From positions 5,332,001 to 5,396,000 of the forward strand of contig NC_014931.1 in NCBI RefSeq assembly GCF_000184745.1: a DNA stretch of 64,000 bases. The letters are read 5' to 3'. A model generated the notes under the pieces. The model ran no database searches. It saw only the letters and a program-made list of their open reading frames with translations, and was not told where the DNA came from. The translations under genes were made by a program, and so were the position numbers. Shown in pieces: positions 1 to 64,000 of the stretch. Numbering within the stretch: position 1 is the first letter of the stretch; every line of letters starts with the position of its first letter. The DNA comes from Variovorax paradoxus EPS (lineage in GTDB: Bacteria; Pseudomonadota; Gammaproteobacteria; Burkholderiales; Burkholderiaceae_C).

Positions 1-1620
1 GTACTCCATGACGTCCATCCAGTAGGTGGAGATGTTCTGCATGCCGGCCAGATCGGGGCGGATGTCGTTCACGTGCGCGCCGTAGGCCAGGCCGGCGATG
101 TAGTAGGTCGTATCGCTGCCGCCGGTCTTCCACCACGGCGTCGGCGCCTTGAAGCCTTCCATCACCTGCAGGTTCTTCGTCCAGGCATCCGCCTTGTTCA
201 GCGAGTCCGCGGCGACCGTCGCGGGATTGCCTCGCCAGCTCGTCACCGCGCTTCCGCCCACGTTGTAGTCGTAGTGGGTGTGGTCGTCGCCGATGCCCAG
301 AATGAAATTCTTCTGGCACGAATAGGAAATGGGGTCCTTGCCGCTCCAGTCGGTCACTGCGGGAAAACCGTCGAGCTTGGCCTCCCTGCCCTCCACGTTG
401 GCCGCCACCGAGTTGGTCCATTCAGGGACGTTGCCCAGGTTCTCGAAGTACCGCACGGCAGCGTAGTAGAGCTCGCTGACGTTGTCGTACGTCATGTAGT
501 TCTTGGCGGACTGGCCGAACTTGTTGAGGTAGTTCATCACCCCGCTCTGCACGACGCCGCTCGCCGTGGCCGACACCGCGTCGGGGTTGGTGTTCATGAT
601 GCCGGTGGCGGCATCCCACTCGCCGCGCGTGTTGGTGACCACCGCGGTGGACAGCGGCTGCGGATACGTCGGGCCGATGAAGCCCATCGGCGCGCGCATC
701 ACGCCGCCCTGCTGCGAGATGCCGCCGGCGTTCAGGAACGAGAAGGTGCCGTAGCGGATCTTGTTGGCGTTCTGCTGCAGCAAGCCTTCGGGCTTGTAGT
801 TGGTGCCGTACTTGACGCAGTTGGCCTCCACGCCGCCGGCACCGGCCGAGGTGTCGCAGACCTTGACGCGCACATAGACCTGGTAGATGGCGTCCGTCTT
901 CTTCGCGTCGTTGGCAGCGCCGACATCCTTCAGGTCGCCTCCCGTGCCGTTGGGGTTGCCCGTCCCGGTGAACACCATGGTGTTGCCGCGCGACCAGATG
1001 CTCGTATTGAAGTTGCTCCAGTTGCCGAACGGCGTGACCGAGGAAATCGATGCCTTCGGCAGCTTGTGCCCGCCTCCCTGATCGGTGCCGCGCAGCGGGA
1101 AATTGGTGATGTTGCCCTGGGCGGAGCCCCAACCCTTCTCCAGGATGGTTTCGCTCGTGGTGTCCACGCTTCGATAGCCGCCCGAGAGCGCCCAGCGGAA
1201 TGGGTCGATGGTCTGCATCGTGGCCCAGTTCATGAAGTTGCCGCTCCACTGTCCCGAACAACTGTGCTTGTTGGTGCCGGTGGACGCGCCGGCCGGCTGG
1301 AAGTAGCTGGCGGATGCAGCGCTGTCCTTCACCGCCGGCGCGACGTAGGTGTACGTGTAGCACTTGCGCGGATCGAAGTAGCCCAGGTACTCCGTGGCGT
1401 CGGCGTAGTCGTTGAGGTTGGCCACGCTGATCGCGGTGGGGTATTCCACCGACAGCGCCAGCGCAAGATTTCCCGGCACGTCGGACGAGGCGAACACGGG
1501 CTGGTCCGACAGCTTGGCGGTGGTCGCCAGCGCGGCCGGCGACGACAGGCCCAGGCAGATGGCCGCGATCGCCCCGATGCTGGAGACCACGGTCGATGGA
1601 CGACAAAAAGCGCTTGTCAT
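1..1620 (-). CDS. pilY1: PilY1/PilC-type pilus tip adhesin (N-terminal part)
   Basis: The start ATG is at 1620 and the frame stays open for 540 codons to the left edge, so the C-terminal part is missing. The N-terminus is a Sec signal peptide (hydrophobic stretch at residues 15-25, likely cleavage after SPAALA), followed by the typical PilY1 start (QPVFASSDVPGNLALALSVE) and the NFMNWATMQTIDPFRWAL region seen in PilY1/PilC proteins. The family sits at the pilus tip, opposes retraction and helps adhesion; the usual calcium-binding beta-propeller would lie outside the window. Its ATG overlaps the pilX stop (ATGA), making it the last visible gene of the minor-pilin operon. Confidence 0.93.
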   Translation of the reverse strand, partial: MTSAFCRPSTVVSSIGAIAAICLGLSSPAALATTAKLSDQPVFASSDVPGNLALALSVEYPTAISVANLNDYADATEYLGYFDPRKCYTYTYVAPAVKDSAASASYFQPAGASTGTNKHSCSGQWSGNFMNWATMQTIDPFRWALSGGYRSVDTTSETILEKGWGSAQGNITNFPLRGTDQGGGHKLPKASISSVTPFGNWSNFNTSIWSRGNTMVFTGTGNPNGTGGDLKDVGAANDAKKTDAIYQVYVRVKVCDTSAGAGGVEANCVKYGTNYKPEGLLQQNANKIRYGTFSFLNAGGISQQGGVMRAPMGFIGPTYPQPLSTAVVTNTRGEWDAATGIMNTNPDAVSATASGVVQSGVMNYLNKFGQSAKNYMTYDNVSELYYAAVRYFENLGNVPEWTNSVAANVEGREAKLDGFPAVTDWSGKDPISYSCQKNFILGIGDDHTHYDYNVGGSAVTSWRGNPATVAADSLNKADAWTKNLQVMEGFKAPTPWWKTGGSDTTYYIAGLAYGAHVNDIRPDLAGMQNISTYWMDVMEY

Positions 1621-2237
1621 GGGGATGCGGTGCTTTCGTGCTCTGGCTTGGTGAACGTCGATTGCGTGAACACCTGCGTGTCGCGCGGGCCGGTGACGCG
1701 CAGGCTCAGGCGGTAGATCGTGGCGGTGGGTGGCGTCGGGGGCGGCGTGGGACTGGCCGTGCCGCCGGCCGGAGCCGCGGACGACTGCACGCAGCCGGTG
1801 CTGGTGGCCGGGCCGGTGCTGGTGCAGAGGCGGTCGATCACGTAGCGGATGCTGATCTGCGCCGCCGCGTCGGTGATGTCGTTGGAATCCTTGCCCACGG
1901 CGCCGAAGGCCTTGTCGTCCAGCAACGCCAGCGGTACGCCCTGCGTGTTGGTGTCGAGCTTGGTCGCCTTGAAGTTTTCGCCCGGCAGATCGTCGGTCGC
2001 GTTCGCAAGCGCACCGCCGCTGGCCAGCTTGTTGGCCAGCACGAGGGACACGGCCCGCTCGCCCTGGTTCACCAGGTCGCGCCGGAAGGCCAGGTTGCCG
2101 GCGGAGGTCAGTGACGTGTTCATGGACCGCACCACCGCGACCCCGCCGGCCAGGAGGATCACGAGCACGATGAGGCACAGCAGCAGGACGACGCCGCGCT
2201 GGTGTCGCCTCCGCGGAAAGAAGCTTGGATTCTTCAT
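1617..2237 (-). CDS. pilX: PilX-type minor pilin
   Basis: 206 residues. A basic leader ending QRG at residues 13-15 precedes a hydrophobic helix (VVLLLCLIVLVILLAGG), the class III prepilin layout, but without the usual glutamate at mature position 5, as is common in PilX. The C-terminal half carries a proline/threonine-rich stretch (about residues 160-172). PilX joins PilV, PilW and FimT in the priming complex at the pilus tip and binds PilY1. The start overlaps the pilW stop and the stop overlaps the pilY1 start, both as ATGA, so translation is probably coupled along the operon. Confidence 0.88.
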   Translation of the reverse strand: MKNPSFFPRRRHQRGVVLLLCLIVLVILLAGGVAVVRSMNTSLTSAGNLAFRRDLVNQGERAVSLVLANKLASGGALANATDDLPGENFKATKLDTNTQGVPLALLDDKAFGAVGKDSNDITDAAAQISIRYVIDRLCTSTGPATSTGCVQSSAAPAGGTASPTPPPTPPTATIYRLSLRVTGPRDTQVFTQSTFTKPEHESTASP

Positions 2238-3358
2238 GGCAGCAGCAGCATGTTGCGCAGCGGGACGGTGAATTCGACGATCCGATGGCGGTAGTGCTGG
2301 TCGTCGTCGCCCAGCGTCACGGTCTGTGAAATTGGATTCTTCGCGGCGTCCTGGAAGTCATCGCCGAAGAGCTTCAGCTTGGCGGGCGACACCGCCTCTT
2401 TTTCCCTGTTCGCGCTGCGCATGACCAGCGCCACGCGAACGGCGACGATCTTTCGCATCGTCTCGGGCGTCTGCATGACGGTGGCGATGTCGAAGCCCGC
2501 GGCGCCCGGGTCCGTCCAGTTGTCGAGCATGCCGTCGCCGTTGGTGTCCACGCCGTAGATGGCGTGCAGTTCGGCCACGCCGTCGGCCAGCGCCTGTGTC
2601 GCACCGCCGGCGCCCAGCAGCAGGTCGTAGCCGACGAGCGTGCGGTTGTCGCCCACGCCGAAGAGCTGGAACTGCACGTTGCCGTTCGCGGGATTGCCCA
2701 GCGGCGTGACGTAGGTGGAGGTGCTGGCCGCCAATGTCTCCATCGACGTGGACTTGCCGGCCGTGTAGTAGGCACCGCCCAACGTCAGCACCTTCGCCGT
2801 GGTGCCAGAGACCTGTTCGAGCAAACAGTCCGTCGTGCCTTGCTGGCTGACCAGCACGAGGTCGCCCGCGGACACGCCGACCGTGTTGTCCATCGCGAGC
2901 GTCGTCGCGCTGCCCGGGTCCGTCAGGCCGCGCGGCACGCCGCCGGCCACAGCATCGCCGCCCATGACCACCAGCACGTCGGAGCCGGTATCGGACTGGC
3001 TCTTGCCGATGAGCACGGGCGCCACGCGCAGGTCGGACGTGGTGCCGGGCAGAAAGGCCTTCTTGAACGGTGCGGGGAAGGCGCCGGTGGGCAGCAGGGC
3101 CGCCGCATTGAGCTTGCAGCCGAACACGCCCCGGTCGGTCGGCTGCACCGACTGGACCAGGCTCGAGCCAGCACTGCGCAGCGCACGATCGAGCACATAG
3201 GCCGCATAGGCGCCGGCCTGCTCCATGTCGTTGGTGGAGGTGGTGACGCGCCGATGCGCCTCGCCCACCACGACAATGCTGGCCACGGCCAGCGTCACGA
3301 TCAGGCCGATGAGCATCGCGACCAGCAGTTCGATCAGTGTGAGACCGCGCTGCTTCAT
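2234..3358 (-). CDS. pilW: PilW-type minor pilin
   Basis: 374 residues, within the PilW size range. The leader is short (MKQRG) with a perfect prepilin site followed by LTLIELLVAMLIGL: cleavage after Gly5, Glu at mature +5. The large globular domain has four visible cysteines. PilW is a structural minor pilin of the type IV pilus tip, processed by PilD, which is not in this window. It overlaps pilV upstream and pilX downstream by ATGA. Confidence 0.9.
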   Translation of the reverse strand: MKQRGLTLIELLVAMLIGLIVTLAVASIVVVGEAHRRVTTSTNDMEQAGAYAAYVLDRALRSAGSSLVQSVQPTDRGVFGCKLNAAALLPTGAFPAPFKKAFLPGTTSDLRVAPVLIGKSQSDTGSDVLVVMGGDAVAGGVPRGLTDPGSATTLAMDNTVGVSAGDLVLVSQQGTTDCLLEQVSGTTAKVLTLGGAYYTAGKSTSMETLAASTSTYVTPLGNPANGNVQFQLFGVGDNRTLVGYDLLLGAGGATQALADGVAELHAIYGVDTNGDGMLDNWTDPGAAGFDIATVMQTPETMRKIVAVRVALVMRSANREKEAVSPAKLKLFGDDFQDAAKNPISQTVTLGDDDQHYRHRIVEFTVPLRNMLLLP

Positions 3359-3783
3359 GGGAGCGTCACCCGCGTGGTGAGCGTGCTGCTCTGTTGTTCA
3401 GCCTTCGCACCTGAGCGGCCGGGCGCCTTCCAGGTGATGGCGATGTCGGCGCTGTTGGTGGTGCCCGATACCGCGGTGACGGTCACCGCGCCGTTCGGCA
3501 AGCCTGCGCTGGCGACGTCGCTCACGCGTTTCTGCCAGGTCGAACCGGCGCCCGTGTTCACTGCAACCGACTTGCCCAGCCACATCGTGCTGGCGATGTC
3601 GTTGGCCAGCAGAGCGGCGCGGTTGCGGTCCTGCGCATCCGTCGACAGGCTGATGGCGCGCGCCTGCAAGCCGATCAGCCCGAGGATGCCCAGCGAAAAC
3701 AACAGGACGGAGACCAGCACTTCCAACAGGGCGACGCCGGACTGCCTCGCGCCGGAGGGCTTCTTCAAAGAGAACTTCTTCAT
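3355..3783 (-). CDS. pilV: PilV-type minor pilin
   Basis: 142 residues from the ATG at 3783. A longer frame reaches back to 3828, but 3783 overlaps the fimT stop as ATGA like the other junctions and gives a normal leader. The leader MKKFSLKKPSGARQSG is cut after Gly16, followed by VALLEVLVSVLLFSLGILGL with Glu at +5. The next segment (LQARAISLSTDAQDRNRAALLANDIASTMW, described here in parts) is the PilV signature around residues 36-65. It is a tip-complex minor pilin. Confidence 0.9.
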   Translation of the reverse strand: MKKFSLKKPSGARQSGVALLEVLVSVLLFSLGILGLIGLQARAISLSTDAQDRNRAALLANDIASTMWLGKSVAVNTGAGSTWQKRVSDVASAGLPNGAVTVTAVSGTTNSADIAITWKAPGRSGAKAEQQSSTLTTRVTLP

Positions 3784-4367
3784 GGGCAACCGTCGGGAGA
3801 ATCTGCAAGCTTTCGGGCCGGATCGCACATGCGCACCTGCCCCCCCAGGCCGAGCAGCACGCGCAGCGGGCGGTCCGAGCCATTCGCGGCGATGTCGTAC
3901 GCAAAGACCGGTGAGTCGGTGTTGCAGCTCGCGCCGTCCACGCCGGTATCGCTGTTCGCCACGAGGCGGCCCATGGCGTTGAAGCAGACGGCCGCTGCGC
4001 CCTTGACCTGCGCGCCGGCCGCCACATCCGACAGCACGCCGGCCTGCACGAACACGTTGCTTGCGTCCAGGCTCGACTTGGCAACGTTGAGCGACCAGTT
4101 GCTTCCGTTAGCCGCGGCGGTCAGGCCGTTCTGCGGCGCGGCGCTGTTCGTGAGCGAGAAGACCATGGGCCGGCTTCGGCGCAGGGCCTCGGTCTGTGCA
4201 AGGCGCAAGCCGTTCTGCAGCGAGTCGCTCACCGTGCGGACCTTGTTGTTGGCGATCCAGGTCGTGAACGACGGCATGGCCAGCATCGTCAGGATGCCCA
4301 GCAGCGTGACGGTCACCATCATCTCGATCAGCGTGAACCCCAACGCGTGGCGCCGGTGATTGTTCAT
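3780..4367 (-). CDS. fimT: FimT/GspH-type pseudopilin
   Basis: 195 residues. Start chosen at ATG 4367: it overlaps the pilE stop as ATGA and gives the leader MNNHRRHALG followed by FTLIEMMVTVTLLGIL, with cleavage after Gly10 and Glu at +5. The frame is open upstream to 4892, but that stretch is out-of-frame pilE. The C-terminal GspH/FimT fold is visible (region around VRTVSDSLQNGLRLAQTEAL and the late VCFNAMGRL strand). Role: minor pilin of the type IV pilus initiation complex. Confidence 0.88.
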   Translation of the reverse strand: MNNHRRHALGFTLIEMMVTVTLLGILTMLAMPSFTTWIANNKVRTVSDSLQNGLRLAQTEALRRSRPMVFSLTNSAAPQNGLTAAANGSNWSLNVAKSSLDASNVFVQAGVLSDVAAGAQVKGAAAVCFNAMGRLVANSDTGVDGASCNTDSPVFAYDIAANGSDRPLRVLLGLGGQVRMCDPARKLADSPDGCP

Positions 4368-4873
4368 GTGGGGCACGCCTGGCCTCGCTTGGTCACCCAG
4401 GCCTTGTCGCAGCCCTTCCAGCCGGAAACGCTCTCGATCGTGGTGCTTTGAAGACCAAGTTGGTCGACCGTGAAAGTGAACCCCTTGGTGGGTCCGCTGC
4501 CGACGGCCTGCAATGTGTAGGTGGTCGATGTGGCAGCGGGCGCCGACGCGCACGACAACTGGAAGGTGCCCGAGACGTTGGCTCTGCTGGTGGTGGCGGT
4601 GCAAGGCGGCACGAACGAACCGGTCTTGAGATAGGTCCGGTTGTCCTGGTAGTAGCGCTCCATGTCCGCGCGCATGGTCGCCAGACCGTTGGTGCCATCG
4701 ACCAATTGGCCGCGCAGCACGTAGTCGCGGTAGCTGGGCAGCGCGATCGACGCGAGGATGGCCACGATGGCCACGGTGATCATTACCTCGATCAGCGTGA
4801 AGCCGGCAATGCTCCGGCCCGCGACCACGGCCGCATGTGGCCGCCTCGCCGTCCTCAAGATTTGTATTTGCAT
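4364..4873 (-). CDS. pilE: PilE-type pilin, first gene of the minor-pilin operon
   Basis: 169 residues from ATG 4873; a TTG at 4936 would add 21 residues without pilin character. The leader is 24 residues, ending SIAG, then FTLIEVMITVAIVAILASIA with Glu at +5. The continuation PSYRDYVLRGQLVDG is typical of PilE minor pilins of beta- and gammaproteobacteria. Four cysteines in the C-terminal half could form disulfides. In many relatives pilE closes this operon; here it leads it. A promoter-like module shared with four other genes of the window lies about 100 bases upstream (4972-5006). It may be a minor rather than the major pilin. Confidence 0.85.
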   Translation of the reverse strand: MQIQILRTARRPHAAVVAGRSIAGFTLIEVMITVAIVAILASIALPSYRDYVLRGQLVDGTNGLATMRADMERYYQDNRTYLKTGSFVPPCTATTSRANVSGTFQLSCASAPAATSTTYTLQAVGSGPTKGFTFTVDQLGLQSTTIESVSGWKGCDKAWVTKRGQACPT

Positions 4874-4971
4874 TGCTGTTTTCCAACCACAAAAAACCTG
4901 ACTCTCGTCGGTGTCACGAAGAAACTGATGTGACAATTGTTTGCAGCAACGAATGCTTTCGACTAGATCGA

Positions 4972-5006
4972 TGAATGAAATGCAGCCACTCAGTTTTCAA
5001 GGCAAT
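4972..5006 (-). promoter_or_regulatory. Shared promoter-like module, copy A (upstream of pilE)
   Basis: Read on the minus strand: TTGAAA at 5000-4995, a 17-base spacer containing ACTGAGTGGCTG, then CATTCA at 4977-4972. Similarity to copies B and C continues downstream to a CAAACAAT block near 4934-4941. It points at pilE. The same arrangement occurs at 6919-6981, 28904-28938, 38510-38544 and 40632-40665. Promoter function is inferred from spacing and position. Confidence 0.6.
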
Positions 5007-5020
5007 GCCGTGGCTGAACG

Positions 5021-5935
5021 CTATGCACCAGATGTGGGCGCCCAACCCTGCTGGCTCAGTTTTTCCACCGCCATGTCGGCGAACATCGAAACGGCCAGCG
5101 GACGCTGCTGGCGGCTGGGGTAGACAACGCTCAGGCCGCGGCCGGCCCGCGTGTACCCGGGCAGCACCCGCACCAGCCTGCCGGCGGCGATTTCGGGGGC
5201 CGTCAGGATCGAGGGCAGCGCGGCAATGCCCAGGCCCGCGCATGCGGCCTGGCGCAGCACCGACTGCGTGTTGCTGTTGAAGCGCCCTTTCACGCGCACG
5301 TCCTTCTCCACGCCTTCCGCGTCCTGCAGGCGCCAGATGGCGTTGCCGCTCGCATCGGGCTGCACCACGCACTCGTGCTCGCCGAGGTCCTCCAGGGACA
5401 TGGGCACGCCATGCGCCGCCAGATATGCCGGGCTGGCGGTCAGTTCGCCATAGCTCGCGAAGATGCGCCGGGCCACATAGCAGGAGTCCTGCAGCGGGCC
5501 GCCGCGGAATGCGATGTCGATGCGATCGGCAATCAGGTCGACCAGCAGATCGCTGAGCACGAAGTCCAGGCGCACCTGGGGATGCTCGGCCAGGAACGTG
5601 TCCACCCATTCCATCTGGAAGAAATCGAAGAAGCTGGTCGGCGCGGTCACGCGCACCGTGCCGGACGGCTCCGAGTTGTCCGCCACGTGCAGTTGACCGG
5701 CTTCGATGAGCTCCTCGACCGCCGGGCCGCATCGCTCGTGGAAGGACTCACCTGCGCTCGTCAGCGTGAGCTTGCGGGTCGAGCGCTGCATCAACCGCGT
5801 GCCCAGCCGCGCCTCGAGTTGCTGGATGCGCCGGCTCACCGTGGCGGAAGGCACGCTCAAGCGTCGTGCCGCCTCGGCGAAGCTGCCGCTGCGAGCCACC
5901 TGCACAAACATCGCCACTTCATTCAGATCGAGCAT
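5021..5935 (-). CDS. LysR-family transcriptional regulator
   Basis: 304 residues from ATG 5935, preceded by a good ribosome site (AGGAAG, about 7 bases upstream); the open frame before it is not protein-like. The N-terminal winged helix (residues 1-60, with ARSGSFAEAARRLSVPSATV) and the LysR substrate-binding domain (about 90-295) are complete. Motifs such as FRGGPLQDSCYVARRI and the AGLGIAALP loop belong to the DsdC/AaeR-like group common in Burkholderiales. It points away from the MarR gene at 6253. Ligand and targets cannot be read from the sequence. The pilE promoter module begins 15 bases past its stop. Confidence 0.85.
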   Translation of the reverse strand: MLDLNEVAMFVQVARSGSFAEAARRLSVPSATVSRRIQQLEARLGTRLMQRSTRKLTLTSAGESFHERCGPAVEELIEAGQLHVADNSEPSGTVRVTAPTSFFDFFQMEWVDTFLAEHPQVRLDFVLSDLLVDLIADRIDIAFRGGPLQDSCYVARRIFASYGELTASPAYLAAHGVPMSLEDLGEHECVVQPDASGNAIWRLQDAEGVEKDVRVKGRFNSNTQSVLRQAACAGLGIAALPSILTAPEIAAGRLVRVLPGYTRAGRGLSVVYPSRQQRPLAVSMFADMAVEKLSQQGWAPTSGA

Positions 5936-6252
5936 GGGATTCTTCCTGTTGTTGTTGCCAGGTTCGAGCCGGCCTTTTTTCGATACGTCTCCAACTTTCC
6001 TGAGGGCTTGGGAAGCACCAATCAGGGGCATTCGCGGCGCATCAAAGGGATGCCGGGCGGTTCATTTGAGGTACGTCCCTCACGCAACACGCTGAACGGG
6101 AGCTGACATCCCCGGAGGGCTGATGTACTTTGCGAAAAAGCTCGCCGTTCGCAGCAAATTGCCGCAGCATGTCGTCTGTTGCCTGTTATAGAAACATAAC
6201 GATCATTTGACCTAATCAATTACCGGCAGCTTCATTACGAGCCCTTATCCAC
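5936..6252. other. Divergent intergenic region, LysR/MarR
   Basis: 317 bases with no gene. It holds the divergent leaders of the LysR (minus) and MarR (plus) genes. A TTGACC at 6207-6212 is a candidate -35 for the MarR gene; it lies in the small palindrome TTGACCTAATCAA (6207-6219), a possible operator. Nothing else stands out. Confidence 0.4.
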
Positions 6253-6810
6253 ATGCGAGCCCTTCCCGATACGACAGCACTGGGCGCACCGCGCGCACTG
6301 GACGACCTCTTGCTCTACCGCTTGTGGAACGCCACGCGCTCAAGCAGGGCCATGGCAACGCGCATCGTGGAGGGGGGCTTCGGCATCACGCACCGGGAAT
6401 GGGGAATGATCGGCATGCTCGCGCAGGTCGGAGAGATCAGGCCCTCGGCGCTCGCCGAGCAGCTGCAGCTCGACCGCGTGCGCACATCGCGGGGCCTGCG
6501 AAGCCTCTTCGAGAAGCGCCTGATCGAACGGCGTCAGAACGCCGATGACGGCCGCGAAGTCCACGTGCAATTGAGCGACGCAGGCCAGCAACTCTTCGAA
6601 GAATTGTTCCCGCGCATTGCCGGCCTCAACGTCGACCTTCTCGAAGGCCTCGATGCCGAACACCACCATATCCTTCTCCAGTGCCTGTACCAGCTCGAGT
6701 CGCGCGGCAACGCATTGAATGCACAGCGCGCAGTGCCGGAGAAAGCCGATCGTCGCGCGGGTGGCACGCGCCACCACTGGTCCAGGCAGGTCGACATCTG
6801 CCTGATCTAG
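6253..6810 (+). CDS. MarR-family transcriptional regulator (paralogue 1 of 3)
   Basis: 185 residues. A winged-helix MarR domain covers about residues 20-145, with recognition segment SALAEQLQLDRVRTSRGLRS, wing ERRQNADDGREVHVQLSDAG, and flanking dimerisation helices. Two close relatives lie at 10414-10959 and 28929-29510: all share the leader pattern RALDDLLLYRLW and the block VEGGFGITHREWGMIG. The C-terminal tail GGTRHHWSR matches paralogue 2 (GGTRHRWPR). It is followed, after 248 bases, by an orphan binding-protein gene on the same strand. The ligand is unknown; the family usually senses small phenolics or lipophiles. Confidence 0.85.
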   Translation: MRALPDTTALGAPRALDDLLLYRLWNATRSSRAMATRIVEGGFGITHREWGMIGMLAQVGEIRPSALAEQLQLDRVRTSRGLRSLFEKRLIERRQNADDGREVHVQLSDAGQQLFEELFPRIAGLNVDLLEGLDAEHHHILLQCLYQLESRGNALNAQRAVPEKADRRAGGTRHHWSRQVDICLI

Positions 6811-6918
6811 CCTGCTGCCGCACGAACAGCTGATCGCTGCTTCAAGGCGCAGCTTCCCCGGAGCGGACGACGCAAAAGCTGGATGGCCGCTTCTGCGTTC
6901 GGTACTCGGCATCCGTGC

Positions 6919-6957
6919 CTATTGCGCTGAACTATTGCGCTGAACTATTGCGCTGAA
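6919..6957 (+). repeat. Three perfect 13-base tandem repeats
   Basis: The unit CTATTGCGCTGAA occurs three times without a gap (6919-6931, 6932-6944, 6945-6957). The third unit runs into promoter-like module copy B, so TTGCGCTGAA, the upstream edge of the module, is triplicated here only. Confidence 0.9.
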
Positions 6958-6981
6958 AACTGAGTGGCTGATTTCCATTTT
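6953..6981 (+). promoter_or_regulatory. Shared promoter-like module, copy B (upstream of binding protein)
   Basis: CTGAAA (6953-6958), a 17-base spacer with ACTGAGTGGCTG, then CATTTT (6976-6981). This is the same layout as copy A, on the other strand and again pointing at a gene, 78 bases before the ATG at 7059. The similarity continues to CAAACAATCGATG near 7010-7022. Confidence 0.6.
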
Positions 6982-7058
6982 CATCGCTAGTGGAAAGTAC
7001 ACACTTCTCCAAACAATCGATGCTCACGTTCCTGTGCGACACATGCGAGCCGTCCCTC

Positions 7059-7979
7059 ATGTCCCCTCTTTCCGCGCATCTGCTGCGCGCCACGTTGATT
7101 CCCGCTTCTTTCGCACTGACGGCATTGGCTGCATTGCCGGTACACGCCGCCGTCGACACGATGAGCAAGATCCGCGAAACACGCACGATCGTGCTCGGTG
7201 TTCGCGAAGCAGCAGCGCCGTTTTCCTTCGTCAATGCACAGAAGCAACCCGTGGGCTATTCGGTGGACCTGTGCATGAACGCTGTCGAGGAGATCAGGCG
7301 CGAGCTCAAGCTGCCCGACATCAAGGTTCAGTACAAGCCCGTGTCCGGCCCCGACCGCATTCCCAAGCTGCTTTCCGGTGAGATCGACCTCGAGTGCGGC
7401 TCGACCACCAACACGATGGCACGCCAGGAAAAGGTGGACTTCAGCTACACCTTCTTCGTCGCGGGGATGCGCGTGCTGACGAGCCAGAACCTTCATGTGG
7501 ACACGGTGAAGGATCTGCAGAAGCAGCCGGTCGCGCTGACCAAGGGCACGACGTCGGAGAAGCTTTTCAGGCAACTCGCCGAGGGTGAACTGCGCGACGC
7601 GAAGTTCACCACCTACGACAACAACGTCGAAGCCTTCAAGGCCCTGAAGGAAGGCAAGGTGCGCGCGTTCGCGCAGGACGATTCGCTCCTGCAAGGCCTC
7701 GTGTCGAACGACAAGACGATCGATACGCTCAGCCTGAGCAGGCTCGCGCTGTCGGTCGAGCCGTACGCCGTGATGGCGCGCAAGGGCGACACCGCATTGC
7801 TGGCCGCTGTCGACCGCAGCCTCGCGCAGCTGTATTCGAGTGGCGAGATCAACAAGCTCTACGACAAGTGGTTCAACACCAGCACGCTCACCATCAAGAT
7901 GGGACGCCTCACACGCGACAGCTTTGTCCGGCCGAACAAGCAGCCCGGCGTTGCGATGGTGCTCGGCCATTCGATCTGA
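7059..7979 (+). CDS. Periplasmic amino-acid-type ABC transporter substrate-binding protein (orphan)
   Basis: 306 residues from ATG 7059, giving a good Sec signal peptide (MSPLSAHLLRATLIPASF then ALTALAALPVHA). An in-frame ATG at 7020 exists, but its N-terminus is not signal-like. The mature part is a SBP_bac_3 domain: IVLGVREAAAPFSF, GYSVDLCMNAVE, ELSG-type DLECGSTTNT, and the closing YDKWF. It resembles GltI-like glutamate/aspartate receptors. No permease or ATPase gene is adjacent, so it either serves a transporter encoded elsewhere or acts as a sensor. It has copy B of the shared promoter module. Confidence 0.85.
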   Translation: MSPLSAHLLRATLIPASFALTALAALPVHAAVDTMSKIRETRTIVLGVREAAAPFSFVNAQKQPVGYSVDLCMNAVEEIRRELKLPDIKVQYKPVSGPDRIPKLLSGEIDLECGSTTNTMARQEKVDFSYTFFVAGMRVLTSQNLHVDTVKDLQKQPVALTKGTTSEKLFRQLAEGELRDAKFTTYDNNVEAFKALKEGKVRAFAQDDSLLQGLVSNDKTIDTLSLSRLALSVEPYAVMARKGDTALLAAVDRSLAQLYSSGEINKLYDKWFNTSTLTIKMGRLTRDSFVRPNKQPGVAMVLGHSI

Positions 7980-8205
7980 GCGGGAGTGAGTGGGCGGCAG
8001 CCCGATGACTCTTCGGGTCCGGCACCGGCTGACATTTCACGGCGCGTCGCAAGTGCCATGTGCCGCGAAACGTCAGCGGCAAGACATGCCTTGTCAGCCC
8101 GGGCGTTCTTCTTGCACCGTTTCGCCTTAAAGGCGCGCGATCGATGAGGACGAAACGCACGGCGCGCATGTTGCGGTCCACACGCATCACACATTCTTCT
8201 TCGCA

Positions 8206-10368
8206 ATGGATTCATTCGACAACGAAAACACCGCGCCCTTGGACCGTCGCATCTTTTGCCTCAGCGCGATCAGCCTTGCCACTCTGGGCGCGACAGCTTG
8301 CGGTGGTGGTAGTGGAGGCAGCGGCTTTGTCGGCGGTGGCATCGCTGCGGGACCGGGGGTACCGACTGCGGTCGCGCCGGCTCCTCCCACAGCAGTCGAT
8401 CCTTCCGGCGATCCGAGCGCTCCCGCGGTGGCTCCGCCCCCTCCTTCACCCCCTCAGGCACGCAAGTTCGTCCACCCCGGCCTTCTTCACACGGAGAGCG
8501 ATTTCGAGCGCATGCGCCAGAAGGTCCAGGAGCAGGCGCAACCGTGGCTCTCCGGCTGGAATGCATTGACAGGCAACGGCCGCGCGCAGCTCGGTGCGAA
8601 GCCGCGTCCGCTGGCCACGGTGATTCGGGGGGACGTCCCGGGCCAGAACTTCGCGCAGTTCTACATCGACGTCGCGCGCGCCTACCAACTCGCGCTGCGC
8701 TGGAAGGTCTCGCAGGACACGCGCTATGCCGACCTTGCGGTGGTCTTCCTGAACGAATGGTCCTCCACGCTCAAGGAGGTCACGGGCAATGCGGACCGCT
8801 TTCTCGCGGCGGGCATCTACGGCTACGAGTTCGCGAACGCGGCCGAGATCATGCGCACCTACCCAGGCTGGGCGCCGGCCGATTTCGCGCGCTTCCAGAC
8901 CATGATGCTGGACATCTTCTATCCGCTCAACAACCAGTTCCTCACCATCCACAACGGCACCCAGTACAGCAGCTACTGGGCCAACTGGGACCAATGCAGC
9001 ATGGCCTCGATCTTGGCCATCGGCGTGCTCTGCGACCGGCCGGACATCTACGACGAGGCGATCAGCTACTACAAGGCCGGCCAGGGCAACGGCGCGGGCC
9101 TGCAGGCGGTCTACTACGTGCATCCCGGCTACCTCGGCCAATGGCAGGAAAGCGGGCGCGACCAGGGCCACTGCACGCTGGGCATCGGCCTTGCGGGCGC
9201 CTTCTGCGAGATGGCGTGGAACCAGGGCGACGACATCTACGGCTACGAGAACAACCGCTTCCTGGCGGGCGCCGAGTACGTGGCGAAGACCAATCTTCGC
9301 GATGGCACCGGCGCCTTCTACACGATGCCCTACTTCACCAACGTCAACAAGCAAGGCAAGCAGGCCGAGCTGTCGACGGGAGCCCAGGGCCATCGGCGAG
9401 GCATCTGGGAAAGCGTGCACAACCACTATGCCAATCGCCTGGGCATCGCGACGCCCTACACCGCCCTGCAAGCCATCCAGATGCGCCCCGAGGGAGACGG
9501 CGGCAAAGGCGACGAACTGGGCTTCGGCACGCTGACCTTCACGCGCGATCCGCTGCCGACAGCCGGGCGCCCCAGCGGGTTGACCGCGCGCTTGCGCGGC
9601 ACGCAGGTTGTGCTGTCATGGTGGGGCTGCACCGGTGCGCAGAGCTACTCGGTGCGCCGCGCGGAGCGGGCCGGCGGCCCCTACAGCGTGATCGCATCGG
9701 GCATCACCGACACGCTCACGTTCAACGACACCGCGCTCAGCGCGACCGGCGCGACCGGCGCGACCGACGTCTACCACTACGTGATCGTCGCGGCCACCGC
9801 CTCGGGCGACAGCGCGCCGTCCACCGAAGCGCGGGTGTCCGTGGCGCCCGAGCTGCTGCTGCAGTGGAAGCCCGATGGCGGCGCGCGCACGCCTGTCCGC
9901 CTGCCGACGGGTCTTGCGAAGAACGCCGCCGACTTCACGGTCTCGGTCCGGGTCTTCCTGGACAGCGCCGCAACGTGGGCCCGCGTGTTCGACTTCGGCT
10001 CCGGCACGCGCCGCTACATGATGCTCACGGTCCGCAATGGCGGCGGTGTGGTCCGCTACGGGATCTCCACGGTCCACGGCTTCAACGAGGAGGGGATCGA
10101 CGGCACGTCGGCGCTTGCCACCGGACGCTGGGTGCATGTCGCGGTCACCCTGTCGGGCACGCTCGGGACGCTGTACGTGGACGGCGTCGTCGACGGCACC
10201 AATGCACAGATGACGCTCACGCCCGCCGACCTGGGCGAGACGACGCAGAACTGGCTCGGCCATTCGCAGTTTGCCAAAGACCCCGATCTGCAGGGACGCG
10301 TGGACGACCTGCGCTTCTACAGCGGCGCACTCGGCGCGACAGAGATTGCCGCACTGGCGAAGGCCTGA
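8206..10368 (+). CDS. Alginate-lyase-like lipoprotein with C-terminal LamG-type domain
   Basis: 720 residues. DRR at 13-15 precedes a hydrophobic stretch and a lipobox-like Cys32, suggesting export, perhaps by Tat, and lipidation. A glycine- and then proline-rich linker runs to about residue 84. An alpha-toroid alginate-lyase-type domain follows (about 85-435), with NGTQYSSYWANWDQ at 250-263 and QESGRDQGH at 314-322, family active-site motifs. A fibronectin-III-like segment (about 455-545) and a concanavalin/LamG-type domain (about 550-718, ending in DDLRFYSGALGATEIAAL) complete it. It probably cleaves uronate-containing polysaccharide at the cell surface; the true substrate is unknown. No alginate-use operon surrounds it. 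Confidence 0.8.
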   Translation: MDSFDNENTAPLDRRIFCLSAISLATLGATACGGGSGGSGFVGGGIAAGPGVPTAVAPAPPTAVDPSGDPSAPAVAPPPPSPPQARKFVHPGLLHTESDFERMRQKVQEQAQPWLSGWNALTGNGRAQLGAKPRPLATVIRGDVPGQNFAQFYIDVARAYQLALRWKVSQDTRYADLAVVFLNEWSSTLKEVTGNADRFLAAGIYGYEFANAAEIMRTYPGWAPADFARFQTMMLDIFYPLNNQFLTIHNGTQYSSYWANWDQCSMASILAIGVLCDRPDIYDEAISYYKAGQGNGAGLQAVYYVHPGYLGQWQESGRDQGHCTLGIGLAGAFCEMAWNQGDDIYGYENNRFLAGAEYVAKTNLRDGTGAFYTMPYFTNVNKQGKQAELSTGAQGHRRGIWESVHNHYANRLGIATPYTALQAIQMRPEGDGGKGDELGFGTLTFTRDPLPTAGRPSGLTARLRGTQVVLSWWGCTGAQSYSVRRAERAGGPYSVIASGITDTLTFNDTALSATGATGATDVYHYVIVAATASGDSAPSTEARVSVAPELLLQWKPDGGARTPVRLPTGLAKNAADFTVSVRVFLDSAATWARVFDFGSGTRRYMMLTVRNGGGVVRYGISTVHGFNEEGIDGTSALATGRWVHVAVTLSGTLGTLYVDGVVDGTNAQMTLTPADLGETTQNWLGHSQFAKDPDLQGRVDDLRFYSGALGATEIAALAKA

Positions 10369-10413
10369 GAAGGAAGGTGTGAACGAACCGCCCACGGAAT
10401 GCAGGCGCTTCGT

Positions 10414-10959
10414 TCAGGCCCGGTAACGCGGCCACCGGTGGCGCGTGCCGCCCGCACTGCGACTGGCGCTTTCCGGCACCGCGCCCTTCGCGTTCAATTC
10501 GGCTGCACGCAGCTCGATCCGGCTCAGGCATTGAAGAAATATGCCGGCCTGCGCGTCGTCGATGCCGGCCACGAGCTCGGCATCGAGGCGCGCGATGCGC
10601 GGAAACAGGTCATCGAAGAGCTGCTGCCCTTGAGGGCTCAGGCGCACATGCACGCCGCGGCCGTCCTCGGCGTCGCGCCGCCGCTCCACCAGTCCCTTCT
10701 GGGAGAGGCTGCCCAGGCCGCGCGAGGTGCGCACACGGTCCCACTGCAGATGTTCGGCAAAGGCCGAAGGGGTCGCCTCGCCGATCTGCCTGAGCGCGGC
10801 GATCAGCTCCCATTCGCGATGCGTGATGCCGAAGCCCTCGTCGGCAATGCGCGTCGCCATGCCGACGACGGCGCGTATGGCGCACGGCAGCCTGAACAGG
10901 AAGAGATCACCCAGGGAACCGGGGGCGGGCGCCCCACCCGCATCGGAGAAAGCTGGCAT
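10414..10959 (-). CDS. MarR-family transcriptional regulator (paralogue 2 of 3)
   Basis: 181 residues from ATG 10959 (MPAFSDAGG...); the frame is open further upstream but that part has no MarR character. The DNA-binding core includes ATRIADEGFGITHREWELIA, then SAFAEHLQWDRVRTSRGLGS and the wing ERRRDAEDGRGVHVRLSPQG, close to the gene at 6253. The C-terminal tail GGTRHRWPR is also shared. It converges on the alginate-lyase-like gene and is transcribed away from the LysR gene at 11157. Start confidence is moderate because no clear ribosome site precedes it. Confidence 0.82.
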   Translation of the reverse strand: MPAFSDAGGAPAPGSLGDLFLFRLPCAIRAVVGMATRIADEGFGITHREWELIAALRQIGEATPSAFAEHLQWDRVRTSRGLGSLSQKGLVERRRDAEDGRGVHVRLSPQGQQLFDDLFPRIARLDAELVAGIDDAQAGIFLQCLSRIELRAAELNAKGAVPESASRSAGGTRHRWPRYRA

Positions 10960-11156
10960 ACGAATCAGAGAGTGGAGGTGCCAGGTCACCGAAATGAGTG
11001 CCCGGTAGGAAGCGCCGGATCGCACCGGCTTCCCGACTTGCGCCGCATGGCCCTGGCGGCTCATGCATGCGGGGCCAACGATACGCATCGGTGCGGCCGG
11101 GATAAACGTCGCGCTGCGCAATTGCTTATCCCGGAATCCGGAACAAAGGGCTGTCG

Positions 11157-12128
11157 ATGGATCGATTGAGTGCCATGCAGGCCTTCGTGGCGGTGGTGGA
11201 GGCCGGCAGCTTCGTGGGTGCAGCCGACGCACTGGGAATTTCGAAGACGTCGGTCTCGCGCCTGATCGTCGACCTGGAGTCGCACCTGGGCACGCGGCTC
11301 CTGCAAAGAACCACCCGCCGGGTGCGCACGACGGAAGCGGGAGAGCGCTTTTTTGCGCGGGCGAGCCTGCTGTTGTCCGACCTGGAGGAAGCAGAGTCCG
11401 AAGTCACGTGGCGCACGCTCACGCCGCACGGCGTGCTGCGCGTGAGCGTTCCACTGTCGTTCGGGCCGCGCTACCTCGCGCCGCTTCTTCCCCTGTATCG
11501 AAACCAGTATCCCGACGTCGAACTCGAGGTTTCCTCGACCGATCACCTGGTCGATCTGGTGGACGACGGTTTCGACCTCGCCATCCGTGGCGCCTGGCAG
11601 CACGGAGAGACTTATGTGGCACGGCACCTGGCGCCGCTGCGAATCGTGATCTGCGCGTCGCCGGGCTACGTGGCCATGCATGGCGCGCCGCCGACGCCCG
11701 ATGCATTGGCCGCGCACAACTGCCTGACCAAGATCTCCGGTGCCGTCTCCGAAACATGGACCTTCTCTCGCACCGGCGACACCGTCGCCGTTCCGGTGCG
11801 GGGCAGCATGCGCGCGGACAGCGACGACATCCTGCTGACGGCGGCGCTGGCGGGCGAAGGCATCGTCGCAATGCCGACCTTCATGGCCGGCGACGACATT
11901 GCGAAGGGCGACCTGGTGCCGCTGCTGCTCGATTGGCAGTACCCGCCGGCGACCCTCATGGCCGTCTATCCGACCCGGCGCTATCTGTCGGCCAAGGTCC
12001 GCACCTTCGTGGAGTTCATGCAGAAGGCTTTCGCGGGCGACCCGGCCTGGGATCGGTGGATGGACATGTTCCCCGAGGCGCGGAAAGACCACGACGCCCC
12101 TGGAGCCGCCCTCCCGCCAGGAGGCTGA
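11157..12128 (+). CDS. LysR-family transcriptional regulator
   Basis: 323 residues. The N-terminal winged helix (residues 1-60) has EAGSFVGAADALGISKTSVS, followed by a complete LysR substrate domain with the DLAIRGAWQHGETYVARHLA block. It belongs to the large AaeR/DsdC-like group of Burkholderiales. The segment upstream of the ATG has CCGGA repeats near 11132-11142 that could be part of its operator. It converges on the acyl-CoA dehydrogenase gene with a 6-base gap. Target genes are unknown. Confidence 0.85.
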   Translation: MDRLSAMQAFVAVVEAGSFVGAADALGISKTSVSRLIVDLESHLGTRLLQRTTRRVRTTEAGERFFARASLLLSDLEEAESEVTWRTLTPHGVLRVSVPLSFGPRYLAPLLPLYRNQYPDVELEVSSTDHLVDLVDDGFDLAIRGAWQHGETYVARHLAPLRIVICASPGYVAMHGAPPTPDALAAHNCLTKISGAVSETWTFSRTGDTVAVPVRGSMRADSDDILLTAALAGEGIVAMPTFMAGDDIAKGDLVPLLLDWQYPPATLMAVYPTRRYLSAKVRTFVEFMQKAFAGDPAWDRWMDMFPEARKDHDAPGAALPPGG

Positions 12129-12134
12129 AGGCCC

Positions 12135-13379
<1,245 letters not shown>

Positions 13380-13566
13380 GCGGATGTCTTCCGGGTTGGG
13401 GGTGATGGGTCGGGGAACGGTTGCGCCATGGTGCCCGGCCCGGGCCCGTCCGTCTGTCTCCTGCATGACGGCGCGCGCCTCGCGCATGCACGCATCGACA
13501 CCCGCGACCTGGTCTTTGAATTCAGCTAAGAGGCCGAGCGGCCATGCCGGATCGCCTCTCAACGCC

Positions 13567-15831
13567 TCAGGGCTTGATCGTCCATTGCAACGCGGCCAAC
13601 AGGTTGCTGTGGTCGTCGGTCCACGTCGCGACGCCGGTGGCATCGATGGCCTCGCCGCGCTCGCGGACGACCGGGTCTTGCAGGAAGCGACCGTCGTTCG
13701 TCAGCAGCACGTACTCCGAGGCGTGCTCCAGCGTCGGGTTGCCGGGCGCAGGCTTGAAACCGATGCGCACCCCCTGCATGCCCACGTCTTCGGCCAGGCG
13801 CTTGACCACCGGCGCGAGGGCGAGGTGCCGGTTGCTGATGTGGAACGCGATCACGCCCGTGGGCAGCAGGTGCCGGCGATAGAGCGCCATCGCCTCGCGC
13901 GTCATCAGGTGCATGGGAATCGCATCGCCCGAGAAGGCGTCGACCACGATCACGTCGAAGCGCTGCGAGCCGTGCGCCTCGAGCTCCTGCTGCATCAGAA
14001 GGCGCGCATCGCCCTGTGCGATCTCGACCGTCGCGGCCGAGTCGGCGAGGTAGGTGAAGTGCGAGCGCGCCGCCGCCGTCACGCGCGGATTGATCTCGTA
14101 GAAGCGGAACGTATCGCCGCTGCGCCCGAAGGCCGCGAGCGTACCCACGCCCAGGCCGATCACGCCCACGCGCTGCGATGCACCGCGGTTCGTGAGCAGC
14201 GCGAGCCCCGCTCCGGATTCCGGCCCGTAGTAGGTGCTCGGCAGGCGCCGCTGCACCGCGCCCTGCAATTGCTCGCCGTGCGAGATGACGCCGTGCATCA
14301 GCCGGCGCGACGCGGTCGGCGCGCCCGGAATGCCGAACTGCTCCACGCGCAGCGCGCCGTAGAAGTTGCGCACGCGCAGCATCGTGCGGTTGTCGGCTTC
14401 GCGCACGCTGGCGATCGAGAGCCAGGCCACGATCGCCGACACCAGCACACCCGCCAGCCCCGCGCCCGCCGCCCATGAACGCGCACGCCATGCGGTGTAG
14501 AGCACCGCCAAACAGGCCAGCGCGGCGATCGAGGCGTAGAAGACATTCGTCGACACCGCGACCGCGTCCATGCGCAGGAACGCGGCAAAACCCACCACCA
14601 CGGCGAGCGCGAACCCGAACCACACCCACTGCTGGCGCCCGCGCACCAGCCACAGCAGGATCAACCCCGGTGCCGCCAGGCTCGCCGGCAGCTCCCAGTA
14701 CCCGTTGAAGAAATGCGGCGCGACCACGCCCGCGAAGATGCCGCCCAGCGCGCCGCCGAGCGACAGCAAAAGGTAGAAGCGCGTAAGCCGAGCGGGGCCG
14801 GGCCGCGCCCGCGCGAGTTCGCCGTTCGAGACCATGCAGATCGCGAACAGCCCAGCGCAGAAGAGCCCGATGGCCGCGGGAATCGGCAGCGAGCGCTGCG
14901 GCGTGTTGAGGTACCAGCCCATCACCGGCGCCAGCACCAGCACCGCGGGCCAGAAGAGCCAGCGCCGATACCAGAAGTCGCTGTCGAAGCACAGCACGAA
15001 GCTCAGCAGGTAGAGCGCGAGCGGCACGATCCACAGCATCGGCACCGAGGCGATGTCCTGCGTGATGAAGGCCGACACCGCGAGCAGCGCCACCGTGCCG
15101 AGTGCGGAGAGCATGAGCCACAGGGCCTGGTCCGCCCATGAAAGCGGCGATGCCGGCACCGCGGCAGGTGCGTGGATGGCGGCCGCCACCGGCGACGGCT
15201 TCGCCCTCGCCACCGCGAGCACCGACACGATCGCCAGCACCGCGAACAGCCCGAAGCCAGCGGACCATGCGATGGCCTGCGCACGCAGCGCGAATACCGG
15301 CTCCAGCACGAAGGGATAAACCACAAGAGCGAACAGCGCCGCGAGGTTCGACAACGCGAACAGCCGGTAGACCTTCGCCTGCCGCGGCGCATCGCCGGCA
15401 TGCAGCCGCGCGACCCAGCTCTGCACCAGCGGCCCGGTGGTGCACACCGCAAGATACGGCAGCCCGATGGTGGCGGCCAGCACGGCGAGCACGCCCGTCG
15501 CCGGGTCGCCCTGGCCGGTCGGCTTCCACGCCGCATCGGGAATCACCGGCAGCATCGCGCAGGCCGCAAGCAGCAACAGCGCATGCACGATGGCCTGCGT
15601 GCGCAGCGGCCGGCGCGAAAGCCAGTCGGCATAGAAATACCCGACGAGCAGCACGACCTGAAAGAACACCAGGCACAGCGTCCACACCGCGGCCGAGCCG
15701 CCGAACCAGGGCAGGATCTGCCGCGCGATCAGCGGCTGCACCAGGAAGAGCAGGAACGCCGAGACGAAGATCGTCGATGCGCAGTGGGCAAGCGCGCCGG
15801 AGCCTTCTCCCGCCCTTCTCGTCTCCGCCAT
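13567..15831 (-). CDS. Membrane-embedded spermidine-synthase-like protein
   Basis: 754 residues from ATG 15831. The first about 430 residues hold many hydrophobic helices (a fused-MFS/SpeE-type membrane domain). The C-terminal third is a spermidine-synthase-like Rossmann fold with [23 protein letters not shown] and [19 protein letters not shown]. Such fusions do not necessarily make spermidine; the substrate is unknown. Its ATG shares one base with the stop of the TadE-like gene (TGATG), so it is translationally tied to the Tad pilus locus. Stand-alone homologues are common in Proteobacteria, so its placement here is worth noting. Confidence 0.82.
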
Positions 15832-17039
15832 CAAGACCCTGCCTGGTTCGGGTTGGGCACCTTGTCCAGCTGCTCCCTGACCGCGTCGCCCCAGAGCGCC
15901 GGACAGAAGGAATTGCCGTCGCCCACCTTGTCGGCCAGCGCGTCGACGCCGCGCGCCAGCAACTGCGTGGCCCACTCGGTGCTGCTGTTGCGCACGAAGG
16001 CGTAGACGTTGGTCATCAGGTCACCGGGCGCCTCCAGCACGTTGTTGCCGACGTTGGCGCTCCACGCCGGGTCCCACTGCGACTCGATGCTGCGGTCGCC
16101 CGTCGGGCCGAACGAATAGAACGGGTGCCAGTACATCGGCGACTCCATGCCCACCACGCCCTCGGCCACCAGCGGGATCTTGCCGTTGGCGATGTAGTAG
16201 GCGTCGAGCTGGTTGAGGCGGAAGTCGGTGCCCGGTGCCGCCGCACCGTCGGTGGACAACAGCCGATACCAGGCCTCGCCCACGTATTTGTAGCCCTCCA
16301 GCGCCAGGAGGATGATCTTGTTGGCCACCGGAATGCCCAGCCGGTAGCCGTAGTGCACCCGCAGGTGCAGCACGCTCGATTCGCCCAGCGTCTTGTTCGA
16401 GGTGGTGCCGCGCAGCTCGGCATCGGGCGGCAGCGGGTCGTTGATGCCCGCGGCGCTGCCCATGGCCTTGGCCTTGTATTCGTAGGGCAGGGGCTTCCGG
16501 TAGCGCATGGTGTCGTTGGGGATCTGCAGGATCCAGCGGTTCTCGCCGAAGTTCTCGATGAAGGCCCAGTCGATGAAGGTGGTCTGCGTGGGGTTCAGGT
16601 ATTCGATGCAGGCCGAATCGATCAGGTCCTTGTTGGTGGCGACCCAGCCCTTGAACATGCCGCCGACGCTCGGGTCGGCCACGTTCAGCGGCATCATTCC
16701 CTTGACCAGCCCCTGCCACACGCTGCCGCGGGTGAGCGCGTTGGTGGTGAGCTCCAGCGCCGCGCTGTTGAGCTTGCCCAGCCCCGGCGCCGCGCTGCCG
16801 ATGCGAAAGACGAAGGGCAGCGGCATGCCGTTGTTGAGCGAACCCGCGCGCGCCGCCTCGTGCGCCGCATATTCGAGCGTGAGCCGCGCGCGGTAGATGA
16901 GGCCGAACTGCACCACGCACATCACGAACAGGATCAGCACCGGCAGCGCGATCACGGTCTCGGTCATCGAGATGCCGCGCTGATGCCGCCGATGCCTGTG
17001 CCGCTCGGAGCAGCGCGATGAATGAAGGGTGCGATGCAT
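15831..17039 (-). CDS. TadE-like pseudopilin
   Basis: 402 residues. A basic leader ends RRHQRG, then ISMTETVIALPVLILFVMC: the TadE-type prepilin site with Glu at mature +5, followed by YRARLTLEYAAHEAARAGS, the TadE domain. The remaining roughly 320 residues form a globular domain unlike known families to my eye. GGGAG 8 bases before the ATG is a good ribosome site. It probably helps assemble or anchor the Flp pilus and would be cut by a TadV/PilD-type peptidase not found in this window. It lies between a DUF192 gene and the spermidine-synthase-like gene. Confidence 0.82.
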   Translation of the reverse strand: MHRTLHSSRCSERHRHRRHQRGISMTETVIALPVLILFVMCVVQFGLIYRARLTLEYAAHEAARAGSLNNGMPLPFVFRIGSAAPGLGKLNSAALELTTNALTRGSVWQGLVKGMMPLNVADPSVGGMFKGWVATNKDLIDSACIEYLNPTQTTFIDWAFIENFGENRWILQIPNDTMRYRKPLPYEYKAKAMGSAAGINDPLPPDAELRGTTSNKTLGESSVLHLRVHYGYRLGIPVANKIILLALEGYKYVGEAWYRLLSTDGAAAPGTDFRLNQLDAYYIANGKIPLVAEGVVGMESPMYWHPFYSFGPTGDRSIESQWDPAWSANVGNNVLEAPGDLMTNVYAFVRNSSTEWATQLLARGVDALADKVGDGNSFCPALWGDAVREQLDKVPNPNQAGS

Positions 17040-17058
17040 GTCGTTCTCCCGGGGCCGC

Positions 17059-17400
17059 CTACCAACCCGACAACTTGAGGCCCGGCATCAGCGCCAGGTG
17101 GCGTGCCTGGCCGGCGTTCAGCTCGAGCACCCTGGCCGCGCCGGGGCACCAGGCCATGCGCATCGGCTTCAGGCGCTCGACGATGCGAACGATCTGGCCG
17201 CTGCGGTCCAGGAAGACGACGTCGATCGGATAGCGCATGCCCACCGTGTGCACCGAGCTGCATCGCGCGATGAGCAGGCCTTCGCTCGCGGCCAGCCGCG
17301 GCCGCCCGAGCAGCCCGCGCGTGCGGTCCCAGCCGCGCTCGGCCACGCGCACGGGACCGAAGGGCTGGGCCTGGGGAGAGCGGAGGGAGACGATGCGCAT
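17059..17400 (-). CDS. DUF192 family protein
   Basis: 113 residues from ATG 17400 with a GGAAG ribosome site. The DUF192 core is visible: WDRTRGLLGRPRLAASEGLL, SSVHTVGMRYPIDVVFLD and the closing LELNAGQARHLALMPG. The family is small, often secreted in other bacteria, and of unknown biochemical role. This copy has no signal peptide. It sits inside the Tad operon between tadC (26 bases upstream) and the TadE-like gene (19 bases downstream), a placement known in some proteobacterial Tad loci, so it may assist pilus assembly. Confidence 0.85.
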   Translation of the reverse strand: MRIVSLRSPQAQPFGPVRVAERGWDRTRGLLGRPRLAASEGLLIARCSSVHTVGMRYPIDVVFLDRSGQIVRIVERLKPMRMAWCPGAARVLELNAGQARHLALMPGLKLSGW

Positions 17401-17426
17401 GGTGGTTCCGGAAGCTTCCTGGCGTC

Positions 17427-18314
17427 CTAGCGTTGGGTCTGGAGAAACTGCATCACCAGCGGAAAGAAGATGATGATGAAAGTGACCGGGAAGATGAAGA
17501 TCACCAGCGGGCCGATCATCTTCACGGGCGCCTCCATCGCGAGTTTCTCGGCGTGCTGGAAGCGCTCGGTGCGGCGCTGGTCGGAGATTGCCGAGAGCGT
17601 GTCCGCCAGGCTCGCACCGAGCGACTCGGCCTGCGTGAGGTTCGACACCAGGCTCTTGATGTGCTTGTTGTCCAGGCGCTCGGCCATGGCGTTGAGCGCG
17701 TCCATGCGGCTCACGCCGGTGCGCATCTCGCGCATCATGCGGTCGAACTCGATGCCCAGTGCGCCGCCCGGCCCCTTCTGCACCGCCTGCGCGATCGCGC
17801 CGGTCAAGCTCAGGCCCGCCTGGCAGCACAGCGTGATCATGTCCAGGTAGCCTGGCAGCGTGCGCAGGATGTTCTTCTCGCGCTTCTTGCGACGGTCGCG
17901 CATCCACATCACGGGGTAGTACCAGCCCATCGCGCACGACATCAGCGTGACCCACACCTTGGTGCCCGCCATCGCGCCGAGGAGGCCCGCCGTCCAGAGG
18001 CCGAGCGCGGCCACGACAACCAGCGACACCACCTGCACCGCGATGAACTCCTCGGCCTTCAGCACGAACTCCAGCCCCGCGAGCTGCAACTGGCGCTTGC
18101 GCTTGACGAGCATCGAGGTAGGCGCGATCTCCGACACATGGAACTGCAGGATGTTCACCACCGGCCACACCAGCCGCAGCATGCGCGGCAGCGGGTCCAT
18201 GTGGGTCCGCTCCGAAGGCTTGGCCTTGCGGATCAGCGAGATCATGTAGAGCAGCAGGATCACGCCCACGGTCGCGCACAGGAAGATGATGGCCAGGAGG
18301 ATCAGCGAGCGCAT
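17427..18314 (-). CDS. tadC: TadC-type inner-membrane platform protein
   Basis: 295 residues with a T2SSF domain. A membrane helix lies at residues 5-25, a pair around 95-135, and a C-terminal pair (VKMIGPLVIFIFPVTFIIIFFPLV). The cytoplasmic part has LDMITLCCQAGLSLTGAIAQ and the GASLADTLSAISDQRRTERF signature. With TadB it forms the inner-membrane base that couples the TadA ATPase to Flp pilus assembly. It starts 7 bases after tadB. Confidence 0.93.
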   Translation of the reverse strand: MRSLILLAIIFLCATVGVILLLYMISLIRKAKPSERTHMDPLPRMLRLVWPVVNILQFHVSEIAPTSMLVKRKRQLQLAGLEFVLKAEEFIAVQVVSLVVVAALGLWTAGLLGAMAGTKVWVTLMSCAMGWYYPVMWMRDRRKKREKNILRTLPGYLDMITLCCQAGLSLTGAIAQAVQKGPGGALGIEFDRMMREMRTGVSRMDALNAMAERLDNKHIKSLVSNLTQAESLGASLADTLSAISDQRRTERFQHAEKLAMEAPVKMIGPLVIFIFPVTFIIIFFPLVMQFLQTQR

Positions 18315-18321
18315 GGCGATC

Positions 18322-19179
18322 TCAGATGTCGATGGCCACGATCTTGCGGATCATCGCGTAGCCCAGGAACAGCATCACGCCGATCACGAACAGCACGGCC
18401 CAGCCGATCTTGGTGGAGAACAGCAATCCCATGGTGGGCTGCATCAGGTAGAGCACGCCCATCAGCAGCAGCGGAAAGAGCGTCATCACCAGACCCTGGA
18501 TGCGGCCCTGCGCGGTGAGCGCCTGGATGCGGCCTTCGAGAATGGCCTTCCTGCGCAGCGTCTCGGCCAGCACCTGCAGCGGCTCCGACAGATTGCCGCC
18601 CACTTCCTTGGAGACGCGCAGCGCCACCACCACCAGCACGAAGTCGGGAATGCCCAGGCGCTGCGACATCTTCTGGATCGCATCGTCGAAGCTCACGCCC
18701 AGGCGCTGCTCCTTGAGGACGAGGCCGAACTCCTGGCCGAGCGGCCCCTGCTGGTCGCGCACCAGCACCTGCACCGCGACCGACAAAGCGCTGCCAGCGC
18801 GCAGCGCGCTGGCAATGAAGAGCAGCGCATCGGGCAGTTCCGATTCGATCTGCTGCCTGCGCTTCTTTCGCTGCCATGCGAACCAGCGCGCGGGCAGCAG
18901 GTACAGCACCGTCGCCGCCACCAGGCCACCGAGCGGATTGCCCGAAATGAGCCAGCCGATCGCCCCGCAGAGCGCCACCAGGAACGCATGGCCCGAGGCG
19001 AACGCCACCGCATGCTGCGCCTGGAATTCGGAGAGGTTCAGCGTGCGCCGGCCGCTCGCCTGCAGCTTCGACATCACCTTGCCGGCCAGCTCGGGCGAGC
19101 GCTTCATCAGCAGGTAGCCGCACAGCATGATGAAGCCCATGCCGCAGAGCACCGATGCAATGAGAAACGCCGCTTTCAT
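18322..19179 (-). CDS. tadB: TadB-type inner-membrane platform protein
   Basis: 285 residues. ATG 19179 overlaps the tadA stop as ATGA. Helices lie at about 5-25, 65-85 and two near the C-terminus. The T2SSF domain has LPDALLFIASALRAGSALSV and FDDAIQKMSQRLGIPDFVLV. TadB pairs with TadC in the Flp pilus platform. Confidence 0.93.
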   Translation of the reverse strand: MKAAFLIASVLCGMGFIMLCGYLLMKRSPELAGKVMSKLQASGRRTLNLSEFQAQHAVAFASGHAFLVALCGAIGWLISGNPLGGLVAATVLYLLPARWFAWQRKKRRQQIESELPDALLFIASALRAGSALSVAVQVLVRDQQGPLGQEFGLVLKEQRLGVSFDDAIQKMSQRLGIPDFVLVVVALRVSKEVGGNLSEPLQVLAETLRRKAILEGRIQALTAQGRIQGLVMTLFPLLLMGVLYLMQPTMGLLFSTKIGWAVLFVIGVMLFLGYAMIRKIVAIDI

Positions 19180-20819
19180 GCCTCGGCCGCGCCGAACAGG
19201 AATTCGAGGTCCAGCTTCAGGCCGTGCTCCTGCAGGCGCGTGAAGAAGTCGGGCACCGTGCCGGCCGCCGCGAAATGCCCGACCGTCTTGAACTCGGCGT
19301 CCACGCCGGTCTTCCGGAAGACGTACACGTCCTGCATCTGGATCATGCCGTCGGCAAAGCCCGTGATCTCGGTGATCTGCGTGACCTTGCGGCTGCCGCA
19401 CGGAAAGCGCGTGAGCTGCACGATCAGATCGACAGCCGAAGCAATCTGCTCGCGAATCGCCGCCACGGGGATGTTCATGCCGGCCATGGTCACCAGCACT
19501 TCCAGCCGCGACATCGCATCGCGCGGCGAGTTGCTGTGCAGCGTGGTGAGCGAGCCGTCGTGGCCGGTGTTCATGGCCTGAAGCATGTCGAGCGCCTCGC
19601 CGCCGCGGCACTCGCCCACCACGATGCGGTCGGGCCGCATCCGCAGCGAGTTGCGCACCAGGTCGCGGATCGCGATGGCGCCCTTGCCTTCGATGTTGGG
19701 CGGCCGCGATTCGAGCGACACAAGGTTGGGCTGCCCGAGCGAGAGTTCGGCCGCATCCTCGATGGTCACGATGCGTTCGTTGGCCGGGATGAAGTTCGAC
19801 ACCATGTTCAGCAGCGTCGTCTTGCCGGTGCCCGTGCCGCCCGAGACGATGATGTTGAGCTTCTCCTCCACCGCGATGCGCATGAACTCCACCATCTGCG
19901 GCGTGATCGAGCGGGTGCGGATCATGCCCTCGTGGCCCATGCGGTTCTTCGGAAACTTCCGGATCGTGACGCTCGGCCCGCGCAGCGCGAGCGGCGGAAT
20001 GATCGCGTTCACGCGCGAGCCGTCTTTCAGGCGCGCATCCACCATCGGCGAGCTCTCGTCGATGCGTCGGCCGAGAGGCGTCACGATGCGCTCGATGGCC
20101 CCCAGCACCGCGATGTTGCTGGTGAAGGCGACGTTGGTGCGTTCCAGCCGCCCGGAGCGCTCGACCCAGATCTCGTCGAAGCGGTTGACCATCACTTCGG
20201 AGACGCTTTCGTCCTTGAGCAGCACCTCCAGCGGACCGAGGCCGATGGCTTCGTCCAGCAACTGCTGGCTCAGCAGCGTGCGGTCGATGTCGGCCGGCAG
20301 CTCGCGCGAGTCGCGAATGATCTCGCTGATCAGCGCGCGCACGTTCGAGCGCAGCTCCTCGTCTTTCATCTGCGCGGTGTCGATGCGGCGGTTGTCCAAC
20401 TGCTCCAGCAGCGTGCGGTGCAGCGCGCGGCGCCAGTGCAGCAGCGGGTCTTCGATGGCGAGCGCGGTTTCGGCGAGCTGTGCCGCCTCGGCCGCGTCCT
20501 GCTGGCCGGCACTGGCCGGCCGCAGCGCCACGTCGAGCGACACCACCAGCGTATGGCCGCCGATGATGATTTCCTCGCCGCCCTTCATCGGGCCGAAGCG
20601 CGTCACCCGGTTGCCGTCCACCCAGGTGCCGAAGAGGCTGCCGTGGTCCTGCACGAACACCTCTTCGTCGTGCACCACGAACTGGGCGTGCAGCTTCGCG
20701 ACGTTCCAGCCCGACAGCACGATGTGGCTCGCCGTGTCCTTGCCGATCTGGACCTCGGGGATGTCGAGCGCGACCTCGCGCACGGCCTGCTGGGGCGAAT
20801 TGACGAAGACCTTGTGCAT
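19176..20819 (-). CDS. tadA: TadA/CpaF pilus ATPase with N-terminal FHA domain
   Basis: 547 residues. Residues 1-100 form an FHA-like domain and 120-547 a CpaF-type secretion ATPase. Walker A is SGGTGTGKTT at 326-335, the Asp box TIEDAAEL at 352-359, Walker B RIVVGECRGGEAL at 398-410 and the His box around HDGSLTTLHSN at 420-430. In the FHA part the phospho-threonine contacts look changed: GR is GK (26-27), SxxH is AKLH (41-44) and the NGT asparagine is Phe63 in SLFGTW. So it may act as a docking module rather than a phospho-reader. It powers Flp pilus assembly. Confidence 0.94.
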   Translation of the reverse strand: MHKVFVNSPQQAVREVALDIPEVQIGKDTASHIVLSGWNVAKLHAQFVVHDEEVFVQDHGSLFGTWVDGNRVTRFGPMKGGEEIIIGGHTLVVSLDVALRPASAGQQDAAEAAQLAETALAIEDPLLHWRRALHRTLLEQLDNRRIDTAQMKDEELRSNVRALISEIIRDSRELPADIDRTLLSQQLLDEAIGLGPLEVLLKDESVSEVMVNRFDEIWVERSGRLERTNVAFTSNIAVLGAIERIVTPLGRRIDESSPMVDARLKDGSRVNAIIPPLALRGPSVTIRKFPKNRMGHEGMIRTRSITPQMVEFMRIAVEEKLNIIVSGGTGTGKTTLLNMVSNFIPANERIVTIEDAAELSLGQPNLVSLESRPPNIEGKGAIAIRDLVRNSLRMRPDRIVVGECRGGEALDMLQAMNTGHDGSLTTLHSNSPRDAMSRLEVLVTMAGMNIPVAAIREQIASAVDLIVQLTRFPCGSRKVTQITEITGFADGMIQMQDVYVFRKTGVDAEFKTVGHFAAAGTVPDFFTRLQEHGLKLDLEFLFGAAEA

Positions 20820-20831
20820 GACGGCGGGTTC

Positions 20832-22433
20832 TCAGGGAGCGACCGGCTGGCCGGGCGTGCCGGCGGGAATGCCGCCCATGTCGAACGCGGGCAACCGCGC
20901 ACGCGCGCCGCGGGGGTCCGACTTGTCCTCGGTCAGCGTGCCGAAGTTGCTGCCGACGTCCTGCTCGATCTGGCGCGCGCGCTCGACGCGCGGCTGGCTC
21001 CAGGCCGCATCCACCACGCGCGGCGTGATGAACACCACCACTTCCTGCTCCTTGTCGATGTCCTTGTCGGCACGGAAGGCGCGGCCGATCACCGGCGTGT
21101 TGCGCAAGCCCGGCAGGCCATCGCTGGCGCGCGAGGATTCGCGGCTCAACAGGCCCGACAGCACGATGGTCTCTCCCGTCTTCACGTTGAACTCGGTGTC
21201 GGTGCGGCGGATCAGCAAGCCCGGAATGCCCTGCACCGCCACGCTGGGGTCGATGCTGCTCACCTCGGTGAGGATGCTGCCCGAGATGTTCCCCTCGCCA
21301 TCGGCAATCGGCTTGATGTTCAGGCGCACGCCATAGGGCTTGAACTCGACCGATCCCGCCCCTTGCGTGCTGAGCGCAGGCAGCGGAATTTCGCCGCCGG
21401 CCAGGTATTTGGCCTCGCCGCCGCTGCGCGTGGAGAGGTTGGGCGAGGCGAGCAGGAAGGCATTGCCGCGCTGCACCTGCAGGTTGATCTGCGAGCCGAG
21501 GGTGAGGCCGATGCCCAGGTAGGCCTGCGGCGTGCGGCGGTTCTGGCTGAGCAGCGCCGTGCCCTGCGGCGTGGAGGTGTTGAAGGCCGAGCCGTCGGGC
21601 AGGACGCGGTAGCTGCCGCTGGAGGCGATGTCCGAGAACAGGCCGAAGTTGAATCCGTCGCCCGAGGTCTGCCAGCGCACACCCAGGTCGTCCAGCGCGT
21701 TCTTGCTGAATTCGACGATGCGCACCTGGATGTCGACCATGCGGTCCACGCGGATGCGGTCCGCCGTGGCCAGCGACACCACCGCGGGAGCGTAGAGCTG
21801 CGCCACTGTATTGAGGCGCTCGACCGCCGCCGGATCGAGGCTGTTGCCGTCCATGATGATGCGTTCGCCGACGCGGCGGATGTTCACGCCCGAGATGCCG
21901 CGCGTGATCTCGCGCAGCTCGCCCGCGATGCGGTCCAGGTCCACCACGTTCACCCGCACCTTGACCTTGCGGATGCCGCCGCTCTTGTCCCAGACATGCA
22001 GCGTGCTGTCGCCCCCATCCTGCGCGGTGATGAGCATGTTCGCGCCGTCGAGCACGCGGGCTTCCATCACCTTGCCGTTGCCGATCGCCACGCGGGCCAC
22101 GCCCGGCATCTTGACCAGCACCATCTGGCCGACATAGAGCGTGAGCGAATCCGGCAGCCGCTGCATCACCGTGGCGCGCGCGGCGATGCGCTGCAGCTCG
22201 GCCTCGTCCACTGCCTGCGGTGGTGGCGTCGTGGGGCGGATGCCCGGCGACCGCTCGGTGCCGCGGGATGCCGACGCGGGGCCCGGCGGCGCCGTCGCCG
22301 CACCGCGGCCGGTGCCCACGGACGAGGCGGCGTCGACGCCGTCGCCGCCTCGTCCGGCACGCGGCTCCTGGGCCGCGGCATCCAAAACAAGGCACAGCAT
22401 CGCGGCTGCCAAAACATATCGCTCGGGATTCAT
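20832..22433 (-). CDS. rcpA: RcpA/CpaC-type outer-membrane secretin
   Basis: 533 residues from ATG 22433 (GAAGAAG upstream). A signal peptide (about 1-23, ending DAAA) is followed by a Gly/Pro-rich low-complexity stretch. BON/N-terminal secretin domains (LTLYVGQMVLVKMPGVARVA and following) lead to the conserved secretin core with VQVQRGNAFLLASPNLSTRS-type segments and VKTGETIVLSGLLSRESSR. It forms the outer-membrane channel for the Flp pilus. The rcpB lipoprotein gene that often follows is absent. Confidence 0.92.
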   Translation of the reverse strand: MNPERYVLAAAMLCLVLDAAAQEPRAGRGGDGVDAASSVGTGRGAATAPPGPASASRGTERSPGIRPTTPPPQAVDEAELQRIAARATVMQRLPDSLTLYVGQMVLVKMPGVARVAIGNGKVMEARVLDGANMLITAQDGGDSTLHVWDKSGGIRKVKVRVNVVDLDRIAGELREITRGISGVNIRRVGERIIMDGNSLDPAAVERLNTVAQLYAPAVVSLATADRIRVDRMVDIQVRIVEFSKNALDDLGVRWQTSGDGFNFGLFSDIASSGSYRVLPDGSAFNTSTPQGTALLSQNRRTPQAYLGIGLTLGSQINLQVQRGNAFLLASPNLSTRSGGEAKYLAGGEIPLPALSTQGAGSVEFKPYGVRLNIKPIADGEGNISGSILTEVSSIDPSVAVQGIPGLLIRRTDTEFNVKTGETIVLSGLLSRESSRASDGLPGLRNTPVIGRAFRADKDIDKEQEVVVFITPRVVDAAWSQPRVERARQIEQDVGSNFGTLTEDKSDPRGARARLPAFDMGGIPAGTPGQPVAP

Positions 22434-22489
22434 CGGACTTCTTCTGGAGGTGAGGGAAACGGGCACCCGATGTTGGGCGATGTGCGGCA

Positions 22490-23449
22490 TCAGTGCGAGG
22501 GAACTTCGTCCTGCGACCGGGCCTGGCCCAGGCCCGGCGACATGGCACCGCCGCCGCCGCTGCGGCCGCCGACGATGTATTCGACGCCGGAGCCGCCGGC
22601 CGCATGCGAGGCCGCGACCGGCACCGCGCGCTGCGGCCGGAAGCCGCTCACGATGGCGTCCAGATCGACCGCATCGACGCCGGTGGTCATGGTGGCCCGG
22701 TCTTCGGGGTTGCGCAGCGTGGCGATGATCTTTCCGAGGCGCTGCGCGAGGATGAGCTTCTGCGCATCCTGCGGCTGGACCGCCACGGTCACGGTGGCGT
22801 AGCGCTGCCGCGCATAGGGGTCGGTGTCGGCCGAGACATCGGCGCGCTTCCTCATCGCGGCGAACTGTTCGGAAGTGATCTGTCCGGTGGCGCGCACCTC
22901 GACGTCCTGCAGCAGCGGGATCACCACCGAGGGATCGTTGGCCGCGCTCTTCTCGACCACGTACATGAAGTCGATGCGGTCGCCCGCGCGCAGCATGCCC
23001 GAGATGGAGCTGATCTCGTCCACCGGAATGGTGACGGCGCGCACGCCCTGCTCGATCTCCTGCGCGAAGACCTTGCGCGGCGCCGCGAAGAACGAGGCCA
23101 GCAGCGGCTTCCCGGCAGCCACCGGCACGGTGAGCTGGCGCCCCGCGAACTGCGCGAAGGACTCGGGCGTGAGTGCATCGTTGTGCAGGTACTCGTTGGG
23201 CACCGAGCGCTTGGCCACCATGCCCGGCAGCACCTGGCTGCCTTCGCCGATCGGCTGGCGCGCCACGACCACGTCGCGGCGCTGGCTGTCGGCATCCTTC
23301 TCGAGGCTGGCGGCGATCTCGCGCTCGCTGGCCCTGAGGTAATACCAGCCCAGGCCCGCGGCCATCAGGCCGAGCAGCAGCGCACCGATCAGGGGGGACA
23401 GCCGCTTGAGGCTTTGCTTGAACTTCAGAAGTCCCGGAGATGATTTCAT
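22490..23449 (-). CDS. cpaB: CpaB/RcpC-type pilus assembly protein
   Basis: 319 residues. One N-terminal membrane helix (residues 19-40, LIGALLLGLMAAGLGWYYL) is followed by a SAF domain (VVVARQPIGEGSQVLPGMVA, about 60-125) and the RcpC/CpaB domain (about 130-270, with VRAVTIPVDEISSISGML and GDRIDFMYVV). The C-terminus is Gly-rich. The protein is periplasmic and associates with the secretin. It lies between a small Flp-like gene and rcpA. Confidence 0.92.
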   Translation of the reverse strand: MKSSPGLLKFKQSLKRLSPLIGALLLGLMAAGLGWYYLRASEREIAASLEKDADSQRRDVVVARQPIGEGSQVLPGMVAKRSVPNEYLHNDALTPESFAQFAGRQLTVPVAAGKPLLASFFAAPRKVFAQEIEQGVRAVTIPVDEISSISGMLRAGDRIDFMYVVEKSAANDPSVVIPLLQDVEVRATGQITSEQFAAMRKRADVSADTDPYARQRYATVTVAVQPQDAQKLILAQRLGKIIATLRNPEDRATMTTGVDAVDLDAIVSGFRPQRAVPVAASHAAGGSGVEYIVGGRSGGGGAMSPGLGQARSQDEVPSH

Positions 23450-23455
23450 GCCTGA

Positions 23456-23692
23456 CTACAAAGGAAAGGAAAGGGCGTACGAAAAGCTCGACCAGGCATC
23501 ACGGTAGGCCTTGATGAAGAGTTCCACCACGGAGCGGTCCGCCCCCGGGAAGGTGCCGAACAACATGAGGGCCAGGACGCCCGCGACGAGCAGGTATTCG
23601 GTGATGACCTGGCCGCGCTGGCCGCGCTGGCCGCGACGCGCCGCGGGTTGTGCCTGGCGCGGCGAGGGACGATGGCGATGGCGTGGATGCAT
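23456..23692 (-). CDS. Small Flp-like pilin
   Basis: 78 residues. A 27-residue basic leader ends RGQRG, then QVITEYLLVAGVLALMLFG: a Flp-type prepilin site with Glu-Tyr at mature +5/+6. The mature part is about 51 residues, the Flp size. It differs from the main flp gene at 27340 and may be a minor pilin. It starts 13 bases after the upstream gene and ends 6 bases before cpaB. Confidence 0.75.
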   Translation of the reverse strand: MHPRHRHRPSPRQAQPAARRGQRGQRGQVITEYLLVAGVLALMLFGTFPGADRSVVELFIKAYRDAWSSFSYALSFPL

Positions 23693-23705
23693 GGCGAGGT
23701 GGTGG

Positions 23706-24422
23706 CTAGTCGGGGGTGGTCTGGCTCGCGACGACGATGTAGGCGTCGTCGCGCCGGGCGATGGTCACGACCATCTCCTCGGCGCCGCGGCGAAACACCA
23801 GCGCCGAGCGCTCACCGCCTTCGACGGTGCGGTCCTGCAGCAGCGTCCAGCCGAGGCGGATCATTTGTTCGCGCAGGTAGAGCGCATTGGTCTCCACGCT
23901 CACGCCGTTGGTGACCATGATGGTCCGGTTGCGCTGGCCCTCGTCGTAGGAGAGGGTGTCCGAGATCACCAGCGAGCCGGGTGGGCGCGGAAAGCCCTTG
24001 CCGACGCGCTCGGCGCGCTCCTCCGCGCTCCCGCCCCCCTCTTCGTAGATCACGGCCGCGACCAGCCGGCCGACCGTGCCCGAGGGAACCGCACGCAGTT
24101 GCACCGTCACCTGGTACACGCCGAGCCGGGCGCCGAGCACGCGGGACTCGCCCACGCTGCTCACGCCATACCCGGTCTTGTCGGCGAACCATTTCTCGTA
24201 GTAGCGCGAGATCTCCTGCATCGACTCGGCGGATTCGAAACCGCGGATCTGCATCGGGATGGTGTTGTGCTCCATGTACTGGGCGACCCAGTAGTTTTTC
24301 GCACCGGAGGGCGACGGAATGGCCGGCCAGTCGCGTTGCGGCGGCGCGGCGAACGCGAGCCCGCCCATGCACAGCCATGCAAGGCAAAGAACCCATCGCA
24401 GCAGCGTTGCCTGGCGCTTCAT
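23706..24422 (-). CDS. Secreted protein of the Tad locus, function unknown
   Basis: 238 residues from ATG 24422, which shares one base with the stop of the upstream TadE-like gene (TGATG). A Sec signal peptide is clear (residues 1-26, ending GGLAFA). The mature protein has mixed alpha/beta character with no recognised domain; features are YYEKWFADKTGYGVSSVGES and a C-terminal hydrophobic strand IVVASQTTPD. By position it could be a periplasmic accessory (RcpB- or TadD-like role), but no sequence motif supports that. Confidence 0.7.
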   Translation of the reverse strand: MKRQATLLRWVLCLAWLCMGGLAFAAPPQRDWPAIPSPSGAKNYWVAQYMEHNTIPMQIRGFESAESMQEISRYYEKWFADKTGYGVSSVGESRVLGARLGVYQVTVQLRAVPSGTVGRLVAAVIYEEGGGSAEERAERVGKGFPRPPGSLVISDTLSYDEGQRNRTIMVTNGVSVETNALYLREQMIRLGWTLLQDRTVEGGERSALVFRRGAEEMVVTIARRDDAYIVVASQTTPD

Positions 24423-25372
24423 CAGGGCAGCGTGTTCACCACGCGCGGCGGTGGAAAGGAGCGGTAGTAGCGAAACCTGTTCTTCGTGCTGCCGCCGACG
24501 GCATCGCCTTCGCCACCGGTCTCGCCATCCGCAGCGCCCGCGTCCGGCATCCGCTCGAAGCGGTCGAGCGGCGACTTTTCGGTCTGGTCGCCCGGCAGGA
24601 AACCGAAATTGAGGTTCGAGGTGGGGAAGCTGGGAAAGGCCTGGTTGATCGTGTAGGAGGTCTGGTGAAGGCCGCTGCGCAGTTGCTGGTAGTAGATGCT
24701 GTCGAGCAGCTTCATCGGCATCAGGCCCTGGATCTTCTTGTCCTCGCGGTTGGTGCCGCCGGCGTTCCACGCCTCGGTGAGCATGGTGACCTGTTCGCTC
24801 AGCGCGATCTGCGGGACCAGCTTGAAATGCGTGTTGGTCTGCGTGACGTTCACCTCGTTGCGCAGGTACCCGCCGCTCACGAAGGTGAACTTGCCGAGCG
24901 ACCCCGTCAGCACGTTGCTCCCGAGCTTGTCCTGCACGGTGCGGATCTTGTCCCACAGCATGTCGCTGGCATTCAGCAGCGAAGGCAGGGGGGCGGCCGT
25001 GGTCGATGCGCTCACGCTGACGGTGTTCGGGTCGATGGGCGGGAGCGTCGGCTCGAACTCCGCGATCTCGGGGGCATGGATCGAGATGCCGGGCGTCGTG
25101 CGGTCGCGGAAGATGTGGCGCCGCAGGTCGCGCGTGACTTCGTCGTCGGACTTCTTGATGGCGCCGGACGCACCCTTGGCCTCCTCCGCGTCGATGGCGT
25201 CCGTGCCGGGCATCCACACGGTGCGCTGCCAGGCGAGCAGCTTTGCGGCCGAAGCGGTCTGCATGCCCTTGATGCCGTATTCCCCGATGGCGGGAATCGC
25301 CGCCAGCGTGAGGGCCGCGAAGCTCATCGCGAGCAGCGTCTCGGTCATCGAATGGCCCGACGCGCGGGACAT
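24422..25372 (-). CDS. TadE/TadF-like pseudopilin
   Basis: 316 residues from ATG 25372. MSRASGHSMTETLLAMSFAA has a TadE-type processing site (Gly then HSMTE, Glu at +5) and a hydrophobic helix. A TTG at 25408 with GGGAG upstream is an alternative start adding 12 residues. The rest of the protein is soluble-looking and Asn/Thr-rich in the middle, with no recognised fold. It lies between the TadG-like gene (53 bases upstream) and the secreted unknown protein, and is probably a minor pseudopilin. Confidence 0.7.
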   Translation of the reverse strand: MSRASGHSMTETLLAMSFAALTLAAIPAIGEYGIKGMQTASAAKLLAWQRTVWMPGTDAIDAEEAKGASGAIKKSDDEVTRDLRRHIFRDRTTPGISIHAPEIAEFEPTLPPIDPNTVSVSASTTAAPLPSLLNASDMLWDKIRTVQDKLGSNVLTGSLGKFTFVSGGYLRNEVNVTQTNTHFKLVPQIALSEQVTMLTEAWNAGGTNREDKKIQGLMPMKLLDSIYYQQLRSGLHQTSYTINQAFPSFPTSNLNFGFLPGDQTEKSPLDRFERMPDAGAADGETGGEGDAVGGSTKNRFRYYRSFPPPRVVNTLP

Positions 25373-25425
25373 TGCGCAGCCCACGCGCGGGTGCGGATCG
25401 GTTTTCAAGCGGCGTGCTCCCGGGC

Positions 25426-27327
25426 TCAATTGGCGCTGTCTTCGTCGGCCGAAGCGCCGAGGGCCGTGCCGCCCACGGCGATGGCACGGGCCCACAGCGA
25501 GGGCTCCACGTTGTGCACATGCCAGTAGGGGCTGAAGAGGCTGCGGTGCTCGATGTAGCCGCCCGCAAAGCCGACGTTGTACTTGCCGATCATCGGCGGG
25601 TCGTCCGTCGAGAAATCGCGCCGCGCCCAGCGGTCCTGCGGGCGACGGAAGTACACCTGCGCCGTCGACACCGCCTTGATCTCCCGGCCGGCAAAGTTGT
25701 CCCGAAGGCCCACGCGGCCATCCGCATCCGGATTGCCGAAGCCGGCCACCTGGCCGGTGCGCACCTTGTCGCCGCCCTTTTGCACGACCAGCGTGAGCGC
25801 CGGGCCCTTGTCGGTGTTCTTGCCCCACTTGAGCGGGTTGCTGCCCTTGATGCCGTTCTCCGCGAGCCAGTTGTCTGCCTCGTGGGCGACCATCGGCGGA
25901 TGCTCCTTGACGTCCACATAGCGCGGCAGCGTCCAGTCCTCCGTGAGCCTGGTGCCGATGCCGGTGCGCGGGCCGTAGTGCATCTTGGCGTTGAAGACCA
26001 GCACTGGGATGGTGCCGAGAAGCGGCCCACCGTTGCTGTCGTTTGCCGCGTAGTTGAAGGAGCCGCGCTCCATGTAAGCGACATCGTCGATCTTGCCGTT
26101 CAGGCCGCCGTAGTCGCGCGCTTCGCGGTAGTAGCTGCGCAGTGTCAGGCGCTGTCCTTCCCAACTGCTCATGTAGTGCGGCCCACCCGCCGCAGCGGCC
26201 CCGGCACCAAGCCCGAAACGCCCGCGCGCAATGTCGCCCCGGCCGCCGATGATGTCGGTGTAGAGCGCACCGAGCGGCAACTTGATCTCGATGGAATCGG
26301 CCGATTGCCAGCGGATGCGACCCATCTCCCCGCTGGCCGAGCTATCGGTTGCGACCAGTTCCGTGCCGCCCTTCCACTCGACGAGCTCGTTCAAGACCAG
26401 GCCGGTGATTTCGCCGAAGCCCGGCGGAGGCTTCTGCATCTCCTTGACGATGCCTTGCAACGGGCCCGCGAGGCTGCCGCCGATCCAGCTGGCCCAGTCG
26501 GGCAGGAAGCGGCGCTTCTTGGTCCAGTCGTCGCGTATGGCTTGCGCGGCGTGCGCGAAGCGCATCACCTCGTTGAATTCGCCTTCTTCGAAGGCGCCCT
26601 TCTGCGACTGCTGGTAGGAATCCAGGTAGCCGCCAAGGTCGATCACGAATTTGGTGGCAAAGATTTCGGTCTCGCCGCGCGGCAGCGAGACGTCGGGATC
26701 GTTCGACTTCAGCACGTCGGAAATGATCTGCGGCATCTGTGCCACCGTGCTCGCGAGCATGGCGGTCTGGCTGAGGGAGATGCCTTCGTCGAGCACGCGC
26801 AGCACATCGACCGCGACCTGCGTCGGCTTGGCGAGCGGCTCGACCAGGTCGGCAATGCGGTCGGCCTTGCGCTGCAAGCGATAGGCCTGAATCACGTTCC
26901 TCGCGTACTTCGGGATGTAGGGAAGACCTACGATCGGCCTGAGGCTGCGCGCGAAGTTGTTCGCGCCCTCGAATCCCTTGGCGACGACCAGGCCCTCCTG
27001 GATATTGGCCGCACTGGTGACGAAAGCGCCGATGGAGGTCTGCACGCTGGCGAGCGTGGCGATGCCCGCCTCGTTGCCCGCCATGGCGCGATTGGTATAG
27101 GACAGGTAGTTGAGCGTCCTGGCCGTGAGCACGCTCGCGCTGTAGGTGGTCGCGTCCGCGGTGTTCTGCAGCCGGATCTTTTCGCGCGTGGACTGGGCCG
27201 TGTTGTAGACCACGAGCACGCTCAGAAAGATGACCGGCAGCATGGCCACCAGGTAGACGATCGCCTGCCCCGACTGGCGGTCGGCGATCGTGCAAGGCCT
27301 CGGAGCGACAACCACTGCCAGTCTCAC
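25426..27327 (-). CDS. TadG-like pilus assembly protein
   Basis: 633 residues from a GTG at 27327, 12 bases after the flp stop. The N-terminus carries a Tad-type transmembrane segment (SGQAIVYLVAMLPVIFLSVLVVY, residues 19-41) and the TadG-like motif REKIRLQNTADATTYSASVL. The long periplasmic domain has no von Willebrand motif that I can identify. It probably anchors or guides Flp pilin at the inner membrane. GTG was chosen because no ATG precedes the helix. Confidence 0.75.
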   Translation of the reverse strand: MRLAVVVAPRPCTIADRQSGQAIVYLVAMLPVIFLSVLVVYNTAQSTREKIRLQNTADATTYSASVLTARTLNYLSYTNRAMAGNEAGIATLASVQTSIGAFVTSAANIQEGLVVAKGFEGANNFARSLRPIVGLPYIPKYARNVIQAYRLQRKADRIADLVEPLAKPTQVAVDVLRVLDEGISLSQTAMLASTVAQMPQIISDVLKSNDPDVSLPRGETEIFATKFVIDLGGYLDSYQQSQKGAFEEGEFNEVMRFAHAAQAIRDDWTKKRRFLPDWASWIGGSLAGPLQGIVKEMQKPPPGFGEITGLVLNELVEWKGGTELVATDSSASGEMGRIRWQSADSIEIKLPLGALYTDIIGGRGDIARGRFGLGAGAAAAGGPHYMSSWEGQRLTLRSYYREARDYGGLNGKIDDVAYMERGSFNYAANDSNGGPLLGTIPVLVFNAKMHYGPRTGIGTRLTEDWTLPRYVDVKEHPPMVAHEADNWLAENGIKGSNPLKWGKNTDKGPALTLVVQKGGDKVRTGQVAGFGNPDADGRVGLRDNFAGREIKAVSTAQVYFRRPQDRWARRDFSTDDPPMIGKYNVGFAGGYIEHRSLFSPYWHVHNVEPSLWARAIAVGGTALGASADEDSAN

Positions 27328-27339
27328 GCGGTGGCGTTT

Positions 27340-27645
27340 TTACTTGGCGCCGTCGGCACCGCCCTTGGTGTAGGTGCTCATGTTCATGTTGACTTCGGCG
27401 TTGGTGGAAGCCTTGGCCGCGGCCGCCTGTGCGTTCGTCACTTCGGCGGAGCCGGTCTTGCCACCGACTTCCTGCGCCATGCCGGCCACCTGGTTGCGCA
27501 TGGTCTGGCCGAAGAAGCTGAACACCGCAATCGCGGCAATCGCGATAAGGCCCAGGATCACTAGGTACTCGGTCATGCCCTGTCCGCGAATCTTGATCTT
27601 CGCGGCAATACGGCGGCTCATGGCTGTCAGACGATTGGCTTGCAT
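27340..27645 (-). CDS. flp: Flp-type major pilin
   Basis: 101 residues from ATG 27645 with a perfect GAGGAG ribosome site. The basic leader ends KIKIRG (Gly21), then QGMTEYLVILGLIAIAAIAVF: Flp site with Glu-Tyr at +5/+6. At about 80 mature residues it is longer than classical Flp (about 50), with an Ala/Asn-rich C-terminal tail. It heads the Tad locus; the AraC gene lies 138 bases upstream on the same strand. The leader 27646-27783 holds a small GAGGG/CCCTC hairpin near 27703-27716. Confidence 0.88.
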   Translation of the reverse strand: MQANRLTAMSRRIAAKIKIRGQGMTEYLVILGLIAIAAIAVFSFFGQTMRNQVAGMAQEVGGKTGSAEVTNAQAAAAKASTNAEVNMNMSTYTKGGADGAK

Positions 27646-27783
27646 TGGAAGCTCCTCAAAGTTTGAAGTTGATTGAAGGGAACGCAACCAAATCGTAGGA
27701 GGGTGAGCCCTCTTAAACCGATAAACTTTTCGCTCATCCTGATAGGGATTGAACTTTGGATACGGGCGCAGATCGGGTCCGTC

Positions 27784-28761
27784 CTAGACGGAAGGACTGC
27801 TTCCCAGTTCGAGCCTTCTCTGGCTTCTCTTGCGGTATTCCTTGGGCGTGATGCCCTTGATCTCGAGAAACTTGCGATTGAAGTTCGACAGGTTGTTGAA
27901 GCCGACCTCATAGCAGATCGATACGACCTGCCGTTCGGTCTGCATCAACAGAAGGCATGCCTTTTTGATCCGAACCCGATTCAAATAATCCACGAATCCA
28001 TAACCGGTCGACCGGCGAAACAGCCGGCCGAAGCGGCCCGCATCCATGCCCAGTTCACTCGCGGCCTCCGCCGTGTTCATGTCTCCCGATGGATCGATGG
28101 CGATGCGGGCCGCGAGGTTGTTGATGGCCTTGATGTCGTTGCCGCCGCTGGCCTGCACGCCCGACAACAACCGGTAATCGGTGCATCGCGCGAGATCGGA
28201 GAGGAGCTCGCAGAACACGCTGAACCGCTTGAGTCCACGCGCGCGCTCGATGCCCTTCCAGTGCTTCTCGGCCGAGGCTGCCATGCCGAAGAACTCGATG
28301 CCGTATTGCGCACGCTTCAACAACTGAACCGCCTCGACGAACTCCGGAATCTTCCCGGCGGCCTCGAAGATCGGCTCTTGCGAAAAGTGGATGATCAGAT
28401 CGCGTTGCGGCACACCCTCCGGCGGCGCATCGAGCGAGCGCCAGTGGTGCGGAAGCTGGGGGCCGCACAGCACGAGGTGGCCGGGGTCGAAGGTGCCGAT
28501 CCAGTCGCCGACGAACGCTTCGCCCGAGGTGGCCGCGATGAGGTGAAGCTCGTATTCCTCATGGCAATGCCAGCGCGCCAGGGGTGAAGGAAAACCATGC
28601 GAATGACAGCGGATCAATCCGTCTTCTTCGGAGGGCTCGCAGCCCAGCGTGATCGCACGCGCGGGTTCGAGGTCGACTTCGGCCTCGGGCATCAAGCAGC
28701 CCGGCGATGCGCCATGCAAGCCCGTTGCCGAGCACAGGCTGCGTTCAGCGAATGCATCCAT
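27784..28761 (-). CDS. AraC-family transcriptional regulator
   Basis: 325 residues. The N-terminal half is a cupin-like ligand domain (HCHEEYELHLI around residues 65-75, then GTFDPGHLVLCGPQLPHHW). The C-terminal about 100 residues hold two helix-turn-helix units, with VVSICYEVGFNNLSNFNRKF and GITPKEYRKRSQ. It lies directly upstream of flp in the same direction and is a natural candidate regulator of the Tad locus (inference from position). Its own start is preceded by copy C of the shared promoter-like module, which overlaps the stop of the MarR gene above it. Confidence 0.88.
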   Translation of the reverse strand: MDAFAERSLCSATGLHGASPGCLMPEAEVDLEPARAITLGCEPSEEDGLIRCHSHGFPSPLARWHCHEEYELHLIAATSGEAFVGDWIGTFDPGHLVLCGPQLPHHWRSLDAPPEGVPQRDLIIHFSQEPIFEAAGKIPEFVEAVQLLKRAQYGIEFFGMAASAEKHWKGIERARGLKRFSVFCELLSDLARCTDYRLLSGVQASGGNDIKAINNLAARIAIDPSGDMNTAEAASELGMDAGRFGRLFRRSTGYGFVDYLNRVRIKKACLLLMQTERQVVSICYEVGFNNLSNFNRKFLEIKGITPKEYRKRSQRRLELGSSPSV

Positions 28762-28903
28762 CGGCGCCGTCCGCCAGTGCCGGGTTGGTGAGAAGAGCGG
28801 GCCGTGTCTTCATGGGAAATGAAAAGCGAAAAGCGCGAAGAGATGTCATGCAGTGCCAAGGTTGCAAATTGTTTGCAGGCACGCGCGCTTCCGACCAGTG
28901 CTC

Positions 28904-28938
28904 AAAATGAAATACAGCAACTCACTTTTCAGCGCAAC
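28904..28938 (-). promoter_or_regulatory. Shared promoter-like module, copy C (upstream of AraC gene)
   Basis: Minus strand: CTGAAA at 28932-28927, 17 bases with AGTGAGTTGCTG, CATTTT at 28909-28904. The -35-like box overlaps the TGA stop of the MarR gene (28931-28929). Downstream similarity to copies A and B continues to CTGCAAACAATTTG near 28866-28879. Confidence 0.6.
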
Positions 28939-29510
28939 TGAAGTGCCGGCATTCCCCAGCGCTGCGTTTCCGCCGCGGGCTGCATGCGCCGCACGGGTGG
29001 CGGCCGGTATTGCGGGGAGTCGGCGCCCTGCGCGTTCAGCTCACCCCCACGCGCTTCCAGACGCTGCAGGCAATCGAGAAAAACCTCGAGATGCGTTGCG
29101 TCGATGCCGTCGAGGAGATCGAGGTTCAGGCGCGCGAGGCGCGGCAGCAGATCGTCGAGGAGCTGCTGGCCCGAAGGGCTCAGGCGCACGTGCACGAGGC
29201 GGCGGTCATCGGTGTCCTGTCGCCGCTCCACCAGCTTCTTTTCGGAAAGACTGCGCAGGGCCAGCGAGGCGCTCGCGCGGTCCAGGTGCAGGCGCTCCGC
29301 GAATCGCGAAGCGGTGACTTCGCCGACCTGCGCGAGCACACCGAGCATTCCCAACTCGCGGCGCGTGATGCCGAAGCCGCCTTCGACCATGCGGGTGACC
29401 ATGGAGTTGCTCGCACGCGCCGCGCACCATATCCGGTAGAGCAGCAGGTCATCCAGTGAACGGGGGGTGCGCAAGGCAACCGTGTCGGGGAAATCGCGCA
29501 TAAGAGTCAT
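28929..29510 (-). CDS. MarR-family transcriptional regulator (paralogue 3 of 3)
   Basis: 193 residues from ATG 29510, chosen because it overlaps the LysR stop as ATGA; ATG 29501 is possible. The winged helix has SRFAERLHLDRASASLALRS and the wing ERRQDTDDRRLVHVRLSPSG. It shares RSLDDLLLYRIW and VEGGFGITRRELGMLG with the genes at 6253 and 10414. It is the last gene of a three-regulator run (receiver-like, LysR, MarR). Ligand unknown. Confidence 0.85.
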   Translation of the reverse strand: MTLMRDFPDTVALRTPRSLDDLLLYRIWCAARASNSMVTRMVEGGFGITRRELGMLGVLAQVGEVTASRFAERLHLDRASASLALRSLSEKKLVERRQDTDDRRLVHVRLSPSGQQLLDDLLPRLARLNLDLLDGIDATHLEVFLDCLQRLEARGGELNAQGADSPQYRPPPVRRMQPAAETQRWGMPALQLR

Positions 29511-30490
29511 AAGGGTTGGGACCAAACATTTCCTGCAGACGCGGATGCCGGGGCAACCGCCTTCGCATCGCCGCCGTTCATCCGCCGGACCGCCTCGCCC
29601 AGCAGCCTGCGGAACCAGACCAGGCCCGAGTCGTGCGTGCGGCTGCGATGCCACTGCATCGCCAACTGCATCCTCGGCATCGAGACAGGCAACGGCAACA
29701 GCGTCACAGGCAAGGCACCTTGCGCAAATTGCGCGAGCCGCCTTTGCACCGTCGCCACGTATTCGGTGCCGACGACAGCGAACGGCGCCGACACGAAGCT
29801 GAATGTCTTGATGCCGACGCGACGGGTGACGCCGTGGTGCTCCATGAACCAGCTCACGAACGGCGTCCGGTCGACCCCCGAGGGTTGTGTCACCACATGG
29901 TCGGCGGCCATGTACCGCGCCACGGTCATGGCGCCGGGTTCCGCCAGAGGGCTGTCGTTGCACACCACGCAGCAGAACTCTTCCTCGAACAGGATCTCGG
30001 TGGGGTGCTCGCGCGAACAGTAGTTGTGCGGGCAGATCAACAGGTCCGCTTCCCCGCCTTCGAGGGCACGGTGCGGGCGGTCCAGCTGCGGCAACGGAGC
30101 GAACTGAAAGCGCACGCTGCTCGATTGCTGGCGCACCAGCGCGAGCAGGTGCGGCATCAGCGTCACGAGCGTGTAGTCGGAGGCCAGGAGGCGGAATTCG
30201 CGGTCGGACTTCGCGGCGTCGAACTGCGGCTGCGTCACGACCACGGTGTCCAGGCGACCCAGGATGTCGTGCACGTCTTCCTTCAAGGTCTGCGCCCGCG
30301 GCGTGAGTTCCATGCCACGGCCGACCTGAACCAGCAGCGGGTCGCCGAAGTACGTCCGCAGGCGCCCCAGCGCACTGCTCATCGTGGACTGGCTCACATG
30401 CAGGCGCTCGGCCGCGCGACTGACGTTGCGCTCGGCGAGCATCGCATCGAGCGACACCAGCAGGTTCAGGTCAAGTTTGTTGAAACGCAT
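29507..30490 (-). CDS. NodD-like LysR-family regulator
   Basis: 327 residues. The start MRFNKLDLNLLVSLDAMLAE and the helix-turn-helix region ERNVSRAAERLHVSQSTMSS are the hallmark of the NodD/NahR branch of LysR regulators. The substrate domain is complete (DREFRLLASDYTLVTLMPHL; EEFCCVVCNDSPLAE). It is related to the tandem pair at 31654-33585 but more distant. It begins 41 bases after the receiver-like gene and its stop overlaps the MarR start, so the three are probably one transcript. Confidence 0.88.
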   Translation of the reverse strand: MRFNKLDLNLLVSLDAMLAERNVSRAAERLHVSQSTMSSALGRLRTYFGDPLLVQVGRGMELTPRAQTLKEDVHDILGRLDTVVVTQPQFDAAKSDREFRLLASDYTLVTLMPHLLALVRQQSSSVRFQFAPLPQLDRPHRALEGGEADLLICPHNYCSREHPTEILFEEEFCCVVCNDSPLAEPGAMTVARYMAADHVVTQPSGVDRTPFVSWFMEHHGVTRRVGIKTFSFVSAPFAVVGTEYVATVQRRLAQFAQGALPVTLLPLPVSMPRMQLAMQWHRSRTHDSGLVWFRRLLGEAVRRMNGGDAKAVAPASASAGNVWSQPL

Positions 30491-30531
30491 CGTTCACAAG
30501 GAGGATCGGCGGGCACGCGTCCTGCGCACCG

Positions 30532-31221
30532 TCATGGCGAACCCAGACCGAATCGGCGGACCAGTCCGCCGATGAGGCCGGGCCCGGGATTCGGGCTTTC
30601 TGTTTGCGGCTGCGGCGCCGCCGGCAACTTCGGCGCGTCGGGCGGCGTGTCGCCCATCTGCACGTCCAGCACGCCTGCATTGCGCAGCACCTGCAGGAAC
30701 CCGACGCAACGAGAAACGGACTGCCCGCTGCGTTCGGCCATTTCGCTCACGCTCATCTGGCGCTGCCAGAGCAGGTTGGCCATCCGGTCGTTGTCCTCGT
30801 TGCGCCCCATGAGCGCAACCGGAGGCCAGCGGCGAAGCATGAAGCGCGCGGAGTCGAGCAGCTCCTGCGACAGGGCCGACTCCAGCTTGACCGCGCCCGC
30901 CCACCGTCGCGCCTCGACCAGTTCCCGTCCCGTGTTCGAGAGCCACTGCTGAAGCTTCTCGGCGCGGATGGGACGCTCCAGCGTGTTCGCCATGCCTTCC
31001 GAATGCAGGCGCGTGACGGTCAGCACCGCGGGCGCCATCTGTTCGACCTCTGCCAGGTGGTCTTCGATCAGGGTGCCATCGACGAGCAGCGCGTCGAACG
31101 GCGGCTCGTCGACCAGCTTCCACGGGAACGAGCCGTTCTGCGCGGACAGCCGGACGATCGTCTGGACGACGACGATTTCGACGGCCGGCAACCTGAACAG
31201 GCCGAGCCTCAACCTGGGCAT
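30532..31221 (-). CDS. Receiver-like regulator of unknown family
   Basis: 229 residues, ATG 31221 with GAAGG upstream. Residues 1-100 look like a degenerate receiver fold: FDALLVDGT resembles the beta-3 strand with its Asp, VLTVTRLHSEG beta-4, and LERPIRAEKLQQWL the beta-5/alpha-5 region with Arg-Pro instead of Lys-Pro. Residues 145-185 (WQRQMSVSEMAERSGQSVSR) look like a helix-turn-helix. The C-terminus is Pro-rich and ends GLIGGLVRRFGLG. Function unknown. It heads the operon with the NodD-like LysR and MarR genes. Confidence 0.55.
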   Translation of the reverse strand: MPRLRLGLFRLPAVEIVVVQTIVRLSAQNGSFPWKLVDEPPFDALLVDGTLIEDHLAEVEQMAPAVLTVTRLHSEGMANTLERPIRAEKLQQWLSNTGRELVEARRWAGAVKLESALSQELLDSARFMLRRWPPVALMGRNEDNDRMANLLWQRQMSVSEMAERSGQSVSRCVGFLQVLRNAGVLDVQMGDTPPDAPKLPAAPQPQTESPNPGPGLIGGLVRRFGLGSP

Positions 31222-31653
31222 CTGTTGCCTTCGAAATGCATGGGGCTAGCGATCACTTGTTGTTCTTCGTTGTGCAATGAAATGATTTCCGGATGGCTTC
31301 CATGCGCCGGCGGTGTCGCACGACGCAGCGGCCATCGGAGCGAGCGCCACCGGGGCGCACGCCGGCCTCAGCCGGGAAACAGGGGCTCTGGTTCAGAAGA
31401 GCCGGTACCGCCTGCTATGTCGACCATCGATTCGCGAAGAGGGCGACATGAGGGAAAGACAGCATGCGAGAAAATGTGAAACAAACGGTAATGCAACAAA
31501 GTGGCGAAGCATAGGAGGCCGGGATGTATACGCAAAATTGTTTCGCTCGATACCTCGTATCGATTCTGGAGATACCCCAGAATCAATTTGGAGACGCTTT
31601 TCAGCCAAACCCGCATAACGGGCAAGGTGTATCGATCCACTAGGAGAAAAACC
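31222..31653. other. Divergent intergenic region with nod-box-like repeat
   Basis: 432 bases between the receiver-like gene (minus) and the first tandem LysR gene (plus). It contains repeat copy 1 (31489-31577) with its ATC-N9-GAT motif. No convincing gene. Confidence 0.5.
31489..31577 (+). repeat. Imperfect direct repeat, copy 1, with ATC-N9-GAT motif
   Basis: Begins TAATGCAACAAAGTGGCGAA and ends GGAGATACC, and matches 34196-34283 over its length with scattered changes. It contains ATC at 31559-31561, nine bases, and GAT at 31571-31573, the nod-box half-site pattern bound by NodD-type LysR proteins. The CGATAC/GTATCG inverted repeat at 31549-31563 overlaps it. It lies 80-165 bases before the LysR ATG at 31654. 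Confidence 0.7.
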
Positions 31654-32595
31654 ATGCGATTTCAAAAGCTGGACCTGAATCTGCTGGTGGCCCTGGATGC
31701 ACTTTTGCGGGAGCGCAGCATCAGCAGAGCGGCCGAAAACATGCACCTGAGCCAGTCCGCGATGAGCAGTGCGCTGGCGCGGCTGCGGGCTTATTTCGAG
31801 GACGACCTGCTGATTTCCGTAGGTCGCAAGCTCGAACTCACCAGCCGGGCCGAGGTGCTGAAGGAGGCCGTGCGCGACGTCCTCATGCGCGTGGACACCA
31901 GCATCGCCACCGCGCCGGAGTTCGATCCGTCGGAATCGGACCGCAAGTTCCAGCTCGCCGTCTCCGACTACACCGCGGCCACGCTCATACCTCACTTGCT
32001 CGCGCTGGCCGAGAAGCAATCCCGCACCGTGCGCTTCGACTTGATCCCGGTGCCGGGCCGGCCGCAGCGCGCCCTGGAGAGCGGCGATGCGGACCTCATG
32101 GTCATCTCGCGCCCCTATGCCTTGCCGGACCATCCCACCGAGACGCTCTATGAGGAGGAGCTTTGCTGCCTGGTGTGCAACGACAGCAGCTTTGCGCGAT
32201 CCGGCGAACTGACGCTCGCGCAATACGAAGCGGCCGGCCATGTCGCGGTGCAGCCCCCGGCCATGGACAAGCCGACCCTGGAGAGCTGGTTCAAGGATCG
32301 CTATGTGCAGGCGAAGCACATCGAGGTCACCACCTTCAGCTTCGTGAGCGCGCCCTATCTCGTCGTGGGCACCGACCGGATCGCGATCATGCATGCCAGG
32401 CTCGCGCGGCTGGTCGGCAAGGGGCTGCCGGTCACGCTGTTCGCGCTGCCGGCACCGGCGCTCGTCCTGGAGCAGGTGCAGCAATGGCACAGGCACCGCA
32501 CCCGGGACCCGGGGCTGGTCTGGGTGCGCGGACTGCTTCATGCGGCCGCTGCGCGCATGGATGCCGCCGAACCCGACCAGAGCCTCGCGGATTGA
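31654..32595 (+). CDS. NodD-like LysR-family regulator, tandem copy 1
   Basis: 313 residues from ATG 31654 with TAGGAG 9 bases upstream; the frame upstream is not LysR-like. The start MRFQKLDLNLLVALDALLRE and HTH region ERSISRAAENMHLSQSAMSS place it in the NodD/NahR group. Most residues match the next gene: shared blocks include ALARLRAYF/TYF, VGRKLELTSRAE, LKEAVRDVLMRVD and QQWHRHRTRDPGL. The 88-base repeat with a nod-box-like motif lies upstream, suggesting autoregulation. No enzyme operon is adjacent. Confidence 0.9.
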   Translation: MRFQKLDLNLLVALDALLRERSISRAAENMHLSQSAMSSALARLRAYFEDDLLISVGRKLELTSRAEVLKEAVRDVLMRVDTSIATAPEFDPSESDRKFQLAVSDYTAATLIPHLLALAEKQSRTVRFDLIPVPGRPQRALESGDADLMVISRPYALPDHPTETLYEEELCCLVCNDSSFARSGELTLAQYEAAGHVAVQPPAMDKPTLESWFKDRYVQAKHIEVTTFSFVSAPYLVVGTDRIAIMHARLARLVGKGLPVTLFALPAPALVLEQVQQWHRHRTRDPGLVWVRGLLHAAAARMDAAEPDQSLAD

Positions 32596-32646
32596 CCGCA
32601 TCGCGCGGCGGCTGGCGCCATTGAATTCCGGAGGAGAACAACAACC

Positions 32647-33585
32647 ATGCGATTTCAGAACCTGGACCTGAACCTGCTGGTCGCCCTCGATGTGCTGCTC
32701 AGGGAATGCAGCATCAGCCGGGCGGCGGAACAGCTGCACATGAGCCAGCCTGCAATGAGCAGTGCGCTCGCGCGGCTGCGGACCTATTTCGGCGACGAGC
32801 TGCTGGTGCCCGTGGGCCGCAAGCTCGAACTCACCAGCCGGGCGGAGAGCTTGAAGGAAGCCGTGCGCGACGTGCTCATGCGCGTGGACAACGCCATCGC
32901 AGCCGCTCCGGAGTTCAATCCGGCGGAGTCGGACCGCAAGTTCCAGCTGATCGCTTCCGACTACACGGCCGTCACCCTGCTCCCCCATGTGCTCGCGCTG
33001 GCCCAGAAGCAATCCCGCACCGTGCGTTTCGATCTGATCCCGCTGCTGGACCGGCCCCAGCGTGCTCTGGAGAGCGGCGATGCGGACCTCATGGTGATCC
33101 CTCGCACCTACGCCTGGCCGGACCATCCCACCGAGCTGCTGTTCGAGGAAGCCTTCTGCTGCGTGGTCTGCAACGACAGCAGCTTTGCGCGCTCCGGCGC
33201 GTTGACGGCCAAGCAGTACGAAACGGCCGGCCATGTCGCGGTGCAGCCGCCGGCAATGGACAAGCCGACGCTCGAGACCTGGTTCAGGCAGCGCTATCTC
33301 AAGGCGAGGCGCGTCGAGGCCACGACCTTCAGCTTCGTGGGCGCTCCGTATCTTTTGGTGGGCACCGACCGCATTGCAACCATGCACGTGAGGCTCGCCC
33401 GTATCGCCCGCAAGTCGCTGCCGCTCACGCTGTTCCCGCTGCCCACGCCGATGCCCCCGATGGAACAGATGCAACAGTGGCACAGGCATCGCACCCGGGA
33501 CCCGGGGCTGATCTGGCTGCGCGGGTTGATGCATGAAGCCGTCCTGCGCATGGATGCCGGAGCAGACCAGAACCCGCCGGATTGA
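32647..33585 (+). CDS. NodD-like LysR-family regulator, tandem copy 2
   Basis: 312 residues, ATG 32647 preceded by GGAGGAG. It starts 51 bases after copy 1 and is clearly its duplicate along the whole length. Differences cluster in the substrate domain (for example PVPGRPQRALES in copy 1, PLLDRPQRALES here) and at the C-terminus, so the ligands may differ. It has no upstream 88-base repeat of its own and probably shares the copy 1 transcript. It converges on the small secreted protein with a 9-base gap. Confidence 0.9.
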   Translation: MRFQNLDLNLLVALDVLLRECSISRAAEQLHMSQPAMSSALARLRTYFGDELLVPVGRKLELTSRAESLKEAVRDVLMRVDNAIAAAPEFNPAESDRKFQLIASDYTAVTLLPHVLALAQKQSRTVRFDLIPLLDRPQRALESGDADLMVIPRTYAWPDHPTELLFEEAFCCVVCNDSSFARSGALTAKQYETAGHVAVQPPAMDKPTLETWFRQRYLKARRVEATTFSFVGAPYLLVGTDRIATMHVRLARIARKSLPLTLFPLPTPMPPMEQMQQWHRHRTRDPGLIWLRGLMHEAVLRMDAGADQNPPD

Positions 33586-33594
33586 ACGCACCGA

Positions 33595-34158
33595 TCAGCG
33601 GCTCGCGTACGGCAGCGACGAGTGGTGCACGACGATGCGCAGCTTGCCCGCATCGTCCTTCACGAAGCTCCAGGTCTTGTCGACCGTGGTGACCTTGCCG
33701 TCCGGGCCGGTGAACATCACGTTGCCCATCGTGCTGGCCGTGTCGCGGTGGATGAGCACCGCGCTGTTCTGGATCTCGCACTTGGTCCAGCCCTTCAGCG
33801 CAAAGCCCGTGTCGTTCGGGAAGGCCGGGTTGCCGCCGACGAAGTACGCCAGTGCGCCATCGCGGGCGGTGCGGAAGGTCTGCGGCGACGCTGCCAGCGT
33901 GGGCTTGAACAGCACCGCGCCCGACTGGTAGGCATACGCGCTGTCGATGACCTTCTCGGCGAGCGCCTTGGCCGCTTCCTGGCCGCCGCTTGCGTTGGCG
34001 GCGCTGATGTCGACCAACGCCTTGCACCAGGCCTTCTGGGCCACCAGGACTTCGGTCTCGGTGATGCTGTGGTCGATGTCCTTCTGCCTGGCTGCGGCCG
34101 GCAGGACCGCGCCCCCGATCAAAAGGCTGGCGATGGCGACTTGCGTGAACTTCTTCAT
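33595..34158 (-). CDS. Small secreted protein with predicted NTF2-like fold
   Basis: 187 residues. The Sec signal peptide is clear (residues 1-23, ending PAAAR). The mature part has DHSITETEVLVAQKAWCKAL, then YAYQSGAVLFKPTLAASPQT, AYFVGGNPAFPNDTGFALKG and a terminal VVHHSSLPY. I recall similar proteins in marine and soil proteobacteria that databases sometimes label phosphoribosyl-AMP cyclohydrolase; the sequence has no HisI zinc motif, so that label looks wrong. The alternation of strands and the KTWSFVKDDAGKLRI block suggest an NTF2/SnoaL-like barrel. Repeat copy 2 with a nod-box-like motif lies upstream of its start. Confidence 0.7.
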   Translation of the reverse strand: MKKFTQVAIASLLIGGAVLPAAARQKDIDHSITETEVLVAQKAWCKALVDISAANASGGQEAAKALAEKVIDSAYAYQSGAVLFKPTLAASPQTFRTARDGALAYFVGGNPAFPNDTGFALKGWTKCEIQNSAVLIHRDTASTMGNVMFTGPDGKVTTVDKTWSFVKDDAGKLRIVVHHSSLPYASR

Positions 34159-34195
34159 TTTTCGATTCCGTCGAGAGTGGTTGGAGTAATCGGAC

Positions 34196-34283
34196 TAATG
34201 CAACAAAGTGGCGAAGCATGGGTGAACGGCCTGCATACGCAAAGCCGTTCTCCTCGATACCTCCCATCGATACAGGAGATACC
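34196..34283 (+). repeat. Imperfect direct repeat, copy 2, with ATC-N9-GAT motif
   Basis: Matches 31489-31577 from TAATGCAACAAAGTGGCGAA to GGAGATACC. ATC lies at 34266-34268 and GAT at 34278-34280, nine bases apart as in copy 1. Relative to the secreted-protein gene (ATG 34158, minus) it is in the upstream region; no LysR gene follows it on the plus strand. A third partial TAATGCAACAAA stands at 38408 upstream of the autotransporter. Confidence 0.7.
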
Positions 34284-34440
34284 TGAACCGAGAACTCGAT
34301 TGCATCAGCGCCAGATGCACCCGGCATGAAGCACGCATTAACCGGTGCTGAGCGAAAGATGAATACGGCATGAACAAACGCCGCCTGCGCCGATGCAGTG
34401 AAGCAGGGAAGCAGGGAAGCGGCGTTCCCCTCGGCGCGAA

Positions 34441-34460
34441 CTGATGAATTAGGTCAACAA
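34441..34460 (+). promoter_or_regulatory. Conserved ATTAGGTCAAC leader motif, site 1
   Basis: TGATGAATTAGGTCAAC stands about 60 bases before the MarR-like ATG at 34520. The same string with one change (TGATGGATTAGGTCAAC) is found about 50-70 bases before the start of the OmpR-type regulator at 40473, in the same orientation relative to the gene. Probably an operator; the protein is unknown. Confidence 0.5.
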
Positions 34461-34519
34461 CCGGCCTCGTGAATAAAAAAGGGGATGACGGCGCCGTCGG
34501 GCGCTGACCTGGAGAACCC

Positions 34520-34951
34520 ATGCAATCTGCTGCATCCCCGCTTCCTCTTCAAACCGTGCCGAGCGAATTTCGATTTCGCAGCCAGGCCGCACCACCGAAG
34601 AGCCCGCTTCAGCCGGCCACCATCGAATACTCGCTGCTGATGCTGGTGCTGGTGAACGCCAGCCAGGAGGTCACGCCCCCCTCGCTGGCCAAGGCACTCG
34701 GCATCTCGATGCCCCGCCTGGATTTCAGCGCCGATCGGCTCGAAGCGCGCGGCCTTCTGCGCCGGGATCTCGATGCAGCGGACAGCGAGTCCGGCCGCAT
34801 CCACCTCACGGCCAAGGGGCGCGAATTGGTGCACAAGACCGAAGCGGTCGCAGCCAGCATGGACACCGGACGACCGGCGCCCATGAGCCTCGCGGAACGC
34901 GCGCTGCTGTCCGAACTGCTGGAGCGCATGGACGAACGCGGTCCGCGCTGA
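34520..34951 (+). CDS. Small MarR-like winged-helix regulator
   Basis: 143 residues, ATG 34520 with CTGGAG upstream. After a flexible 35-residue N-terminus comes a single winged helix: PATIEYSLLMLVLVNASQEV, PPSLAKALGISMPRLDFSAD, LEARGLLRRDLDAADSESGR and IHLTAKGRELVHK. It is shorter than the three MarR paralogues and not closely related to them. It is followed by the convergent autotransporter gene. Confidence 0.7.
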   Translation: MQSAASPLPLQTVPSEFRFRSQAAPPKSPLQPATIEYSLLMLVLVNASQEVTPPSLAKALGISMPRLDFSADRLEARGLLRRDLDAADSESGRIHLTAKGRELVHKTEAVAASMDTGRPAPMSLAERALLSELLERMDERGPR

Positions 34952-35089
34952 GGCGCTCGCTGCGCGTCGATGCGCAGCGATGCGCATCGGGTCAGGGGCA
35001 CGGTCTTCGGCTTGGCGGACACGACACGGCTTGTCGCGAATTCGCGCACGTACCGCACCGCACCCGCGTCCGCACCTCACCACTGCACC

Positions 35090-38000
35090 TCACCACTTCA
35101 TGCGCAATCCGAGCGCCCCCTGCAGCGCAGTCTTCACATCGGTCTTGCCGCCCGCGGCCCACAGCTTGCCGACCTCGCCGTAGAGGCTGGTGGTGGCATT
35201 CAGCGCCAGGGTGAGGCCGCCGGCCAGTTCGCCGACGGTGGACCCGGTGCGGCCCGTGATGTCCGTCGTGCCGGCCGGTCCGATGAAGCGGGCCACATCG
35301 GCGCCGCCGCTGGTCTTGTAGATGTTGAAGCGGCCGTACGGCTGCAGCGTGCCGAGCGAGGTGGCGATCTCGCCCTTCAGGCGCACGCCGACGCGCGCGA
35401 TCCAGCCGTCGTCGCTGTCCTGCCGCACGCGTGCACCGGAGATCGCGATGTCGTCCAGCCCGATGTGCTGGTGGATCAGCTGCAACTGCGGCTCGATCTT
35501 CCAGCCGCCCTCGCCCATCGCGAAGGCCTGCCCCACTTCGATGGACGCCATCAGGCTGTCGCCCTTGCCCGCGCTGCGCTGCGCGAACAGCGGCGCGGCG
35601 GTGTAGCGGTGCCGCCCGGCCTGCAGCACGGCGTCGGCATAGAAGCCCGCATCGGCGGTCCAGGTGCCGTAGGCGCCCAGGTAGTGGCTCCGCAGGTCGT
35701 TGGAGCCGACGCCCAGGTTGGCGATGCCGCCGGAGAACCCGCTGACCTTGACGCTGCCGTCGAGCTGGCCGACGTACACGCCGGCGCGCCAGTTCGATGT
35801 GGCGAACAGGTCTGTGCCGGCCTGGAAGCCCCTGGCGTTGCCGTTGCTGTGCGGGGCGACAGTGCCCTGCTGGCGGATGTCGATGTCGGTGGCGATCACG
35901 CGGCCCCAGGCGCGGCGCTCGGTGCCGGTCGATGCGGCGGCGCCGGCCTTCACATCGTCGTCGCCGATGCGCTGGTGCAGGTTGCCGATCATGGCCAGGT
36001 CGGTCTGGCGCAGCTGGCTCGGCAGCGTGGAGAAGATCGGGACTTCGGCGCGGTAGGCGGGCACCTGCACGGCGCCCGTGCCGCTGCTCCCTGCCTCCGA
36101 TGGCGTCGATGGCGTCGAAGGTGTCGCCGTGGTGGTCGAGCGCAGATACCAGTTCTCGCCGGCACCGCTCGCGTCGGCTGCATAGAGGCGGTATTCGAAG
36201 GCACCCGCATCGACGTGGCCGCCGCTCAGCGCAAACGCGTCCTTGGTGGTCTGCGCGGTCGTGGTGGCGCCGTTCCGCGCCGAGACCACTTCGATGCCGT
36301 TACCCGTGGTCAATGCGCCCAAGCCGCCGAGCTGCGTGATCTGCACGCTGGTGCGTCCGCTGGCCGTGCCGCCGTTGAGCACCAGCCGGTCGCTCACGCT
36401 GCTGCTGTCGCCCAGGAAAGTGCCGAGCCGCAGCACGCCGCCGCTGCCGACGTAGGCGCCGTTGACGGTGAGGGTGGTCCCCGGTGCGGTGCCGACGAGC
36501 GAGACGGTGCCGCTGTTGGCGAGCGAGGCGACCGTCTGGCTGAAGCCCGCAAGGTCGAGCGTGGCGCCGCTGCGCACCGTGTGCGCCGAGGCCGCGCTGA
36601 AGGTCCCGGTGGCGCCTGCCTTCAAGGTGCCTGCAGCCACGTCGGTTGCGCCGGTATAGCTGTTGGCGCCCGAGAGCGTGAGCGTGCCGTTGCCGATCTT
36701 GGTGATGAAGCCGCCGCCGGTGATGTTGCCGCTGAGCGTGGCGCCGAAGCTGCCGGTGTCGATGACCGGGTCGTTGCTGCCGGTCAGCACCACGGCATTG
36801 GCGAGGTTGAGGCCGTTGGCCGCGAAGCCCAGCGTGGTGCCGTCGTCCATCGACAGCGCACCGGTGCCCAGCGACAGGTTGTGGCCGACGTTCAGCCGGC
36901 CTTGCTTGAGCGCGGTGCCGCCGGCATAGCTGTTGGCCGCGGTGAGCGTCGTTGTGCCGGCGCCTTGCTTGACGAGCGAGCCGCTGCCGCTGATCGTGTT
37001 CGACACCGTGTGCGCGTCCGAGCGGTCGATGGCCAGCGTCGCGTTGTTGACGATGCTGCCTTTCACCGAGCCGGTGGTGCCGCCGTTGCCCAGTTGCAGC
37101 ACACCGGCGCTGATGGTGGTGGTGCCGGTGAAAGCCTGGTCGCGCGTCAGGGTGAGCGTGCCCGCGCCCGTCTTCTCGATGCCGCCCGCGCCGCTCACCA
37201 GGCCCGCGTAGGTGGCGTTGTCCGGCTGCGCGAAACGCACGAGGCCGTTGTCGGTGATCGCGGCCGGCGCGAACTGCGCACGGCTCTGCAACACGCCGCC
37301 CTGCGCGACGGTCATGCTGCCTGTGTAGGCGCTGTTGTCGGCCCCGAGGATCAGCGTTCCGCCGAGCACGGTTGTGCTGGTGATGCCCGCCGGCGCCAGC
37401 GCGACATTGAAGTTCCAGGTTCCGCTGTTGTTGACCAGGGTTTCGAAGCCGGTGAGCGACAGCGGCGCGAAGGTGTCGGTGGCGTTGTTGTCGCTGTTGA
37501 GGGTGAGCAGGTCGGCGCCTCCGCCGCCGCTGATGTTGCCGGTGATCGACGCGCCCGTGTACCAGCGCAATGCATCGCTGGCGCCGGCGAAGGCGAGCGA
37601 GCCGACGAGGCTGCCCCTGTTGGTGAAGTCGATGGCCATGGTGCCGCTTGCACCGATGACGGTCGTCTGGGTCGAGTTCGTGCCGGCGCCCGCGATGATC
37701 GTGCCGGTGTTCACCACCGTGTTGGCGCCGCTGTTCGACTGGAACCAGATGGCGGTGTGCGAGGAACTGACGGTGCCGTGGTTGGTGATGGTGTTTCCGC
37801 TGCCGACCGGATTGATGGCCTCCGTGCTGGTGCCCGCACCGCTGGCGGTGACGGCCGCTCCCGCCTCGATGGTGATCGTGCTGTTGTCGTTGACCTCGAT
37901 CGTGTTCGCACCGATGAAGCCATAGGGCGAGGTGCCTTTGTTCGTGGCGTTGTTCTGGACCACCGCACCGCTCTGCACCACGATGCTTGCGGCGTTGCCG

Positions 38001-38314
38001 GCGCTGATGCCCGCCTGGTTGCCCGTGCTCACCGTTGCGCCCGACGCGATCGATATCGCCGTGCCAGCCGGCGTCGCCAGGCCGGCGCCCACCGTTGCGG
38101 TCTGGTCGGTTCCGGTGCAGGTGATCGTCTGAGCGGCCGTGTCGGTCGTGCATGCGGCCGATGCGGAAAAGGAAGCCGCAGCAAGCGCGGCAGCCGCAAG
38201 CAGCGGAACGCCGCGTGTCGCCGATGTCGATCTCGCATGCCCGCGCCCGAATTCGGAAGCAACGGTCCAGAGCGCAAGTGCGCTATTCCAGATGACTCGA
38301 AATATCGTATTCAT
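35090..38314 (-). CDS. Type Va autotransporter (adhesin-like)
   Basis: 1074 residues from ATG 38314. The N-terminus MNTIFRVIWNSALALWTVAS is an extended signal peptide region, as in large autotransporters; the Sec core follows and ends SFSASA. The passenger is Gly/Ala/Thr/Asn-rich beta-helix with at least three autotransporter-associated beta-strand repeats (GAGTLTLTRDQAFTG, GAGTTTLTAANSYAG, GNGTLTLSGANSYTG). A pertactin/AIDA-type stem (with GENWYLRS) leads to a barrel of about 270 residues (from RAWGRVIATDIDIR) ending in LRMKW. No protease triad was seen, so adhesion is the likelier role. Copy D of the shared promoter module lies upstream. Confidence 0.93.
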   Translation of the reverse strand: MNTIFRVIWNSALALWTVASEFGRGHARSTSATRGVPLLAAAALAAASFSASAACTTDTAAQTITCTGTDQTATVGAGLATPAGTAISIASGATVSTGNQAGISAGNAASIVVQSGAVVQNNATNKGTSPYGFIGANTIEVNDNSTITIEAGAAVTASGAGTSTEAINPVGSGNTITNHGTVSSSHTAIWFQSNSGANTVVNTGTIIAGAGTNSTQTTVIGASGTMAIDFTNRGSLVGSLAFAGASDALRWYTGASITGNISGGGGADLLTLNSDNNATDTFAPLSLTGFETLVNNSGTWNFNVALAPAGITSTTVLGGTLILGADNSAYTGSMTVAQGGVLQSRAQFAPAAITDNGLVRFAQPDNATYAGLVSGAGGIEKTGAGTLTLTRDQAFTGTTTISAGVLQLGNGGTTGSVKGSIVNNATLAIDRSDAHTVSNTISGSGSLVKQGAGTTTLTAANSYAGGTALKQGRLNVGHNLSLGTGALSMDDGTTLGFAANGLNLANAVVLTGSNDPVIDTGSFGATLSGNITGGGFITKIGNGTLTLSGANSYTGATDVAAGTLKAGATGTFSAASAHTVRSGATLDLAGFSQTVASLANSGTVSLVGTAPGTTLTVNGAYVGSGGVLRLGTFLGDSSSVSDRLVLNGGTASGRTSVQITQLGGLGALTTGNGIEVVSARNGATTTAQTTKDAFALSGGHVDAGAFEYRLYAADASGAGENWYLRSTTTATPSTPSTPSEAGSSGTGAVQVPAYRAEVPIFSTLPSQLRQTDLAMIGNLHQRIGDDDVKAGAAASTGTERRAWGRVIATDIDIRQQGTVAPHSNGNARGFQAGTDLFATSNWRAGVYVGQLDGSVKVSGFSGGIANLGVGSNDLRSHYLGAYGTWTADAGFYADAVLQAGRHRYTAAPLFAQRSAGKGDSLMASIEVGQAFAMGEGGWKIEPQLQLIHQHIGLDDIAISGARVRQDSDDGWIARVGVRLKGEIATSLGTLQPYGRFNIYKTSGGADVARFIGPAGTTDITGRTGSTVGELAGGLTLALNATTSLYGEVGKLWAAGGKTDVKTALQGALGLRMKW

Positions 38315-38868
38315 GAGTTGCAATGACAATTGATGGCGCACTGAATGAACGTGCGTACGGCACCGGTTCGGCCGGTGCTCTTTGCCTCCCTGGCAAGACG
38401 CGGACTCTAATGCAACAAATTGCAACTCATACTTCTCCAATTGGTAGATTGATGGGTGAATGTGCAAATCTGCAACATTTCATTATCTTTTTACGGTCTA
38501 TTCACGGCAAATATGAAATTCAATAACTCAGATTTCAATGCAATCCTCACCTCGACAAGAATCGAAAAATCTCCAATCACGACAAAGGCTTGCGCGGTTT
38601 CGCACTCAATGACGGTCGGACCCCAGTAATCGGGAGAATTGTTGACTGCGCCGAAATAACTGGACGAATTGATTCTTCACGCCGCCCGGCATGAATTTCA
38701 CGCGAATCGACCGGCAGACCGACGCATGGCCATCAGATAATTAAAAAAAACGCTTGAATGGAATTTAGTTAATTCATTTCAACGAGCAATTATTTTTAAT
38801 TAAAAGAATAATGGCGCTGCTCGGGCGCAGAAAGAATTTGCCCCGGCGCGCTATTGCACGCCAATCGC
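38315..38868. other. AT-rich intergenic region upstream of the autotransporter
   Basis: 554 bases without a supported gene. Unlike the rest of the window it is AT-rich, most strongly at 38737-38812 (runs of A and TTAATT steps). It holds promoter-like module copy D (38510-38544) and a TGCAACAAATTGCA palindrome at 38410-38423. Such a tract is a plausible target for H-NS/MvaT-type silencing. Confidence 0.6.
38510..38544 (-). promoter_or_regulatory. Shared promoter-like module, copy D (upstream of autotransporter)
   Basis: Minus strand: TTGAAA at 38538-38533, a 17-base spacer with TCTGAGTTATTG, CATATT at 38515-38510. This is the best -10 match of the five copies. The ATG at 38314 is about 195 bases downstream, leaving a long leader. 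Confidence 0.6.
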
Positions 38869-39621
38869 TCAACAGGAGCCGGGCTGAACGACCTCGTCCT
38901 GCACGTCGACGCACTTCGACAGCAGATAGCCCTGCCCATACACGGCCTTCAGCACGAAGCCGTTCTTTTCGTGCAGCGCGAGCTTCCGCCGCACGTTGGT
39001 GGCGCAGACATCGAACCCCCGCGAGGTGCGGCGGGAGGTAGACCTCCACAGCGCATTCCAGAGCCAGTCGCGCGTCACCACGCGGTCCATGTTGCGGAAC
39101 AGTTCCAGCGCAAAGTCGAACTGGCGCGGCTGCAGAAAGATCTCGCGCCCCCGATGCAGCACGATGCGGTGGTGCACGACGAACCGGTAGTCGCCCCAGG
39201 CCAGTTCCGGAACCCGGGCCGATCGCGACGAGCCCCCTTTCGCTCGCGCGAGCAGCGAGCGAATGCGCCACTCCAATTCGTCGTTGGTCGTTCGCAAGGC
39301 GTCGAACTCGATGGCATCGACCGCCTCGGCGTCTTCATTGCGAAGCAGCAGCTGCCCCCACTGCGCACCCTCGACAAGAAGGAGCGCCGGCATCCCCTGC
39401 GCATGACTGCCGCCGGCAAGAACCCTTCTGGGAAGGCCGTTCTGCAAAGGCGCCAGGAGCAGATCGAAGCGCTGGTGCTCTTCCAGAAATTCCAGCAGGT
39501 TGTCCTCATGGGTGAACGCGACGGCATGGTGGCCCATCGCGCTCAGCCGGCGCTCCAGCGCGGCACTGCGCACGTCATCGCTGTCATACAGCGCGATGAA
39601 CAGGTTCTGCCGCTCACTCAT
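38869..39621 (-). CDS. OmpR-type regulator with pseudo-receiver (no phospho-Asp)
   Basis: 250 residues. The N-terminal about 120 residues have a receiver outline (LFIALYDSDDVRSAALERRL; FDLLLAPLQNGLP), but the phospho-acceptor position in DLLLAP is Ala, and the conserved Thr and Lys-Pro switch residues are missing. The C-terminal winged helix (about 140-240) is intact: REIFLQPRQFDFALELFRNM, TRDWLWNALWRST, VCATNVRRKL and VYGQGYLL. It is probably phosphorylation-independent. It is the second gene after the regulator at 39691, and the autotransporter lies downstream in the same direction. No histidine kinase is nearby. Confidence 0.85.
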   Translation of the reverse strand: MSERQNLFIALYDSDDVRSAALERRLSAMGHHAVAFTHEDNLLEFLEEHQRFDLLLAPLQNGLPRRVLAGGSHAQGMPALLLVEGAQWGQLLLRNEDAEAVDAIEFDALRTTNDELEWRIRSLLARAKGGSSRSARVPELAWGDYRFVVHHRIVLHRGREIFLQPRQFDFALELFRNMDRVVTRDWLWNALWRSTSRRTSRGFDVCATNVRRKLALHEKNGFVLKAVYGQGYLLSKCVDVQDEVVQPGSC

Positions 39622-39690
39622 TCACAGCATTCCAGACTTGGTCGCGAGCTGATGCCCACGAAGACTTCGAGCAACGCGTGACATGCGCGA

Positions 39691-40473
39691 TCAAGCGCCG
39701 GGACGCTCTTCAAGCACATACCCCTCGCCGCGCACGGAATGCAACAGCCTCTTCTCGAACGGTGCGTCGAGCTTGCTGCGCAGGCGCAGCACGGCCACGT
39801 CGACGGCGTTGTTCTTGCCGTCGAATTCCCTGTTCCACACGCGCTGCGAGAGCTGTTGCCGGGAGAGCACTTCGCCCTGGCTGCGAAGCAGCACCAGCAG
39901 CAGCGCAAATTCCATCCGGGTCAGATCGAGCTCCATGCCCTCGCGGGTGCACCGCGTGGTGCGTTCGTCCAGTTCCAGATCGCCCAGGCGCAGCACCGGC
40001 TGGCGAACCACGCGCGGGCGACGGGCCAACGCCGTGACGCGCCCGAGCAGGTCGGAAAGCGAGAAGGGCTTGACCAGGTAGTCGCTCGCGCCCAGTTCCA
40101 GGCCCGCGATGCGGGCGGCAACGCTGTCGCGTTCGGTCAGGACCAGAAGCGGTGCATCGGTCTTGCGCCGGATCGCCTGGACGGCACTGAATCCTGCATG
40201 TCCGGTTCGCATCGAATTCAGGAGGATGAGCGCGTAGTCTTCCGCGAGCGCCGCGTTCGCGGTGGCGTTGTCGCCGGTCGCGATGTCGATGGCAAACCCG
40301 TTGCTCTCCAGGCCCTCGCTGAACGATCTGCACTGGGTCGACTGATGGTCGATGAGCAGGATGCGCAGGGGATCGATCTCGTCATCGATCTGGGCAGCGC
40401 TCGCATGGCCGGCGCCGAGAAAGGAGCCGCTCAAGGCGGTCTCGAAAGGAAGCTGGGAAACATTAAGTCGCAC
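39691..40473 (-). CDS. OmpR-type regulator with Asp-to-Asn receiver
   Basis: 260 residues from a GTG at 40473 with AGGAGA upstream. After an unusual 35-residue N-terminal extension comes a receiver domain: LRILLIDHQ, then YALILLNSMRTGHAG where the phospho-Asp of DLILLDxxLPG is Asn; Thr (LVLTERD) and Lys-Pro (YLVKPFS) are kept. The winged helix (about 160-255) has MEFALLLVLLRSQGEVLSRQ, VDVAVLRLRSKL and SVRGEGYVLEE. Asn can mimic an active or inactive locked state, so this may be a constitutive regulator. It has promoter-like module copy E and an ATTAGGTCAAC motif in its leader. Confidence 0.87.
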   Translation of the reverse strand: MRLNVSQLPFETALSGSFLGAGHASAAQIDDEIDPLRILLIDHQSTQCRSFSEGLESNGFAIDIATGDNATANAALAEDYALILLNSMRTGHAGFSAVQAIRRKTDAPLLVLTERDSVAARIAGLELGASDYLVKPFSLSDLLGRVTALARRPRVVRQPVLRLGDLELDERTTRCTREGMELDLTRMEFALLLVLLRSQGEVLSRQQLSQRVWNREFDGKNNAVDVAVLRLRSKLDAPFEKRLLHSVRGEGYVLEERPGA

Positions 40474-40529
40474 GATCTCTCCTGTTCCAGCGCCAGGAGG
40501 AGCTGTCGTGCTTTTATATGTTTGCGACA

Positions 40530-40546
40530 GATCGTTGACCTAATCC
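40530..40546 (-). promoter_or_regulatory. Conserved ATTAGGTCAAC leader motif, site 2
   Basis: Minus strand TGATGGATTAGGTCAAC, 57-73 bases before the GTG at 40473. One base differs from the site at 34441-34460 and the orientation toward the gene is the same. A degenerate relative (GATGGATCAGGGCAAC) is seen in the leader remnant at 59058-59203. Confidence 0.5.
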
Positions 40547-40631
40547 ATCATCGTCCCTCGCCACCCCCGCACCCCACTCTCGCCACGATGGAAATCGGCC
40601 CCTTCGCAGGGTGTTTTCTTCATTGCATCGA

Positions 40632-40665
40632 AGAATGAGATTAAGCCTCTCACTTATCCATGCAA
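40632..40665 (-). promoter_or_regulatory. Shared promoter-like module, copy E (upstream of OmpR-type regulator)
   Basis: Minus strand: TGGATA at 40660-40655, 17 bases with AGTGAGAGGCTT, CATTCT at 40637-40632, flanked upstream by TTGCA as in copy D. The -35-like box is the weakest of the five, but the spacer core and spacing are kept. Confidence 0.5.
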
Positions 40666-40943
40666 TCGATGAAATGACGTACGCCCTTCAGCCGCGTCGT
40701 TGCGCACCGGCGATGATTTCTTATCGGGCCTGTGGAGCGCTCGCACCAGAGGGGCCGAGGGTTCTATAGAGCGCCAAGGCCAAGGTCGGGAAGTCGACGT
40801 TTCCAAAGCTGCGCCATTGCATCGGATCGATCGGCCAAACCTTCGACGCAGCGGGCGGCCGACAACCTGTCATCGGTCCTACATGGAAACGTCATCGACG
40901 CTTTCTACGCTTGCGCGCTTCGCAACGTCTGGCCTTACTTTCC

Positions 40944-43136
40944 ATGTCTGCTTCCAACAATTCGCGCGGCCCTCGCGCGCCGCGCATTGCCGCACCCGCT
41001 GCATCGAACACCGAACCCAACCTGGAATTGCACGCGTCCCCGCGCCGTCATGTGCTCAAGCTCGGTGCGTCTCTCTTGACCGTCGGCGGCAGCAGCGCCT
41101 TGCTGGCGGCGTGCGGTGGTGGCGGCGGTGGCAATGCAGGCCTGCCCGTGCTCGGGACCTTGCCGGTCCCTGCGCCCGCCCCCGCACCCGCACCTCCAGC
41201 GCCCGCAACCGCGCCACCGGCCGCGGCAAAGATCTCCAGCTTCGCGCTGGCCGTGATGCCCGACACGCAGTTCTATGCCCGCTACGCGACAGTCGCCGAG
41301 AGCGACCAGTACGACAAGCGCTTCGGCAGCGCACCCTTCGCGGCGCAGACGAAATGGATCGCCGCCAACGCAAAAGCCCTGAACATCCCCTTCACCATTC
41401 ACCTGGGCGACGTGGTCGACCAGGTCGGCAAGCCCGACCAGTGGAAGGTGGCCGATGCCGCCATGAAGGTGCTCGAAGACGCGAAGCTGCCCTACAGCGT
41501 GCTCGCCGGCAACCATGACGTGCTGTGGGATGTCGACTACGCCCTCAACCCCACCGACGGCACCGATGCCGGCCGCGATCCTGCCAAGGAGCCGTATCTG
41601 CAGTGGTTCGGCGCCGAGCGTGCGAAGAAGCAGGCCACCTTCGGTGCGCGCGATGCGAGCGGCTTCCATGAGTACCACGTGTTCGAGGCGCAGGGCCAGA
41701 AGTTCATGGTGCTGTCGCTGTCGTGGCGCATCTCCGACGCGGGCATCGCCTGGGCCCGCCAGGTGATCGCGAAGAATCCAACGCTGCCCGTGATCCTGGT
41801 GAACCACCAGTTGCTCAACATCGATGCCGACGGCACCAGCCCGCTGGAAACCGAGTACGGCAAGATGATCTGGGAGAAGCTCATCCGCGACAACGACCAG
41901 ATCTTCATGACGCTCAATGGCCATCACCACGGCGCCGCGCACCTCACGAAGACCAACGACTTCGGCCACAAGGTCGAGGAGATGGTGGTGGACTACCAGA
42001 TGGCCTACCAGGGCGGCAACGGCCTCATGCGCCTCTACGAGTTCGACCTGACGAACAAGCAGATCAAGGTGCTGTCGTTCTCGCCGTGGGTGCCGCAGAA
42101 GCCGGCCGCCACGCTCAACAGCTTCGACCAGGCCGTGCTCACCACGCCCAACGAAGCCTTCGTCATCGACATGGATTTCGCGCAGCGCTTCTCCGGCTTC
42201 AACAAGGGCTTCGGCACGGGCAGCGCCACCATCGACAGCTCGCTGGTCGACCAGGCGCGCGCGATGATCCTCGCCAACTACACGGACCCGGCCACGGTGG
42301 AGCAGCGCCCCGCCACGGGCCCGGACGACTACCCGAAGGTCGCGAACACGCTGGCGCATTGGCGCTTCTTCGGCGGCACGGTCAACCAGCCGGTGCTGCC
42401 GGGCACCGTGATCGCGGACGTCACGGGGACCAACCCGCTGCATCGCGATGCGCTCAACCAGAGCGTCATTCAGAACGCAGCCGACGGCGACATCGTGTGG
42501 ACCGACGATCGCCACCACCTCTCGGCCGCACCGGGTTCGGTGCGCTTCATCAACACCAACAAGAACACGCCGCGCCTGAGCTACTTCCTGACCGACGCGA
42601 CGGCGCCGATCAATGCGCAGACGCTGGAGAGCGGCTACACCATCGAGGCCTTCGTCAAGATCGACAAGAGCTGGACCAGCGACAAACAGGCATGGATGAA
42701 CATCATGACCCGCGATGGCCGCCGCGGCGATCTCGCGGGCTACTCGGGCGGCGATGGCGAATCGCCGCCAATGCTGTTCGCCATCTCGAGCCTGCGCGAG
42801 GTGCAGTGGGAAGTGGTGCCGAGTCCGGCCGGCACCCGCGCGCCGAAGGCCAATTGGTCGGGCGAGGTGCTTGCAGACAGCTGGGTGCACATCGCGATCG
42901 TGAACGATCCGGTGTCGCACGACACCACGATGTACGTCGAAGGCGCACCGGTGCTGCGCAATGCCGCGGCCGTTCCGGGGCTTGCCACGCTCTCGACCAC
43001 GTCGCCTTGGGTGGTGGGCGGCGGCTCGTGGGACGGTGCGCGCGCCGATGGCTTCTTCGGCAACATCGGCGAAGTGCGCGTGGTGGCCGGGGCGCTCGCG
43101 CCGGCGCAATGGCTGACGGCACGCAAGGCCGGTTGA
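40944..43136 (+). CDS. Metallophosphoesterase lipoprotein with C-terminal LamG-type domain
   Basis: 730 residues from ATG 40944. SPRRHVLKLG (32-41) is a Tat-like motif, and LLAAC puts the lipobox Cys at 57. A Gly/Pro-rich linker (58-95) leads to a calcineurin-type phosphoesterase: MPDTQFY (Asp107), HLGDVVD (153-159), GNHD (189-192), a VNHQLL His and NGHHHGAAH. The C-terminal about 200 residues form a LamG/concanavalin-like domain (VHIAIVNDPVSHDTTMYVEG). It is likely a surface phosphodiesterase or phosphomonoesterase; the substrate is unknown. Its lipoprotein + linker + LamG plan matches the gene at 8206. Confidence 0.85.
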   Translation: MSASNNSRGPRAPRIAAPAASNTEPNLELHASPRRHVLKLGASLLTVGGSSALLAACGGGGGGNAGLPVLGTLPVPAPAPAPAPPAPATAPPAAAKISSFALAVMPDTQFYARYATVAESDQYDKRFGSAPFAAQTKWIAANAKALNIPFTIHLGDVVDQVGKPDQWKVADAAMKVLEDAKLPYSVLAGNHDVLWDVDYALNPTDGTDAGRDPAKEPYLQWFGAERAKKQATFGARDASGFHEYHVFEAQGQKFMVLSLSWRISDAGIAWARQVIAKNPTLPVILVNHQLLNIDADGTSPLETEYGKMIWEKLIRDNDQIFMTLNGHHHGAAHLTKTNDFGHKVEEMVVDYQMAYQGGNGLMRLYEFDLTNKQIKVLSFSPWVPQKPAATLNSFDQAVLTTPNEAFVIDMDFAQRFSGFNKGFGTGSATIDSSLVDQARAMILANYTDPATVEQRPATGPDDYPKVANTLAHWRFFGGTVNQPVLPGTVIADVTGTNPLHRDALNQSVIQNAADGDIVWTDDRHHLSAAPGSVRFINTNKNTPRLSYFLTDATAPINAQTLESGYTIEAFVKIDKSWTSDKQAWMNIMTRDGRRGDLAGYSGGDGESPPMLFAISSLREVQWEVVPSPAGTRAPKANWSGEVLADSWVHIAIVNDPVSHDTTMYVEGAPVLRNAAAVPGLATLSTTSPWVVGGGSWDGARADGFFGNIGEVRVVAGALAPAQWLTARKAG

Positions 43137-43189
43137 CCTGATATTCGGCGCGGCCGGCTCTCTTGTCTCGGTTCAAGGCCGCGCGGGCA

Positions 43190-44101
43190 TCACCCGCTGG
43201 CCTGGACCGCTTCCACCAGATACCGCACGAAGGCCTTCGACGCATCGGGCAGCGAGCGGCCCGCCATGGTCTCGATCTGCAGGTGCCGTTCGTTCATCTC
43301 GCGGTCTTTCAAGGGAATGGCGACCAGCGCCTTGCTTTGCAGCAAGGTGCGTATCGACAGCGCGCCATAGAACGCGATGCCGCCGCCGGCCGCCGCAAAG
43401 CTCAGCAACGCATTCGCATGGTTGCTCGACATGGCCTGTGCATAGCGCAGGCCTTGCCGCGTGCAGCTGGCGTCGAGCAAGCGGCGAATCGAACTGTCTT
43501 CCTGCGGCAGCCCCAGCGGATACGCCACCACCTGGCGCAGCGACAGCTGCCGCTGCGCGGCCAGCGGATGGCCCTTGGCCATCAAGGCCAGCACAGGACT
43601 CGGGTGCCGCAGTTCGATCTCGATGCCGGCCTCCGGCACCGCGCTCAGGGTGACGCCCACATCGGCTTCGCCGTCGCGCACCCGCCTGGAAATATCCGCG
43701 AGCGAGCAGACCTCCAGGTGAAACCGGATGCCCTCGTGCTTGCGGCGGAAGTGCGCGATCAGCGTGGGAATGAAGTCGAAGGCAAAGCCCTCGGTGCTCG
43801 CCACGCGCACATGCCCGCTGCGCAGGCCGCGCAGGCTGGCAATGTCGTTCGCGACCCGCTCGATCTCCTGCTGCGCCCGCTTGGCATGCGCCGCCAGCAA
43901 CTCGCCCGCGGCATTGGGCTCCATGCCGCGCGCATGGCGCTCGAAGAGCAGGGTGTCCAACTCGCGTTCCAGCCGCGCCACCTGCCGGCTCACGGCCGAG
44001 GGCGCCACGTTGAGCTTGAGTGCGGCCTCCTTCACCGAGCCGGTTTTCACGACCTCGAGAAAGTAGCGCACGGCGGTCTCTTGCAAGGCACGAAGCTGCA
44101 T
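43190..44101 (-). CDS. LysR-family transcriptional regulator
   Basis: 303 residues from ATG 44101, with AGGAG upstream. The N-terminal HTH has FLEVVKTGSVKEAALKLNVA and PSAVSRQVARLEREL; the substrate domain is complete (VEVG-type VRVASTEGFAFDFIPTLIAH, GVTLSAVPEAGIEIELRHP). It is divergent from the tctC-amidase pair and, as usual for this layout, probably controls it. A perfect inverted repeat fitting a LysR T-N11-A site lies between them at 44142-44156. Confidence 0.88.
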   Translation of the reverse strand: MQLRALQETAVRYFLEVVKTGSVKEAALKLNVAPSAVSRQVARLERELDTLLFERHARGMEPNAAGELLAAHAKRAQQEIERVANDIASLRGLRSGHVRVASTEGFAFDFIPTLIAHFRRKHEGIRFHLEVCSLADISRRVRDGEADVGVTLSAVPEAGIEIELRHPSPVLALMAKGHPLAAQRQLSLRQVVAYPLGLPQEDSSIRRLLDASCTRQGLRYAQAMSSNHANALLSFAAAGGGIAFYGALSIRTLLQSKALVAIPLKDREMNERHLQIETMAGRSLPDASKAFVRYLVEAVQASG

Positions 44102-44141
44102 GAATCTCTCCTGTGGCGCGGGGCCATGCGGACGACATCGA

Positions 44142-44156
44142 TTGCCGATTCGGCAA
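44142..44156. promoter_or_regulatory. Inverted repeat, likely LysR operator
   Basis: TTGCCGATTCGGCAA is a perfect 6-base inverted repeat with a 3-base centre; T44143 to A44155 fits the T-N11-A rule of LysR sites. It lies 41 bases before the LysR ATG and about 97 bases before tctC. Confidence 0.6.
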
Positions 44157-44252
44157 CGAAGAATTCTAAACATTGCGCTTGTGACACCGGCATGACGCTC
44201 CTAGGATGAATCAGCCCTCCCCAGATTCCCGCCGAAACACCAGGAGTTCACG

Positions 44253-45242
44253 ATGAAGCATCTCCCGTTCATGACCCGCATGGCACTGCTGTGCGGCCTC
44301 GGCCTTGGCGCCCTGCCGCTGGCCGCACTGGCCACCGCCGCGGGCTTTCCCGCGCACCCGGTCACGCTGGTCATTCCCTTCCCGCCGGGTGGTGCGACAG
44401 ACGTCAACGGGCGGGTGATCGCGCAGCGCCTCGGCAAGGAGCTCGGGCAGCCCGTCGTCATCGAGAACCGCGCGGGTGCCGGCACGGTGGTCGGGGCCAG
44501 CTACGTGTCGAAGGCCGCGCCCGACGGCTACACGCTGCTGCTCAGTTCGGGCTCCACATTCACCGTCAACCCGGCGATCCGCCCCAACCTGCCCTACGAC
44601 CCGGTGAAGAGCTTCGAGCCGATCGGCATCGCGGGGCGCGTTGCGCTGATCCTGCTGGCGAACAGCGAGGTGCCGGTGCAGACGGTCAAGCAGTTCGTGG
44701 ACTACGTGAAGGCGTCGCCGGGCAAGTATTCGTACGGCTCCTTCGGCACCGGCACCACCGCGCAGTTCGCCGGCGAAACCATGCTGCACGCGACGGGCCT
44801 GAAGATGACGCACGTGCCCTACAAGGGCAGCGCCCCCGCGATGACCGACCTGATGGGCGGCCAGATCCCGTTCAGCATCGACACGGTGAGTGCCGCGATC
44901 CCGCAACTCAAGAACGGCAAGATCAAGGCCATTGCGCTGACCACTGCAAAGCGCTCGGCACTGCTGCCCGATGTGCCCACGTTCGCCGAGAGCGGCTACG
45001 CCGGCGTCGACATGGATTCATGGCTGCTCCTGGCAGCCCCGAAGGGCCTGCCCGCCGATGTGAAGGCCAAGCTCGAGAAGGCGCTGGCCGCGACCATCGC
45101 CGACCCCGACACGCGCGCCAAGTTGATGGGCCAAGGGTTGGAGCCGGCCTTCAGCGACGCGACTGCGTCGAGCGAACTCATCAACCGGGAACTGCCCCTG
45201 ATGCGCGCCGTTGCGGCGCGCGCGAACATCACCGCCGACTGA
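44253..45242 (+). CDS. Tripartite tricarboxylate transporter-type receptor (Bug family)
   Basis: 329 residues. Signal peptide at 1-29 (ending LATA), then the Bug/TctC domain: VTLVIPFPPGGATDVNGRVI, ENRAGAGTVVGASYVSKAAP, DGYTLLLSSGSTFTVNP, YGSFGTGTTAQFAGE and VPTFAESGYAGVDMDSWL. No TctA/TctB membrane genes are adjacent, typical of the many orphan Bug proteins in Comamonadaceae. Its stop shares one base with the amidase ATG (TGATG), so the ligand may be the amidase substrate or product. Confidence 0.92.
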   Translation: MKHLPFMTRMALLCGLGLGALPLAALATAAGFPAHPVTLVIPFPPGGATDVNGRVIAQRLGKELGQPVVIENRAGAGTVVGASYVSKAAPDGYTLLLSSGSTFTVNPAIRPNLPYDPVKSFEPIGIAGRVALILLANSEVPVQTVKQFVDYVKASPGKYSYGSFGTGTTAQFAGETMLHATGLKMTHVPYKGSAPAMTDLMGGQIPFSIDTVSAAIPQLKNGKIKAIALTTAKRSALLPDVPTFAESGYAGVDMDSWLLLAAPKGLPADVKAKLEKALAATIADPDTRAKLMGQGLEPAFSDATASSELINRELPLMRAVAARANITAD

Positions 45243-46807
45243 TGAACCTGAACAACACATCCCCTGCCGCCGGCTCGGAGCTCGTCGAGAAATCCGCCGT
45301 CGAACTGCGCCGCCTCATCGGCAGCAAAGTCATCTCGCCCGTCGAACTGCTGGAAGCGTGCATCGCGCGGATCGAGCGCGTGAACCCGTTCGTCAACGCG
45401 GTGACCGCCACCTGTTTCGAGCGCGCGCGCGCCGAAGCCGTAGCAGCGGAACGCGCCGTGATGCGCGGCGACACGCTCGGCCTGCTGCATGGCCTACCGC
45501 TGGGCGTCAAGGACCTCGAGCCCACCGAAGGCCTGCTGACAACCTGGGGTTCGCCCATCTACCGCGACCACGTGCCCACGGAAGACATCGAGCTGGTGGC
45601 GCGCCTGCGCCGCGCGGGCGCCATCGTGGCGGGCAAGACCAACGTGCCCGAGATGGGCGCGGGCGCCAACTCGCGCAACGACGTGTGGGGCGCCACGGGC
45701 AACCCCTTCGATCCGAACCTCAATGCCGGTGGCTCCTCCGGCGGCTCGGCGGCCGCGCTCGCCTGCGACATGCTGCCTGTGTGCACCGGCTCCGACACCG
45801 GCGGGTCGCTGCGCATTCCGGCGGCCAAGTGCGGCGTGGTGGGTTTCCGGCCCTCGCCGGGCATCGTGCCCAGTGCGCGCAAGCCCCTGGGCTGGACGCC
45901 CATCTCGGTCGTCGGCCCCATGGGCCGTACCGTGGAAGACGCGTGCCTGCAGATGGCTGCCTCCGCCGGCATGCATGCGGGCGACCCGCTGAGCTATCCG
46001 CTCGATCCAATGTCCTTCCTCGCGCCCGCGCAGGTCGACCTGGCCGGCCTGCGCGTCGCGTGGACCGAAGACTTCGGCACCTGCGCCGTGGACGACGGCA
46101 TCCGCGCCACCTTCCGGCAAAAGATCAGCGCCATGCAGCATCTTTTTCGCCGCTGCGACAAGGTCGATTTCGACATGGGTGAGGCGCACCGTTGCTTCGA
46201 CGTGCTGCGCGCCGAAGCCTTCGTGGCGGGCATGCAGACGGCCTACGAACGCGACCCCGACAGCCTGGGGCCCAACCCGCGCGCGAACTACGAGATGGGC
46301 GCGCGCATGAGTCTGCTCGACAGCGCCTGGGCGCAGGCCGAGCAGACCCGGCTCATCAAGCGTTTTCAGGCGACCTTCGCCGACTACGACCTGGTGCTGT
46401 CGCCCACCACGCCGGTGTCGCCCTTTCCATGGACACAGCTCTACGCCGGCCACATCAACGGCGAGCAGCAAGCCAACTACTACCGCTGGCTGGCGCTCAC
46501 CTATGTGGTCACGCTGACGACGCACCCGGCCATTTCATTGCCCTGCGGGCTCGACCACGCCGGCATGCCGTTCGGCCTGCAGATCGTGGGCGGCTTTCGG
46601 GCCGACCACCAGGTGCTGGGCGCGGCGCGGGCAATGGAAGAAGCCTTCTCGGCCCATGCGCAACTGCGCCGCCCGCGGCCCGACCTGGCTGCGCTGCGCG
46701 CGGCCGATCCCGCGCTGACCTCTATCGTCAGGACGCCTCCGGTGTTTCCGGTCGGTGGGAGGTTTGCTGCATCTGCATCTGCAACTGCTGCTGTGTCCGT
46801 CGTCTGA
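45242..46807 (+). CDS. Amidase-signature hydrolase
   Basis: 521 residues from ATG 45242 (TGATG overlap with tctC). The amidase-signature Ser-Ser-Lys triad is visible: Lys in LPLGVKDLEPTEG, Ser in GGSSGGSAAALACDM and the nucleophile Ser in CTGSDTGGSLRIPAAKCG. The C-terminal half has VLSPTTPVSPFPWT and the closing PFGLQIVGGFRADHQVL. It hydrolyses a carboxamide, probably in the cytoplasm since no signal peptide is present. Together with the Bug receptor and the divergent LysR it looks like a small uptake-and-hydrolysis module. Confidence 0.92.
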   Translation: MNLNNTSPAAGSELVEKSAVELRRLIGSKVISPVELLEACIARIERVNPFVNAVTATCFERARAEAVAAERAVMRGDTLGLLHGLPLGVKDLEPTEGLLTTWGSPIYRDHVPTEDIELVARLRRAGAIVAGKTNVPEMGAGANSRNDVWGATGNPFDPNLNAGGSSGGSAAALACDMLPVCTGSDTGGSLRIPAAKCGVVGFRPSPGIVPSARKPLGWTPISVVGPMGRTVEDACLQMAASAGMHAGDPLSYPLDPMSFLAPAQVDLAGLRVAWTEDFGTCAVDDGIRATFRQKISAMQHLFRRCDKVDFDMGEAHRCFDVLRAEAFVAGMQTAYERDPDSLGPNPRANYEMGARMSLLDSAWAQAEQTRLIKRFQATFADYDLVLSPTTPVSPFPWTQLYAGHINGEQQANYYRWLALTYVVTLTTHPAISLPCGLDHAGMPFGLQIVGGFRADHQVLGAARAMEEAFSAHAQLRRPRPDLAALRAADPALTSIVRTPPVFPVGGRFAASASATAAVSVV

Positions 46808-47158
46808 CAACACGCGACGCACGCGCGCGTTCGGCACTCCCGTTGCACGGGGCCTCAATCTGGCAAGAAGCGTGAGGCCATTGGCCACGCGGCGGCGATC
46901 ACGGCCTAGACTCTCCGCATGACCACCGCCCTCGTTTGCACTCATGCCGCACTGGCCGCGCTGCTTCTCGCAGCGACCTTTGCGCGTGCAGTCGCCAAGC
47001 GCGCGCGGCGTCAGCTGACGCCAGCACATTCCTAAGCCCGGCGGTCCGCTCCTCTCCTCTTTCAGCGCAACCATCCACCGCCGGGCACCAGCTCTTGCGC
47101 GGCAGCGGTCGCCGTCCCTCGGTCCGGGACGGCGCTCGCATTCGATGGAGTGCGTCCA
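46808..47158. other. Intergenic region amidase/rnk
   Basis: 351 bases. It contains one weakly supported 38-codon frame (46919-47035); otherwise nothing is seen apart from the rnk leader. Confidence 0.4.
46919..47035 (+). CDS. Possible small membrane protein, 38 residues
   Basis: ATG to TAA, 38 residues: MTTALVCTHAALAALLLAAT then a basic tail (FARAVAKRARRQLTPAHS). One hydrophobic helix plus a positive C-terminus is a common small membrane-protein layout. No clear ribosome site precedes it, and high GC makes chance frames common, so support is weak. Confidence 0.25.
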   Translation: MTTALVCTHAALAALLLAATFARAVAKRARRQLTPAHS

Positions 47159-47566
47159 ATGCATGCAACGATTCACGGCGAGCGCACGCTCACCGACCTT
47201 GACTTCGCCCGCCTGAGCAAACTGCTGCCCGGGCGCGCCCTTCTTCCAGCCCATCTGGCCGACCTGCTTGCAAGCGCGGAAGTGATGAGTTCGCGCGCCG
47301 TGCCATGCGACGTCGTGACGATGAATTCGCGCGCAGAACTCGTCGATGTGCACACCGGCCGACGCCAGACGCTGACCGTCTGCTTTCCCAAGGATGCCGA
47401 ACCCGCGGCCGGCTTCATCTCCGTGCTCTCGCCGGTGGGAAGCAGCCTGCTGGGCCTGAGGGTCGGAGACATCGCGAGGTGGCACACACCGAATGGCGAC
47501 GATTGCGCGGCCGAAGTCGCCGCCGTCCTGTTCCAGCCCGAGGCCACTGGGGACTACCAGAAGTAG
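47159..47566 (+). CDS. rnk: Rnk-like GreA/GreB-family regulator
   Basis: 135 residues from ATG 47159 (TGGAG upstream). A short N-terminal helical part (LTDLDFARLSKLLPGRALLP) precedes the FKBP-like GreA C-terminal domain: VVTMNSRAELVDVHTGRRQT, VCFPKDAEPAAGFISVLSPV and GSSLLGLRVGDIARWHTPNG. The family binds RNA polymerase near the secondary channel. It lies upstream of a universal stress protein gene on the same strand. Confidence 0.85.
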   Translation: MHATIHGERTLTDLDFARLSKLLPGRALLPAHLADLLASAEVMSSRAVPCDVVTMNSRAELVDVHTGRRQTLTVCFPKDAEPAAGFISVLSPVGSSLLGLRVGDIARWHTPNGDDCAAEVAAVLFQPEATGDYQK

Positions 47567-47684
47567 CTGGGCCGACCCGCGGTCCTCTCCCCCTCGTCTC
47601 GCCACCCCCATTGCACCGCGCGTGCGATGCGATCGCCAGCGCCCCCGCATGGCGCGGCGCAAGCCATTCTGAAAGCACATCGCC

Positions 47685-48587
47685 TTGACTCCTCATTCCC
47701 TGCTTGCCGTCACCGATTTCTCCACCTTGGGCGACCACGCGCTCTCCCGCGCAGCCCACCTGTGCGCGAGCCACAACGCAACGCTCGATCTCGCCTATCT
47801 CGCGCAGCCCGGCGAAACGCCTCCCGCCGATGCGGTTTGCCGACTCGCGCATCACGCCCTGCAACTCGGGCAACGCCATGACATCCGCGTGCGCCCGAGG
47901 AGTCGAATCGCCCTCGACCCCGCGGACCTTCTTTCCGAAGTTGGATGCGCCGACCTCGTCGTCTGGGGCATGGCGCCTGTGCGTGGGATCCGCTCGCTCT
48001 TCTTGGGCCAGCCCGTCGCGGGCATTCTTCGAAAGGGCCGGCGTCCGGTTCTCGTCGTCCGCGCAGCGCCCAGCGGGCCCTATCGCAGCCTCGTCGTGGC
48101 GGTCGATTTCTCGAAGGCGTCTGGCCGCCTGGTCGAACTCGGGTTCGCGCTCAACGGGGACGCGCGGGTCGAACTTTTCCATGCCATCAGCACTGCCAAT
48201 GAGGGAAAGCTTCGCTACGCAGAAGTGTCCGAGATGGCCATCAAGACATACCGCGCGCAGTGCCGTCGCCACGCGGAAGACCGCATGTTCTCGCTGAAGT
48301 ACTCCTTCGACGCGCGCCGCAACCGTGTGCTGTCCACCATCGGCCACGGAAGTCCGGCGCGGCAGGTCCTTGTGCAGCAGCAGCGAAGCGCAGCCGATCT
48401 CGTCGTGGTCGGCAAGCACCCCTCATCCGCAGCCATCGACTTCTTCTTCGGAAGCGTGGCGGAAAGCGTGCTCCGGGACTGCGCGAGCGACGTGCTGGTT
48501 GTGCCCCACGACCACCGAAGCGCATCGGGTGCGCACGCTGCGAAGCGGCTTCCCGGGGGAATGGCGGTAGGCCGATTGCGAGGTTGA
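47685..48587 (+). CDS. Tandem-domain universal stress protein
   Basis: 300 residues. A TTG start at 47685 is chosen because the frame is closed just upstream. Two Usp domains are visible (1-130 and 135-280). The second has SLVVAVDFSKASGRLVELGF and GSVAESVLRDCASDVLVVPH with an ATP-type GS(V)AE loop; the first is more diverged (GQPVAGILRKGRRPVLVV). The layout is UspE-like. A strong bidirectional terminator follows at 48634-48666. Confidence 0.85.
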   Translation: MTPHSLLAVTDFSTLGDHALSRAAHLCASHNATLDLAYLAQPGETPPADAVCRLAHHALQLGQRHDIRVRPRSRIALDPADLLSEVGCADLVVWGMAPVRGIRSLFLGQPVAGILRKGRRPVLVVRAAPSGPYRSLVVAVDFSKASGRLVELGFALNGDARVELFHAISTANEGKLRYAEVSEMAIKTYRAQCRRHAEDRMFSLKYSFDARRNRVLSTIGHGSPARQVLVQQQRSAADLVVVGKHPSSAAIDFFFGSVAESVLRDCASDVLVVPHDHRSASGAHAAKRLPGGMAVGRLRG

Positions 48588-48633
48588 GCGGGCATCGGCT
48601 GCTGTTCGGCGCGGAGGACTTGCCTCCAATGAA

Positions 48634-48666
48634 AAAGCCCCGTCGCATGGACTGCGACGGGGCTTT
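48634..48666. terminator. Bidirectional rho-independent terminator
   Basis: A perfect 14-base stem AAAGCCCCGTCGCA/TGCGACGGGGCTTT with a 5-base loop, flanked by A and T tracts. It separates the universal stress gene (plus) from the tRNA-Ser gene (minus). Confidence 0.9.
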
Positions 48667-48690
48667 CAAAAAACTGCCAGGGATTGAATC

Positions 48691-48778
48691 TGGCGGAGAG
48701 TGTGAGATTCGAACTCACGGACGATTTCTCGTCGGCAGTTTTCAAGACTGCTGGTTTAAACCACTCACCCAACTCTCC
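48691..48778 (-). tRNA. tRNA-Ser (anticodon TGA)
   Basis: A complete cloverleaf on the minus strand: acceptor GGAGAGT/ACTCTCC, D arm, anticodon stem GCAGT/ACTGC with loop CTTGAAA (anticodon TGA), a long variable arm typical of class II tRNA, and TTCGAAT in the T loop. CCA is encoded. Length 88 with CCA. Confidence 0.95.
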
Positions 48779-48810
48779 GGAACCGCGGATTTTATGCCGA
48801 CGGCGATGCC

Positions 48811-50073
48811 TCAATCCCCATCGGGCAAGAACAGCGTCTGCAGATCGCTCAGAAAGTCCAGCCCCCGCTCGGTCGGCCACACGCGAAACAGGTCGCGCGC
48901 CACGAGCCCCTTGCGCTCCGCCTCTTCGAGCCCGCGCTGGATCGACGTCATCGCGAGCCCGGTGCGCTCGCTGAACTGCGGCAGCGTGAACCCCGCCTTC
49001 AATCGCAGCGCATTGAGCATGAACTCGAACGGCAAATCGGCCAGCGACACCTCGTCGCTCTGCGACACTGCCGCGCCCGCGCGCGCGTTCTCCATGTACA
49101 GCCGCGGTTCGCGATACCGCACCTGCCGCACGATGCGGTGCGCAAAGCTCAGCTTGCTGTGCGCGCCGGCGCCGATGCCCAGGTAATCGCCGAACTGCCA
49201 GTAATTGAGGTTGTGCGCGCACTGGTGCCCCTCGCGCGCATAGGCCGACACCTCGTAGCGCGACATGCCCTGCTCGCCGGTCCGCTCGGTGATGCGATCG
49301 AGCATCGCGTAGGCGATGTCGTCTTCAGGCAGCGTCGGCGGAAATTTCGCGAACCAGGTGTTGGGCTCGATGGTGAGGTGATAGACCGAAATGTGCGGCG
49401 GCGCGAGCGCGAGGGCCTGCGACAGGTCGGCCTCCAGGTGCTCGAGCGTCTGGCCGGGGAGCGCATACATCAGGTCGAGATTGAAGGTGTCGAAGGCGCT
49501 CGCAGCCTCTTCCACCGCGGCGATGGCCTGGGCGCGGTCGTGCACGCGGCCGAGCGCCGTCAGGTGCTCGTCGTTGAAGCTCTGCACGCCCACCGACAGG
49601 CGCGTGACGCCCGCCGAGCGGTATGCGCGGAAGCGGTTGCGCTCGAAGGTGCCGGGGTTCGCCTCGAGCGTGATCTCGCAATCGGGTGCAAGCTTCAGGC
49701 GCGCGCGCACGTCGCCGAGCAAGCGGTCGATGGCCTGCGGCGAGAAGAGGCTGGGCGTGCCGCCGCCGATGAAGATGGTGTGGACAGTGCGGCCCCAGAT
49801 CAGCGGCAATGCGGCATCGAGGTCGGCCACGAGCGCATCGATGTACGCCGCCTCGGGGATGCCCTCCGCATCGGCCGCGCTCGTCGCACGCCATTCGTGC
49901 GAATTGAAGTCGCAGTACGGACACTTTCGCAGGCACCACGGCAGATGGATGTAGAGCGACAGCGGCGGCAACGCCGCGAGCTGCAGCGGACCGGGCCGCA
50001 TCCAGTGCAGCACGTCGTTGGCCTGCGGCGCGCCGGTGGGCTGCGCCGGCTTGATCGGGAAAACGGTGGCCAT
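48811..50073 (-). CDS. hemW: Radical SAM HemW-type haem chaperone
   Basis: 420 residues. The radical SAM cluster is CLRKCPYC (Cys47, Cys51, Cys54), followed by FIGGGTPSLFS and LSVGVQSFNDEHL. The C-terminal HemN domain is present (GFTLPQFSERTGL). HemW-type proteins lack coproporphyrinogen oxidase activity and act in haem handling. It is the last gene of the rph-rdgB-hemW run, starting 7 bases after rdgB. Confidence 0.93.
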   Translation of the reverse strand: MATVFPIKPAQPTGAPQANDVLHWMRPGPLQLAALPPLSLYIHLPWCLRKCPYCDFNSHEWRATSAADAEGIPEAAYIDALVADLDAALPLIWGRTVHTIFIGGGTPSLFSPQAIDRLLGDVRARLKLAPDCEITLEANPGTFERNRFRAYRSAGVTRLSVGVQSFNDEHLTALGRVHDRAQAIAAVEEAASAFDTFNLDLMYALPGQTLEHLEADLSQALALAPPHISVYHLTIEPNTWFAKFPPTLPEDDIAYAMLDRITERTGEQGMSRYEVSAYAREGHQCAHNLNYWQFGDYLGIGAGAHSKLSFAHRIVRQVRYREPRLYMENARAGAAVSQSDEVSLADLPFEFMLNALRLKAGFTLPQFSERTGLAMTSIQRGLEEAERKGLVARDLFRVWPTERGLDFLSDLQTLFLPDGD

Positions 50074-50080
50074 CTGCGGC

Positions 50081-50680
50081 CTACAGCCAGCGCTCGCGCA
50101 TCAACGCGAGCATCGCCTGCGCCGCGCGGCCGCGGTGGCTGTTGGCGTTCTTGACCTCGGGCGTGAGCTGCGCAAATGTCTTGCCGAAGGCGGGCAGGTA
50201 CATCACCGGGTCGAAGCCGAAGCCGTTGTCGCCGATCGGCGCCAGCGCGATCTCGCCGACCACGCGGCCGACGGCGATGAGCGGTTCTGGGTCATCATGG
50301 CTGCGCAGCGCGACGAGCGTGCTGACGAGCGCGGCGCGACGATTGACGACGCCGTCGAGCTGTTCGAGCAGCGCTTTCACGTTGTTGGCATCGCCCTTGG
50401 CGTAGCCGAATTGCGTGGCGTAGTACGCGGTGTCGACGCCCGGCAGGCCGCCGAAGGCATCGACGCAGAGACCCGCGTCGTCGGCGATGGCCGGAAGGCC
50501 AGTCGCGGCGCTGGCGTGGCGCGCCTTGGCGAGCGCGTTTTCGACGAAGGTGCGGAAGGGTTCTTCAGCCTCGCCCACGCCCAGTGCCGACTGCGGCACC
50601 AGGGTGACGGACAACGCCGCGAACAGTTGCTGAAGTTCGGCGAGCTTGCCTTGGTTGTTGGAGGCCAGGACCAGTTTCAT
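50081..50680 (-). CDS. rdgB: RdgB/HAM1 non-canonical purine NTP pyrophosphatase
   Basis: 199 residues. The start MKLVLASNNQGKLAELQQLF holds the substrate-binding SNNxGK motif; ADDAGLCVDAFGGLPGVDTA and GFGFDPVMYLPAFGKTFAQL are family signatures; SHRGRAAQ closes it. It hydrolyses dITP/XTP to keep them out of DNA and RNA. It lies between rph and hemW on the same strand. Confidence 0.96.
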   Translation of the reverse strand: MKLVLASNNQGKLAELQQLFAALSVTLVPQSALGVGEAEEPFRTFVENALAKARHASAATGLPAIADDAGLCVDAFGGLPGVDTAYYATQFGYAKGDANNVKALLEQLDGVVNRRAALVSTLVALRSHDDPEPLIAVGRVVGEIALAPIGDNGFGFDPVMYLPAFGKTFAQLTPEVKNANSHRGRAAQAMLALMRERWL

Positions 50681-50737
50681 GGATCGATCAAAGTGGCTGT
50701 GACGCCCGGCTGGCGGACGTCAGTAGCTGGGAGGATT

Positions 50738-51469
50738 TCAGTTCGGCTGCAATGCCTGCTTCTGCAGGGTGACGAGTTCGCCGATGCCCTTTTCGGCCAG
50801 GCCGAGCAGGAGGTTCATTTCTTCGCGCGTGAACGCCACGCCCTCGGCCGTGCCCTGCACTTCGACGAAATGGCCGGCGCCGGTCATGACGACGTTCATG
50901 TCGGTGTCGCAGCTCGAGTCTTCGGTGTATTCGAGGTCCAGCAGCGGCGTGCCGCCGACGATGCCTACCGAGATGGCAGCCACGTGGCCCTTGATCGGCG
51001 AGGCTTTCAGCGTGCCAGCGGCCAGCAGTTTGTTGACCGCGTCTTGTGCAGCAACGAAGGCGCCGGTGATGGCCGCGGTGCGCGTGCCGCCATCGGCCTG
51101 CAGCACGTCGCAGTCGAGGTGGATGGTGCGCTCGCCCAAGGCGGCGAGGTCGAACACGGCGCGCATCGAGCGGCCGATGAGGCGCTGGATTTCCTGCGTG
51201 CGGCCGGTCTGCTTGCCCTTGGCGGCCTCGCGGCTGCTGCGGGTGTGGGTGGCGCGCGGCAGCATGCCGTATTCAGCGGTCACCCAGCCTTCGCCGCTGC
51301 CCTTCTTGTGCGGGGGGACGCGCTCTTCCACCGAGGCAGTGCACAGCACGCGGGTCTGGCCGAACTCGATGAGCACCGAGCCCTCGGCGTGAATGGTGAA
51401 GCCGCGGGTGATGCGAACGGGGCGCAGCTGGTCGGCGGCACGGCCGCCGCTTCGGGTGAAAGCAGTCAT
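50738..51469 (-). CDS. rph: Ribonuclease PH
   Basis: 243 residues, the full RNase PH length. [60 protein letters not shown] and [20 protein letters not shown] are the expected conserved blocks. It trims the 3' ends of tRNA precursors phosphorolytically. It starts 48 bases after the PP2C gene. Confidence 0.97.
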
Positions 51470-51517
51470 TGTTGGAAGCTCGAAAAGGAAAAAGGGGAAC
51501 GGCGCGCGACCTGGAAC

Positions 51518-52423
51518 TCAGGTCTTGCGTGCAGCCGAACGGCGGATGGCTTCGTTGATCTCGGCGATGGAGCGCTCGATGGCGTCTTCGTCCATGTCCT
51601 CGATCTCGCCGTCCGAGGGCATGCCGGCCTGGATGGTCGAGGCGAACACGCCGTCGTCGATGGTCTCGGTGGAAATGCCGCGGTCTTCGCCGAGCGTTTC
51701 GGACATCTCCCACTCGAGCGCGATGAGGGTCACGTTGTCGCTGTGGGCACCGCCCTTGCGCAGCGCCATCTCGGCGAGGTCGGGGGCTGCATCGGACACG
51801 GGCTTGCCGGAGGAAAGCGTGTGCACGATGAGCGCATCGTCGAGCACGCCCCACACGCCGTCGGAGCACAACATGATGCGATCCCCGCGCTGCAGCTGCA
51901 GCGGCGGCGAGATGTCGAACAGCGGCGTGGTCGGGGAACCGAGGCAGGTCAGCAGCAGGTTGCGGTTGACCGGCATGTCCGAACCTTGGGGCTTTGGGCG
52001 CTCGGCGTGCGAATGGTCGCGCGTGCGGGTCAACAGGCGGCCGTCGCGTACGACGTACAGGCGCGAATCGCCGCAGTGCATCCAGGTGGCGCTCGTGCCT
52101 TGCAGCACGGCCGCGACGACGGTGGTGCGGGGCGTGTCGAGCATCGCCTTGTGGCTCGCGTACCGCATGATCTGCTGGTGCGCGGCCATCGCCGATTCGG
52201 CGAGGAAACCCTTCACGTCTTTCACGGTCGGCCGCGCCTCGCGCTGGTAGAGCGCGGCAATGGTCTGCAGCGCCAACTGGGCCGCCACTTCGCCTTCGGG
52301 GTGGCCGCCCATGCCGTCGGCCAGCACGAACAGGCCCGACTCCCGCGTGTAGCAATAGCCCATGCGGTCTTCGTTCTTGAGACGCCCGCCTTTGCGGCTG
52401 ACCTGGAAGACAGAGAATTTCAT
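51518..52423 (-). CDS. PP2C-type serine/threonine phosphatase
   Basis: 301 residues. PP2C metal-binding motifs are in place: KNEDRMG, LADGMGGHPEGEVAA, MHCGDSRLYVVRDG, LCSDGVWGVLDD and HSDNVTLIALEW. The C-terminal about 60 residues are acidic. Together with the kinase gene 4 bases upstream it forms a kinase/phosphatase pair. Substrates are unknown. Confidence 0.93.
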   Translation of the reverse strand: MKFSVFQVSRKGGRLKNEDRMGYCYTRESGLFVLADGMGGHPEGEVAAQLALQTIAALYQREARPTVKDVKGFLAESAMAAHQQIMRYASHKAMLDTPRTTVVAAVLQGTSATWMHCGDSRLYVVRDGRLLTRTRDHSHAERPKPQGSDMPVNRNLLLTCLGSPTTPLFDISPPLQLQRGDRIMLCSDGVWGVLDDALIVHTLSSGKPVSDAAPDLAEMALRKGGAHSDNVTLIALEWEMSETLGEDRGISTETIDDGVFASTIQAGMPSDGEIEDMDEDAIERSIAEINEAIRRSAARKT

Positions 52424-52427
52424 GGCG

Positions 52428-53435
52428 TCATGCGGGGCGCGTTGTGGGGGCCGCAGCCCGGGGCAGACTCTTCTTGTCGAAGGAGCGGATGTTGTCGAAC
52501 GACAGCCGCACCTTCTCGCCGACGGTGAGCTTGGTGTAGCGGCGCTCGCCCTCGCGGCTCAATTCCTTTTGCAGCGCGAAGACCGACTGGGGGCGCGAGA
52601 GCGGATCGAGCGACATGCACCACTCGACCACCTCGATGAGGTTGTCGGAATACACGCCGCGAAGGCGCGACAGCGACAGGCTCAGGCGGTCTTTCTCGAT
52701 GCGCTTGGGTGCATCGTTGGGCGGGTAGCCCTGCATGCAGGCGTAGATGCAGGCGCCGATGGCGTAGATGTCGGTCCAGGGGCCCATCGACGAATCGCGC
52801 CGGTACATCTCGGGGGCGGCGAAGCCCGGCGTGTACATGGGACGGATGAAGATGCCTTCCTTGCTGAGCACTTCGCGCGCGGCGCCGAAGTCGATCAGCA
52901 CGGCGCGGTCGTCGTCGGTGACGAAGATGTTGGCCGGCTTGATGTCCAGGTGCAGCATCTTGTACTGGTGCACGATGCGCAGGCCGCGCAGGATCTCGTC
53001 GAAAAGCGAGCGGATGGTCGATTCGCGGAACACCTTCTGGCGCTTGAGGTCGCGCGCGGTGACCACGAAGTCCTGCAGGGTTGCGCCCTCCAGGTAGTTC
53101 ATGACCATGTAGACGGTCTCGTTCTCGCGGAAGAAATTGAGCACGCTGACGACCGAGGCATGAGAGATCTGCGCGAGCGAGCGGCCTTCTTCGAAGAAGC
53201 TCTTGAGCCCCAGCCGGTAGAGGGACAATTTTTCGGGCGGCACCTGCGGATGCAGTTCGCCGGGCCCGCGGGTAGCCAGCGAAGACGGCAGATATTCCTT
53301 GATGGCCACCTGCTGTCCGCTGGGGTCGATGGCGAGATAGACGACACCAAAACCACCTGCGGAAAGCCGGCGAACAACGCGGTAACCGCCAATGACCGTA
53401 TCGGGCAACAGGGGCGAAGGCTTGACCTTTGACAT
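52428..53435 (-). CDS. Hanks-type serine/threonine protein kinase
   Basis: 335 residues from ATG 53435; the frame upstream is not kinase-like. The Gly loop is LSAGGFGVVYLA (24-35), the catalytic Lys is in VAIKEY (Lys46), the catalytic loop is HLDIKPANIF (Asp164, Asn169; HRD reads HLD) and DFG is at 182-184. The C-lobe is complete with APEMYRRDSSMGPWTDIYAI. No PASTA or membrane segment is present. It is paired with the PP2C gene and divergent from yicC. Confidence 0.92.
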   Translation of the reverse strand: MSKVKPSPLLPDTVIGGYRVVRRLSAGGFGVVYLAIDPSGQQVAIKEYLPSSLATRGPGELHPQVPPEKLSLYRLGLKSFFEEGRSLAQISHASVVSVLNFFRENETVYMVMNYLEGATLQDFVVTARDLKRQKVFRESTIRSLFDEILRGLRIVHQYKMLHLDIKPANIFVTDDDRAVLIDFGAAREVLSKEGIFIRPMYTPGFAAPEMYRRDSSMGPWTDIYAIGACIYACMQGYPPNDAPKRIEKDRLSLSLSRLRGVYSDNLIEVVEWCMSLDPLSRPQSVFALQKELSREGERRYTKLTVGEKVRLSFDNIRSFDKKSLPRAAAPTTRPA

Positions 53436-53527
53436 AATCCGGGAGTTTCGCCCGAAGGCGATGGTGCGGCAAGCGAACGCTGTACCGACGCCTCGGTGCA
53501 TGCAAGCAAAAACCACAGTGAGGCGCA

Positions 53528-54451
53528 ATGCCAGTTTACAGCATGACCGGCTACGCCAGCGGCCAGAACGGGTCCGCAGGCAGCCACTCCGAAGCCGATG
53601 CACGGCCTTCCGCCGCAGGCCGGCTCGGGGTAGAAATCCGCTCGGTCAACAGCCGCTTCCTCGACCTCACCTTCAAATTGCCGGAGGAGTTGCGCCAGCA
53701 TGAGACGGCGCTGCGAGAGCTGCTCACGGGCAAGCTCAAGCGCGGCAAGGTCGAGGTCCGCGCGGCCATCGAGAACACCGCCCAGGCGGGCGTCGTCGAG
53801 CCTTCCGTCAAGCTGCTCCAGCGGCTCAACGGGGTGCAGGACGGCATCAAGGCCTGGCTCCCAGGAGCGCGCGAACTGAGCGTGGCCGACGTGATCCGCC
53901 TCGCCGGTGGCGACGGCGCCACCCGCGGCGACTGGGGCCCCGATCTGCTCGACGTGGCCGGCAAGGCGCTCGAAGCGCTGATGTCCGCCCGCCAGCGCGA
54001 AGGCGCCCGGCTCGCCAAGATGCTCGATGCACACCTGGCTCAATTGCGCGTCCTTGTGCAGCAGGCCGGTCCGCTGGTGCCCCAGTTGGTCGAACAGCAG
54101 CGCAATCGCTTCCTGGAGCGCTGGCAAGAGGCCATGGGCCTGACCGCCGGCACGGGCGGCACGCTGCCCGAAGCCGCTCAAGACCGCGCGCTGACCGAGG
54201 CCACTGCCTTTGCCATCCGCATCGACGTGGCGGAAGAGCTCACCCGGCTGAATTCGCACCTCGACGAAATCGAGCGGCTGCTCAAGAAGGGTGGCGAGAT
54301 CGGCAAGCGCCTGGACTTCCTGATCCAGGAACTGCACCGCGAGGCCAACACCCTGGGTTCCAAGTCGGCAGCCCTGGAACTCACGCGCATCGGCGTGGAC
54401 ATGAAGGTCCTGATCGAGCAGATGCGCGAACAGGTCCAGAACATCGAATGA
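53528..54451 (+). CDS. yicC: YicC-family endoribonuclease
   Basis: 307 residues. The YicC N-terminal domain starts [12 protein letters not shown] with [20 protein letters not shown] and [17 protein letters not shown]; the DUF1732 C-terminal part has [20 protein letters not shown] and the near-invariant [20 protein letters not shown]. YicC family members are RNA-cutting proteins. The stop overlaps gmk (ATGA). Confidence 0.93.
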
Positions 54452-55089
54452 CGACGACGAGCGAAAGAATGGACTACCCCGGCAACATCTTCGTGGTCGC
54501 CGCGCCCAGCGGGGCCGGCAAATCGAGCCTGGTCAAGGCGCTCATGGAGCTCGACTCGGCGGTTCAGCCGTCGGTGTCACATACCACGCGGCCGCCGCGC
54601 GGACAGGAAAAGCACGGCCGCGAGTACTTTTTTGCCTCGCCTCCCGAATTCGACGCCCTGATTGCGGCCGACGGCTTCGTGGAATGGGCCCATGTGCACG
54701 GCCACCGGTACGGCACCTCCAAGAAGGCCATCGAGGAGCGGATCGCCCAAGGGGCCGACGTGATCCTCGAAATCGACTTCCAGGGCGCCCTTCAGATCCG
54801 CAAGACCTTTGCGAACGCGGTGATGATCTTCATCCTGCCTCCCAGTTGGGAAGAACTTCGCTCCAGGCTCGAGCGACGCGGCGAGGACAGCGCCTCGGTC
54901 ATCGAATTGCGCCTGAAAAACGCCGCAGAAGAGATGGCCCGGGCCGGGGAATTCGACTTCGTTATAATCAACGAGTTATTTGAGCGGGCGCTTTTTGATC
55001 TCAAGGCGATTGTCCACGCTCAACGGCTCCGGTATTCCGCACAGCGCCGTGCACGTGCCGACACCTTTGCCGCACTGAACATTCCCTGA
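54448..55089 (+). CDS. gmk: Guanylate kinase
   Basis: 213 residues. The P-loop is [10 protein letters not shown]; the GMP site has [20 protein letters not shown] and [19 protein letters not shown], then [10 protein letters not shown] and [19 protein letters not shown] later ATG (54469, MDYPGN) would also give a full enzyme; 54448 is chosen for the ATGA overlap with yicC. It converts GMP to GDP. Confidence 0.95.
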
Positions 55090-55120
55090 TCTCCTGCTCA
55101 CCGACCGAAAGATACCCATC

Positions 55121-55324
55121 ATGGCCCGCATCACCGTCGAAGATTGTCTGGTTCAGATCCCGAACCGCTTCCAGCTCGTCCTGGCCGCCACGTACCGTGC
55201 GCGCATGCTGAGCCAAGGCCACGCGCCCAAGATCGAGAGCAAGAACAAGCCCGCCGTGACCGCTCTGCGCGAGATCGCCGAAGGCAAGATCGGCATCGAA
55301 ATGCTCAAGAAGGTGCCGGGCTGA
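55121..55324 (+). CDS. rpoZ: RNA polymerase omega subunit
   Basis: 67 residues, a normal RpoZ length. [20 protein letters not shown] and [20 protein letters not shown] are the conserved omega start. Gene order gmk-rpoZ-spoT is the proteobacterial standard. A TATAAT inside gmk (54963-54968) could add an internal promoter, though no good -35 stands with it. Confidence 0.97.
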
Positions 55325-55349
55325 TCTGACGCAGCCCTGCAACGAAAAG

Positions 55350-55373
55350 GCACCGCAAAGCGGTGCTTTTTTT
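55350..55373 (+). terminator. Rho-independent terminator after rpoZ
   Basis: Stem GCACCGC/GCGGTGC (55350-55356, 55360-55366) with an AAA loop and seven T residues. It lies between rpoZ and spoT, so spoT may rely partly on its own promoter or on read-through. Confidence 0.9.
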
Positions 55374-55417
55374 ATGTCTGGACGCGCCCATGGAACGGTC
55401 ACGCTAAAGTGGTAGCC

Positions 55418-57676
55418 ATGAGCGCGGTCGCCAAACATCAGTCCCATGCCCCATCGGGGGGCACGCCGAAGCCGAGTCCGGCGGCGCTGAACGCGGCCGC
55501 CGCAAGCTTCGCCGCATTGACAGCGCGCCTGGACTACCTGGGCTCCGAAGACACCGAGCTGGTACGCCGCGCATACCGCTTCGCCGACGAGGCCCATCTG
55601 GGCCAGTTGCGCAACAGCGGCGAGCCGTACATCACCCACCCCATCGCCGTGGCGGCGCAATGCGCCGAATGGAAGCTCGATGCCCAGGCGCTGATGGCCG
55701 CACTGCTGCACGACGCCATCGAAGACTGCGGCGTCACCAAGCCAGAGCTGATCGAGCGCTTCGGCGCCCCGGTCGCCGAACTGGTCGACGGGCTCACCAA
55801 GCTCGACAAGCTGCAGTTCAATACGCGTGAAGAGAACCAGGCAGAGTCTTTCCGCAAGATGTTGCTGGCCATGGCGCGCGACGTGCGCGTCATCCTCGTC
55901 AAGCTGGCCGACCGCACGCACAACATGCGCACGCTGGCCGACGCGCCGCGTGAAAAATGGGCCCGCATCTCGCGCGAAACGCTCGAGATCTACGCACCCA
56001 TCGCGCACCGCCTCGGGCTGAATCAGACCTACCGCGAACTGCAGGAGTTGTCGTTCCGGCACCTCAAGCCGTGGCGTTACGCCACGCTGTCCAAGGCGGT
56101 GGCCAAGGCGCGCGGGCGACGACGTGACCTGATCCAGAAGGTGCAGAAAGAAGTCGAGACCGCTTTCTCTGCCGCCGGTATGACGCTGCGGATCGCCGGA
56201 CGCGAGAAAACGCTCTATTCCATCTACCGCAAGATGGAAGATAAACACCTGAGCTTTGCCCAGGTGACCGACATCTACGGCTTCCGCCTGATCGTGCCGA
56301 ACGTCATTGCCTGCTACACGGGCCTCGGCATCCTTCACCAGATGTACAAGCCGCTGCCCGGCAAGTTCAAGGACCATATCGCGATCGCCAAGCTCAACGG
56401 CTATCAGTCGCTGCACACCACGCTGGTGGGGCCGGCTGGCGTGAGCGTCGAGTTCCAGCTGCGTACCGAAGCGATGCACGTGGTTGCCGAATCCGGCGTC
56501 GCGGCGCACTGGCTCTACAAGGCGGCCGAGCCGAACGGGGCAAGCAACGACCGGCTGGGCACCAAGTGGCTGCAGTCGCTGCTCGACATCCAGGACGAGA
56601 CGCGCGACGCCGCCGAGTTCTGGGACCACGTCAAGGTGGACCTCTTCCCCGACGCGGTTTATGTCTTCACTCCAAAGAGCCAGATCATGGCGCTGCCGCG
56701 TGGCGCCACGGTGGTCGACTTCGCTTACGCCATCCACAGCAACATCGGTGACCACACCTCGGCCGCGCGCATCAACGGCGACCAGGTGCCTCTGCGCACC
56801 GAACTCAAGAACGGCGACGTGGTCGAGGTGATCACGGCGCCCGTGTCGACCCCCAATCCCGCCTGGCTCGGCTTCGTTCGGACCGGCCGGGCGCGCTCCA
56901 AGATCCGCCATTACCTGAAGACGCTGGCACATGCCGAATCCGAAGGCCTCGGCGAAAAGCTGCTCGCACAGGCGCTGCGCGCCGAAGGTCTCGGCAAGCT
57001 GCCCGAGGACGACGACGAGCACCAGGCTTTGTGGGAAAAGCTGCTGCGTTTCACCGGCAACCGCACCCGTTCTGAATTGCTGACCGACATTGGCCTTGGC
57101 AAACGCATTGCAAGCATCGTCGCCAAGCGACTCATGGCACTGCTGGCCGAGTTGGGCGAACGCCCCGATGCCCTGCTGCTGAGCCGAGAGCGCCTCATCC
57201 CGCACGAAGCCGTGTCGCAGGGCGCGGTCACGCTCGATGGCAGCGAAAACTCTTCGGTGCGCTTTGCGCTGTGCTGCCGCCCCATTCCGGGCGACCAGAT
57301 CGTCGGTTACCTCGGGCACGGCGAGGGCTTGGTGGTCCACACCGAAGATTGCGGCGTGGGACAGCGGCTGCGCCACAAGGACAGCGAGCGGTTCTTCGCG
57401 GTCGAATGGGCGGACGAGCCAACGCGCGCGTTCGAGACCGGCGTCGTGATCACCGTGCGCAATGACAAGGGCGTGCTGGCGCGCGTAGCCGCCACGTTGG
57501 CGGATGCGGAAGCAGACATCACGCATGTGGAAATGGCCGATGAGACGCCGCAGGATTCGACCGACCTTCGCTTCGTGATCGCGGTGCGCGATCGCGCGCA
57601 CCTCGACGCCGTGCTGCGCGCCGCCCGACGAACCGCCTCGGTGCTGACCGCGGCGCGCACAGTGCCGGCGCCCTGA
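55418..57676 (+). CDS. spoT: Bifunctional (p)ppGpp synthetase/hydrolase
   Basis: 752 residues from ATG 55418. The hydrolase HD domain is intact (His74, HD at 98-99, ED at 102-103 in LLHDAIEDCG). The synthetase has AGREKTLYSIYRKMEDKHLS, VTDIYGFRLIVPN and NGYQSLHTTLVGP. A TGS domain (DLFPDAVYVFTPKSQIMALP) and a C-terminal ACT domain (about 680-750) follow. It is a long Rel/Spo protein with both activities expected. Confidence 0.95.
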   Translation: MSAVAKHQSHAPSGGTPKPSPAALNAAAASFAALTARLDYLGSEDTELVRRAYRFADEAHLGQLRNSGEPYITHPIAVAAQCAEWKLDAQALMAALLHDAIEDCGVTKPELIERFGAPVAELVDGLTKLDKLQFNTREENQAESFRKMLLAMARDVRVILVKLADRTHNMRTLADAPREKWARISRETLEIYAPIAHRLGLNQTYRELQELSFRHLKPWRYATLSKAVAKARGRRRDLIQKVQKEVETAFSAAGMTLRIAGREKTLYSIYRKMEDKHLSFAQVTDIYGFRLIVPNVIACYTGLGILHQMYKPLPGKFKDHIAIAKLNGYQSLHTTLVGPAGVSVEFQLRTEAMHVVAESGVAAHWLYKAAEPNGASNDRLGTKWLQSLLDIQDETRDAAEFWDHVKVDLFPDAVYVFTPKSQIMALPRGATVVDFAYAIHSNIGDHTSAARINGDQVPLRTELKNGDVVEVITAPVSTPNPAWLGFVRTGRARSKIRHYLKTLAHAESEGLGEKLLAQALRAEGLGKLPEDDDEHQALWEKLLRFTGNRTRSELLTDIGLGKRIASIVAKRLMALLAELGERPDALLLSRERLIPHEAVSQGAVTLDGSENSSVRFALCCRPIPGDQIVGYLGHGEGLVVHTEDCGVGQRLRHKDSERFFAVEWADEPTRAFETGVVITVRNDKGVLARVAATLADAEADITHVEMADETPQDSTDLRFVIAVRDRAHLDAVLRAARRTASVLTAARTVPAP

Positions 57677-57702
57677 AGAAAAACTGGCTGGCGCCGCGCC
57701 GG

Positions 57703-58281
57703 TCAGTCCACCACCGGACGTGGCGCCGGATAACTCACCGACAGTATCTCCACCTCGTGCGCCCCGCCCGGCGTCACCAGTTTCACCACGTCGCCCTCGC
57801 GCGACTTGAGCAAAGCCCGCGCGATCGGGGAAATCCAGCTGACCTGCGACTGGGCGCTGTCGGCTTCGTCGATGCCGAGGATCGTGATGGTGCGTTCGTC
57901 GTCGCCCGTCTCATCGACATAACGGACCGTGGCACCGAAGAAGATCTGGTCGCTGCCATGGTGCACCGACGGATCGGTGACCTCGGCGATTTCGAGGCGC
58001 TTGGTGAGAAAGCGAATACGCCTGTCGATCTCGCGCAAGCGTTTCTTGCCATAGAGATAGTCGCCGTTTTCCGAGCGGTCGCCGTTCTTGGCGGCCCAGT
58101 GCACGGCCTCGACGACCTTCGGGCGCTCCTCGTCCATCAATTGGAGCAACTCGTCGCGCAGCCGTGCGTAGCCTTCCGGCGTGATGTAGTTCTTGCTGCC
58201 CGCCGGCAATGGAGGCGCCACCCCGTCGGCGCCGTCGTCCTCGGCGTCGTTGTCGGTTTCCTTTGTGAATGCCTTGTTCAA
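57703..58281 (-). CDS. greB: Transcription elongation factor GreB
   Basis: 192 residues from a TTG at 58281 with AGAGG upstream (reads MNKAFTKETD, the normal GreB beginning); the open frame before it runs into the next gene. Features are KNYITPEGYARLRDELLQLM, the coiled-coil tip RSENGDYLYGKKRLREIDRR, and the FKBP-like C-terminal domain with ISPIARALLKSREGDVVKL. It rescues backtracked RNA polymerase. It converges with spoT. Confidence 0.93.
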   Translation of the reverse strand: MNKAFTKETDNDAEDDGADGVAPPLPAGSKNYITPEGYARLRDELLQLMDEERPKVVEAVHWAAKNGDRSENGDYLYGKKRLREIDRRIRFLTKRLEIAEVTDPSVHHGSDQIFFGATVRYVDETGDDERTITILGIDEADSAQSQVSWISPIARALLKSREGDVVKLVTPGGAHEVEILSVSYPAPRPVVD

Positions 58282-58324
58282 CGAAGAACCTCTTGAATAG
58301 GTAGAACGGTTCGCCAGTACGACA

Positions 58325-58768
58325 TCAACCCAGGTCCGAGCGCTTGCAGTCGAACGACACGGTCGGCTCGACGCCTCGCAAGGCGGGCATCTTGTTGACG
58401 AAGACGATCCCGACCCTGGCCAGTTGCCAATCACCCGCCTTGAACAGCTTGAAGAGGTTCGTGACCTCTTCACCGGCAGCGGGAATGGAGTTGAAAAGAT
58501 AGACAGGCTCGCCTGAAGAGGTGCCGTCCATGCTCACCAGTTCGGCGCGCATCTTGCCCATGGTTTCCGTGTCCTTCGTTCTGGAGCGCACGATGTCCAT
58601 GTTGACGGTGCGCGAGTGCTCGTCGATCGAGATCCTGCGGATCCAGTTGAACGAGCCAGCCGCGCCGCCCGGGCTCGGCACACATGCAATGGTTCCCGCG
58701 AACGCCGAACCTGCCGCCGAAATCAGCAACAGCAGTTGGCATGCGCAGCGCGCCGTTCGAATGTTCAT
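58325..58768 (-). CDS. Secreted protein of unknown function
   Basis: 147 residues from ATG 58768. Signal peptide MNIRTARCACQLLLLISAAG to about residue 24 (GSAFA). The mature part has two cysteines (CVPSPGG and the C-terminal FDCKRSD) and strands such as NWIRRISIDEHSRTVNMDIV. No recognised domain. It lies 43 bases upstream of greB on the same strand. Confidence 0.65.
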   Translation of the reverse strand: MNIRTARCACQLLLLISAAGSAFAGTIACVPSPGGAAGSFNWIRRISIDEHSRTVNMDIVRSRTKDTETMGKMRAELVSMDGTSSGEPVYLFNSIPAAGEEVTNLFKLFKAGDWQLARVGIVFVNKMPALRGVEPTVSFDCKRSDLG

Positions 58769-58875
58769 GGTCGCCCTGATCCGTTTTGACTTGAAACGGG
58801 ACTTTAGCGTCCAGAAGCCAGACGGCACAGCCGCTGGAACGGCGGCTTTTCTCTGATTCACGTCACCCAAAAGAA

Positions 58876-58907
58876 AATGGCCTAGAAGGTAAACCTTCTA
58901 GGCCATT
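58876..58907 (-). terminator. Terminator after tRNA-Arg (first copy)
   Basis: Perfect 15-base inverted repeat (58876-58890 with 58893-58907) and a two-base centre; on the minus strand it is followed by TTCTTTT. It lies 8 bases after the tRNA 3' end. Confidence 0.85.
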
Positions 58908-58914
58908 AAGAGAG

Positions 58915-58991
58915 TGGTGCGGCTGGCAGGAATTGAACCCACGACCCCTTGGTTCGTAGCCAAGTACTCTATCCAACTGAGCTACAGCCGC
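58915..58991 (-). tRNA. tRNA-Arg (anticodon ACG), copy 1
   Basis: A complete 77-base cloverleaf with encoded CCA: acceptor GCGGCTG/CAGCCGC, D arm with AGTTGGATAGA, anticodon stem CTTGG/CCAAG with loop CTACGAA (anticodon ACG), T loop TTCAATT. It is identical to the copy at 60274-60350. Confidence 0.96.
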
Positions 58992-59057
58992 ACAGCTTGC
59001 AATTATAGCATGCGTTTTTCAGGGCTTCGGAACCCGCGCAGTCGAAGCATCGCAGTT

Positions 59058-59203
59058 GCCGAGAACGAGCCGCTCGACAAGGTCTCGAAAGCAAGTTGGG
59101 AAGCACTCAGCGGCCCGATTCCCTCTGCTCCGGCAACCGGAAGAGCCTGTGGTGTGCTTTTACATACTCGCGACGAATCGTTGCCCTGATCCATCACCTC
59201 GAG
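59058..59203 (-). pseudogene. Decayed leader and N-terminus of an OmpR-type regulator gene
   Basis: The minus strand aligns with the promoter-proximal part of the gene at 39691-40473 (40413-40560), with roughly two thirds of bases matching by eye. Translated, SASQLAFETLSSGSFSAT matches NVSQLPFETALSGSFLGA, the N-terminus of that regulator. The position of its GTG start reads GGG here, and the homology stops after about 20 codons, before tRNA-Arg copy 1. It looks like a truncated gene remnant. Confidence 0.55.
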
Positions 59204-59224
59204 ACCTCTATCGCGCGCGGACCT

Positions 59225-59974
59225 TCAAGCGCCCGGTATGCGAGGCGGGTGCAACTCCACGGCCTTGGCCGCCTTCTTCCGCATCCGGATATTGAGCATC
59301 TCCACGACCAGGGAGAACGCCATCGCGAAGTACACGTAGCCCTTGGGCACATGGTGGTCGAAACCCTCGGCCACGAGGACGACGCCCACCACCACGAGGA
59401 ACGACAACGCCAGCATCTTGATCGTCGGGTGGCTCGAGACGAAGCGGCCGATCGGACCTGCGAACAGCATCATCAGGAGCACCGACACGATCACCGCGGC
59501 GATCATCACCCGCACGTCGTCCACCATGCCGACCGCCGTGATGATCGAGTCCAGCGAGAACACCAGATCGATGATCATGATCTGGAGCATGACGGAGGCG
59601 AGCGTGGCCTTGACGGCGCTGGACTTCTGCTCGTGCTCGCCCTCCAGCGACTGATGGACCTCGGTCGTGCTCTTCCAGATCAGGAAGAGGCCGCCCAGGA
59701 TCAGGATCAGGTCGCGGCCCGAGATTTCCTTGCCGAGCACCGAAAAGAGCGGCGCGACCAGTCCCACAATCCAGGCAAGGACCAGCAGCAGTCCGATGCG
59801 CATGAACATGGCCAGGAACAGACCCACCCGCCGCGCGAATTCGCGCTTCTCGACGGGCAGCTTGTCCACAAGGATGGAGATGAAGATGATGTTGTCGATG
59901 CCCAGCACGAGCTCCAGCGCAGTCAGGGTGGCGAAGGCGACCCAGGCCTGAGGATTCGTCACGAGTTCAAGCAT
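59225..59974 (-). CDS. TerC-family integral membrane protein
   Basis: 249 residues, about seven membrane helices. The TerC signature is clear: LELVLGIDNIIFISILVDKL near residue 20 and the second acidic motif DLVFSLDSIITAVGM near 140. TerC-like proteins are linked to tellurite resistance and metal (Mn) export; the exact substrate is not visible. It lies between two identical tRNA-Arg genes, on the same strand. Confidence 0.9.
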   Translation of the reverse strand: MLELVTNPQAWVAFATLTALELVLGIDNIIFISILVDKLPVEKREFARRVGLFLAMFMRIGLLLVLAWIVGLVAPLFSVLGKEISGRDLILILGGLFLIWKSTTEVHQSLEGEHEQKSSAVKATLASVMLQIMIIDLVFSLDSIITAVGMVDDVRVMIAAVIVSVLLMMLFAGPIGRFVSSHPTIKMLALSFLVVVGVVLVAEGFDHHVPKGYVYFAMAFSLVVEMLNIRMRKKAAKAVELHPPRIPGA

Positions 59975-60207
59975 TGAAGTTCTTTCGCTCCGGCAGCGCC
60001 GGAAAGGGTTGGTCGGATGGCCAGCCGCGAGATCCCATCGGCGATTCGGGGCGGGACGATCCTAGCGGAAGCGCATGGTTTTCTGTCGCAGGCAACGGCT
60101 GCGGAAACAGGGACAAGGGCGTCCTGTGGCGCATTCTTTCGAAGCAGCGGATCTGCCCCCCGATGCGGCCCACCCTATTGACCAACGAGCAATGGTCAAG
60201 GAAACAA

Positions 60208-60231
60208 AAAAGCGCCCCGAAAGGCGCTTTT
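60208..60231. terminator. Hairpin terminator between tRNA-Arg copy 2 and terC
   Basis: Stem AAAAGCGCC/GGCGCTTTT with a 6-base loop (60208-60216, 60223-60231). On the minus strand it ends with T residues, so it can stop transcripts leaving the tRNA. Confidence 0.8.
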
Positions 60232-60242
60232 CATGAAGAAAG

Positions 60243-60267
60243 GCGTGGAAGAAAAGATCTTCCACGC
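60243..60267 (-). terminator. Second hairpin downstream of tRNA-Arg copy 2
   Basis: Stem GCGTGGAAGA/TCTTCCACGC with a 5-base loop, 7 bases after the tRNA 3' end. It has no long T run, so it may be a processing or stability structure rather than a terminator. Confidence 0.55.
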
Positions 60268-60273
60268 TGGGTT

Positions 60274-60350
60274 TGGTGCGGCTGGCAGGAATTGAACCCA
60301 CGACCCCTTGGTTCGTAGCCAAGTACTCTATCCAACTGAGCTACAGCCGC
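60274..60350 (-). tRNA. tRNA-Arg (anticodon ACG), copy 2
   Basis: Identical over all 77 bases to the copy at 58915-58991, including CCA. Its 5' end overlaps the last codons of the ornithine-cyclodeaminase-like gene, whose TAG stop lies inside the tRNA. Confidence 0.96.
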
Positions 60351-61324
60351 GAAGCTGCGGATTCTAACCCGCTCGGAAGCGCCTCCGATTCTGCCTGCGG
60401 CGCGGACATCGGGAGCCGCTGGTGAATGCGGTGCGCCAACGCCACGTCTTCAAGGCCGATGCCGACAGACTTGTAGAGCACGATGTCGCCCCCGCCCTGC
60501 GCACGCGCGCTGACCTCGCCGGCCAGCAGCGGTCCGAGCTCCACGAGCTTGGCCACGAGCGCCTCCGGACGCGAGGCCATGACAAATTCGCCGGCCTCGC
60601 GCAGGGCCTGTCCGGCGGACTCCACGATCACCATGGACGCGCGCGCCAGCACCTGGTCGTCGACTTCGCGCGCCTGCGGCTTGGACGAACCGATCGCCGC
60701 CACGAACGCGCCGGGCTTGAGCAGTGCGCCATCGAAGAGTGGCGCCGTGGCGCGCGTCGCGGTGATCACGATGTCGGCGTCGCGCACGGCCCGCTCGGCG
60801 TCGGCGGTGTCCGAGGCAATGCCATACAGGCGCCCGATGTCGGCCGAAAACGCGTCGGCCCCGTCGATGGCGCACACCAGCACTTGCGAGACGCGGCCGC
60901 GTTCGCAGAACGCCTCGGCATGGGCGCGCGCCTGCACGCCCGAGCCGAAGATCGCCAGGCGCAGCGGTCCCGCCGGCACCACCGCGTCGGCCACGATGCG
61001 GGTCACAGCGGCGGTACGCAGCCGCGTGAGTTGATTGCCTTGCACGATGCGCAGCAGCTTGCCGGTTGCGCTGGAGAACAGCGGGATCACGAAATCGAAC
61101 TGGCCCTGGACGGTGGAATAGACCTTGGTGCCCATCACCTGCGCCGCGCCGTAGATGCCGCCCATCATCGAGAGCGAGGCGCCGGTTCCGTGCAGACGCA
61201 TGCGATCCTGGACGAACGACTGGTCGCGGCCAAGATCGACGAAAGCGGCGCGCATGACCTCGATGGCTTCTTGCATGGTGATGGCGCTCGCCACCTCGGC
61301 ATCGCTGACAAAAATATTCTGCAT
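60341..61324 (-). CDS. Ornithine cyclodeaminase/mu-crystallin family protein
   Basis: 327 residues from ATG 61324 (MQNIFVSDAEV). The family core is visible: LHGTGASLSMMGGIYGAAQV, GNQLTRLRTAAVTRIVADAV, the dinucleotide fold LAIFGSGVQARAHAEAF and DADIVITATRATAPLFDG. Members reduce imines or cyclise amino acids using NAD(P). The last codons (SRL, stop) lie in the tRNA-Arg 5' end. It is downstream of the LuxR-type gene on the same strand, with a 150-base gap. Confidence 0.88.
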   Translation of the reverse strand: MQNIFVSDAEVASAITMQEAIEVMRAAFVDLGRDQSFVQDRMRLHGTGASLSMMGGIYGAAQVMGTKVYSTVQGQFDFVIPLFSSATGKLLRIVQGNQLTRLRTAAVTRIVADAVVPAGPLRLAIFGSGVQARAHAEAFCERGRVSQVLVCAIDGADAFSADIGRLYGIASDTADAERAVRDADIVITATRATAPLFDGALLKPGAFVAAIGSSKPQAREVDDQVLARASMVIVESAGQALREAGEFVMASRPEALVAKLVELGPLLAGEVSARAQGGGDIVLYKSVGIGLEDVALAHRIHQRLPMSAPQAESEALPSGLESAASRL

Positions 61325-61474
61325 GTTGATGGAAGGTTGTGACGTTTTCAATCCAGCGTCGACGCCCGCACGGAGGTCATCGCTGTGGAGGCGGGCTGCA
61401 TAGCGCCCATGCATACCCTGGCGCGAACGCGGCTGCCGCGGTGCCTGCATGGATGGCCTTCGCAGGCCAGGCGC

Positions 61475-62608
61475 TCATTCGGGGGGGCGCTCCGACTTCC
61501 ACAGGGCCGCAGCCACACTGGCGAGCTTCACCCGATTTCTGACCTGGAAGCGCCGGCGCAACTGGCGCATGTGGTAGTCCACCGCGTAGCCCGACAGACC
61601 CAGCCGGTAGGCGATCTCCTTGTCGCTGCACCCCGCCATCAGTTCTTCGAGGATGGCGCGCTGCGTCGGCGAAATGAGACCCGCGAGCCCGTCGTTCGAA
61701 GGCCCGTCCGCAGCGGGCGATTGCGAGGCCTGCGCTGCACAGCCTGCCAGCACATGCTGCGAAACGTACTCGTGGATGCTCAGGCCCAGCGCCAGCGCAT
61801 TGCCCGTCACGCGCTGGATGATCCAGCGGCGGCTCGGCGTGCGCGAAAGACAGCTGATGAAGGTGTGGTCGCCCGATTGGCCGGGGGTGGCCAGGCGCAG
61901 GAAGACGCCGCTGCGGATCCCGTGGCGTTCCATGTCGTCCAGGAAGCGTCGCTGGCGCGCGGCAGTCTCGGCCGAGTCGAGCCGCAGCGGCTGCCTGGAC
62001 TGCGCCTGCTCCAACGACTCGAGATCCCACACCAGCGGCAGCCCGGACGCCGGCGCGTCCTTGTGGCGCACATCGACCTCGTGGAAGCCGTGCGCGAAGT
62101 AGTGCTCTGCCCAGTCTTGGTGTGCGTAGCTGCTGAGGAAGCGCATGGGGTGCAGGCCGCCGTTGCGCGGCCGCAAGGTTCCATAGGCGAGCCATTCGAA
62201 GCCGTTCTGGCGCAGCGCCTGCTTCACCAGCGACAGGCGCATCTCGCGCTCCGGCGCCAGCAGGAGCTGTCCGAGCAGGCCTTGAGGGTGGCCGAGGCTT
62301 CCCGGCTTCATCTGCGGTCGTGCGAGATGGTCGTCGGTGAAGAAGTCCGGCATCCGCCCGCCGAGGTTCGCGGCGTTGTCGCTGGGCATGAAGTGCTCCG
62401 GAAAGATGGAAAAGCCCTGGTCGCGGGCCCGCAGCGCCTGCGGCGTCTCGGCGAGAAGCGGATCCGGATCCGCCTGCGCAGCCGCCGGCTGGTGGTCCGC
62501 GCCGGCCGGTGGCCGGGCCTGCCTGGGCGGTGTCGCACGGTTGGGCCGACCGCGCCACTCCTCGAACGCTTCGGGCATCGCAAACCAAGGGGCCTGGCTA
62601 GACGGCAT
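61475..62608 (-). CDS. LuxR-type quorum-sensing regulator without a LuxI partner
   Basis: 377 residues from ATG 62608 with AAGGAG upstream. A Pro/Ala-rich N-terminal extension of about 110 residues precedes an autoinducer-binding domain. Trp166, Tyr170, Asp179 and Trp194 match the spacing of the LuxR/TraR invariants W57, Y61, D70 and W85; the usual Pro after the Asp is Val180. The C-terminal LuxR HTH (about 305-365) has ISPTQRAILEELMAGCSDKE, IAYRLGLSGYAVDYHMRQLR. No synthase gene is adjacent, so it is a LuxR solo. Confidence 0.88.
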   Translation of the reverse strand: MPSSQAPWFAMPEAFEEWRGRPNRATPPRQARPPAGADHQPAAAQADPDPLLAETPQALRARDQGFSIFPEHFMPSDNAANLGGRMPDFFTDDHLARPQMKPGSLGHPQGLLGQLLLAPEREMRLSLVKQALRQNGFEWLAYGTLRPRNGGLHPMRFLSSYAHQDWAEHYFAHGFHEVDVRHKDAPASGLPLVWDLESLEQAQSRQPLRLDSAETAARQRRFLDDMERHGIRSGVFLRLATPGQSGDHTFISCLSRTPSRRWIIQRVTGNALALGLSIHEYVSQHVLAGCAAQASQSPAADGPSNDGLAGLISPTQRAILEELMAGCSDKEIAYRLGLSGYAVDYHMRQLRRRFQVRNRVKLASVAAALWKSERPPE

Positions 62609-62621
62609 GACTGCACACTCC

Positions 62622-62744
62622 TTACACGTTGGTGGGCCGCGCTGCATGCAACGCGGGCATCAAGTCGTTGGCAAGAGGCAGTCTAGGGTTCGATGCCTGC
62701 GCGCAGTTATCGCAATTGAGGCATTGGCCATAACGCAAATGCAT
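62622..62744 (-). CDS. Possible 40-residue leader peptide upstream of the LuxR gene
   Basis: ATG 62744 to TAA 62622, 40 residues: MHLRYGQCLNCDNCAQASNP followed by RLPLANDLMPALHAARPTNV. CLNCDNC gives three spaced cysteines. The TAA overlaps the LuxR ribosome site (TAAGGAG), so its translation could influence LuxR initiation. There is no strong ribosome site of its own. Confidence 0.35.
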   Translation of the reverse strand: MHLRYGQCLNCDNCAQASNPRLPLANDLMPALHAARPTNV

Positions 62745-62756
62745 GGTCACGCCCCC

Positions 62757-62793
62757 CAAAAAAGAGCGCCGCGTTCCTGCCGGAACGCGGCGC
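62757..62793 (-). terminator. Terminator of the right-edge gene
   Basis: Stem GCGCCGCGTTCC/GGAACGCGGCGC (62766-62777, 62782-62793) with a 4-base loop; on the minus strand it is followed by CTCTTTTTT. It lies 65 bases past the stop of the gene at 62858. Confidence 0.85.
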
Positions 62794-62857
62794 CGGGGGC
62801 ATTTGCGAGCGGCTGCGCGCCAACCCGATGCCGTCGCAGGAACGTCGTGAATCCGCG

Positions 62858-64000
62858 TCAGTTCACCGTCAGACCCCACTGGCGCTCGGCATAGTTCGCC
62901 AGGCCCTGAAGGCTCTGCGGCGTGGCGGGCTCCAGCGTGTAGTAAGCCCCGTCGGGCACGCTGTGCTGCACGCTCACCTGCATGCCAGCCTCGGCGGCAT
63001 CGGGATCGCTCGCAGGGAAGCTGCCGTCGTCGTCGTCCATCCTGTTGTCGATCAGCCGGTGCGTGGTGGCGATCCAGTCTTGCGCCGGGATGCCGCCGCG
63101 CCCGGGCATCGCGAGGCGGAACTGGAGGATCTCCAGCCCCTGCGGCACCGTCTTGCCCTTGGACTTCATGAACTCGTTCCACAGCTGCATCGGCGAGACG
63201 CCCTCGTGCGTGGTGTTCAGCAGCGCCGTGGCCTGCTCTTGCGAGAAGCCCATGTCCTTCACCGCCTTGGCCAGCGCCGGGTCGCGCTGGATCTCGCGGG
63301 CATCGACGACGTCGTAGTGATGGCGCACGTTGTAGAACTGCTTGAGCGCCGTGAACAGCGCCACCCCCAGCCCGGCCACCGTGGCGGCCTCGGCCGGAAT
63401 GGCGAGGATCGCCGCCAGCTCCACCGCCCCCGCGCGCGCCAGCGCCGCGCCCGTGAGGTTGACGAGCCCGATGCCGCCGTCGGCGACGCCGGAGATGCCC
63501 ATGCCGAAGTTCAGCACCGAGATCATCGCCGGCACGTCCTGGGCCTGCCCGATGAAGAGCGCGAGGTCGGCCACGCCCACGCCCGCCGTGCCGGCCGCGA
63601 ACCACACGCGCCAGGGCGTGGTGCCCTCGACGTCCGGCACGCCGCCGAATGCGATGCGGTTGCCCGCGCGCGAGCCGGTCGCCTGCCAGGTGGTGTAGGG
63701 CTTGGCGATGAAGAAGGCCTGCGTGCCCTCGTAGATGCGGTGATACCAGCGCGCATAGTCCGCCACGTCGCCAGCCAGGGGCCGGAAGTTCGTGATGTTC
63801 GTCGACAGGTTGTGTGTGAGGAAGCCCGCGTTGGCGGCCCAGCGCAGCACCTGCCCGAACGCCGTGTGGGCGCCGGTGGCGTTGTTGATCCCCTTCGCGC
63901 CGATCTTCAGCAGGCCTTGCAGCTTCGAGTCGAGCTCGCCGCCCAGACGGGCCAGTGCATCCACGCGCGCCGCATCGGAGAGGGCCGGATCCAGCTTCTT
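62858..64000 (-). CDS. Unrecognised protein with hydrophobic middle, 5' end outside window
   Basis: 380 residues are visible and the frame is open to the right edge, so the N-terminus is missing. A GTG at 63964 is in frame but unlikely to be the start. The part holds an N-terminal helical segment (ARLGGELDSKLQGLLKIGAK), long Gly/Ala-rich hydrophobic stretches at about 130-215, and a charged soluble C-terminal domain (YYTLEPATPQSLQGLANYAE). I recognise no family. The mix resembles the C-terminal part of large secreted or effector-like proteins, but that is only an impression. Confidence 0.6.
   Translation of the reverse strand, partial: KKLDPALSDAARVDALARLGGELDSKLQGLLKIGAKGINNATGAHTAFGQVLRWAANAGFLTHNLSTNITNFRPLAGDVADYARWYHRIYEGTQAFFIAKPYTTWQATGSRAGNRIAFGGVPDVEGTTPWRVWFAAGTAGVGVADLALFIGQAQDVPAMISVLNFGMGISGVADGGIGLVNLTGAALARAGAVELAAILAIPAEAATVAGLGVALFTALKQFYNVRHHYDVVDAREIQRDPALAKAVKDMGFSQEQATALLNTTHEGVSPMQLWNEFMKSKGKTVPQGLEILQFRLAMPGRGGIPAQDWIATTHRLIDNRMDDDDGSFPASDPDAAEAGMQVSVQHSVPDGAYYTLEPATPQSLQGLANYAERQWGLTVN

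Follow-up and report, generated by a model that had tools for sequence, protein, structure and literature searches.

Five sites in the 64,000-nucleotide stretch of Variovorax paradoxus EPS DNA analysed here (the window) are copies of a 45-bp imperfect inverted repeat, and each is very probably an operator for a transcription factor, its neighbouring genes probably being switched together. The fuller explanation that fits best, in which this operator is bound by one protein, the LysR-type regulator LysR_A, and controls a surface regulon, has in our judgement an even chance of being correct as a whole.

A symmetric 45-bp unit

The shared unit reads ATTGC-N3-GAAAAATGAG-N9-YTCATTTTTC-N3-GCWAT, i.e., two inverted 18-bp half-sites (ATTGC-N3-GAAAAATGAG) flanking a 9-bp spacer. 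In leave-one-out scans with a half-site profile, the reverse complement at offset +27 scored a mean of 1.44, against a mean of −31.8 (sd 5.3; best, −14.1) for all other tested offsets and strands. Complementary arm positions averaged 9.48 of 18 at the true centre versus 3.3 to 7.2 at shifted centres; one relative has a perfect dyad (18/18; site G029:C225), and site E is near-symmetric (14/18). The sites share descent, so neither these dyad statistics nor the Fisher statistics below represent independent trials.

An earlier note had described, at five places, a TTGAAA-like box and a CATNNT box separated by a conserved spacer. All five sites are present, all are recovered by the 45-bp profile, and each points at a gene start (Table 1); the columns between the boxes are invariant or near-invariant across sites, and the similarity of A, B, and C downstream as far as CAAACAAT is borne out by alignment. 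The sites are real, but their extent needs revision, as the unit starts at ATTGC upstream of TTGAAA and ends about 10 bases past CATNNT.

Table 1. Positions in the window of the sites, predicted promoter elements, and neighbouring genes
Feature	Position	Strand	Context or basis
Operator A	4962..5006	-	before minor-pilin operon, 15 bp after LysR stop; genome profile E 1.1e-11
Operator B	6947..6991	+	before family-3 solute-binding protein; genome profile E 5.2e-10
Operator C	28894..28938	-	before AraC-type gene; overlaps last 10 bases of MarR-type gene; E 1.3e-8
Operator D	38500..38544	-	186 bp before autotransporter start; genome profile E 5.1e-7
Operator E	40622..40666	-	between OmpR-type gene and metallophosphatase/LamG gene; E 9.2e-7
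Predicted -10-like AACAAT, promoter A	4936..4941	-	from conserved downstream column block
Predicted -10-like AACAAT, promoter B	7012..7017	+	from conserved downstream column block
Predicted -10-like AACAAT, promoter C	28868..28873	-	from conserved downstream column block
Minor pilin (earlier note's pilE), first gene of pilin operon	4364..4873	-	Pfam ComP_DUS + N_methyl on 4364-4936; start set by choice at ATG
LysR-type regulator LysR_A	5021..5935	-	Pfam HTH_1 + LysR_substrate
Extracellular solute-binding protein family 3	7059..7979	+	Pfam SBP_bac_3 on 6990-7979; 7059 is the chosen start
Alginate_lyase + Laminin_G_3 protein	8206..10368	+	Pfam; 226 bp after binding protein, presumed to share its operon
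AraC-type regulator, target of site C	27784..28761	-	Pfam; orthologue in only one other genome
MarR-type regulator adjoining site C	28929..29501	-	
Autotransporter (ESPR, AC_1, beta-domain)	35090..38314	-	Pfam
OmpR-type DNA-binding gene OmpR1	38869..39621	-	Pfam; without recognised receiver domain
OmpR-type regulator OmpR2, target of site E	39691..40473	-	Pfam
Metallophos + Laminin_G_3 protein, divergent from site E	40911..43136	+	Pfam

The unit is rare. On the complete 6.55-Mb genome the profile gave eight matches at E ≤10 (weakest, 9.2e-7), a count resting on 150 of 804 first-look candidates scored; five lie in the window, and all except that at 2512599 belonged to the training set. With this genome's sites left out of training, all five window sites were still recovered (scores of 67.4, 60.2, 47.3, 48.5, and 44.2), and nothing else in the window exceeded 5 apart from A and E read on their opposite strands (10.7 and 28.3, respectively). 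The pattern TGAAANNTGAGTNNCTGNNTTTCATT with ≤3 mismatches matched four times in the window (A to D), whereas 100 shuffles averaged 0.00 matches, and did not catch site E; TGAAAANTGAGTNNCTG with 2 mismatches was not discriminating (13 genome matches versus 8 for the reversed control). No known RNA family was found at the sites, Rfam at gathering cut-offs giving only three tRNAs in the window.

Restriction to some Variovorax

A first pattern search (≤3 mismatches) matched 21 genomes, of which 13 fed into the profile (R1; 33 training sites) and L016, L020, L021, L023, L028, L029, L030, and L032 were dropped as chance matches with no flanking ATTGC; with the pattern reversed as a control, 100 genomes yielded 1 match. 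The profile then placed the site in 19 of 101 Variovorax genomes (63 matches, 30 outside the training set). Among 299 family genomes, a set that includes further Variovorax, five reached E ≤0.01, of which two are Variovorax; the remaining three (E 0.003-0.008) are about what chance would give. As far as these searches reach, they show the 45-bp site to be restricted to some Variovorax. Nineteen of 20 stretches around lyase/LamG relatives, read for decayed sites, had no match above 4, which is weak evidence, since six came from site genomes and many paralogues thus lack a site. In G031, which has neither LysR_A nor OmpR2, the first 28 site bases are kept near a lyase/LamG relative and then break off. 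No Variovorax operator of this kind was found in the titles and abstract openings of the literature searched; papers beyond it may exist.

Probably an operator rather than a promoter

The earlier note had asked whether a matrix would hit random or intragenic positions as often as gene starts. Context was counted for 61 of the 63 profile matches (G089:C1:636054 and G074:C5:382717 fall outside the fetched stretches): with our own gene caller, none lies inside a called gene, overlaps are ≤30 bases, and at least one flanking gene start faces the site in 60. The profile thus hits gene starts rather than random positions, and the refuting condition set in the earlier note did not come true. Genes preceded by the sites encode minor pilins, a GspD secretin, autotransporters, lyase/LamG lipoproteins, binding proteins, and an OmpR-type protein.

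Orientation is not fixed: 26 sites are forward, 17 are reversed, 17 lie between two facing starts, and 1 is neither. Where a single start faces the site (n = 43), 26 point toward the gene and 17 away, or 16 of 42 given that the site on G087 C1, counted as reversed, lies at the end of a contig and is forward in the alignment. The unit is reversed in front of most lyase/LamG genes and, relative to site D and at the same distance, in front of the autotransporter of three relatives, where an uncalled gene may lie on the opposite side.

In forward copies two stretches past the site are conserved, GAAA (+2 to +5) and AAACAAT (+20 to +26); this GAAA...AAACAAT block is a likelier core promoter than the TTGAAA and CATNNT boxes. 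Together, the inverted repeat, the variable orientation, and the promoter-like block downstream are best read as an operator. One transcription factor, in the form of a symmetric dimer or a dimer of dimers, would bind there and control a promoter starting just downstream; with AAACAAT in the core promoter, the operator would extend from about −77 to −33.

The sites had instead been proposed as promoters in which a special sigma factor would recognise −35 and −10 boxes on either side of a conserved spacer. Exact spacing and the gene-directed orientation of all five window sites would suit such a promoter, but the boxes and spacer are all parts of the inverted repeat, reversed copies exist, and a separate conserved AAACAAT block lies downstream; this anatomy is not supported, and the sigma factor reading is very improbable. 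Least probable of all is a recombination site or a small mobile repeat. The inverted arms around a short asymmetric spacer and the several copies close together might speak for it, but the copies hold their place in front of the same genes in species whose flanks are unrelated, and 0 of 61 lie inside a called gene. What survives of the earlier proposal is the dedicated regulator and shared surface regulon, both likely. The regulon is wider than adhesion, including two periplasmic binding proteins, a secretin, and regulators, and no site was found in front of the Tad genes themselves, site C facing the AraC-type gene.

Candidate regulators

LysR_A is the best candidate for the protein that binds the operator, and we rate its chance slightly below even. 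LysR_A (best copy ≥73% identity) is carried by 15 of the 19 site genomes and by none of the 81 others, whose best copies stay at ≤63% (Fisher 1.5e-14, relatedness ignored). In 14 of the 15, one LysR_A copy has a site ≤126 bp from its stop (13 by the site-context count plus G095 by match coordinates), and the 15th, G087, has a degraded site copy (score of 15.8) near the stop. The operon next after the LysR_A-linked site encodes pilins in eight genomes and is a different one in seven. LysR_A would act as activator or repressor of a regulon comprising minor pilins, secretin, autotransporter, lyase/LamG lipoproteins, binding proteins, and regulators.

Sites also occur without LysR_A in G044, G081, G010, and G099 (two of them 86-89% complete), and two site genomes, G044 and G081, carry neither LysR_A nor OmpR2. 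The best-scoring site of all is in G044, where some regulator would be expected and yet LysR_A is absent, which counts against it. No site was found near the extra LysR_A copies in L082 and L088 or in front of the LysR_A gene. T-N11-A, the LysR signature, is not fixed: its best columns hold in 18 and 21 of the 33 sites. Some T-N11-A can be placed within the 45 bp of each site, which makes this a weak test.

Alternatively, the operator could be bound by a MarR-type protein or other regulator kept by most Variovorax, only its targets being accessory. Of the 19 site genomes, 18 have MarR relatives (≥58%), among them all four that lack LysR_A, and two of the three relatives in the window adjoin sites B and C. 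However, they are also present in 28 of 81 site-free genomes (both counts taken by eye from the match list) and absent from G095, and it would be odd for a regulator to be conserved when none of its targets is. We regard this reading as unlikely. The two-component regulator beside the perfect G029 site is also not co-distributed (10 of 19 site genomes versus 12 of 81 others) and was rejected, as was the AraC-type protein as a general regulator, its orthologue (100 and 86%) occurring only in G000 and G074 with next matches at ≤69%. Small HMMs of the window's own genes found no common regulator near the sites of the four LysR_A-less genomes.

The second candidate protein is OmpR2, an orphan of the OmpR type whose receiver is degenerate and which would also control its own gene via site E; binding by OmpR2 is about as unlikely. 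Its orthologues (≥59%, E ≤2e-85) are confined to 11 genomes, each of which has the site (11/19 versus 0/81), and a site lies upstream of it in G000, G060, G058, and G099, the last lacking LysR_A. OmpR2 has Asn in place of the phospho-acceptor Asp of the canonical regulator aligned with it, and so do the seven orthologues whose alignment covers this position or its flank (LLN in six). Nevertheless, OmpR2 is absent from 8 of 19 site genomes, no site lies directly in front of it in G074, and OmpR/PhoB proteins usually bind direct repeats rather than an inverted repeat of 45 bp. A tandem direct repeat (OmpR/PhoB boxes lie ~11 bp apart) scored −16 or lower at the best forward offsets, in a scan whose model was the half-site and not OmpR specific.

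Implications and comparison with known systems

Reading the sites as operators bound by one factor joins the unlinked surface genes of this common, root-associated genus into a single regulon that can be tested by way of a defined DNA element, and it corrects a promoter reading that would have directed transcript mapping to the wrong bases. It is possible, though doubtful, that the system is a genus-specific surface-lifestyle switch, a CrgA-like contact switch with its own operator: one regulator, perhaps with a second layer from an OmpR-type protein lacking the phosphorylation site, would act through the 45-bp symmetric operator to set jointly the type IV minor pilins or a GTPase/Roadblock operon, along with the GspD secretin, the polysaccharide-lyase/LamG lipoproteins, and an adhesin of the autotransporter type.

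The Variovorax site resembles a sigma-70 promoter in having TTGAAA and CAT boxes 17 bp apart but differs in its conserved spacer, dyad symmetry, and free orientation. The nearest solved relatives of LysR_A by sequence are 3szp and 3hhg, which we take to be AphB (Vibrio) and CrgA (Neisseria), respectively, LysR-type regulators that act on pili and surface traits. CrgA is reported to control pilE, pilC1, and capsule genes (PMC9072670), and LysR_A adjoins a pilin operon. In contrast, the 45-bp repeat is limited to some Variovorax, no operator is known to be common to these systems, and in Variovorax the predicted targets extend to lyase/LamG proteins, binding proteins, and an autotransporter. LysR tetramers are placed on two sites (RBS/ABS) near −65 and −35 (PMC5603801), a geometry that fits here only with AACAAT taken as the −10 box, which would put the Variovorax contacts near −70 and −40. 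The two predicted contact pairs split by an extra turn recall those described for reduced OxyR, whereas the Variovorax halves are alike and inverted and lack a fixed T-N11-A.

Architecture and rarity of the sites

The earlier note described five sites in front of surface or regulatory genes, each combining TTGAAA and CATNNT boxes 17 bases apart with a conserved spacer; all are present where reported, and a 45-bp profile recovers all of them. Above a score of 5, a profile trained only on sites from other genomes found in the window, beyond these five, just the reverse-strand readings of A and E; a loose pattern matched A to D in the window and nothing in shuffled sequence. In the complete genome (one contig of 6,550,056 bases; 150 of 804 candidates scored, with the window sites in the profile), at least eight matches were obtained at E ≤10, the weakest at 9.2e-7; among the candidates scored, those outside the window comprise a divergent pair and a single site.

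Sites and associated features (window coordinates unless marked; score, 45-bp profile trained only on other genomes' sites; arms, complementary positions of 18)
Feature	Position (strand)	Score	Arms
Site A	4962-5006 (-)	67.4	9
Site B	6947-6991 (+)	60.2	7
Site C	28894-28938 (-)	47.3	6
Site D	38500-38544 (-)	48.5	10
Site E	40622-40666 (-)	44.2	14
Divergent pair, genome	2974256 (-), 2974398 (+)		
Single site, genome	2512599 (-)		
Tandem 13-base copies	about 6920-6958		
LysR_A (LysR type)	5021-5935 (-)		
OmpR2 (OmpR type)	39691-40473 (-)		
MarR-type paralogues	6352-6810, 10414-10860, 28929-29501		
Segment with relatives behind LysR_A	30532-31191		
tRNA genes	48694-48778, 58918-58991, 60277-60350		
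Roadblock/LC7 operon	L072 6695-8819		
Truncated site	L222 2357-2401		

Alignment of 33 copies gives the consensus ATTGCnTTGAAAAATGAGTGGCTGAATTTCATTTTTnGnGCTAGT, an imperfect inverted repeat of 45 bp whose arms measure 18 bp each and flank a 9-bp centre. In figures that are descriptive because the copies share descent, a half-site profile (tested site left out of training) scored the reverse complement at offset +27 with a mean of 1.44, against −31.8 (sd 5.3; maximum, −14.1) for the remaining tested offsets and strands, and 9.48 of 18 arm positions were complementary at the true centre versus ≤7.2 at shifted centres. Columns 16 and 30 are complementary in every copy (33/33), and symmetry ranges from perfect arms (18/18; G029:C225) to 2/18 in a copy from G095. 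Tandem 13-base copies of ATTGCGCTGAACT precede the left end of B, as if part of a half-site had been duplicated.

Putative target genes and distribution

Among 101 Variovorax genomes, sites occur in 19 (E ≤0.001), the same 19 found at E ≤0.01 (63 matches; 19/100). Across the family (299 genomes), the only non-Variovorax matches were three at chance level (E, 0.003 to 0.008). In one genome (G031, stretch L222) that lacks LysR_A and OmpR2, the first 28 bases of a site are intact and the remainder is replaced.

The putative targets are minor pilins (ComP_DUS and N_methyl domains), solute-binding proteins (SBP_bac_3 and Peripla_BP_6), AraC, autotransporter and OmpR-type genes, a UPF0114 membrane protein, Alginate_lyase/Laminin_G_3 (lyase/LamG) proteins and a GspD secretin (NCBIfam). 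The single site outside the window lies 73 bp from a Peripla_BP_6 binding-protein gene, which it faces. The divergent pair is flanked by a secretin-related open frame, whose G060 homologue is GspD (NCBIfam, 588 bits versus a cut-off of 351), and by a glycine-rich, lipoprotein-like frame with no Pfam match. In eight genomes (G000, G074, G060, G058, G029, G018, G016 and G095), LysR_A and its site are followed by the pilin operon; in seven others (G009, G048, G050, G059, G063, G089 and G087), a gene related to a window segment (see the table) occupies that place. Six of these seven continue with one gene for a nucleotide-binding protein and a pair of small genes, identified in G089, the genome examined, by Pfam domains ATP_bind_1 and Robl_LC7. 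In several species, the nucleotide-binding and Roadblock/LC7 operon of L072 and its relatives replaces the pilin operon next to LysR_A and its site.

A probable operator rather than a promoter

Of 61 sites from 19 genomes, 60 faced a gene start and none overlapped a called gene by >30 bases. By our own gene calls (coding fraction of the window, 0.85), 26 sites are directed exclusively toward a gene and 17 exclusively away from one, a further 17 sit between two starts, and one has no facing start. The away-pointing count falls to 16 when one site at a contig end in G087 is set aside, since it aligns with the forward group. Among the autotransporter loci, the unit is forward in D (186 bp from the start), G074 and G095 and reversed in G018, G087 and G063 (199 to 208 bp); it is reversed at most lyase/LamG loci. 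By eye, a promoter-like TTGATC-17-CTATAAC left of the site in L066 and L068 reads away from the autotransporter into 1.3 to 2.9 kb without a called gene.

On the 26 forward-only copies, about half of them LysR/pilin-type loci, conservation continues 3′ of the site with GAAA at +2 to +5 and AAA-AAT at +20 to +26 (up to 1.64 bits); several lyase loci carry, by eye, TACACT/CACACT at about +30 to +35. These blocks are probably the core promoters. The inverted repeat, the 16 to 17 away-pointing copies and the separate downstream block lead us to replace the promoter module proposed earlier, which appeared directional because many copies combine one strong and one weak half. In place of that module, we read the 45-bp site as the probable operator of a likely surface regulon, with pilins, an autotransporter and regulators among its putative targets.

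Candidate regulators

No single candidate regulator fits all site genomes: LysR_A and OmpR2 jointly cover 17 of 19, and G044 and G081 lack both. The main rival to LysR_A is OmpR2, found at ≥59% in 11 genomes, all with sites (the next group, at 54%, is general). Four genomes have sites in front of the OmpR2 gene. At the phospho-acceptor position, the OmpR2 receiver carries Asn instead of Asp, as do the orthologues covering that position; OmpR2 probably works without phosphorylation. We favour LysR_A on three grounds. Among the exclusive candidates it is the most widespread, its best copy reaching ≥73% in 15 genomes that all carry sites and ≤63% elsewhere. In 14 of these 15 genomes one LysR_A copy lies next to a site, and in the remaining genome next to a degraded one, irrespective of the operon that follows. 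Finally, a LysR tetramer could extend across the repeat, although the T-N11-A signature of LysR-type operators is not fixed among the sites. The window also holds three MarR-type paralogues, with seven matches genome-wide.

Comparison with CrgA and AphB

The solved structures closest to LysR_A by sequence are 3szp and 3hhg, which we take to be AphB and CrgA. The best NCBIfam model for LysR_A, YafC, scores 207 bits, far under its cut-off of 470. CrgA lowers expression of pilC1, pilE and capsule in Neisseria (PMC9072670). LysR_A may work in a similar way.
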